Shown here piece after piece: positions 1-32,206 of a stretch of 32,206 bases of DNA. The notes beneath the pieces were generated by a model. That model did not search any database and was not told where the DNA came from. It was given only the letters and a program-made list of their open reading frames with translations. The stretch lies in NCBI GenBank assembly GCA_019116865.1, contig DXAW01000089.1, positions 1-32,206 of the forward strand. The letters are read 5' to 3'. Within the stretch, counting starts at the first letter, position 1, and each line of letters starts with the position of its first letter. A program made the position numbers and the translations under genes. The DNA is from Candidatus Coprenecus stercoravium. GTDB lineage: Bacteria > Bacteroidota > Bacteroidia > Bacteroidales > UBA932.

Positions 1-128
1 TAGTCGCTCTTCAGCAGGAAGAGATTGTATTTGGCCTCTTTAATCCATTTCTCGCGCTCCTCGCGGGTACTTTTTCTGATGGTCTCCACCATCTTGATTC
101 TGTAAGATTCTGCAAAAGGAAGTTCCAT
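1..128 (-). CDS. tnaA: Tryptophanase, N-terminal part (cut by window edge)
   Basis: The minus strand from the ATG at 128 encodes about 42 residues beginning MELPFAESYRIKMVETIRKS, followed by TREEREKWIKEAKYNLFLLK. This matches the conserved N-terminus of bacterial tryptophanase, the PLP enzyme that splits tryptophan into indole, pyruvate and ammonia. The related tyrosine phenol-lyase has a different N-terminus, so tryptophanase is preferred. The rest of the gene lies outside the window. It has a promoter-like sequence of its own just upstream, so it need not be cotranscribed with the gene at 203-799. Confidence 0.85.
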   Translation of the reverse strand, partial: MELPFAESYRIKMVETIRKSTREEREKWIKEAKYNLFLLKSD

Positions 129-156
129 AAAATATCAATTTTTAAAAGATTTTCGC

Positions 157-189
157 CAAATTTACTAATAATTCCGTACTTCCGCCCAA
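157..189 (-). promoter_or_regulatory. Bacteroidetes-type promoter for tnaA
   Basis: On the minus strand TAAATTTG (164-157) fits the -7 consensus TAnnTTTG. TTG at 189-187 lies 22 bp upstream as a weak -33 element. The -7 box is about 30 nt from the tnaA start codon. Assigned from consensus only. Confidence 0.5.
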
Positions 190-202
190 TTTCTCAAAAA
201 AA

Positions 203-799
203 TCACAGCAGCTTCCTGAAACGCTCCATAAGAGCACCGGCATCCCCGTCCTCGGCGTACGGTCCCCATATCCAGCCGAGAACGGCGGCTCCTCCGAATC
301 CGGCATCTAGAGCAAGGCCTATATTGCCGGCCGTCACTCCGCCGAGGGCCAGCACTCTGTCCGTCACCACTCCCTCCCCCGCTCCGGCACGTATCTCGTC
401 CAGCGTGAAATGCGAGGCATAGCCCGTCTTCGATATGCTGTCAAACACAGGGCTGAGGAACATATAACCGCAAGTAGCCGCATACCGGCCCAGCTCCTCC
501 AGCGAATGACACGAGCGGCTGACCAGTCCATTAAAACCATCCGGCCGCTGCGGATTACGGCTGTTCAGATGCACACCGCCCACACCATAGCGCAAGGCCA
601 GGTCATGATGGTCATGCAGCGACAGCCGGCTTCTGTACCGTGGAGCGATACCCTCCAGCAAAGCCGCCGTCTCCGCCGCATCCGAGCCAGGCTTGCGCAC
701 ATGCACCCTCCATGCCCCTGCCTCCAGCAGCATACCTATCAACTCCGCCTCCCCGGGCAGAAACTCCGGGTCGGTAATCACCACTATCTTTCTTTCCAT
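203..799 (-). CDS. Thiamine phosphate synthase/TenI-like TIM-barrel protein
   Basis: Starting at the ATG at 799 gives 198 residues beginning MERKIVVITDPEFLPGE; a longer frame to 892 adds about 31 residues with no family character, so the inner start was chosen. The family pattern is visible: a first strand IVVITDP, RVHVRKP after helix 1, LHDHHDLALRYGVGGVHLNS, then FLSPVFDSISKTGY and LALGGVTAGNIG near the C-terminus, which correspond to phosphate- and substrate-binding loops of ThiE and TenI. ThiE joins HMP-PP and thiazole phosphate; TenI is a thiazole tautomerase. The short length and the HVRKP motif fit the TenI-like single-domain proteins common in Bacteroidetes, so the exact reaction is uncertain. 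No other thiamine gene is in the window. Confidence 0.75.
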   Translation of the reverse strand: MERKIVVITDPEFLPGEAELIGMLLEAGAWRVHVRKPGSDAAETAALLEGIAPRYRSRLSLHDHHDLALRYGVGGVHLNSRNPQRPDGFNGLVSRSCHSLEELGRYAATCGYMFLSPVFDSISKTGYASHFTLDEIRAGAGEGVVTDRVLALGGVTAGNIGLALDAGFGGAAVLGWIWGPYAEDGDAGALMERFRKLL

Positions 800-928
800 T
801 CCGCAAATATCGGACAATTCCCCCACACCTCCAACACTCCTCCCTCCGCACTGCTGCAAGGCATACCCATGAAGCACACCATTGTTTGTCAAGGCGTTGA
901 TTCTCAGGACTGTATCACTGACGCATGG

Positions 929-962
929 TGCTCTATGGCCTGAAAAAACAGACCATAGAGCA
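929..962. other. Strong hairpin between silent cassette and thiE-like gene
   Basis: TGCTCTATGGCCTG and CAGACCATAGAGCA form a 14-bp stem with one mismatch around a loop of six A. Neither side has a clear T tract, so it is not a textbook terminator. It could back up the terminator at 1041-1072 or act on rightward transcription. Confidence 0.5.
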
Positions 963-1040
963 ATCGCTTTATTCGATAGTCGCTGATTGACAGCCTCTTA
1001 TGATTAACACCCGTGCCTCATGGTCAGGCTGAGAGCCGGG

Positions 1041-1072
1041 AAAATAAAAGAGCCGCTCCTCTGCGGGGCGGC
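1041..1072 (-). terminator. Rho-independent terminator of the left lipoprotein cassette
   Basis: GCCGCTCC and GGGGCGGC (1052-1059 and 1065-1072) form an 8-bp GC-rich stem with one G-U pair and a 5-nt loop. On the minus strand it is followed by TCTTTTATTTT. It lies about 35 bp beyond the stop of F' (1106), as a cassette terminator should. Confidence 0.75.
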
Positions 1073-1105
1073 CCTCGGTATAGTGTCTACACTGTTACTT
1101 CTGAA

Positions 1106-3088
1106 TTAGAATGCCAGGATAGCACGGACATTATACTCACGGCTTGTACCGAGTTCGTTAGCATTTATGGGATCATGTCCCTCAGCAGTAGAAGATACGC
1201 AGTACCAATTATAATTACCTGATGAAGATGACCAGTAATAGTTGGCTTCGAAATTATCTGAATCCCATGGAACATAAACTGTACCTTGTGCTGCAAGACT
1301 TGCATCCACGGCTGCCGTGAACATCTCCTCAAGCTCCCAGAAACTCGGCAAATACCAACCACTGGAACCCGCCGGAGCCTCGTTGCTTGCATCATAAGTA
1401 CTGATTGCGTCTATGGCATCAGATTGGTTACCCAGTCCATCATATGACTTCAACATAGCAGTATTCGTATATCCTACAGGGCTGTCATAATTAATAAATG
1501 ACATATACAATCCCATTCCTTCCACTCCTCCATAAAGATCCCAAATAGCATTATACACACTACTATACGTGATAGTATTTCCTCCGGCTGTCGTTATTGC
1601 ATATTTACCGGCGTCATGGAGGGCTACGGCGAGACCGTTGCGGCAAAGAGGATGATCCTCTGCAAGTATCTGATCCGTGGCGGTGGGATCACCGACCCAG
1701 AAGACTACTCCGACGACAGTCTTGCCAGCAGGATCGCTTCCCCAGGTGCCGTCGCTGAAGTAGTAGTCACCGACTACGGGAGGCTCTGCTTCCGCAGAAC
1801 CCTCGGATATCACGTTGAAGAGCTTCTGCCTTGCAAGCTCGGTTGCACCGTCAGCACTCTTGAACACGGCCGTAATCACTCCGTTAGATGCATCGGCAGG
1901 AGCGGTTATCCTCAAACTGTTACCGTCGTTGAATATCTCGACAGTCCAGTTTTCGGGCTGCTCGAAAGTCAGCTCGTACTCGCTGTCGGCTGTGACTGTG
2001 ATACCGTATTCCTTGACCTCTCCGGAAGCGAATATCAGAGTTGCGTCCGATACAGGCTCACCGTCCTTGGTAAGAGTGACAGCGTACACAGGCTGAGGGA
2101 GGGTGACGTTGAGAGTGGCTGAACCGCTTACGCCGATGACGTCGGCAGCCACGGTAACTGTCACCGCACCATACTCCTCAGCGAAGATGTTGCTCTCCGA
2201 AGGAGCCGTAACCACGAGGGAGCTGCCGTCCACGTCGGCCTTCCATCCGTTAGGGCTGGTTACTGCCATATCATACTCTCCTACGGGAAGAGTCAGTCTG
2301 AATGTCTTTTCGGCACCGTACTCGAACTCCACAGGGTCGGAGAACTGATTATATGTGACGGTCGAGACGACGCTTCCGTCCTCGCCGAGCACATCGCCCT
2401 GTATCGTGATGTCAAGCTGTGTTGTCCTGGGGATGACTATCTCTTCTCCTGTCCAGTAAACGAACAGCACGTAGTTCTCTTCCACCACTACATTCTTGAA
2501 CAGCGAGCCGGCCTCACCGGTACCGACGGCGTTAACGGAACCGATCACAGTGCCGTCCACTACCCATTTGCCGTCCTCATTGATACTGATTTCGGGCACG
2601 TAGCCGCCCACGGGGATACGGTCCTTACCCATCATGAGATACTGCTCCTTGCCGTCGGCGTCGATATAGCCCCAGTACTTCGTTCCGTCCTCCTCGGTGA
2701 TGATAATGATCTCAGGCGCATTCAGGCCGTTCTCACCGTCGACGGTGCTGTTGTCGCCCTTGTCGCCTTTATCACCCTTGTCGCCCTTGGCTCCGTTGGA
2801 TATGTCGGTCACAGTGCCGTCGGAGAAGTACACCTTGTACCCTCCGTTCTCCTTCTCGACGAGGGAGTCGATGGTGATGCCCTCCTCGGATTTAGAAACC
2901 AGCTCCTGGACAGTAGCCAGCTCACCGCGGATAGTCTCGACAAACTCCTCCAGAGAAGCCGTACGCTCCTCGAGAGAGGCTATCGAATTCTTCAGGTCAG
3001 TGTCGTCGTACTGGCTGCACGACACCGTCGCGGACAGCACCGCTGCCGCCGCCATTATTGTCGTAAAGATTCGTTTCATATCTTTCAT
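1106..3088 (-). CDS. Silent-cassette lipoprotein F' (DUF4988-like N-terminus, lectin-like C-domain)
   Basis: 660 residues. A lipoprotein signal peptide ends in TVSC (Cys24), followed by SQYDD. Residues about 30-65 form a heptad-like coiled coil, then comes a beta region with FSDGTVTDISNG and a GDKGDKGDKGD collagen-like stretch. Two beta-sandwich modules follow (GWKADV, NWTVEI). The last ~220 residues form a DUF1566/FISUMP-like (C-type-lectin-like) domain with GDYYFSDGTWGS, SGWYLPSFWELEE, YYWSSSS and a final VRAILAF. A second ATG nine bases in (MKRIF) matches the start of the paralogue E' and may be the real one. The N-terminus is nearly identical to F (24276-26210), but the C-terminal domain is unrelated to F's. 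No promoter is visible, so it is probably silent in this orientation. Family function is unknown; surface display is inferred. Confidence 0.85.
   Translation of the reverse strand: MKDMKRIFTTIMAAAAVLSATVSCSQYDDTDLKNSIASLEERTASLEEFVETIRGELATVQELVSKSEEGITIDSLVEKENGGYKVYFSDGTVTDISNGAKGDKGDKGDKGDNSTVDGENGLNAPEIIIITEEDGTKYWGYIDADGKEQYLMMGKDRIPVGGYVPEISINEDGKWVVDGTVIGSVNAVGTGEAGSLFKNVVVEENYVLFVYWTGEEIVIPRTTQLDITIQGDVLGEDGSVVSTVTYNQFSDPVEFEYGAEKTFRLTLPVGEYDMAVTSPNGWKADVDGSSLVVTAPSESNIFAEEYGAVTVTVAADVIGVSGSATLNVTLPQPVYAVTLTKDGEPVSDATLIFASGEVKEYGITVTADSEYELTFEQPENWTVEIFNDGNSLRITAPADASNGVITAVFKSADGATELARQKLFNVISEGSAEAEPPVVGDYYFSDGTWGSDPAGKTVVGVVFWVGDPTATDQILAEDHPLCRNGLAVALHDAGKYAITTAGGNTITYSSVYNAIWDLYGGVEGMGLYMSFINYDSPVGYTNTAMLKSYDGLGNQSDAIDAISTYDASNEAPAGSSGWYLPSFWELEEMFTAAVDASLAAQGTVYVPWDSDNFEANYYWSSSSGNYNWYCVSSTAEGHDPINANELGTSREYNVRAILAF
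2817..2872 (-). repeat. 56-bp block identical (inverted) to 24492-24547
   Basis: A second identical stretch shared by F' and F, inside the region encoding IDSLVEKENGGYKVYFSDG. It lies about 145 bp beyond the 107-bp block, with more diverged sequence between. It may reflect gene conversion between the copies. Confidence 0.8.
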
Positions 3089-3136
3089 TTTTTAGTTTCT
3101 TCTTAAGGTTAGAACGCAAGGATAGGACGAACTGCT
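3030..3136 (-). repeat. 107-bp inverted-repeat block F (left copy)
   Basis: Reading the minus strand, this block is identical to 24228-24334. It spans the last codons of E', the 20-bp spacer and the signal-peptide codons of F'. It sits exactly at a gene boundary, so recombination here would exchange only F for F' and keep all reading frames. Confidence 0.9.
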
Positions 3137-5244
3137 CTTTTTTCGGCATATTGATATACACCTAACGAATAAGGTCCATTAATCGAGCCGCTTATATACC
3201 ATGCTGCGTTTGGATAGTTTGAATCGATATGTGACAGCCATATTCCATTGAAGTTGTATGTGGCGCCATACCACTCATCTGAGCTAACATCACATTTCTC
3301 GTCAATTGCATCATAAACAGCCGCTCCATTTGTTGCACTTCCGCTTAGAATAAAATTAGCGAACGCAGTGCCCCATGAATCTGTCGGAGACCCTAATGAA
3401 AGAGCCTCGCCGGTCAGCAGATAATTGAATTCTACAGCAGACGGAATGAACCAGTCACTGGTATTCTCCGGAGCAGGACAAGCGTATGTCTCCGCATAAC
3501 TGTCGAGAGCAGTAAGGATTGTCAGTTTCGAGTCATTTGTCTCTCTCAGCAGACACGTGTTAGCATACCCATATGCGCCTTTTTGCAGAACCGACCCGAC
3601 TTCATTTCCCTCATTCGCAAGCAAGGAATTTTCATAACTTACGGTAGGTAGATTTATTACGTCACGTTCGCTTCGGAATGTAGTTGCAAGTACATTCCGG
3701 AAAGCTACTACGAGTCCGTGGTTAGATCCCTGTGCGAGAGCCGGATAGTCCTTCAGGAGCTTGCCGTCTGTGTGGGTTCCTACCCAGAACACCACGCCTA
3801 TCGCAGGATTCTCCACTGTCTCGCTGAGAACCGGGCTCCATGTGCCGTCGGCATAGTAAAAGTCACCGGGCTGGGGAGCGAGGACAACTTGCAGGTCTGC
3901 CTTTACATAGGCGATGACCTCCGCATCCAGAATTGTCACGCTGTTGAAAGTGGCGGTCACTGTCACCCCACCCTCAAGTGTCGCTCCGTCAGCGGTGGCG
4001 GGAGCCGTGATGGTGACGGTCTGCTTGGCATTGTCACTGGTCAGAGTCCAGCCTTCGGGCTTGGCAAAGGTGATCTCGGCACCTACGGGAAGGTATGCCT
4101 CGTATGTCAGGATCTTGGGCTCGGATGCCGCAAATGTGAGGGGAGCGCTGCTGCTTGACACAATGGCGCTGCCGTCCTCGCCTTTCAGGCTGAAAGTATA
4201 TACCGGTCCGGCAGGCTCTCCCTCCGGAGCGTCAACCGTGGCCTTTACGCTGATGGCGCTGACATAGGTGCTTGAACCGGCTGTAATCACTGCGCTTATT
4301 GTTCCCTCAGCCTCGGCTATAGGGTTCTCCTGAGCGGGTGCGGTGATGTAAAGCTCGCCTTCGGTATTCTGATTGTCGGGAGTGTACTCCACTTTCCATC
4401 CGTCAGGCTTTACGAACGATACTGTCACATCGCTGGTCTGAGGAGCGCTCAGGCGGTACCTCACTGCGTAACGGTGGCCGTAACGCAGAGTGAGTTCGGT
4501 GAGTTCCTCTTCTCCCTCTGTGTCCTTCAGGAACATGAAGTCGTATTCGGTGCCTGATGTCTCGGCCGGAACGACATCGAAGCTGACGGTCGAACCGCTA
4601 TACTCATCCCTGCCAAAGACTATATTCACAATATTGGGAGTCGGAGGATCCGTAGTGTAGCTGTAGTATACATTCACCTGATAGAAGAAATGACGGTCTC
4701 CTCCTACTGCCGGCATGTCGGTGACCACACCGTTGACTACCCAGCAGCCGGTGGCGTCATCAACGTCCAGTGAAGGTGTGGATGACACAGGCATGGGCTC
4801 GTTGTTCTCATCTGTCAGGAAGTCACCGTTCTCCCAGGCCCAGCAGAGCACTCCGAGCTCCTTATGGGTCCGGATGGTAATACCCATACCGTCCTTTCCG
4901 GCATCGCCGTTCTCACCGGCCTCGCCCTTGTCGCCTTTGTCTCCCTTGTCGCCATTCGCTCCGTCTGTCAGGACGACAGTATCTCCGTCAGAGAACACCA
5001 GTGTGTATTTGCTGTCTTCCTTTTCTAAGGAGCTTACCGTGACATTGGCCTCGGCCTTGGCCACAAGCTCCTGTATGTTTGCGACCTCACCCTGAACTCC
5101 GGTAAGGGCCGAGTCGATAGCGTCTATCCTGTCCGTCAGGCCCGCCAGAGAGTCGCGCAGGGCGCTGTCGTCGTACTGGCTGCAGGACACCATTCCCACA
5201 AGGGCGGCTGCGCCAGCCATTATAGTCGTAAATATTCGTTTCAT
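3109..5244 (-). CDS. Silent-cassette lipoprotein E' (DUF4988-like, lectin-like C-domain)
   Basis: 711 residues. Signal peptide with lipobox MVSC (Cys21) followed by SQYDD, a coiled coil to about residue 65, VFSDGDTVVLTDG, then collagen-like GDKGDKGDKGEAGENG. Beta-sandwich modules carry GWKVEYTPDN and GWTLTSDNAKQTVTITAPA. The C-terminal domain starts near QPGDFYYADGTWS and contains AIGVVFWVGTHTDG, TSDWFIPSAVEF and VRPILAF, a DUF1566/FISUMP-like layout. The counterpart is E (21928-24255): the first ~47 residues are almost identical, the middle is diverged, and the C-terminal scaffold is similar with different loops. It lies 20 bp upstream of F' and 29 bp downstream of D'. No promoter is visible, so it is probably unexpressed here. 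Confidence 0.85.
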   Translation of the reverse strand: MKRIFTTIMAGAAALVGMVSCSQYDDSALRDSLAGLTDRIDAIDSALTGVQGEVANIQELVAKAEANVTVSSLEKEDSKYTLVFSDGDTVVLTDGANGDKGDKGDKGEAGENGDAGKDGMGITIRTHKELGVLCWAWENGDFLTDENNEPMPVSSTPSLDVDDATGCWVVNGVVTDMPAVGGDRHFFYQVNVYYSYTTDPPTPNIVNIVFGRDEYSGSTVSFDVVPAETSGTEYDFMFLKDTEGEEELTELTLRYGHRYAVRYRLSAPQTSDVTVSFVKPDGWKVEYTPDNQNTEGELYITAPAQENPIAEAEGTISAVITAGSSTYVSAISVKATVDAPEGEPAGPVYTFSLKGEDGSAIVSSSSAPLTFAASEPKILTYEAYLPVGAEITFAKPEGWTLTSDNAKQTVTITAPATADGATLEGGVTVTATFNSVTILDAEVIAYVKADLQVVLAPQPGDFYYADGTWSPVLSETVENPAIGVVFWVGTHTDGKLLKDYPALAQGSNHGLVVAFRNVLATTFRSERDVINLPTVSYENSLLANEGNEVGSVLQKGAYGYANTCLLRETNDSKLTILTALDSYAETYACPAPENTSDWFIPSAVEFNYLLTGEALSLGSPTDSWGTAFANFILSGSATNGAAVYDAIDEKCDVSSDEWYGATYNFNGIWLSHIDSNYPNAAWYISGSINGPYSLGVYQYAEKRAVRPILAF
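5103..5199 (-). repeat. 97-bp inverted-repeat block E (left copy)
   Basis: On the minus strand this is identical to 21973-22069, which encodes the end of the signal peptide and the first ~30 mature residues. With only a few mismatches the homology extends back through the D'/E' spacer to about 5280. Right after the block the two copies diverge. Confidence 0.9.
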
Positions 5245-5273
5245 ATCTTTCGCTTTTTAGTTTCTTCTTAAGG

Positions 5274-6425
5274 TTAGAATGCAAGGATGAAGCGCATATC
5301 GGCCACTGAGCTTGAGGTTCCCCTGACAGAACTTACACCGTCCTCGTCATCAAGAACGATGATATATCCGTTACTTGTGTTCTGCCTGTTGGACAGGAAG
5401 TAACGGCCGGAAAGAGCCTCAGCGCCATCCAGTGCGGAAAGCTTGCCGTTGACTGCCTCTGCGGTAGGATAGGGAACTACGACAGGCTCCTCATCGTCAG
5501 ACTTCAGGATGACGGTAATGTCGGTCAGGGTATTGTCGCACAGGCGTATGAACTCACTTACGGAAGGTACGTACCAGCCGCTTGTCCTGGCAGGAGCCGG
5601 ATAAGAGACATTGTACTCATCGGCAAGCGTTACGGCGTTGAACTGCGTCTTCTCGGGATTAGCCTCGTTGAACAGGCGCATCACCTTGTTGTTGGAGTAA
5701 CCCAGCAGAGGATTTTGATCAGCGCTGAGTCCATCACCGGCTATCAAGGTATTGGTTATTGTAATGTTATCCAATATCCATGAGAAAGTGTTAATATTCG
5801 TCCAGCGGGTCTCCTGAGCCGCAGAGTTGATGGCCACTGCCAGTCCGTGAGTAGCCTCCGGATGGTCCTTTACAAGCTCGGCGTCGCCGAACTCCTGAGG
5901 ATTGGAATTATAGAACACTACGGCGATAGCCCTGGCTCCTATGGCGCTGGTGGTCTCCTTGCCCCATGTTCCGTCCTCATACACGTAGTCTCCCACCTCG
6001 GGAGCCGTGGTAGGCTCTACGGGGAACTTGGCCTCTACGCTCAGAATGTCAACTGTAAGTGTCCATTCTCCGTCGGTAGCCGTAGCGGTAATCACTCCGG
6101 ATGCAGCTCCGGATGCAGCGTCAACGGGTGAAACAACTGTAATCACACCTTCCTCCGCAGACACTGACCATCCCTCAGGATATGTGAATGTCAGCTCGGT
6201 CACCTCATAGTTAATGCTGTAGTTGAAATCCCTGGTCGCTCCGGCGTAGAATGTCTGCACCGTCCCGGCGTCCACGGGCTCGCCGCCCACGGTCACCGTG
6301 ATCTCAGGCTCCTCGCCGATAACTACCCCGAGGGAAGTGTTTGCGCTATGCGGAGGCGTTAAAAGCAAGTGCAAGGCTGTCAGACTATTAATGCGGAAAA
6401 TAGCTTCTGCCGAACAGACTTGCAC
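5274..6425 (-). pseudogene. 5'-truncated lipoprotein fragment D' (alternative C-terminal half for D)
   Basis: An open frame of 383 codons, but it has no signal peptide. Homology to D begins only at SLGVVIGEEPEITVTVGG (base 6337); the 29 codons before that read MQVCSAEAIF and come from the recombinase 3' flank, including its terminator hairpin. From 6337 on it encodes the second beta-sandwich module (GWSVSAEEGVITVVSP) and a complete DUF1566/FISUMP-like C-domain with GDYVYEDGTWG, TSGWYVPSVSEF, RYFLSNRQN and final MRFILAF. It is best read as a silent 3' half-gene that becomes functional only when joined to the 5' half of D at the 49-bp repeat, which would keep the frame. Alternatively it is a dead remnant of duplication, but the intact frame argues against long neglect. 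Confidence 0.85.
6289..6337 (-). repeat. 49-bp perfect inverted repeat D (left copy), candidate recombination site
   Basis: The minus strand from 6337 to 6289 is identical to 20836-20884. After one mismatch, similarity continues for another ~47 bp with only two more mismatches, then the copies diverge. On the recombinase side identity stops abruptly at 6337. Inside it, CCTCG and CGAGG (6333-6329 and 6315-6311) form a dyad around a short AT-richer centre, like the core of a tyrosine recombinase site. Confidence 0.9.
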
Positions 6426-6427
6426 TT
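6362..6427 (-). terminator. Terminator between recombinase and silent cassette
   Basis: On the minus strand AAGTGCAAGTCTGT (6427-6414) pairs with ACAGCCTTGCACTT (6380-6367), 14 bp with one mismatch. An inner CTATT/AATAG pair closes part of the loop, and GCTTTTA follows. It begins 14 bp after the recombinase stop, so it should stop recombinase transcripts from entering D'-E'-F'. The long loop makes it less certain than a compact terminator. Confidence 0.6.
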
Positions 6428-6440
6428 ACGGATTACTGAC
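6424..6440. repeat. 17-bp direct repeat flanking recombinase gene (left)
   Basis: ACTTACGGATTACTGAC, repeated with one mismatch at 7739-7755. The pair encloses just the recombinase gene and its upstream region. It could be a pair of recombinase-binding sites or the scar of an insertion. Confidence 0.6.
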
Positions 6441-6441
6441 G

Positions 6442-7704
6442 TCATAGGACTTTTACAGCCTCATCAATAACACTTGTGGAGAAGCTGTCCAGATAGACGT
6501 TTGTGGTCGCCAAGTCCCGGTGGCCGAGTATCTGGGAGATAATCTCACGGGGGACATTATTGTCCTGAAGAGTCATAGCCATCGTATGACGGGCGCAGTA
6601 GCTAGTCAAACGTATGTCCGTAATACCCAGAGTAGCGGCAAGAGCGGACAGATTCCGGTTGTTGCGTCCGTAGCGGCACCGGATATGCTTGTACAGCCGC
6701 TCGCCCGAATAGCCCGTGCAGGAGACGACGGGAAGCAGGTAGTCCTCAACCAATTCGGTGTTGGCGGCAAACCAGTCCAGCAGCTCCTGTATCTCGTCCG
6801 TAATTCTGATACGGAGAGGCTTTACCCGCTTCACCTCCTTGGTCTTGGTCCGTTTGTAGACGATATAGAGTCCGCCTTCGTAGCGCATTATATTCTTTCT
6901 GGTAAGCAGCGCCTCGTCTATGAACGAGATACCGCAGCAGTAATACGAGAACAGAAAAAGCCTGCGGGCTATTTCCTGGGCACGGCTGGCGACAACGGTA
7001 TTCTTCAACTTGTCCATATCGGCCTTGGGCAGATAGCGTTTGGCTGTCTCTTCCTCCAGTGCAGCGACATTGAACCCGCCTTTGCCGAAAGGATAGGTGA
7101 CTCTCGACGCCTCGCCGTCCTGAATAGCCTTGTTAATGGCTGAGCGGAGCACCTTGAAATAGAATTTTCTGGTATTGCCCCTGCACCTCCTTTTCTGAAG
7201 GAATATATCGAAGGCCTTGACATACCGTATGTCTATCTCAGGGAATACCCGCCTGGCAAAACTGCCGTCAAAAACTTCAAGTATGTGAAGAGTACGTTCA
7301 TAGCATGTGGCATTGCCGATGTGCCCGGTCTCCTTGCAGGCATCGATAAGGCATAGAAAATATTCCCGGACATTACGCTTGGCGGAGAGATGCAGGTAGG
7401 CCTGTTCGAACTGGTCAAGAGTCCAGTCTGTCCGCTCGTTCTCAAAGTCGGAGATAATGCGGAATATCTCCGACTTCTTCTGTGTCAGCCAGATATTGAG
7501 CCGAACCCTGTCGGGATGAAGGTCCGGTATCCGTCGGTCGGTGACAAGCATCTCCGCCCTGTCGTCCCACTGATGCGGCATCGCATAGATTCCGGTTGCG
7601 ATAATCCTGCGCCGGCGGTCCTTCCGCACCACCAGCCATACGGCATAACCGGCCTTGTAGAGATACTTGCCGGTAGCCCACATTTTAAAGTAAACATTGC
7701 GCAT
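6442..7704 (-). CDS. Tyrosine recombinase, probable DNA invertase of the lipoprotein locus
   Basis: 420 residues, normal length for Bacteroidetes integrase/invertase proteins. An N-terminal arm-binding region (about 1-90) and a SAM-like core-binding domain (about 105-215) precede the catalytic domain. Visible catalytic residues are Lys287 (KRTK), Tyr369 and Arg372 in SYCARH, His395 in LGH, and the nucleophile Tyr404 in NVYLDS. The usual Arg I position is Ser260 in CCGISFIDEA, as reported for IntDOT of CTnDOT. The gene reads toward the D' fragment, stops 14 bp before a hairpin, and lies about 100 bp from the left 49-bp repeat. This position suggests it flips the lipoprotein tail cassettes. It could instead be an integrase left by a lost element; no phage or conjugation genes surround it. 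Confidence 0.85.
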   Translation of the reverse strand: MRNVYFKMWATGKYLYKAGYAVWLVVRKDRRRRIIATGIYAMPHQWDDRAEMLVTDRRIPDLHPDRVRLNIWLTQKKSEIFRIISDFENERTDWTLDQFEQAYLHLSAKRNVREYFLCLIDACKETGHIGNATCYERTLHILEVFDGSFARRVFPEIDIRYVKAFDIFLQKRRCRGNTRKFYFKVLRSAINKAIQDGEASRVTYPFGKGGFNVAALEEETAKRYLPKADMDKLKNTVVASRAQEIARRLFLFSYYCCGISFIDEALLTRKNIMRYEGGLYIVYKRTKTKEVKRVKPLRIRITDEIQELLDWFAANTELVEDYLLPVVSCTGYSGERLYKHIRCRYGRNNRNLSALAATLGITDIRLTSYCARHTMAMTLQDNNVPREIISQILGHRDLATTNVYLDSFSTSVIDEAVKVL

Positions 7705-7738
7705 AAATACATGATTTTAATTTATCCGCAATAAATCT

Positions 7739-7755
7739 ACTTACGTATTACTGAC
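7739..7755. repeat. 17-bp direct repeat flanking recombinase gene (right)
   Basis: ACTTACGTATTACTGAC, 16 of 17 bases identical to 6424-6440 in the same orientation. It lies 35 bp upstream of the recombinase start, where it could also affect expression. Confidence 0.6.
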
Positions 7756-7786
7756 AAAAAACCGGGACAGTAAGCAACTGCCCCGG
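7755..7786 (-). terminator. Rho-independent terminator of secDF
   Basis: On the minus strand CCGGGGCAGT (7786-7777) pairs with ACTGTCCCGG (7771-7762), a 10-bp stem with one G-U pair and a 5-nt loop, followed by six T. It lies 34 bp after the secDF stop. Confidence 0.85.
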
Positions 7787-7820
7787 CAAAACTTATATGC
7801 AAAAATGAAAAATAACAGTC

Positions 7821-10800
7821 TTATTTTCCGGCCGCCTGGAGTTTCTTGGCCTCCTTGCGTGCTTTACGCAGAGAGAGGTCGTACATGATAGGCGTACCCA
7901 CGAATACTGATGAGTAAGTACCTACGAAGATACCGACGAGCAGAGCCACGGCGAATCCCCTGATAACCTCGCCGCCGAAGATGGCGATGGCGAGCATCAC
8001 GATAAATGTGGTACCCGAGGTGTTGACCGTACGGGCCAGGGTGCTGTTGATAGCGTCGTTGATATTCTGGTACAGCTCACGCTTGGGATAGAGCTTGCGG
8101 TACTCACGTATCCTGTCGAAGATAATCACACTGTCGTTGATAGAGTAACCGATAATGGTCAGCACGGCTGCGATGAAAGTCTGGTCGACATCGAGGGTGA
8201 ACGGCAGGACTCCGGTGAACAGTGAGAAGAAGCCGACTGTCACGATGGCGTCATGAGCTGTGGACACCACTCCTCCGAGACCCCATGTCCAGCCTTTGAA
8301 ACGGATGGCGATGTAGGCGAAGATAGCGAACAGAGCTATGGCCACGGCGATGAGGGAGTCACGCTTCATATCGTTGGCGATAGTAGGACCTACCTTGTCC
8401 GACTGGATGATACCGTTGGGGTTCTCCAGCGTCGAGATAAACTGATCGTAAGTGATAGGGTTGACAAAGTACTCTTTCAGTGCCTCATACAGCATGTGGT
8501 CTACCACAGCGTCTGTCTCGGTGCTCTGGTCCTCGATCATGTATGTAGTGGTGATCTTCATCTGGCTGGCACCGCCGAACTGCTTGACCTCGACACCCTC
8601 GCCGAATTCTTCCAGTACAGCTGCCCTGATTTCCTCAGCCGCTACATCCTGGTCGAAACGCACCACATAGGTACGGCCGCCGGTGAAGTCCACACCGTAG
8701 GTGAAGCCCTTGAAGACGATGGAGCCGACACATACGAGGATAAGGACAGTCGATAAGATGTAGGCGTATTTACGTATCTTGACGAAGTCAATATGAGTGT
8801 TCTGCAGGAAGTTCTTGGAGAACTTGGTGTAGAACGAGATATTCTTGCCCTTGCTGAGTCTTGCCTCGAAAATAAGTCTTGAGATGAATATCGATGTCAG
8901 CATGGAGGTGATAAGACCGATAACCAGCGTGGTGGCGAAACCCTGTACAGGACCTGAACCGAAGAAGAAGAGCACAAGACCGGTCATGATAGTGGTGAGG
9001 TTACCGTCGATGATGGCCGAGTATGCGTGCTTGTAACCGTCGGATATAGCCAGGCGGAGAGCCTTGCCGGCACGAAGTTCCTCCTTGACGCGCTCGTAGA
9101 TGATCACGTTTGCGTCCACCGCCATACCGAGGGTCAGTACCAGACCTGCGATACCGGGGAGGGTCAGCACGGCGCCGAATGAGGCGAGGGCACCGAAGAG
9201 GAAGAGAACGTTGCACAGCAGCGCTGCGTCAGCGGCCAGACCCGCACCTTTATAAAATACTATCATATACAGCAGCACCAGCAGGAAGGCTATGGCGAAA
9301 GATATCATACCTGCCTGAATGGAGGCGCTACCCAGCGAAGGTCCTACCACCTGCTCCTGAACGATGGTCGCGGGAGCGGGCAGCTTACCGGAGTTGAGCA
9401 CATTGGCAAGGTCGGTAGCCTCCTCGATGGTGAAGCTTCCCGAGATTACGGAACGGCCTCCGGTTATCTCCGTATTGACACGGGGGAATGAGTAAACCAT
9501 GCCGTCAAGCACGATGGCTATGCTCTTGCCGATATTGTCGGCTGTCAGGCGTGCCCATGTCTGGGCGCCCTCGGCGTTCATGGCCATGTCCACTTCAGGC
9601 TGGCCGCCCATATTATTATAGGAGACGCGTGCGTCGGAAACGACACCTCCGTCGAGAGGAGCCTTGCCGTCACGGGTGTTGACCTTAATGGCTATAAGCT
9701 GATAATAGTTGCCGCCGGGATATTCGGCCGAAGGCTTCACTGTCCACATAGGCACCAGGTCTGCGGGCAGCGCAGCCTTCACCTGGGGAAGTTTGAGCCA
9801 GTTGTTAATCTTGGCGGTATCTCTGTAATGAGCGATACCGATTACGGGACCGGGCATCAGCTGACCGTTGTACATCGAAGGATTGAGAGCGTAGAAGAAC
9901 GGATTGTTCCTGGCGTAGTTGAGCTCGTCAGCGGAGATAGAGTCCTCCTGTCTGGTCAACTCTGCCACCAGGTCATCGGAAGCCGAACCGGTCTCAGCCG
10001 AAGATGCCTGAACAGCCTCGGGCTTTACTGCTGCGGGAGTCTCGTCCATAGACTCCATATCCTTGATTATGCTGTTGACTTCCTGAAGGTAACGGAATAC
10101 CTCGGGATTCTCATACGTAGTCCAGAACTCGAGAGAGGCTGTTCCCTGAAGGAGCTTGCGCACACGCTCAGGCTCTTTCACACCGGGAAGCTCGACCAGT
10201 ATGCGGCTTGAGGTACCGAGTCTCTGAATATTGGGGGAAGTCACACCGAAACGGTCAATACGGTTGCGGAGCACATTGAATGAGTTGGCGACAGCGCTCT
10301 CGGCCTGCTCACGGAGAACAGCGATAACCTGATCGTTGGTGCTCTGCGCATTGATTCTGTCCCTGAGGTCTATTGTTCCGAATATCTGGGAGAGTCTCTG
10401 ATTGGGAGCCACCTCATCCCATGCCTCATGGAAGAGTGTGATGAAGTCGACATTGCCGCCTGATGCTCTCTCTCTCTCCTTTGCCAGAGCTATGGCCTGC
10501 TCGAACTCGGGTGAAGTGTTGTAGTTGGACAGCGCTCTCACGAGGTCGCTCAACTGCACCTCAAGCATGACGTTCATACCGCCCTTGAGGTCAAGACCCA
10601 GATTGATCTCCTTCTCCTGCACCTCCTTGTAAGTATAGCCGAGATATACTTTCTCAGCACTTACAGAGTCGATGTAATACCTGTTTCTTTCTTTTCTGAT
10701 TGAGTCCAGATAATAGGCCTTATCCAGATCAGACACCTCTGCGAAAGAGGCTTTCTGCTGCTCTGCCTCGACTGCGGCCTCAGCAAACTTCTCGGCCTTG

Positions 10801-10898
10801 TTCTGCTGAATCGCAGAAACGCCTGTGAAAGAAAGCTGATACAGACATGCCAGAGCGATCAAAACCGCCAATAGAGTAATGGCTCCTTTACTTTGCAT
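7821..10898 (-). CDS. secDF: Fused protein translocase subunit SecDF
   Basis: 1025 residues, the usual length of the Bacteroidetes SecD-SecF fusion, which uses the proton gradient to help pull proteins through SecYEG. The N-terminal membrane segment is near residues 5-25. The SecD mark NLGLDLKGGMNVMLEV is near residue 100, followed by the periplasmic P1 region with FNVLRNRIDRFGV. The SecD membrane half has LTLGMAVDANVIIYERVKEE. The SecF half begins with GVDFTGGRTYVVRFDQD and has IIGYSINDSVIIFDRIREY. A charged C-terminal tail ends in KLQAAGK. The gene stands alone between its own terminator and a divergent intergenic region. It is a core gene, so its place inside a putative invertible segment is notable. 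Confidence 0.97.
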   Translation of the reverse strand: MQSKGAITLLAVLIALACLYQLSFTGVSAIQQNKAEKFAEAAVEAEQQKASFAEVSDLDKAYYLDSIRKERNRYYIDSVSAEKVYLGYTYKEVQEKEINLGLDLKGGMNVMLEVQLSDLVRALSNYNTSPEFEQAIALAKERERASGGNVDFITLFHEAWDEVAPNQRLSQIFGTIDLRDRINAQSTNDQVIAVLREQAESAVANSFNVLRNRIDRFGVTSPNIQRLGTSSRILVELPGVKEPERVRKLLQGTASLEFWTTYENPEVFRYLQEVNSIIKDMESMDETPAAVKPEAVQASSAETGSASDDLVAELTRQEDSISADELNYARNNPFFYALNPSMYNGQLMPGPVIGIAHYRDTAKINNWLKLPQVKAALPADLVPMWTVKPSAEYPGGNYYQLIAIKVNTRDGKAPLDGGVVSDARVSYNNMGGQPEVDMAMNAEGAQTWARLTADNIGKSIAIVLDGMVYSFPRVNTEITGGRSVISGSFTIEEATDLANVLNSGKLPAPATIVQEQVVGPSLGSASIQAGMISFAIAFLLVLLYMIVFYKGAGLAADAALLCNVLFLFGALASFGAVLTLPGIAGLVLTLGMAVDANVIIYERVKEELRAGKALRLAISDGYKHAYSAIIDGNLTTIMTGLVLFFFGSGPVQGFATTLVIGLITSMLTSIFISRLIFEARLSKGKNISFYTKFSKNFLQNTHIDFVKIRKYAYILSTVLILVCVGSIVFKGFTYGVDFTGGRTYVVRFDQDVAAEEIRAAVLEEFGEGVEVKQFGGASQMKITTTYMIEDQSTETDAVVDHMLYEALKEYFVNPITYDQFISTLENPNGIIQSDKVGPTIANDMKRDSLIAVAIALFAIFAYIAIRFKGWTWGLGGVVSTAHDAIVTVGFFSLFTGVLPFTLDVDQTFIAAVLTIIGYSINDSVIIFDRIREYRKLYPKRELYQNINDAINSTLARTVNTSGTTFIVMLAIAIFGGEVIRGFAVALLVGIFVGTYSSVFVGTPIMYDLSLRKARKEAKKLQAAGK

Positions 10899-10940
10899 AT
10901 CAAAATCCTTTTAAACTTTTTTGCATAAAAATTGAGGGTA

Positions 10941-10948
10941 CAAAAGTA
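10941..10948 (-). promoter_or_regulatory. -7 box of the secDF promoter
   Basis: TACTTTTG on the minus strand matches TAnnTTTG and lies 42 bp upstream of the secDF ATG. No good -33 TTTG is found at the usual distance. Confidence 0.45.
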
Positions 10949-10978
10949 CTATTTTTTTCTTATTTGTAAAGTATTTAG

Positions 10979-10986
10979 TAATTTTG
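10979..10986 (+). promoter_or_regulatory. Possible -7 box for the 11004-16005 operon
   Basis: TAATTTTG fits TAnnTTTG and lies 17 bp before the ATG at 11004. The nearest upstream TTTG (10963-10966) is only 12 bp away, closer than usual, so the assignment is weak. Confidence 0.35.
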
Positions 10987-11003
10987 TTGACTACAATTTT
11001 ACT

Positions 11004-12857
11004 ATGACTGCCCTGCGAAAACTTCTCATAGTCATGCCTGCGCTCTGCGTGTTCTGCCTGCCGGCATACGGACAGGCTGATATTTTTCATAAGAACTACC
11101 AGTTCGACAAGGCAATAGAGCTGTATGAAAATATTCTGGACAGTCTTTCTTCCACAGGGGACTCCAGCGGGATGGACAAGGTGGCCGGACTTCTTACCCA
11201 GTGTCAGAACGGGCTGAACATGATGCAGTACATCGTCCGTCCGGAGCCGGTTGCGGTCAAGTCCGTGCCGGTGAAAGAGTTTTTCCTTTATCTCAAGGAC
11301 TTGCCCGACAAGTCATGGATACCTGTTCCCAATCCTTTTGTCAAGACTCCCGGCAGCGGCACACACCCGTTCTATAAAGCCATGTACCTCCCTGCCGGCG
11401 ACACGCTGGTCTTCTCCGCTCCTGACACTGACGGTTTCTGGAAGATACACGTATCCTACCGCAAGGACAGTGTGACCTGGACTTCCCCGGTCATCCTCAG
11501 CGAGACTCTGGTCTCCGGCCGCAATGAGATATTCCCGATGATGAGCCGGGACGGCGGCACTCTGTACTTTGCTTCCGACGGCATGCCGGGCATGGGAGGC
11601 TACGACCTCTTCCGCTCCACATGGGACGGGACTACCGGGACCTGGAGCACTCCTGAGAACCTAGGATTCCCTTATTCTTCTACCGGCAACGACATACTCT
11701 TCCTCAACAGCAGCGACGGACGCTACTCGATTATCGTCTCCGACCGTATTGCGGAGGCGGATTCCGTGGACATATTCGTTACGGGCCTCATAGCCACTCC
11801 TGTAAAGACTCCGCTGGGCAGGGACGAGTCTCCGGTACGCATAGCCTCGCTCACTCCAAAGCCAGCTCCTGAAGCGGCCGCAGAGAAGTCTGAAACATCC
11901 AGACCTACTGTGGACCGGGACGCATACTCGGATCTTATGCACGAGTTGCGCAGTCTCAGAAGCGAGCAGAGAGGGATACTTGACAAGATTGATGAAAGCC
12001 GGAAAATCTATGAGACCACTTCCGGAGACGACCGTGATTTCATGGCATCCATCATCAATGACCTGGAACGGAAAGCACTGAATGTCCGCAAGCGCATAGA
12101 CGAGGCATCGGCCCGGGTGCGCAAGATGGAAATCCAGTTCCTCTCCGACGGCATATTCCCGACGGAATACGGAGAACCGGCCCCCGAAAGCAGTGCGGAA
12201 AAGCCGGCCGCTCCGGAAAAGTACGGATTCATAAAGCGTAACATGGGGCGTATTCCTTATGTGGTAGTGGAAGTTCCGGAGCCCGAATTCGATTATACGT
12301 TCAGGATACTGGGAAGAGACAAAGGGCAGTTCGCCGAGGACAACACCCTTCCGGAAGGCGTGGTGTATCAGATACAGTTCGCAGTCCTCTCGTCCCGTGC
12401 GTCGGTCAGGGACATCAAAGGCATGACACCGGTATTCGTAACCAGGATGCCGTCCGGAAAATATGTCCACAATGCCGGGCTGTTCCGTACCTATGGAGAG
12501 GCTCAGTCCGCTCTGGGCAGTATCCGTAAAATAGGATTCAAGGACGCATTCATCGTGGCCTACCGGGACGGCGTCAACATCCCGGTAAAGACGGCGCGTA
12601 CGCTGGAGGGACGTTCCGTCTCAGGCCTGTCGTGCCAGGTGGTCCTGCGTGGAGCCGGAGAGTCGCTGCCGGCCCAGGCCGTGGACGCAGTGAGAGAAAC
12701 CTGCTCCAAGGACATTACCAAGTTCGTCTCAGACGGGCAGGCGGTGTTTGCGGTAGGCCCGTTCAGAAACGCTGACGAGGCCCGTCCTCTGGTCTCCGCA
12801 CTACAGGACCTGAATCTTGACAACATCGACATCACAATAGAATATATTAAAAGGTAA
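11004..12857 (+). CDS. PD40-repeat and SPOR-domain envelope protein
   Basis: 617 residues from the ATG at 11004; the open frame runs further upstream, but this start gives a clean signal peptide (KLLIVMPALCVFCLPAYGQA). A TPR-like segment (DKAIELYENILDSL) is followed by WD40-like/PD40 beta-propeller motifs such as DGGTLYFASDGMPGMGGYDL, typical of Bacteroidetes outer-envelope proteins. A coiled coil lies near residues 310-380. A SPOR-like, possibly peptidoglycan-binding domain at about 450-520 contains YQIQFAVLSS and AGLFRTYGEAQSAL; a second, weaker SPOR-like unit follows at the C-terminus (FAVGPFRNADEARPLVSAL). It is the first gene of an apparent operon, 12 bp before the NfeD gene. Substrate unknown; an envelope or cell-wall-linked role is inferred. 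Confidence 0.75.
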   Translation: MTALRKLLIVMPALCVFCLPAYGQADIFHKNYQFDKAIELYENILDSLSSTGDSSGMDKVAGLLTQCQNGLNMMQYIVRPEPVAVKSVPVKEFFLYLKDLPDKSWIPVPNPFVKTPGSGTHPFYKAMYLPAGDTLVFSAPDTDGFWKIHVSYRKDSVTWTSPVILSETLVSGRNEIFPMMSRDGGTLYFASDGMPGMGGYDLFRSTWDGTTGTWSTPENLGFPYSSTGNDILFLNSSDGRYSIIVSDRIAEADSVDIFVTGLIATPVKTPLGRDESPVRIASLTPKPAPEAAAEKSETSRPTVDRDAYSDLMHELRSLRSEQRGILDKIDESRKIYETTSGDDRDFMASIINDLERKALNVRKRIDEASARVRKMEIQFLSDGIFPTEYGEPAPESSAEKPAAPEKYGFIKRNMGRIPYVVVEVPEPEFDYTFRILGRDKGQFAEDNTLPEGVVYQIQFAVLSSRASVRDIKGMTPVFVTRMPSGKYVHNAGLFRTYGEAQSALGSIRKIGFKDAFIVAYRDGVNIPVKTARTLEGRSVSGLSCQVVLRGAGESLPAQAVDAVRETCSKDITKFVSDGQAVFAVGPFRNADEARPLVSALQDLNLDNIDITIEYIKR

Positions 12858-12869
12858 AATCACTACTGT

Positions 12870-13361
12870 ATGGCAATCATCATAGCTCTTACCATCTTAG
12901 GCATCGTAATGGTACTGGCCGAGATATTCATTTTCCCCGGAGTGTTCGTCGCCGGTATATTCGGTCTGTTCTCCATGGCCGCCGCATGCTGGTTTGCATT
13001 CGACATCTACGGTGCGACGGCCGGGTACATCACCATAGCGGCCAACCTGGTACTTGCCACGGCATGTATCATAGTAATGTTCCGGACCGGCACATGGGGC
13101 AAGCTCTCCCTGCACACCAGGATAGACAGCCACGCCGGGGAGACCCCTGAAGAGAGAGGCCTGAAAGTCGGGAGCATAGGGACATCCATCACCCGGCTCA
13201 ATCCCATGGGCAGAGTGCTCTTCCTCGAAGGTGCGCTCGAATGTATAGCCCGGGACGGCTTCATCGACTACGGCAAGGATGTCGTGGTCGTCCTTATCGA
13301 GGACAACAAGATATACGTCACACAGAAACAACAGAACAACAATAACACCCATTCAATATGA
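12870..13361 (+). CDS. NfeD-like membrane protein
   Basis: 163 residues. Two or three hydrophobic segments fill the first ~75 residues ([38 protein letters not shown] and the segment after TAGYITI). A soluble OB-fold-like tail carries [19 protein letters not shown] and [18 protein letters not shown], the NfeD C-terminal pattern. NfeD proteins pair with flotillin-like FloA in membrane microdomains. The stop overlaps the FloA start by four bases (ATGA), so translation is probably coupled. Confidence 0.88.
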
Positions 13362-14323
13362 TTTCTTCTACAGGCATTATCCTTATCTGGATAGCGGTGG
13401 CGGTAGTCGCCCTGATTATCCTGCTGTGGTTTTTCCCGGTCACTCTCTGGTTCCAGGCCCTCATCTCCGGAGTCAGAATATCGCTTATACAGCTGGTACT
13501 GATGAGATGGAGGAAAGTGCCGCCCAGCACTATCGTCATGGCAATGGTCACCGGTACCAAAGCCGGTCTTAAGCTCGACGCCAATGCGCTTGAGGCCCAT
13601 TATCTGGCCAAGGGCAACGTTCCCAATGTGGTCAACGCACTTATCTCAGCGGACAAAGCCAATATCGCTCTCGACTTCAAGATGGCTGCGGCTATTGACC
13701 TTGCCGGCCGCGACGTATTCGAGGCCGTACAGATGTCAGTCAATCCCAAGGTCATCAATACCCCTCCTGTGACCGCAGTGGCAAAAGACGGTATACAGAT
13801 GATAGCGAAGGCCAGGGTCACTGTCCGCGCCAACATCAAGCAGCTCGTAGGAGGCGCCGGCGAAGAGACGGTTCTGGCCCGTGTAGGCGAGGGCATCGTA
13901 TCCAGCATCGGTGCTTCCGAGTCACACAAGGACGTGCTCGAACATCCTGACTCCATATCAAAAGTAGTACTGGCCAAAGGTCTTGACGCAGGTACTGCTT
14001 TCGAGATTCTCTCCATCGACATAGCTGATATCGACATCGGAAAGAACATCGGAGCTGTCCTCCAGATCGACCAGGCCAATGCCGACAAGAACATAGCTCA
14101 GGCCCGCGCCGAAGAGCGCCGTGCCATGGCCGTTGCCCAGGAGCAGGAAATGAAGGCCAAGGCCCAGGAAGCCCGTGCAAAGGTCATCGAAGCAGAAAAA
14201 GAGATACCTCTCGCCATGGCCGACGCATTCCGCTCAGGTAATCTCGGCATCATGGATTACTACCGGATAAAGAATATCCAGGCCGATACCGATATGAGAG
14301 AGAACATAGCCAAGGAACAGTAG
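13358..14323 (+). CDS. floA: Flotillin-like protein FloA
   Basis: 321 residues. An N-terminal membrane anchor (about 5-30) is followed by the conserved FloA stretch [19 protein letters not shown] and a PHB/SPFH-like region with [20 protein letters not shown]. An alanine- and glutamate-rich coiled coil ([20 protein letters not shown]) leads into the C-terminal region ending [20 protein letters not shown]. FloA scaffolds membrane microdomains and pairs with NfeD, which is the preceding gene. Its stop codon shares one base with the GTG start of the next gene. Confidence 0.95.
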
Positions 14324-16005
14324 TGGAACTTCGCCGCATCATACAGATACTATTGCTGACTTTATTGCCGGCGGTTCTCCATGCGGGAGAGCAGCCGGTA
14401 GTAAGTCATGCGCTTCTGCATCTATATCAGGACAGACTGAACGATGACAGAGACAAGGCCATGGAGTATGCCGAGCAATACCTCTACGATGTGGATCTGT
14501 CATCCATCGACACGGCTACGGTCAGAATATGCGCGGACCTGGCGGAATGGTACGGTACGGAACGCTACATCTTCTCCAAAGCAGAGCACTGGGGAGCCAT
14601 AGCCCTGAACGCCTACCGCAGGCTGGGAGAAGAAAGGCTCTCCGCCGTCACTGAGTCCAAGCTCGCCAAACTGTATTATCAGCAGTACAAATATCACAAG
14701 GCGCTTAAGCATGCTGTCTCGGCCCTCAAATATTTCGAGGCGCACGATGATGCGGAAAGCGCCCTTGACCTGTACAATCTGCTCGGAGCCATATTCTACA
14801 TGTGCGGAGACAACAGTACTGCGCAGAGCTATATGCAGACCTATCAGGACCTGGCACAGGAGCTTCAGGACAGTGTCGCCATAGCATTGGCACTTAACAA
14901 TATGGCCATATACTGCGAGGACACCGCCACCCAGCACAAGCTTACCGAGGAAGCCATCAGGATATGCGGACACACCGACGATACTGTCCGGCTCGGCAAG
15001 ATAGTGCTCAATGCTGCCGGCACCGCCATTCACAGCGGTGACCTCAGAATGGCGGGACGGTTTCTGGACCAGTCACGTCCCCTGCTTTCCAATGTGGATC
15101 TGAGCGGGTACTACAATTATCTCAAAGCCTCGCTGCTTTATAAAGAGGGCGACTATGCGAAGGCTGCGGATACCGTAGCCAGGGCGATAGATTTCTACAG
15201 CGGTACCGAGTTCTTCACGGCCCAGTCTCTCTGCTGGCTGCTTTCCAACGACATACACCTCGCCCTTGGAGATACCGTCAACGCGTACAATGCCCTGACC
15301 CACTATCACAGCATTGACCCGGCCCTTTTCAATGTCAATACCTATGTGGAACTTTTCAAGTACCAGCACGAGTTGATCCGGCAGAGCGAGCGGGAGGCTT
15401 TCATCAAGGATTCCCACAACCGCATTGCGGTAGCTTCCATTTTTGCCCTGGCTTTTATCATACTGCTGTCCCTGTTCCTTTCCAAGTGGACCAGAGACAG
15501 AGACCGCATACGCAGGCAGAACCATGTCATCAGGAACTACCAGATAGAGAACCAGCGCTACGAGAACGATATACGCTACAAGACCGAGAGCATAGAGGCC
15601 AAGAAAGTACAGCAGTACAGAGCCTCCAGGCTGGCCTCCGAGATCAGCGACAGGCTCCGTGACCTCAATCGGGAAGTCAAGGATCAGGATATACGCAACC
15701 GCATCAATTCCATACGCAACGACCTCCAGAATATGGAGGGAGATCGCTGGAAGCCCCTCGACAAGTACATGCCAGAGCTGGACAGTCCGCTTATGAAAAA
15801 GCTTCTCCGCCACTTCCCCAACCTTACAGTCAACGAGAGGCGGCTATGTGTTTTCCTCAACATGAACCTCAGTACAAAGGAGATATCCGACATCACCAGA
15901 CAGAGCATACAGAGCATCAACACGGCCCGTACGAGGATGCGCAGCAAGCTGGGACTGACCGGGAAAAACATCTCCATACAAGAATTTCTCTCCAGTTTGG
16001 AGTAG
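14323..16005 (+). CDS. TPR sensor-regulator with transmembrane segment and LuxR-like HTH
   Basis: 560 residues from a GTG that shares a base with the floA stop; this start gives a proper signal peptide (IIQILLLTLLPAVLHAG). Residues about 30-340 are helical TPR-like repeats (KALKHAVSALKYFEAHDDAE; YLKASLLYKEGDYAKAADTV). One transmembrane helix lies at about 368-388 (VASIFALAFIILLSLFL), then a cytoplasmic coiled coil. The C-terminus (about 490-560) is a LuxR-like helix-turn-helix: LTVNERRLCVFLNMNLSTKE, then SIQSINTARTRMRSKLGL. Such one-piece TPR-TM-HTH proteins are widespread in Bacteroidetes, and their targets are mostly unknown. It lies directly upstream of the lipoprotein operon promoter, so it may control that operon; this is inference. 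Confidence 0.82.
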   Translation: MELRRIIQILLLTLLPAVLHAGEQPVVSHALLHLYQDRLNDDRDKAMEYAEQYLYDVDLSSIDTATVRICADLAEWYGTERYIFSKAEHWGAIALNAYRRLGEERLSAVTESKLAKLYYQQYKYHKALKHAVSALKYFEAHDDAESALDLYNLLGAIFYMCGDNSTAQSYMQTYQDLAQELQDSVAIALALNNMAIYCEDTATQHKLTEEAIRICGHTDDTVRLGKIVLNAAGTAIHSGDLRMAGRFLDQSRPLLSNVDLSGYYNYLKASLLYKEGDYAKAADTVARAIDFYSGTEFFTAQSLCWLLSNDIHLALGDTVNAYNALTHYHSIDPALFNVNTYVELFKYQHELIRQSEREAFIKDSHNRIAVASIFALAFIILLSLFLSKWTRDRDRIRRQNHVIRNYQIENQRYENDIRYKTESIEAKKVQQYRASRLASEISDRLRDLNREVKDQDIRNRINSIRNDLQNMEGDRWKPLDKYMPELDSPLMKKLLRHFPNLTVNERRLCVFLNMNLSTKEISDITRQSIQSINTARTRMRSKLGLTGKNISIQEFLSSLE

Positions 16006-16099
16006 TATATCACATTGATATTTCGATTTTTGCCGCAATTGTACCACATTTGTAGCAGTGCCTTTTAACCTGCTCTAAGCAATATTTTACCGAAAGACA

Positions 16100-16130
16100 T
16101 TGCAAAACTGGATTTATTTTCCCAATTTTG
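16100..16130 (+). promoter_or_regulatory. Promoter of the A-F lipoprotein operon
   Basis: TTG at 16100-16102 and CAATTTTG at 16123-16130 are 20 bp apart, matching Bacteroidetes -33/-7 spacing with one mismatch in the -7 box. The predicted start of transcription is about 35 nt before gene A. A palindrome, GAAAATTTTC (16132-16141), covers the expected start site. No terminator is visible between 16005 and here, so read-through from the upstream operon is possible. Confidence 0.5.
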
Positions 16131-16172
16131 AGAAAATTTTCAAATTTTAAAAAGATTTTAAAGTAAGAACTT

Positions 16173-17885
16173 ATGAAACAACTAATTATTCTTGCATCCA
16201 CAATGTTGCTTCTAGTTTCACTCGGATCGTGCAGTAAGTACGATGACTCAGGTATCCGCGACTATATGTCGGAGATATCCGGAAGAGTGGACTCTCTAGA
16301 ATCCCGAGTTGACTCCATCCAGTCAACAATCAACACATTACAGGCACTCGTCGACAGGCAGCAGGGCCGTATCACGGTCGACTCTGTAGAGCAGTTGAAA
16401 GACAGTGTAGCCATCCATTTCTCCGACGGAAAGATTGTAAGCCTCGCTGACGGCGAGGACGGAAATCCCGCCAGTGACGGTACCCCCGGCTCTACACCCG
16501 CGGCTATCACCGTTGTCAAAGGAGAGGACGGCGTTTACTACTGGGCGACTGTTAAAGAAGGCGAGGAGCCCAAGGTTATCGAGGTAGACGGTAAGAAGTT
16601 CCCCACCTCCACAGAGGCCCCTAAGATCCGCATCAATGAGGAGAGTGGTTACTGGGAAGTATACTCCAACGGAGAGTGGAAGACGACCAACGTATCCGCC
16701 GAAGACGCAGGTGCCACCTACATCACCAAGATTGAGGAAAAAGAGACTACCATCGACGTGACTCTCGCCGGCGACGTCCCCCTTACTTTCGAGAAGACTA
16801 TCGAGCTTAGTCTGCAGTTCCTGAGCAAGGAGGAAGAGGGCGAGGCCATCACCGCAGCTTACTTCCCTTCAGAGGCAGGCGAGACACAGGGCATCAAATA
16901 CAAAGTTACTCCTGCGAACGCTCAGATAACTCTCACCAAGCCTGAGGGCTGGAAGGCTGTCCTCAATGAGGAAACCGGTGAAATCGACATCACAAGCCCC
17001 TCAAGCAACAACACCTATGCTGAGAAATACGGCAAGGTATCCGCTCTGCTCACCCTTGAGGACGGCAGCAGCGCCATCGCATCTCTTGACGTATATATAG
17101 GTAACCCTCCTTCCTCGGAAGTGTTCGTCGGTGACTATCTCTATTCGGACGGCACATGGTCCACAGACCTCTATGAGGGCAAGGAAGTCATAGGTATCGT
17201 ATTCTGGGCCGGCAATCTCGGAGCAGAGGACGCCGAATTGGCAAAGGATCATCCCGATGCAGTCAACGGACTAGCTGTATCACTTGAATATGCGTTTAAC
17301 CCCGTGAATTGGCTTCCTAATACTATCAGCATAGCAGACTGGATCGAGACCAGCGATGTCAGCGGTATAGAGAACTCACTCCAAGGTGGTACCGATAAAG
17401 ATACAGAACCTTCCAATTTTTATGCTCTCGGATATGCCAACACCAAGATTATGAGAGCTTTCTTCGAAGAGTATGCTGGTTTCACTCTCCTGGACTACCT
17501 CACTAGATTCGAAAAAGAAAATCCTGCTCCCGAAAAAACCAGCGGATGGTTCATCCCCTCAGTACAGGAGTTCTCCCGTCTCTGCTTCGGCAGTTCCACT
17601 GCCTACACCAACCTCGTAGGTAAAGAATGTACTGTTGTAACAACTGTCAATGAAAAGCTCGAGGCTTTAGGTTACACTCCTTTCAATTTGGAAACGGATA
17701 GACTTTGGCTCAGCATGGAATGCGATGAATCCCGGGCCTACGTTGGATATTTCAACAACAACGGAGATGCCGTTGAAGACGAGATTACCGGTGAGCTCTT
17801 AGGTTTCGCCAACACCTCTAGAGCTTTCAAATCCACAACAATTGCTGCGCAGATGTCGTATGTACGTCCAGTTATAGCTTTCTAA
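16173..17885 (+). CDS. Lipoprotein A (DUF4988-like, lectin-like C-domain)
   Basis: 570 residues. The lipobox SLGSC has Cys20, followed by SKYDDS. A heptad-rich coiled coil with repeating RVDSLESRVDSIQSTINTL occupies about 28-65. Next come a FSDGKIVSLADGEDG strand with a short Gly-rich link instead of long GDK repeats, a beta region (YYWATV, KIRINEESGYWEV), and one beta-sandwich module (GWKAVLNEETGEIDITSPSS). The DUF1566/FISUMP-like C-domain has GDYLYSDGTWS, VIGIVFWAGN, TSGWFIPSVQEFSRLC, RLWLSM and VRPVIAF. It is the first gene of the operon, 14 bp before B. It is a paralogue of D with only one beta-sandwich module. Being upstream of all inverted repeats, it should stay expressed in either orientation. 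Confidence 0.85.
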   Translation: MKQLIILASTMLLLVSLGSCSKYDDSGIRDYMSEISGRVDSLESRVDSIQSTINTLQALVDRQQGRITVDSVEQLKDSVAIHFSDGKIVSLADGEDGNPASDGTPGSTPAAITVVKGEDGVYYWATVKEGEEPKVIEVDGKKFPTSTEAPKIRINEESGYWEVYSNGEWKTTNVSAEDAGATYITKIEEKETTIDVTLAGDVPLTFEKTIELSLQFLSKEEEGEAITAAYFPSEAGETQGIKYKVTPANAQITLTKPEGWKAVLNEETGEIDITSPSSNNTYAEKYGKVSALLTLEDGSSAIASLDVYIGNPPSSEVFVGDYLYSDGTWSTDLYEGKEVIGIVFWAGNLGAEDAELAKDHPDAVNGLAVSLEYAFNPVNWLPNTISIADWIETSDVSGIENSLQGGTDKDTEPSNFYALGYANTKIMRAFFEEYAGFTLLDYLTRFEKENPAPEKTSGWFIPSVQEFSRLCFGSSTAYTNLVGKECTVVTTVNEKLEALGYTPFNLETDRLWLSMECDESRAYVGYFNNNGDAVEDEITGELLGFANTSRAFKSTTIAAQMSYVRPVIAF

Positions 17886-17899
17886 CCATTTAACGAATC

Positions 17900-18880
17900 A
17901 TGAACATGAAAAGATACATCTATTTCTTGACAGCACTGCTCGCTGCATCAGCTTCATTCTCTTCGTGCAGCAAGTATGATGACAGCGAACTTTATAACTC
18001 CCTCACCGAGCTTGACAACAGGCTTGAGGGTATAGAGATTCTGGTAGAATCCATGCAGTCGGACATCGACGCCCTGCGTCTGATCGCCCAGAATATCCAG
18101 ACATCTGTCACACTGGACTCGGTTGAGTCCCTTGAGGACGGAGGATACAGGTTCTACTTCTCCAACGGTACTGTGGCAGATGTTACCGACGGTATCGACG
18201 CTGCGGACGGAATTCCCGGCACTAGCGGAAAGAACGAACCCGGCATCACCATCAGGAAAGACGAAAAAGATGGTAAATACTACTGGTGCTATGAGGGCGA
18301 GAACGGAGCCTGGCTCACTGACGCAGCCGGCAATAATATCAACGTTGAGCACACAGCTCCCCAGCTCAGGCTTACAGACGATGGTAACTGGGAGTATTCT
18401 GTGGACGGCGGTGCGAACTGGCTTCCTGTAAAGGGCGGCAGCAGCACAGGTATAGGTGGTCAGGGCTCGTTCATAACATATGTGGACACTGATGATCCCA
18501 ACTACGTCACCATCACTCTGCGCGGAGGCACCGAGCTTGTAATCCCCAGAACCGATGCGGACCTGAACCTGAAGGCAAAGCTCACTTCTGACGCTAATGG
18601 CCAGACAGAGATTACAAGTACCATAAGATTAAGAAATGGGCAGACTCAGACTATATACGTTACCGTTCCCGATCGGGAGCACAAACTGACATTCATCGCT
18701 CCCGACGGCTGGACAGCAACATATACCCCCGCCGCTCAGGATGCGGTCACTGGAACACTCGTCATCAAGGCTCCCGCCGAGGCCGATACATATGCTGAGG
18801 AAAGCGGTATTCTCAGCGCAGTTCTCGTCCTCGAAGACGGCAGAACTTTCGTAACATCCATTAATGTGGAACTTATATAA
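17900..18880 (+). CDS. Short lipoprotein B (DUF4988-like, no C-terminal domain)
   Basis: 326 residues. Lipobox FSSC (Cys23) followed by SKYDDS; coiled coil at about 33-65; FSNGTVADVTDG; a short Gly-rich link without GDK repeats; a KYYWCYEGENGAWLTDAAGN segment. One beta-sandwich module (GWTATYTPAA, GTLVIKAPAEADTYAEESG) ends the protein at SINVELI, exactly where A and D continue into another domain. It could be a naturally short family member or a remnant that lost its C-domain. Its stop is 22 bp before C. It may serve as a partner or base subunit for the longer proteins. Confidence 0.82.
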   Translation: MNMKRYIYFLTALLAASASFSSCSKYDDSELYNSLTELDNRLEGIEILVESMQSDIDALRLIAQNIQTSVTLDSVESLEDGGYRFYFSNGTVADVTDGIDAADGIPGTSGKNEPGITIRKDEKDGKYYWCYEGENGAWLTDAAGNNINVEHTAPQLRLTDDGNWEYSVDGGANWLPVKGGSSTGIGGQGSFITYVDTDDPNYVTITLRGGTELVIPRTDADLNLKAKLTSDANGQTEITSTIRLRNGQTQTIYVTVPDREHKLTFIAPDGWTATYTPAAQDAVTGTLVIKAPAEADTYAEESGILSAVLVLEDGRTFVTSINVELI

Positions 18881-18902
18881 CTAAATCTAAAGACACACGG
18901 AT

Positions 18903-19847
18903 ATGAAACCAATTATCAGCATATTTTCAGCTCTCCTGGCTACGACACTTCTTGTAGGCGCCTGCAGCCAGTTCGATGACACCGACCTGAAGAACTCGAT
19001 CAGCGAGATTACAGACAGAGTCGACAGTCTCGAAGCACGCACAAGCACCGTGCAGTCAGACATTACAGCACTGCAGACGATACTCAACCAGATTGAAGCC
19101 GAAGTCACTGTGGACGCTGTCTCCAGGACAGAGGAAGGCTGTGTTATCCAGTTCTCGGACGGAAAGACCGTTACCATCCGTGACGGCGTAAAAGGAGCGG
19201 ACGGTAAACCGGCACCTGACGGAACTCCCGCTGCCCGTATCACTGTGATTGAGGACAACGGCAACTATTTCTGGGGTTATATCGATGAGAACGGTGAGTC
19301 TCAGTATTTCCTCAACGACAATGATGAGCGTATCCCCACTTCTGCCATTATCCCCACTGTCAGAATCAACGACAAGGGAGAATGGGAAATGTCCGTTGAC
19401 GGTGGCGCTAACTGGACTTCTCTTGGCGTCAATGCTATGGGCGATAGTCCTGTCTTCTACAATCTGTATGAGGACGAGTCCAACGTCTATATCATCCTGA
19501 CCAGCGGCGCAAAGCTCACTATCCCCAAGACTCCCGACCTTACTTTTGAGTTCCAGCTTGACGGACAGGCAGTTACCGAGGCCTATTTCACAGCCGGTGA
19601 GGCTAAGTCGTTCGACTTCAAGTGCCCTATGTACGAGTCGGCCGAGATTACATTTACCAAACCCTACGGATGGAAAGTGTCCATCACAGACAATAGCCTG
19701 ACCATTACCGCTCCTGTCGCTGAGAACACGGCAGCCGCTCAGTCCGGCACTGTTACCGCACTCGTCTCCGCAGGAAACTCCACTGCCGTTTCTTCCATCG
19801 ACGTGAAGATCGGCACAGCCCCCGAAACACCGGAGGCTACTGAGTAG
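18903..19847 (+). CDS. Short lipoprotein C (DUF4988-like, no C-terminal domain)
   Basis: 314 residues. Lipobox LVGAC (Cys21) followed by SQFDDTDLKNS, very close to F. A coiled coil (RVDSLEARTSTVQSDITALQ) precedes FSDGKTVTIRDGVKG and a short Gly-rich linker without long GDK repeats, then YFWGYIDENGESQYFLND. A single beta-sandwich module contains GWKVSITDNSLTITAPVAEN and closes with SSIDVKIG, after which the protein ends within ten residues (TAPETPEATE). Like B it stops at the module border where D carries the 49-bp recombination site. It lies 27 bp before D. Confidence 0.82.
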   Translation: MKPIISIFSALLATTLLVGACSQFDDTDLKNSISEITDRVDSLEARTSTVQSDITALQTILNQIEAEVTVDAVSRTEEGCVIQFSDGKTVTIRDGVKGADGKPAPDGTPAARITVIEDNGNYFWGYIDENGESQYFLNDNDERIPTSAIIPTVRINDKGEWEMSVDGGANWTSLGVNAMGDSPVFYNLYEDESNVYIILTSGAKLTIPKTPDLTFEFQLDGQAVTEAYFTAGEAKSFDFKCPMYESAEITFTKPYGWKVSITDNSLTITAPVAENTAAAQSGTVTALVSAGNSTAVSSIDVKIGTAPETPEATE

Positions 19848-19874
19848 CAACTTACTTACTTAATATAAAAGTTT

Positions 19875-21899
19875 ATGAAACAACTGATCAACAAACCCTG
19901 CCGCGCTCTGATGGCGATCATCGCGGCATCCCTCGCATTCGTTGCGGTTCTCGGATCCTGCAGCGGATACGATGACACAGAGCTTAAAAACTCTGTTGCT
20001 GAACTCGGTGACAGACTGACTGCACTGGAGTCCTTAAGGGACGGTATTCAGGCTGACATCGATGGCCTCCAGGCTCTCGTAGAGAATCTGGAGAGCGGCT
20101 CCACCATCACCAAGGTGGATTCCACAGCTGATGGATTTACTATTTACTTCGCCAATCCCGCGGATACTGTAAAGGTGTCCAACGGAGCGAAAGGAGACAA
20201 AGGTGACAAAGGCGACAAGGGTGAGGCCGGCCAGCCGGGTATAGCCGGAGAGGACGCACCCTCAGTCATTGTCAAATACGATGAGACCGATCAGAAATAC
20301 TACTGGGGTCTCAAAAACTCTGATGGAACAGAGGACTTCATTAAGGTAAGCGGAAATAAAGTCCCTGTGGCTTCCGGAAACCTTACAGTAGAACTCAACG
20401 ATAACGATGAGTGGGTAATAAAAGTAGACGGCCAGCAGATTGGTGACCCCATCCCCTCAGTAAGCTCAAATGTTTACATCCAGGGTGTGACTATCGATAA
20501 GGAAGCCGGTACTGTCACTCTTAAAATCAACGACGAGGTATCACTCACCTATGACCTTACAGTCGAGCTCAGTCTGATCTTCGGAACTGAGGAGGAGCCT
20601 GTAAGCGTGCTCTTCTTCGAGTACGGTGTTCCGCAGGAAGTTTCCTACGTTCTCGCAGCCCCCGAAGAGGCAACCATGACCATCACCAAGCCCGAAGGCT
20701 GGAAGGTAACAAACAACACAGCTGACTCGAAGCTCACTATCATTCCTCCTACAGAAGAGGTAAAGGACTATGCAGAGCTTGAGGGCAACATCTCTATTCT
20801 GCTGACCAACCCTGCTGACGGTTCCAGCGCCATCTCTTCCCTCGGGGTAGTTATCGGCGAGGAGCCTGAGATCACGGTGACCGTTGGCGGCGAGCCCGTG
20901 GACGCTGAGACGGTGCAGACATTCTACGCCGGCGCTCCGGTGGAGTATTCGTATTCGCTTACCCCTGCCGGCACCGAGGTGACCTTCAACGCACCCCAGG
21001 GCTGGACTCTGACCCCCGCCGAGGGAGCCACCTCGTTCACCCTTGAGGCACCCGCCGAGGGCATGGGAGCCACCGAGGGCGAGGTTACCGCCACTGTCGG
21101 CAGCGGCCTCTCCGAGGTGACCGTACTCCTGTTTTCAGTAAAGGCTGTGTACGGTCTTGAGAACGAGCCGGAGATATCCGAGCTCGGCAAGCCCGAGGCC
21201 GGCTGGTACCTCTACTCCGACGGCCGCTGGTACGAGGAGTACTACCCGTTCAAGGAGGTTGTCGGCGTCATCTTCTGGGTGGCCGGCGAGGGAGAGGGCC
21301 ACACTGACCCCGAGCTTGTCAAGGCGCTCTCCGACAGCCCCTACAAGTTCCACGGCCTGGCCGTCTCGATCGAGAACGCACCGGGAGGAACCTGCTTATG
21401 GTCTACCTTCGGCATAGCCGACTGGCTTGAAAGCGCCAGCACCATCTCCGACAACACGGTACTGGTAGGCAGCGCAGATGATGAGAACAACCTCGCCAAG
21501 GCCTACGGCTACACCAACACCCTGGTGATGAAGCAGTGCTACGAGGAGTATGTTCCCGGCGCAGGCGTGATGATGAAGGTCATCGAGGGCCTCGAGTCCT
21601 ACGGAACCGAGGTTCCCGAGCACACCAGCGGCTGGTACATCCCCTCCGGCCAGGAGTACGTCATGCTCTGCGGCGGTGCTCCCGTGGAGAAGCCTATTGA
21701 GGGCGGCTTCGGCACCGACAACATTGCCGTGGTCAACGCCAGCCTCTCCGCCCTGGGCTCCGAGATGGCCTCCGAGGTGACCAACCTTTGGCTGTCGCAC
21801 GGCAACGCAACTCCCAGATACGCCTGGTACGGACAGAGCGGTACCATTGGCATAACGAAAAGTGCCTCCAAGAACGTGCGTCCCATCCTTGCATTCTAA
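19875..21899 (+). CDS. Lipoprotein D, contains the inverted-repeat crossover site
   Basis: 674 residues. Lipobox VLGSC (Cys29) followed by SGYDDTELKNS; coiled coil; GDKGDKGDKGEAGQPG collagen-like stretch; a first beta-sandwich module (GWKVTNNTADSKLTIIPP). At SLGVVIGEEPEITVTVGG (about residue 322) the gene crosses the 49-bp repeat shared with D'. A second sandwich module (GWTLTPAEGATSFTLEAP) and a DUF1566/FISUMP-like C-domain follow (GWYLYSDGRWYEEYYP, TSGWYIPSGQEY, LWLSHGNATP, VRPILAF). Base composition changes sharply at the repeat: by hand count 20341-20400 is 45% GC and 21001-21060 is 72%. This indicates a mosaic gene whose 3' half came from elsewhere. It is 28 bp before E. Confidence 0.87.
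   Translation: MKQLINKPCRALMAIIAASLAFVAVLGSCSGYDDTELKNSVAELGDRLTALESLRDGIQADIDGLQALVENLESGSTITKVDSTADGFTIYFANPADTVKVSNGAKGDKGDKGDKGEAGQPGIAGEDAPSVIVKYDETDQKYYWGLKNSDGTEDFIKVSGNKVPVASGNLTVELNDNDEWVIKVDGQQIGDPIPSVSSNVYIQGVTIDKEAGTVTLKINDEVSLTYDLTVELSLIFGTEEEPVSVLFFEYGVPQEVSYVLAAPEEATMTITKPEGWKVTNNTADSKLTIIPPTEEVKDYAELEGNISILLTNPADGSSAISSLGVVIGEEPEITVTVGGEPVDAETVQTFYAGAPVEYSYSLTPAGTEVTFNAPQGWTLTPAEGATSFTLEAPAEGMGATEGEVTATVGSGLSEVTVLLFSVKAVYGLENEPEISELGKPEAGWYLYSDGRWYEEYYPFKEVVGVIFWVAGEGEGHTDPELVKALSDSPYKFHGLAVSIENAPGGTCLWSTFGIADWLESASTISDNTVLVGSADDENNLAKAYGYTNTLVMKQCYEEYVPGAGVMMKVIEGLESYGTEVPEHTSGWYIPSGQEYVMLCGGAPVEKPIEGGFGTDNIAVVNASLSALGSEMASEVTNLWLSHGNATPRYAWYGQSGTIGITKSASKNVRPILAF
20184..20228 (+). 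repeat. In-frame 9-bp repeats encoding Gly-Asp-Lys
   Basis: Three adjacent 9-bp units (GGAGACAAA, GGTGACAAA, GGCGACAAG) with degenerate flanking units encode GDKGDKGDKGE. Similar tracts lie in F' (about 2750-2800) and E' (about 4921-4960). Slippage would change linker length in frame. Confidence 0.6.
20836..20884 (+). repeat. 49-bp perfect inverted repeat D (right copy), candidate recombination site
   Basis: Identical to the reverse complement of 6289-6337. It starts CTTCCCTCGGGG and ends GGTGACCGT, with near-identity continuing to 20932 (three mismatches). The dyad CCTCG/CGAGG falls at 20840-20862. It lies at the border between two beta-sandwich modules of D, so a crossover replaces whole domains in frame. 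Confidence 0.9.
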
Positions 21900-21927
21900 C
21901 TTAAGAAGAAACTAAAAACCGAAAGAT

Positions 21928-24255
21928 ATGAAACGAATATTTACGACTATAATGGCTGGCGCGGCCGCCCTCGTGGGAATGGTGTCCTGCAGCCAGTACG
22001 ACGACAGCGCCCTGCGCGACTCTCTGGCGGGCCTGACGGACAGGATAGACGCTATCGACTCGGCCCTTAACGGCGCCGGCGGAGAAATAGCCGCCCTCCA
22101 GGAGCTGGCCTCGAAGGCAGAGGGCTACATCACTGTAGACGAAGTGGTGGAGAACACCGACGGCTGGACCCTGGTGTTCTCCGACGGTGACAGCGTGGTC
22201 CTGCGCAACGGAGCGAAGGGCGAGGAAGGCGAGGACGGCAAACAGGGCGAGGCCGGTGAGAACGGCAAGCCCGGCGAGGCCGGCAGCCCCCTGACGATAG
22301 TGCTTCAGAACGGCGTGTACTACTGGGCGTGGAAGGACAGCGGCGAGCTGCTGAAGGGCACCGACGGCCAGCCCATGCCGGCATCGTCCACCCCCACTCT
22401 GAGCGTTGACGAGGAGAGCGGCTGCTGGATAGTCAACGGCCAGTACACAGACATGCCGGCCATCGGAGGAGACAGCCGGTTCATAAGGAAGGTCGAGGTG
22501 AGCGATTACTACGTATACATCACCCTGAGCAACGGATACACGCTCAACCTCTCCCGAACCCAGAGCGGCGAGAGCATAGAGATCGGCGACTACGGCTTCC
22601 GTTTCCTTGACACCGAAGGCACATCCGACCTCAAGTCCAAGGAGGATTTCATACGCAGCGAGGCGCAGTACGTTGGCTACGAGATGAAGCCCGAGGGCGC
22701 CACGGTGTTCTTCGTACACCCTGACGGCTGGAACGTTGCCTTCGGCACGGAGGAGAACGCTGGCAAGATAGCGATAACCGCCCCTGATTTCAACAATCCC
22801 ATCCGCGAGGACGAGGGAACCATCGCAGCCGTCCTGACCAAGGACGGAGTCACCGTGGTGGCCAACCTACAGGTCAAGGTGGACCAGAGCGCCGACCCCG
22901 TCGTATACTCCTACACCGTAAAGGACGAAACTGAGAACGAAATATCCTCTGACCAGACAATAGAGTTCCTGACCGGCGAAGCCATGACATTCACATACAC
23001 CATCGAGCCCGAGCTTAACGAGGACCACGACGCCGTGCTTGCCGCCACCGACGGTTGGGTCATCGAAGAGAGTCAGGAGACCCCCGGTCAGTTCACCCTC
23101 ACCGCACCTGCATCTGCCGGCAGCGGCGAGGTGACCATACAGGTCAACGAGACCGAGCCTATAGTCCTTTTCAAGGTCAACGCCACGGCTCCTTCGTTAA
23201 CCGTCACCGATCAGGAAGGCAGTCCCGTGGAGGACAGCTACCTGTTCTATGCGGAAGACGTCAAGACATTCAATTACACATGGGCCCCTGCCGACGCAAC
23301 GGTCACCATCAACGGACCCGAGAGCTGGACACTGGATTACAGCGACGGAACCCTTACCGTTACTCCTCCGGCTGAAGAGGCCGGCGCCACAGTCAGCGGC
23401 ACAGTCAGCTATACCCTGACAAGAGGCGAGGAAGAGATACTGAAAGGCGATCTGTTCAGTGTTGAGGTCAGCTTCGGACAGGCTCCTCCCCAGCCCGGTG
23501 ACTACTACTATGCCGACGGCACATGGAGCAGCGCACTCAATGAAACAGAGGATAATCCTGCAATAGGCGTGGTATTCTGGATAGGAACCCACACTGACGG
23601 CAAGCTCTTGGAGGACTATCCGGCTCTCGCACAAGGAGGCAACCACGGACTCGTAGTGGCATTCAAGAATGTACTTGCGACTGCATTCCGCAGTAGTGGT
23701 GAAATTACTCTGCCCTCTGTAAGTTACGTAAATTCTGTTGAGGCTGCTGAAAACGCTTCCAACACAGGAGAAATACTTTCAACCGGTGCTTATGGATATG
23801 CGAACACATGTCTGCTGAGAGAGACAAACGACCAGGAGCTGACAATCCTTACTGCTCTCGACAGTTATGCGGAGACATACGCTTGTCCTGCTCCGGAAAA
23901 TACCAGTGACTGGTTCATTCCCTCGGCTGTGGAAATGTTTTATCTGATTGCAGGAAATACAGCTTCAATATCCACTGGAGGAGGATATAACTTCTCTGTT
24001 ACGGCAGGGGATCTTACAAACGGAGTTGCAGTATATAATGCGATTCGTGAAAAATACCCGGAAAAAGATGAAACTTTTGGTGATGCATATTATACATTCA
24101 ATAATGTATGGTTATCACATATTGATACCGCTTATGGTACTCCTACTAATCCCCATGGAGGATGGTCTATAAGTGGTAGTGTCGAGGGCCCGTATACACT
24201 GAGTGCGGCTGGTTTCAGCGATAAAAAAGCAGTTCGTCCTATCCTTGCGTTCTAA
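21928..24255 (+). CDS. Lipoprotein E (DUF4988-like, lectin-like C-domain)
   Basis: 775 residues, the longest of the set. Lipobox MVSC (Cys21) then SQYDD; coiled coil to about 65; VFSDGDSVVLRNG; collagen-like GEEGEDGKQGEAGENGKPG without the GDK run of E'. Three beta-sandwich modules follow, with GWNVAFGTEE, GWVIEESQETPGQFTLTAPA and SWTLDYSDGTLTVTPPAEEA. The C-domain has QPGDYYYADGTWS, AIGVVFWIGTHTDG, NTSDWFIPSAVEM and VRPILAF. The signal-peptide region is nearly identical to E', the modules between are different, and the C-domain scaffold matches E' with changed loops. The 3' end (from about 23650) is richer in A+T than the rest. It lies 20 bp before F. Confidence 0.87.
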   Translation: MKRIFTTIMAGAAALVGMVSCSQYDDSALRDSLAGLTDRIDAIDSALNGAGGEIAALQELASKAEGYITVDEVVENTDGWTLVFSDGDSVVLRNGAKGEEGEDGKQGEAGENGKPGEAGSPLTIVLQNGVYYWAWKDSGELLKGTDGQPMPASSTPTLSVDEESGCWIVNGQYTDMPAIGGDSRFIRKVEVSDYYVYITLSNGYTLNLSRTQSGESIEIGDYGFRFLDTEGTSDLKSKEDFIRSEAQYVGYEMKPEGATVFFVHPDGWNVAFGTEENAGKIAITAPDFNNPIREDEGTIAAVLTKDGVTVVANLQVKVDQSADPVVYSYTVKDETENEISSDQTIEFLTGEAMTFTYTIEPELNEDHDAVLAATDGWVIEESQETPGQFTLTAPASAGSGEVTIQVNETEPIVLFKVNATAPSLTVTDQEGSPVEDSYLFYAEDVKTFNYTWAPADATVTINGPESWTLDYSDGTLTVTPPAEEAGATVSGTVSYTLTRGEEEILKGDLFSVEVSFGQAPPQPGDYYYADGTWSSALNETEDNPAIGVVFWIGTHTDGKLLEDYPALAQGGNHGLVVAFKNVLATAFRSSGEITLPSVSYVNSVEAAENASNTGEILSTGAYGYANTCLLRETNDQELTILTALDSYAETYACPAPENTSDWFIPSAVEMFYLIAGNTASISTGGGYNFSVTAGDLTNGVAVYNAIREKYPEKDETFGDAYYTFNNVWLSHIDTAYGTPTNPHGGWSISGSVEGPYTLSAAGFSDKKAVRPILAF
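21973..22069 (+). repeat. 97-bp inverted-repeat block E (right copy)
   Basis: Identical to the reverse complement of 5103-5199. With a few mismatches the homology extends back to about 21891, covering the D stop, the spacer and the E start. Confidence 0.9.
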
Positions 24256-24334
24256 CCTTAAGAAGAAACTAAAAAATGAAAGATATGAAACGAATCTTTA
24301 CGACAATAATGGCGGCGGCAGCGGTGCTGTCCGC
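24228..24334 (+). repeat. 107-bp inverted-repeat block F (right copy)
   Basis: Identical to the reverse complement of 3030-3136. It spans the last codons of E (AVRPILAF), the spacer and the signal-peptide codons of F. Confidence 0.9.
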
Positions 24335-26210
24335 TACGGTCTCGTGCAGCCAGTACGACGACACGGACCTGAAGAACTCGATAGCGGCCCTCGAGGAGCG
24401 CACCGCCTCCCTTGAGGAGTTCGTCGAGAGCATGAACGGCGATCTGGCCGCCGTGCGCGACCTGGCCTCCAAGTCCGAGGAGGGCATCACGATCGACTCC
24501 CTCGTCGAGAAGGAGAACGGAGGGTACAAGGTGTACTTCTCCGACGGTACTGTGACCGACATATCCAACGGAGTCAAGGGTGACGACGGCGAGCAGGGCG
24601 ACAAGGGCGACAACAGCACTGTAGACGGTGCTGACGGCGCCGACAGCCCGAAGATTGTCATCATCGAGGAGAACGGAACGAAGTACTGGGGCTATGTGGG
24701 CGAGGACGGTGAGAACAAGTACTTCTACACCGGCGAGGCCAAGCCCGAGAACCGCATCCCCGTCTCCAGCGGGGCGCCCGAGATCAGCATCAACGAGAAG
24801 GGCAACTGGGAGGTCAACGGCGTCGATCTCGGTCCCGCAGTTGGTTCCGGCAACCCCGGCTCGCTGTTCAAGAGCGTGACGGAGGAGGAAGACGCAGTGA
24901 TATTCGTCCTCTCCGACGGCACTGAATTCTCCATTCCCAAAAACACCTCATCCGGAGGCCTCTATGTGGACTTCCTTGACAATACAATGGTGCATCCCGA
25001 GGATGCCGTGGTATTCAATTACGGAGAGGAGAAGAGCTTCCTGGCAGTAGGCTTTAACAACTCCGCAGTAGTCATCAAGCCCTCCGGCTGGAAGGCCCTG
25101 ATAGTTGACGGCTATCTTGTGGTAACCGCCCCTGCCGAGACCAACACGTTCGCAGAAAAGAGCGGTGAGGTATCGGCCACTGTCTCCGTCAGCGGCATGA
25201 CAGCCACTGCCTCCATCAGCGTCACACTGCCTACCGGCTCTGAGGAACCCGGAGAAGGCGGAGATGAGGAAATAGAAATACCCGCCGATCCAGACCCCTA
25301 TTTCACTGAAAACGTGACAATGACGTCAGCAAGATTGGCATTTGACGCAATAGACATGTCTCCAAATTACAAAGGAAGCATGTATAACATACTTATAGAT
25401 GTTAACGATTTCAACGGAACAGGTTATCATGTCTTCCTTAACCTTGCTTCTACTCTTAATGCTGTAAGTGAGTCTGCAAATCCGACGCTTCCCGATGGAG
25501 AATATACATTCGCAAGCGAAAGCGGCACTGACAAAACGATTCTTCTTGACGAACATACGTATGCCCAGGAAGGAGTTAATTACATGACAACAAAAATATA
25601 CGCAGGCAAGTTGACCGTCAGCGGAGAAACTGTCAGCGGAGAGGTCACTCTTGCAGGCGGAGTTACAATTTCGTTCAGTACGTCAAACAGCATTGACTTG
25701 AATGGAAACAGGCTACCGATATCTACATCAACGTTTGCAGGCTCTGTAGCTCCGTCACCTTTCTCTGGCGATGTTATTGCTAATATTAATTGTAATTCTG
25801 ACTATTGTTCAGGAACAATATATCCTTCCAACTGGGCGGCCGGTCCTGCTCTAAGATTTGAGATACCTACAGAGGATGCTTTCGCTACGACATCACTTAC
25901 AGGTACTTATACTGAGTTCTTGCCAGGGCTTATAGAGATTAATCCCTTTGGTTCTTGGGGACTTATAGGCGGTTACGGAACCACTTATAATAGTGTGGAG
26001 AGCGATGGTAGTGCTGGTCAATATGCCAGCTTGGTATCAGGTGAAATTCAGATAACTGAAAATAGCCGGTCAGATCAAGATGGCTCTTATAAGATAAACA
26101 TTACTATTACCTTCAATGGAAAAGATGTTAAAGGTAATGACGTAAAAGTAACATTCGAAAATATTGATGCTAACTTTTACGTTTACGACTCACCGAAATA
26201 TTTTTTCTAG
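24276..26210 (+). CDS. Lipoprotein F (DUF4988-like N-terminus, unrecognised C-domain)
   Basis: 644 residues. Lipobox TVSC (Cys24) then SQYDDTDLKNS; coiled coil; FSDGTVTDISNGVKG; a short collagen-like run (GDDGEQGDKGD); one beta-sandwich module (GWKALIVDGYLVVTAPAETN). After GEGGDEEIEIPADPDPYF the last ~295 residues are a beta-rich domain I do not recognise; it has no SGWxxPS or VRPILAF motif and ends NFYVYDSPKYFF. This replaces the lectin-like domain seen in F'. The tail is A+T-rich (26041-26100 about 35% GC by hand count), unlike the GC-rich N-terminal half, which points to acquisition by transfer. The ATG nine bases downstream (MKRIF) is an equally good start. Last gene of the operon, followed by a terminator. 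Confidence 0.85.
   Translation: MKDMKRIFTTIMAAAAVLSATVSCSQYDDTDLKNSIAALEERTASLEEFVESMNGDLAAVRDLASKSEEGITIDSLVEKENGGYKVYFSDGTVTDISNGVKGDDGEQGDKGDNSTVDGADGADSPKIVIIEENGTKYWGYVGEDGENKYFYTGEAKPENRIPVSSGAPEISINEKGNWEVNGVDLGPAVGSGNPGSLFKSVTEEEDAVIFVLSDGTEFSIPKNTSSGGLYVDFLDNTMVHPEDAVVFNYGEEKSFLAVGFNNSAVVIKPSGWKALIVDGYLVVTAPAETNTFAEKSGEVSATVSVSGMTATASISVTLPTGSEEPGEGGDEEIEIPADPDPYFTENVTMTSARLAFDAIDMSPNYKGSMYNILIDVNDFNGTGYHVFLNLASTLNAVSESANPTLPDGEYTFASESGTDKTILLDEHTYAQEGVNYMTTKIYAGKLTVSGETVSGEVTLAGGVTISFSTSNSIDLNGNRLPISTSTFAGSVAPSPFSGDVIANINCNSDYCSGTIYPSNWAAGPALRFEIPTEDAFATTSLTGTYTEFLPGLIEINPFGSWGLIGGYGTTYNSVESDGSAGQYASLVSGEIQITENSRSDQDGSYKINITITFNGKDVKGNDVKVTFENIDANFYVYDSPKYFF
24492..24547 (+). repeat. 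56-bp block identical (inverted) to 2817-2872
   Basis: Shared coding stretch of F and F' for IDSLVEKENGGYKVYFSDG. A further potential crossover or gene-conversion tract. Confidence 0.8.
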
Positions 26211-26248
26211 TATAAGCAACAGGCAGGCGTAGTCCTGTCGTATGACAG

Positions 26249-26279
26249 ACCCCGGAAGTCCAATAAAGGCTTCCGGGGT
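26249..26279 (+). terminator. Rho-independent terminator of the A-F operon
   Basis: ACCCCGGAAG and CTTCCGGGGT form a perfect 10-bp stem with an 11-nt loop, followed by TATTCATTTCT. It lies about 40 bp after the F stop. Confidence 0.75.
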
Positions 26280-26469
26280 TATTCATTTCTGCGTAAAAGC
26301 AGAAGCCGGTAAAGGCCGCTTGAAACAGCACCAAAGAACAGCGACAATCATACGGACATTGTGCACTTTTTCCATAAAGGTCTTATTGCGCTTGGTCATA
26401 AGCATGTCGTACCTTGACAGCATCTGTAAGAGTGATTCTGCCGGAATATCCAGTGCGGTAAAAGTTAAA
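26280..26469. other. Intergenic stretch without a convincing gene
   Basis: Between the terminators of two convergent units. The minus strand has an open frame of about 60 codons (26283 to beyond 26460, with LLQMLSRYDMLMTKRNKTFM), but no good start and no recognised relative; a plus-strand frame is equally unconvincing. It could be a gene remnant. Confidence 0.3.
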
Positions 26470-26503
26470 AGAGGCTGAGCCGGATAATGACGGCTCAGCC
26501 TCT
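26470..26503 (-). terminator. Rho-independent terminator of the PepSY-repeat lipoprotein gene
   Basis: AGAGGCTGAGCC and GGCTCAGCCTCT form a perfect 12-bp stem around a 10-nt loop. On the minus strand TTTAACTTTTA follows. It is 28 bp after the stop at 26532. Confidence 0.9.
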
Positions 26504-26531
26504 CTGCTGAAGAAATGACCGAAACAACGGG

Positions 26532-27809
26532 CTAGAGGACGTTGCCGGATGCGTCCACTCTGAGATTTATCTCACGGTCTCCACGGCCCTCCAGCTCCAG
26601 CAGGTAGTACTCGGAGGAAGGTGTCTGGACGAACTTGATGTCATCGACCTCATAGTCCCGGTAGTCGGAGGTCAGAAGATTTCTGACAGGCTCCGGAAGC
26701 TCCGGATAACGTACGTCCCACTCCGTACGGACCCATTCACCGGCACCGTTGAAGTACACGTCCTTATCACGCCCGTCATGGAAGATTTCGACTTCGAGGT
26801 AACCGTTATCGTAGTCTCTTTCCAGGATACGTGCACCGGGGTACATCTGCTCGATCACGGCGGCGATATCGTCAGAGACACCGGGGCGGTCTGCGCCTCC
26901 GCCAGGATAAATCTCGTCAGTGACCGGTCTTACTGTACCGTCAGCGAGCACATCCACTTCGATATCGTCATCTCTGCTCTCAAGTTCGAAACGGTAGAAG
27001 TCACCGTCCGGAGTCTGGAAGAAGTCAACATCATCAATCCTGTAATCGGCATATTCAGAGGCATTCAGAGCCGACATTACACTCTCGGGGACATCAGCTG
27101 TTCTGATTTCAGTCTTGGTGTAGAGCCAGTTTTCAGATGCGTCGAACAACAGCTCACGGCATATACGTCCGTCGATAATCTCAACTTCGGTAAGACCGTC
27201 TTCCCTGTCTATATCCACGATGCGGGCATCTGGATAATGGGCCTTGATATACTCTGATATGCCCTGTGCCGGAGTATCGGGGATATAGTCATTGTAGTCA
27301 TAGTCATCTCCGGCGTCCACTACAGTCTTGACAAGGACACCGTCCTCGGAGTAATACAGATCCACCTCACGGGCGAGGCCGTCGGCATCAGTGCCCTCGA
27401 CCTCTATGATATAAACGGTCTCGACACCGTCACGCAGAAGCATGTCCACGTCGTCTATGCGCCAATCGGCATATTCGCTGGAGGCGAAGGCATCACGGAC
27501 AGCCTGAGGAAGCATATCGAACGGTATGTCCGTCTCGGTCATATGCCACTTGCAGCTTCCGTCAAACCATGCCGAGTAGCGGATAGATTCCGAACGTACG
27601 GCAGACGCTGTGAAATCAGCCACGAAATAACCGCTTTTCTCCGACCACACTACATCTCTGGCGTCCGGATACCTTTCCAGTAGAGCTGCCTGCAGTTCCT
27701 TTTTCACATCATCGTTGACCATGCTTTCCGGACCCTGCTTATTGCAGGAGGTTGTAAAGAGCACTAGGGACAGAATACACCCTGATACAATAAGTTTTAA
27801 CTTTCTCAT
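26532..27809 (-). CDS. Lipoprotein with three PepSY-like (DUF2874) repeats
   Basis: 425 residues. Lipobox TTSC (Cys22). Three tandem units of about 120 residues share the pattern YPDAR, a short hairpin, W(K/L/V)xT-type centre, LPxxVxxxxxxSxYxDxxIDDV and a closing Y-x-x-E strand: compare SSEYADWRIDDVDML, ASEYADYRIDDVDFF and SDYRDYEVDDIKFV. This is the BLIP-like fold of Bacteroidetes PepSY_like proteins, often beside two-component systems; their ligand is not known. The next gene upstream is a single PepSY protein, then a histidine kinase and response regulator. A role in envelope sensing is inferred. Highly acidic overall. Confidence 0.8.
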   Translation of the reverse strand: MRKLKLIVSGCILSLVLFTTSCNKQGPESMVNDDVKKELQAALLERYPDARDVVWSEKSGYFVADFTASAVRSESIRYSAWFDGSCKWHMTETDIPFDMLPQAVRDAFASSEYADWRIDDVDMLLRDGVETVYIIEVEGTDADGLAREVDLYYSEDGVLVKTVVDAGDDYDYNDYIPDTPAQGISEYIKAHYPDARIVDIDREDGLTEVEIIDGRICRELLFDASENWLYTKTEIRTADVPESVMSALNASEYADYRIDDVDFFQTPDGDFYRFELESRDDDIEVDVLADGTVRPVTDEIYPGGGADRPGVSDDIAAVIEQMYPGARILERDYDNGYLEVEIFHDGRDKDVYFNGAGEWVRTEWDVRYPELPEPVRNLLTSDYRDYEVDDIKFVQTPSSEYYLLELEGRGDREINLRVDASGNVL

Positions 27810-27873
27810 AACACTTGGATTTTAATTGTTCGCAAGATTAATGAGGCGTATCCGTTTTTGTGACGGATATATA

Positions 27874-27904
27874 AAAACGGGGCCTCGCACCGAAGCCCCG
27901 TTTT
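27874..27904 (-). terminator. Rho-independent terminator after the single PepSY gene
   Basis: AAAACGGGGC and GCCCCGTTTT form a 10-bp stem with an 11-nt loop, flanked by A and T runs. On the minus strand it is followed by TATATAT, 26 bp after the stop at 27930. Confidence 0.85.
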
Positions 27905-27929
27905 ACGTTTCTCAGTATGCGGCTCCTTG

Positions 27930-28370
27930 TCAGTCGTCAATATCCACAAGGTTGAAATTGTTGTCAAATGTAAGTTCCAGACCGTTTGTCAGATTGACCT
28001 CGACCTCCCGGTAACCACGGTCGATGGCGTAGATGGATACTTCCGGGAAATTAGCTTTGACATAATCCGTTATCTGCTGGGGGACTATTCCCTCGGGCAA
28101 AGTGGAATACTTGCATTTGACCTCTTTCCACTCTCCGTTGCCGGCAAATTCTATCTTGATGGAATTGGTGAACATCACCTCATAGCTTACCTCCATGAAG
28201 TCGCGTTCCTCTTTGGCAAAAGAGACTTTCTGATCGGGAAAATAGGTGTTGATGAACTGCTGTGCGGCCTCAGGCAGCTGATTGAACTGAATAGGACGGT
28301 CATTGTCCGCATAAGCTGAGGAGACAGAGAAGAGCAGCATTGAGGCTGCGAGAATCATAAACTTTTTCAT
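27930..28370 (-). CDS. Periplasmic PepSY-like (DUF2874) protein
   Basis: 146 residues. A Sec signal peptide (KKFMILAASMLLFSVSSAYA) with no lipobox cysteine is followed by one or two PepSY-like units: QFINTYFPDQKVSFAKEERD, IEFAGNGEWKEVKC and ITDYVKANFPEVSIYAIDRG. Such small proteins commonly accompany RprXY-type two-component systems in Bacteroidetes. The kinase gene ends 75 bp upstream on the same strand, so it may be cotranscribed or be a target of the system. Exact role unknown. Confidence 0.8.
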   Translation of the reverse strand: MKKFMILAASMLLFSVSSAYADNDRPIQFNQLPEAAQQFINTYFPDQKVSFAKEERDFMEVSYEVMFTNSIKIEFAGNGEWKEVKCKYSTLPEGIVPQQITDYVKANFPEVSIYAIDRGYREVEVNLTNGLELTFDNNFNLVDIDD

Positions 28371-28445
28371 GGCTTTACTTTTTTAAAATTAATTACTGTT
28401 ATTTTATTTCACAGCACAAAGATTATTCACGATTCTGAAATGAAT

Positions 28446-29732
28446 TTAAAATTCCGAAACTTTTTTGGGCCAATGTACAGAAAATCTATGCATCCCTTCA
28501 CCAAATGCGTAACGCACTTCCAGACCGCAGTATCGCTGGATGGCTCCGACAATGGCGAGCCCAAGGCCCAAGGCCCCTTCCCGGCCGCCGCTCTTATAGA
28601 AACGCTCGAAGATATGCTCCGCATCCAGCGGCTTCCGGCCGGTATTGGAAATCTCAAGCGTCCGCTCATATATCCTGACACATATCCTGCCTTGCGCCGG
28701 AGTATATATAAATGCGTTCTTCAGCAGATTGTTGACAAGCGCGGAGGCCAGTGACTCATTCATTTCCACTTCCAGATTGACAGCCGGTGCCCGGAAATCC
28801 ACATCAAGTCCCTTGTCCTCGTATATTTCCGAAAATATCTCCACGCTTTCCAACACTACTTTGGGAATGCTGATCCGGGTCTTCTCCGGGAACTGCCCGT
28901 TGTCTATCTTGGTCAGCATGAGCAGCGTCCTGTTGAGCTTTACCACAGAACCCAAAGTGCGCTGGATTCCAAGCAGCTCCTCCGTCTGTTTCTGGCTCAG
29001 CTCTGTATTGTCTATAAGCCATTCGACCCTATTGCCTATCACCGCCAAAGGAGTCTGAAGCTCATGCGAGGCATTGCCTATGAACTCCTTCTGCGCCTCG
29101 AAGGCTTCCTGATAGCGGTTAAGGGCCTTCTCTGCTGCAGCATTGAGCTTGCGGAACTCGGTGATGTCGGTAGGATTGTCCAGAGGAGGATTGCCGCCGC
29201 CTATCTTGAGACGGTCAAGCCAGCCTAGAAGCCTGTAAAGCGGCCTTATATTGCGGTAAAATACCAGCATTGTCACTATCATGACCGTTATAAGCAGAAG
29301 AACGTACAGCATCACTATCCAGACCAGGGTAGTGTGCATAAGTTCCTGCTTGTCTATAGTGGGAGTATAGGTCTTGAGCAGATAATATTTTCCGTCATCG
29401 GTCATGAAGACGGTAGTCAGTATTCTTGAAGGCTCGTAGCCGATCAGCGGAAAATACTGCTCACTGTAGTAGTAACGTATCGACGGGTAATCCTGTACGA
29501 ACTGTTCTCCGACCGGAATGATGTCGTACATGATGTTGGTTCCGTCATTGGGAGGCAGTTCCCGGCCGGACAGGACTCTTTCTATGACCAGCTCGGTAAA
29601 CAGGTCCAGAGCGTCATCCGTCTCGTCGTTCACGTCGTCGACGGTCTTGAAATAGAAAAGCGCAGCCCATGCGGCCATAAGAGGCAGTAAGAAAAGCGCC
29701 AGCCTGAATGCTATACGGTATATTAGTCTCAT
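28446..29732 (-). CDS. Membrane sensor histidine kinase
   Basis: 428 residues. Two membrane segments (about 8-28 and 134-158) flank a ~105-residue periplasmic sensor region with YYYSEQYFPLIGYEPSRI. After a HAMP-like linker, the HisKA box holds the phospho-acceptor His223 in NASHELQTPLAVI. The ATPase domain has an N box (NNLLKNAFIYTP), a DxEHIFERFYKSGG F-box region and GLGLAIV. It overlaps the response regulator gene by four bases (ATGA), so the two are cotranslated. Closest in style to Bacteroides RprX; the signal is not known. Confidence 0.92.
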   Translation of the reverse strand: MRLIYRIAFRLALFLLPLMAAWAALFYFKTVDDVNDETDDALDLFTELVIERVLSGRELPPNDGTNIMYDIIPVGEQFVQDYPSIRYYYSEQYFPLIGYEPSRILTTVFMTDDGKYYLLKTYTPTIDKQELMHTTLVWIVMLYVLLLITVMIVTMLVFYRNIRPLYRLLGWLDRLKIGGGNPPLDNPTDITEFRKLNAAAEKALNRYQEAFEAQKEFIGNASHELQTPLAVIGNRVEWLIDNTELSQKQTEELLGIQRTLGSVVKLNRTLLMLTKIDNGQFPEKTRISIPKVVLESVEIFSEIYEDKGLDVDFRAPAVNLEVEMNESLASALVNNLLKNAFIYTPAQGRICVRIYERTLEISNTGRKPLDAEHIFERFYKSGGREGALGLGLAIVGAIQRYCGLEVRYAFGEGMHRFSVHWPKKVSEF

Positions 29733-30406
29733 TTCCTGACAAGTTTGTATCCGAAGCCGTAAACGGCCTTTATCTCGATGTCTGCGCCTGCCGCACTTAA
29801 CTTGCGGCGCAGATTCTTGACCTGGGCGTATACGAAGTTGAAATCATCGGCCATGTCAGCGTGGTCACCCCAGACAGCCTCGGCCAGGACGGACTTGTCG
29901 ACCAGGTGGTTGGGACGCTGCATGAAATACAGCAGGATATCGAATTCTTTTTTCAGCATCTGCACCTCCCGACCGTCGACCTCTACGATACCGTTCTCCG
30001 GATAGATAGTCACATTTCCATGCTCAATCGAAAGATTGCCGCCAGTGCGTCCACGACGGAGCACACTGTGTATGCGCGCTTTCAGTTCTGCCATGTGGAA
30101 AGGCTTCGGCAGATAGTCATCCGCCCCTTTCTCCAAGCCGTATACCTTGTCATCGAGCGAATCCCTGGCCGATATGATGATGACATTCTCCCTGCGTTTC
30201 ATGCTCTTGATGTGATCCAGCAGACGCAGACCGCTGCCGTCAGGCAACATTATGTCCAGAAGTACGCAATCGTAAGTATGGCCGGCTATCCGGGCGTCCG
30301 CTTCAGCAAAATTACGTGCGGTCTCCACCACATATTTTTCCTCTTCCAGAGCTCTCTGCATCAACTCTCTGAGAGACGGGTCATCCTCTATGATGAGAAG
30401 TTTCAT
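29729..30406 (-). CDS. OmpR-family response regulator
   Basis: 225 residues. The receiver domain has the acidic pair in IIEDD, phospho-acceptor Asp51 in LLDIMLPDGSG, a Ser in IIISARDS and Lys in LPKPFH. The C-terminal winged helix (about 128-225) has VQMLKKEFDILLYFMQRPNH and VYAQVKNLRRKLSAAG, typical of OmpR/PhoB DNA-binding domains. First gene of the regulator-kinase pair, with a good promoter upstream. Probable targets include the PepSY genes next to it (inference). Confidence 0.95.
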   Translation of the reverse strand: MKLLIIEDDPSLRELMQRALEEEKYVVETARNFAEADARIAGHTYDCVLLDIMLPDGSGLRLLDHIKSMKRRENVIIISARDSLDDKVYGLEKGADDYLPKPFHMAELKARIHSVLRRGRTGGNLSIEHGNVTIYPENGIVEVDGREVQMLKKEFDILLYFMQRPNHLVDKSVLAEAVWGDHADMADDFNFVYAQVKNLRRKLSAAGADIEIKAVYGFGYKLVRK

Positions 30407-30430
30407 AATGTGTTTTCCTCAAAGTCGTTA

Positions 30431-30464
30431 CAAATTTAGCCACGAATTCTGAAAAGAAATCAAA
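30431..30464 (-). promoter_or_regulatory. Promoter of the two-component operon
   Basis: On the minus strand TTTG (30464-30461) and TAAATTTG (30438-30431) are separated by 22 bp. The -7 box ends 24 bp before the regulator ATG. Confidence 0.6.
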
Positions 30465-30481
30465 AATTGGCAAATAAAGCC

Positions 30482-30489
30482 TATATTTG
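30482..30489 (+). promoter_or_regulatory. -7 box of the tRNA-Pro promoter
   Basis: TATATTTG fits TAnnTTTG exactly and lies 14 bp before the tRNA. No clear -33 element is found at 19-22 bp. Confidence 0.55.
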
Positions 30490-30503
30490 CACCGCATAAG
30501 CAT

Positions 30504-30577
30504 CGGGGTGTGGCGCAGTTGGCTAGCGCACCTGCTTTGGGAGCAGGGGGTCGAAGGTTCGAGTCCTTTTACCCCGA
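30504..30577 (+). tRNA. tRNA-Pro (anticodon UGG)
   Basis: Acceptor CGGGGTG pairs with TACCCCG; D arm GCGC/GCGC; anticodon stem CCTGC/GCAGG encloses loop TTTGGGA with anticodon TGG; T loop TTCGAGT is present; discriminator A at 30577; CCA is not encoded. Intact and probably functional. Its 3' part, from the anticodon stem onward, is repeated at 31764, marking it as an integration target. Confidence 0.93.
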
Positions 30578-30640
30578 CGGAGCATCAAGCAGTTACAGTC
30601 TCTGTAGCTGCTTTTGTTTTGCCCTTGAATGATGCTTTAC
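30532..30640 (+). repeat. att-like direct repeat (left), overlapping tRNA-Pro
   Basis: 109 bp matching 31764-31872 at 107 positions, the first 79 exactly. It begins at CTGCTTTGGG in the anticodon stem and runs through the tRNA terminator. This is the usual footprint of an element integrated at a tRNA 3' end. Confidence 0.88.
30588..30620 (+). terminator. Terminator of tRNA-Pro
   Basis: AGCAGTTACAG and CTGTAGCTGCT form an 11-bp stem with one G-U pair and a 3-nt loop, followed by TTTTGTTTT. The copy at 31820-31844 has C to T near the stem base. Confidence 0.85.
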
Positions 30641-30686
30641 GGGACTTATGACGCATTTATGTTAGCAGATATGTTAGCAAAATATC

Positions 30687-30812
30687 ATGTTAACTACCTC
30701 TGTATAAGTGATTTACTACAAATCAAAGAGACTAAGTAACGGAGAATTTCCATTGATGCTGAAAATCACCAAGGCAGGTAAAAGAAAGTATGTATCAGAA
30801 AATAATACTTGA
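30687..30812 (+). pseudogene. Tyrosine integrase remnant (N-terminal fragment)
   Basis: From ATG 30687 the frame reads MLTTSV, a TAA stop, then VIYYKSKRLSNGEFPLMLKI and TKAGKRKYVSE before stopping at 30812. This is the N-terminal arm-binding segment of Bacteroidetes phage/ICE-type integrases. The rest of the gene is missing. It lies about 45 bp inside the left att repeat, where an integrase normally sits, so it is probably the element's own lost integrase. Confidence 0.75.
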
Positions 30813-31035
30813 CCTCCAGCATACAAAATCACTTGGGAATAAAGAAATTTACGTCTACTCCCACACAGATGGCTTGAAGTTTCTCCCATGCAGGACAGCA
30901 GATACTACAGGAGAAACTCATCTGAAGTACTGCTCCAATTATCAAACATGCTCATCAACTCCTTCAACATCATTTAACCGTCCCTCCCTATATGTCAATT
31001 CATCCATTATGGTAAGATATTTTACGCAGATTTTA
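30813..31035. other. Gap inside the tRNA-Pro element without a recognised gene
   Basis: A plus-strand frame covers it (30790-31053) but has no family features and runs into the promoter of the toxin-antitoxin pair. No RNA structure or repeat was noticed. Probably decayed element DNA. Confidence 0.4.
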
Positions 31036-31083
31036 TTTGCTATGTTATATTAATGTTATATATTTGCATTATTAAATATAACA
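31036..31083 (+). promoter_or_regulatory. Promoter and likely operator of the toxin-antitoxin pair
   Basis: TTTG (31036-31039), 19 bp, TATATTTG (31059-31066) is a near-ideal Bacteroidetes promoter. TGTTATAT occurs twice (31043-31050, 31054-31061) and once inverted as ATATAACA (31076-31083), around the -7 box. This layout fits repression by the antitoxin. Confidence 0.7.
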
Positions 31084-31088
31084 AAAAT

Positions 31089-31340
31089 ATGGAGACAATC
31101 GCATTAGATAGAAAGCAAACAGCCTTCAGGCTCAGGAAAGACCTGCTTGAAAGGCTTAAAATTGAGGCCAGAAAGGAGAACAGGAGCCTGAACAACTATG
31201 TGGAGAGTGTCCTGATGGATGTTGTCTACAGGTCACCTAATGATGAGACTCTTGCTGCCATGAAAGAGGCCAAGGAGGGCAGGAATCTTGAAAAACTTAA
31301 TTTGGATACATTCGGGGACTATGTGAAATCTTTGGAATAG
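31089..31340 (+). CDS. Antitoxin of a YafQ/RelE-type toxin-antitoxin pair
   Basis: 83 residues from the ATG at 31089; an upstream in-frame ATG at 31053 lies in the promoter and is rejected. The N-terminus (TAFRLRKDLLERLKIEARKE, then NRSLNNYVESVLMD) looks like a ribbon-helix-helix/Arc-like DNA-binding domain. The C-terminus (LEKLNLDTFGDYVKSLE) would be the toxin-binding tail. It is six bases before the toxin. It probably represses its own promoter through the TGTTATAT repeats. Confidence 0.82.
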   Translation: METIALDRKQTAFRLRKDLLERLKIEARKENRSLNNYVESVLMDVVYRSPNDETLAAMKEAKEGRNLEKLNLDTFGDYVKSLE

Positions 31341-31346
31341 CGGGGT

Positions 31347-31619
31347 ATGTGGGAATTGAGAATAACAAAGCAGTTCAAGAAAGATTTGAAGAAATATCAG
31401 AACAGGGCAGACAAGATAGCCAGTCTTTCTGTCGTCCTGAGTATGCTGCAGGAAACAGGCACTGTGAGTAGCGAACATAAACCTCATATGCTTGCCGGGG
31501 AATACAAAGGCTTTATGGAGTGCCATGTGGAAAATGACTTACTCCTGATTTGGCTTGACAAGACTGAACATATCATCAAATTGGTAAGATTAGGCACTCA
31601 CTCTGAACTGTTCAGGTGA
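31347..31619 (+). CDS. YafQ-family (RelE superfamily) toxin
   Basis: 90 residues. MWELRITKQFKKDLKKYQNR starts like YafQ; HKPHMLAGEYKGFMECHVEN, LLLIWLDKTEHIIKLVRLGT and HSELF complete the family pattern, including the conserved late His and Phe near the C-terminus. YafQ toxins cut mRNA on the ribosome. Full length for the family. It may stabilise the att-flanked remnant, which has lost its integrase. Confidence 0.87.
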   Translation: MWELRITKQFKKDLKKYQNRADKIASLSVVLSMLQETGTVSSEHKPHMLAGEYKGFMECHVENDLLLIWLDKTEHIIKLVRLGTHSELFR

Positions 31620-31763
31620 GATATTATCCATTACAAATTAATTAAAATATTGAACCTATCTTGGCTTCACATGAGATGTAAACCAAATAGGGCGGGAACT
31701 AAAGAAAGTTCAATATCTGCTTGATTTAAAGTAAAATAGTATCAGTACGTCATACTGACACTA

Positions 31764-31872
31764 CTGCTTTGGGAGCAGGGGGTCGAAGGTTCGAGTCCTT
31801 TTACCCCGACGGAGCATCAAGCAGTTACAGTCTCTGTAGCTGTTTTTGTTTTGCCCTTGGATGATGCTTTAC
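31764..31872 (+). repeat. att-like direct repeat (right), partial tRNA-Pro copy
   Basis: Copy of 30532-30640 with two mismatches. It holds only the 3' part of the tRNA (anticodon arm onward), so it is not a functional tRNA gene. The two copies bound a 1.2-kb element. Confidence 0.88.
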
Positions 31873-31947
31873 TGCTATTTATGCCTAGTTCGCAAATGAT
31901 GTGTGAGGAAAGTGACTCCCATACTGGGGGTATTTCCAATTTTTGAG

Positions 31948-31977
31948 TTGTATTATTGTATAACTTTTGTATTTTTG
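31948..31977 (+). promoter_or_regulatory. Possible promoter of the HigB/RelE-like gene
   Basis: TTG (31948-31950), 19 bp, TATTTTTG (31970-31977). Transcription would begin at about the ATG at 31982, giving a leaderless mRNA; TATTATTG at 31951-31958 is a weaker alternative that would leave a short leader. Confidence 0.45.
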
Positions 31978-31981
31978 CAGC

Positions 31982-32206
31982 ATGAAAAGGATAATCGCAT
32001 ACAAGGGGTACTATGCCGAATTTATGGCAAAGTTATCGGAGCAGGAGAGGAAGAAGATATTGCGTGCGTTGCTGTTGTTTGAGACGGAGGACAAGATACC
32101 GCATCATTACATCAAGTTCATAAGGGACGGGGTATACGAGTTTAGGGTGAACTATGGAAACAATGAGTTCCGGCTGTTCTTCACCTATGACGGAGATACG
32201 ATAGTC
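31982..32206 (+). CDS. HigB/RelE-like toxin, N-terminal part (cut by window edge)
   Basis: 75 codons are visible, starting MKRIIAYKGYYAEFMAKLSE. The core KILRALLLFETEDKIPHHYI and then VYEFRVNYGNNEFRLFFTYD matches phage-derived Gp49/HigB-type RelE-superfamily toxins. In this group the antitoxin gene normally follows the toxin, so a HigA-like HTH gene is expected just beyond the window. It lies about 110 bp after the right att repeat, possibly part of a second element at the same tRNA. Confidence 0.8.
   Translation, partial: MKRIIAYKGYYAEFMAKLSEQERKKILRALLLFETEDKIPHHYIKFIRDGVYEFRVNYGNNEFRLFFTYDGDTIV

Follow-up and report, generated by a model that had tools for sequence, protein, structure and literature searches.

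A putative 14.5-kb inversion switch between alternative tail sets of a surface-lipoprotein operon in Candidatus Coprenecus stercoravium

INTRODUCTION

Surface-protein variation driven by DNA inversion is already known, and the arrangement analyzed in this work is a variation on it. At the sap locus of Campylobacter fetus, the moving segment carries the promoter together with secretion genes, alternative surface genes lie outside it, the S-layer genes diverge after common 5' ends, and the process is RecA dependent. In phage Mu, whose Gin protein is a serine invertase, the end of S and the whole of U change together. Inversion of the Mu G segment (gin) switches the expressed tail-fibre pair, S+U or S'+U' (PMC4406740). 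Large inversions in the SusC/SusD shufflon of Bacteroides fragilis (region EE) have been described as placing alternative genes behind one promoter (PMC5729914), and BT1927 of B. thetaiotaomicron has been described as a phase-variable S-layer protein (PMC12548429). In Eggerthella lenta, capsule clusters have been reported to undergo megabase inversions involving a 16-bp inverted repeat (PMC13174815).

Here, we show how a locus of Candidatus Coprenecus stercoravium compares with these systems. In Mu G the variable genes move, whereas here the constant operon head and housekeeping genes would move and the variable tails would stay, and three genes are affected, unlike the S/U pair. Like region EE as described, the locus concerns Bacteroidales outer-membrane or surface proteins and large inverted segments; however, the region EE repeats are described as overlapping start codons and bringing in whole gene pairs, while the repeat found here lies within gene D, half a gene plus two genes would change, and secDF and floA would be carried along. 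BT1927, as described, is likewise a phase-variable surface protein of the same bacterial order, but its promoter inversion turns a single gene on or off, in contrast to an exchange of tails. The E. lenta inversions, according to their description, also turn a large segment with many other genes around between surface loci, but they span approximately 2 Mb, involve capsule clusters, and occur in a different phylum. The sap system likewise involves other proteins in another phylum.

RESULTS

The window is the whole stretch of 32,206 nucleotides that was analyzed (contig DXAW01000089.1, assembly GCA_019116865.1). The 49-bp perfect inverted repeat named in the original prediction was present in both copies:

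6289-6337, minus strand: left copy
20836-20884, plus strand: right copy, equivalent to codons 321-337 of D

The repeat is embedded in a 110-nt block (6238-6347 and 20826-20935, 94% complementarity), with no homology on the inner side of the 49 bp and rapid divergence on the outer side. A search of the assembled genome returned two copies of this block, both the known ones, fewer than the at least three copies of one recombination site expected of a shufflon, and viral contigs held no exact match to the 49-bp repeat. The repeats sit in coding sequence 14.5 kb apart, which sets them apart from the short noncoding invertible promoters of the BT1927 type. A segment flanked by inverted repeats, here the 49-bp perfect pair, with a recombinase gene adjoining one of them, is the layout of a tyrosine-recombinase inversion switch. 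The inverted junction was absent from the assembled genome, a consensus that is not expected to hold both states.

The operon that extends across the right repeat and the second gene set beyond the left repeat are composed of the following genes:

16173-17885, plus strand: A, DUF4988 lipoprotein with a D-type tail
17900-18880, plus strand: B, DUF4988 lipoprotein
18903-19847, plus strand: C, DUF4988 lipoprotein
19875-21899, plus strand: D, DUF4988 lipoprotein, approximately codons 1-321 within the segment and the tail beyond it
21928-24255, plus strand: E, lipoprotein with a C-type-lectin-like tail, in the set currently joined to the operon
24276-26210, plus strand: F, lipoprotein with a different tail unmatched by the lectin-like profile, in the set currently joined to the operon
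5274-6335, minus strand: D' tail, 353 open codons that lack a lipoprotein start and begin at the inverted repeat
3109-5244, minus strand: E', lipoprotein with DUF4988 and a C-type-lectin-like tail, second set
1106-3088, minus strand: F', lipoprotein with a DUF4988 stalk and a C-type-lectin-like tail, second set

As predicted, D'-E'-F' on the minus strand and D-E-F on the plus strand are collinear outside the repeats, and the reading frame is kept across the repeat, the start of D joining the start-less D' tail in frame. Virtual inversion at the 49-bp repeat yielded an intact 674-aa D carrying the D' tail. The proposed replacement of half of D and all of E and F by one inversion is compatible with the anatomy and with the intact frames of the virtual product; the in-frame exchange of a gene end together with the whole next genes, typical of Mu G, was obtained in virtual inversion only. 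The tails of D and D' are 94% alike over their first 100 nt and then 44-65% per 100 nt until D ends. In the conserved blocks, differences at codon positions 1, 2, and 3 numbered 55, 49, and 113 between E and E' and 27, 21, and 68 between F and F', a bias between both sets like that of expressed genes.

A D-type tail profile of 14 rows, A, D, and D' among them, also matched E, E', and F'. The same profile aligned with residues 263-510 of PDB entry 4eps_A (E value of 3.7e-30), and 4EPS has been described as a tip pilin that carries a C-type lectin domain (PMC10743442). By sequence, the tails are similar to the C-type-lectin domain present in a tip pilin of Bacteroides. This assignment rests on the sequence profile, because the predicted structure of the D tail reached a mean pLDDT of 62 and Foldseek comparison of this model with the PDB gave no match at an E value of ≤0.001.

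Further genes and hairpins of the locus are as follows:

7821-10898, minus strand: secDF, within the segment
10932-12857, plus strand: protein weakly like the OmpA/PorE families, below cutoffs, within the segment
12870-13361, plus strand: nfeD-like gene, slightly under the Pfam cutoff, within the segment
13358-14323, plus strand: floA, within the segment
14323-16005, plus strand: TPR protein, candidate operon regulator (the role is a guess)
6350-6445, minus strand: hairpin followed by TTTT in the gap between the recombinase and D'
26248-26280, plus strand: terminator-like hairpin 3' of F
1040-1105, minus strand: terminator-like hairpin 3' of F'

Both secDF and floA lie between the repeats, as anticipated for the moving part. 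Neither of two scans confirmed the promoter that the original prediction places on the right arm alone, and none was located: a strict TTTG-N17-23-TANNTTTG scan gave two sites in the window, neither close to A, and a sigma-70-type scan of positions 13000-27000 gave 21 sites versus 10.7 expected, with none on the plus strand of the gap before A. The hairpin at 6350-6445 (MFE of -26.6, z of -3.1, none of 200 shuffles as stable) is likely a terminator; if it leaks, transcription of the recombinase gene could reach E' and F'.

The recombinase gene was found where predicted, just inside the left repeat and approximately 100 bp from it, and is closely flanked by direct repeats of its own:

6442-7704, minus strand: tyrosine recombinase with arm-binding, SAM-like, and integrase domains (three Pfam domains over the cutoff)
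6424-6440, plus strand: left copy of a 17-nt direct repeat flanking the recombinase gene
7739-7755, plus strand: right copy of the direct repeat, 16/17 identical

Its tyrosine-recombinase domains distinguish it from the serine invertases of the Mu G type. The 17-nt pattern, which had been picked after a repeat search, matched twice in the window when three mismatches were allowed, versus 0.05 expected, and no shuffle of 100 had two. Across 19 genomes of the genus, at up to one mismatch, it occurred at both known places and once in G010 (one mismatch). An integrase bounded by direct repeats, as seen here with the 16/17-nt pair, is a feature of integrative mobilizable elements, and the repeats may be the true target sites of the enzyme; between them, the recombinase is the sole credible gene, and no mobilization or replication genes were found. 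Kin of the recombinase include proteins that look, by eye, like integrases of mobilizable elements, and some kin adjoin relaxase- or primase-like genes, likewise judged by eye. Three close kin, in G004, G016, and G010, stand alone, all at the same polysaccharide-type locus, which shows that solitary chromosomal members exist; only short or imperfect inverted pairs (e.g., 24 nt at 83% and 32 nt at 78%) accompany these copies. The neighboring recombinase is a candidate inversion enzyme, but because of its integrase-like kin and its own direct repeats this role is unproven, and the direct repeats make its action on the 49-bp repeat doubtful.

Among the exact inverted matches that join the arms, the 49-bp repeat ranks fifth, after the following:

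3030-3136, minus strand, to 24228-24334: 107-bp exact inverted match at the end of E/E' and start of F/F'
5103-5199, minus strand, to 21973-22069: 97-bp exact inverted match at the start of E/E'
3467-3525, minus strand, to 23839-23897: 59-bp exact inverted match in the tail of E/E'
2817-2872, minus strand, to 24492-24547: 56-bp exact inverted match in F/F'

The homology blocks that contain these longer matches measure 420, 238, and 162 nt at 87-89% identity, and given four exact matches longer than 49 bp, homologous recombination is possible at several places. The other islands have no common core with the 49-bp repeat, not even one 8-mer, and hence do not represent a single recombinase site in several copies. 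Virtual inversion left intact frames at all five sites, the 49-bp repeat included.

Comparison of orientation among relatives, each represented by one species-level consensus genome, showed the opposite orientation in one species. Of 18 relatives within the genus, 12 have floA facing pepSY, and 5 could not be judged; only in G004 does secDF face pepSY, with the D-E-F end on the tnaA side. On one G004 contig, pepSY-HK-RR lies 78 bp beyond secDF, and on another the D-tail/E/F set adjoins tnaA-side genes, so that the block is reversed relative to both flanks. tnaA is located downstream of secDF in 11 of 12 relatives examined, and the left end of the window shares 131 exact bp with a tnaA contig. 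In a secDF tree, G004 and G000 fell within one six-species group (support of 91/86, below the tool's star). Since the G004 orientation is opposite to that of the 12 relatives with floA at pepSY, gene order indicates that the same block was inverted during evolution. This does not prove a crossover within D, as a single old inversion from secDF to F would suffice, and the corresponding place in G004 yielded neither a recombinase nor a second tail set.

Fourteen loci with tpr or DUF4988 kin (L055, L141-L147, and L149-L154) contained no inverted pairs of at least 24 nt (seed 16) except a palindrome in L146. Among further loci with such kin, L136 and L138 had none and L148 had one 25-nt hairpin; of six others, L176, L179, and L182 had none, and L177, L178, and L181 had palindromes or hairpins. 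One 22-nt pair of 91% identity, 8.6 kb apart, was detected in L181 (G017), its left arm approximately 300 bp away from the gene of a distantly related recombinase (28%). Because its match stops at 22 nt and it bounds no duplicated gene set, this pair was discarded as probably due to chance. Contig C82 of G007, with a recombinase (27% match) and a DUF4988 gene together, was rejected for want of an inverted repeat.

DISCUSSION

We consider it fairly probable that the locus is a two-state, possibly multistate, surface-protein switch. The moving block (approximately 6313-20860) would comprise the operon head (A, B, C, and D up to about codon 321) along with secDF, floA, and the recombinase gene, with two stationary tail sets, each closed by a terminator-like hairpin, lying outside. 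After one inversion at the 49-bp repeat, the D' tail, E', and F' would take the place of the lectin-like D tail and of E and F in their entirety. We infer that the idle set is silent, and the hairpin between the recombinase and D' would keep it so. Switching is presumably ongoing and reversible, and its function may be adhesion or antigenic variation. Candidate enzymes are the neighboring recombinase and RecA acting on the longer arm homologies.

There is a real possibility that RecA-mediated homologous recombination, as inversion or gene conversion between the collinear arms, accounts for the locus, with the 49-bp repeat as one island of several and the recombinase as a bystander. The 107-, 97-, 59-, and 56-bp matches within their 87-89% blocks, the lack of shared 8-mers, the intact frames from all five sites, and the direct repeats around the recombinase gene agree with this, but RecA alone leaves unexplained that D' starts exactly at the 49-bp repeat, so close to the recombinase. 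Islands over gene starts and signal peptides could also have been kept alike by selection, against which speaks their identity at every codon position. It is likewise quite conceivable that the recombinase serves as the integrase of a very small integrated element, with the 17-nt direct repeat rather than the inverted repeat as its target. The near confinement of this pattern to the two places closely flanking the gene, its excess over expectation, and the relaxase- or primase-like neighbors of some kin point in this direction, whereas the absence of mobilization genes and the solitary kin at one polysaccharide-type locus argue against it.

An old inverted duplication that has ceased to flip, with the G004 inversion as a rare rearrangement fixed once, appears unlikely. 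It would fit the single assembled orientation, the 12 of 18 relatives with the same orientation, and G004 with its single tail set and no recombinase found in place, but not a start-less D' tail that stays open through 353 codons, the codon-position bias between the sets, or the islands of recent identity. That the inverted layout is an assembly artefact fusing two loci from different strains is highly improbable: the source is a metagenome-assembled genome of 149 contigs with 5.79% contamination, but its flanks, with tnaA to the left and pepSY-HK-RR to the right, match those of relatives, and the segment retains their backbone order.

Beyond the preferred two-state switch, a nested modular one is a doubtful extension. 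Successive in-frame inversions at the islands in D, the E start, the E tail, the E-F joint, and F could mix modules of D, E, and F independently, and each flip of the block would reorient core envelope genes (secDF, the OmpA/PorE-like gene, and floA) along with the surface coat. The lectin-like tail versus the other tail of F is an example of such modules.

Because a related species carries the block reversed, the switch is testable with long-read metagenomes. If it is shown, methods that seek only short invertible promoters would overlook large inversions with silent tails outside. For the host genus, known mostly from metagenomes, the switch would offer a means of varying several adhesin-like surface lipoproteins at once and of leaving the operon head and its neighbors unchanged.

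Anatomy of the proposed tail-swap locus

The anatomy of the proposed tail-swap locus is real and well built. The window is the whole of contig C76 in a metagenome-assembled genome (149 contigs, 81.61% complete, 5.79% contamination), and the perfect 49-bp inverted repeat of the original prediction was recovered in it, together with the matching gene order outside the repeats: D' followed by E' and F' on the minus strand, and D followed by E and F on the plus strand. The repeat is embedded in a 110-nt block of 94% identity, which occurs at these two places only in a search of the window's own genome. Inward of the repeat, the two copies share no further homology; outward, 94 of the first 100 nt are identical and 56 of the following 100, and from there to the end of D the value ranges from 44 to 65% per 100 nt. 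The 49-bp repeat folds no better than its own shuffles (z +0.7).

Features of the locus
6289-6337, left repeat copy: start of D' (minus strand), an open tail of 353 codons without a lipoprotein start
20836-20884, right repeat copy: codons 321-337 of D (plus strand)
Between the repeats: recombinase, secDF, a 641-aa protein, nfeD, floA, a TPR protein, A, B, and C
Between the recombinase and D': hairpin with a short T-run (z -3.1; 0 of 200 shuffles as stable)
After F: terminator-like hairpin (z -6.2; 0 of 200 shuffles as stable)
After F': terminator-like hairpin (z -3.8; 0 of 200 shuffles as stable)

A to F, E', and F' each combine a DUF4988 match over the cut-off with a lipoprotein-like signal at the start, called by the lipobox motif; D' has neither. 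The 641-aa protein shows weak likeness to OmpA/PorE families. Promoter-motif scans located no operon promoter, and the hairpin ahead of D' would insulate the idle set. Gly-X-Y collagen-like stretches lie behind the coiled-coil-like start of several lipoproteins (20178-20260, 4889-4983, 2736-2805, and 24568-24610); against the Pfam collagen profile, D and E both score under the cut-off. The TPR protein (14323-16005) belongs to a multi-copy group of proteins that a 1e-30 threshold places in 18 of the 398 family genomes, with kin directly upstream of genes with D-like tails in several loci. Near the right end of the window, a tRNA-Pro (30504-30640) has its 3' part and downstream sequence repeated after 1.2 kb (31764-31872; 109 nt, 98%). 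Small genes for a ribbon-helix-helix-like and a RelE/YafQ-like protein lie between the two copies, the whole resembling a small toxin-antitoxin island that was inserted at the tRNA.

Orientation of the block in relatives

The genus set comprised 19 genomes including the window's own, thus 18 relatives. In 12 of these (G016, G009, G013, G014, G008, G017, G007, G011, G001, G012, G003, and G018, the last with two intervening genes), floA faces pepSY and secDF lies at the far side. Five were left out of the count: the contig starts inside the block in G002, contigs are short in G010 and G015, the one pepSY-like match in G005, at the floA end, is weak, and no pepSY was seen in G006. The tnaA-side genes were sought in 12 relatives (14 loci), and a tnaA-like gene was found downstream of secDF in 11, at a distance of 3.8 kb in G008 and G012; the stretch of G003 that was covered held none. 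The window agrees with these relatives, its left end carrying the start of the same gene. There, positions 1-131 overlap the start of contig C39 of the same genome by 131 exact bases, and this exact overlap makes a branch in the assembly graph probable immediately before the tnaA-like gene, where strains that have the thiE-F'-E'-D' insertion may part from strains that lack it. Directly downstream of secDF, G008, G012, and G003 (L059, L069, L071) have a ~3.7-kb gene, glycoside hydrolase-like by eye and split in two frames in G008; the spot is therefore one that accepts insertions.

The remaining relative, G004, carries the block inverted. One G004 contig has secDF followed 78 bp on by pepSY-HK-RR. 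On a second, the tnaA-side genes adjoin a Crp-like gene (by eye) and a Big_2-domain protein, beyond which come genes resembling F and E and then a D-like tail reaching the contig end. A third holds the missing part of floA together with tpr, A, B, and C, as well as a D gene whose tail also reaches the contig end. The two D ends are probably one gene with a short gap. This layout equals the predicted inverted form of the window minus the recombinase, the D tail outside the right repeat, E, and F. A single ancient inversion of everything from secDF to F would account for it equally well. The three contigs contain no recombinase of this family, and the single close copy in G004 sits elsewhere. 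In the secDF tree, G004 groups with the window's genome, G010, G016, G009, and G013 (support 91/86, not starred), so that a single gain plus a single loss is enough to explain where the operon occurs. The comparison across genomes thus supports inversion of the block on an evolutionary time scale.

The recombinase and candidate crossover sites

Three domains are recognisable in the recombinase: arm-binding, SAM-like, and integrase. At 1e-110 it was matched in 4 of 398 family genomes, the window's own and G004, G016, and G010; in the latter three, the copies (57-60% identity) stand alone, all at one polysaccharide-type locus as judged by eye. Fourteen GTDB loci were found and translations of 11 read, several of which adjoin relaxase-, primase-, or helix-turn-helix-like genes (by eye). 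In the tree, the window copy branches off first within a group of seven rows (98/98); the other six are the solitary copies of G004, G016, and G010 and three recombinases of other genera (L159, L160, and L172, the last adjoining relaxase-like genes).

A 16/17-nt direct repeat flanks the gene on both sides and may be the true site of the recombinase rather than the 49-bp repeat; against this, the recombinase lies just inside the left repeat, with ~100 bp between it and the start of D'. Four exact inverted matches between the arms are longer than the 49-bp repeat, and virtual inversion at each leaves intact frames.

Longer inverted matches between the arms
107 bp: end of E, start of F
97 bp: start of E
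59 bp: E tail
56 bp: F

No 8-mer of the 49-bp repeat recurs in any of the four. These matches therefore speak for homologous exchange within the arms, by inversion or gene conversion, rather than for extra copies of one site.

In six of the 14 recombinase loci (L159, L160, L163, L165, L170, L172), ~0.5 kb or less separates the gene from a contig end, as though assemblies tended to break beside it. At the polysaccharide-type place of the solitary copies, G017 has a distant recombinase beside a gene that, by eye, resembles a NusG/UpxY-type antiterminator (L043, L045, L047, and L181 for the four genomes); this locus could be a capsule switch.

Predicted consequences of tail exchange

In logic, the locus comes closest to the B. 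fragilis SusC/SusD shufflon (PMC5729914), the Mu G segment (PMC4406740), the E. lenta capsule inversions (PMC13174815), and the C. fetus sap inversion. In the literature searched, DUF4988 is mentioned in one paper, once, and a query for lipoprotein inversions in Bacteroidales pointed to one review (PMC12632263); our search was too narrow to claim that nothing alike is in print.

Judged from their sequences, both gene sets look like working genes. Differences at codon positions 1, 2, and 3 number 55, 49, and 113 for E versus E' and 27, 21, and 68 for F versus F' (conserved blocks), and 4, 5, and 10 for the D tails, with only 40 usable codons. After virtual inversion at the 49-bp repeat, D carries the D' tail and measures 674 aa, while E, F, E', and F' stay intact. 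Beyond its own 14 rows, among them the tails of A, D, and D', a profile of the D-type tail picks up E, E', and F'; B, C, and F are not matched. The F tail is of another kind and resembles the end of a G004 gene (30%). For the D tail, AlphaFold yielded a weak model, and a fold search with it gave no reliable match. The profile itself matches residues 263-510 of the solved chain 4eps (E 3.7e-30), described as a Bacteroides ovatus tip pilin with a C-type lectin domain (PMC10743442). Given this distribution of matches, exchange would change ligand-binding-like tips of the surface lipoproteins and, in F, the kind of tip.
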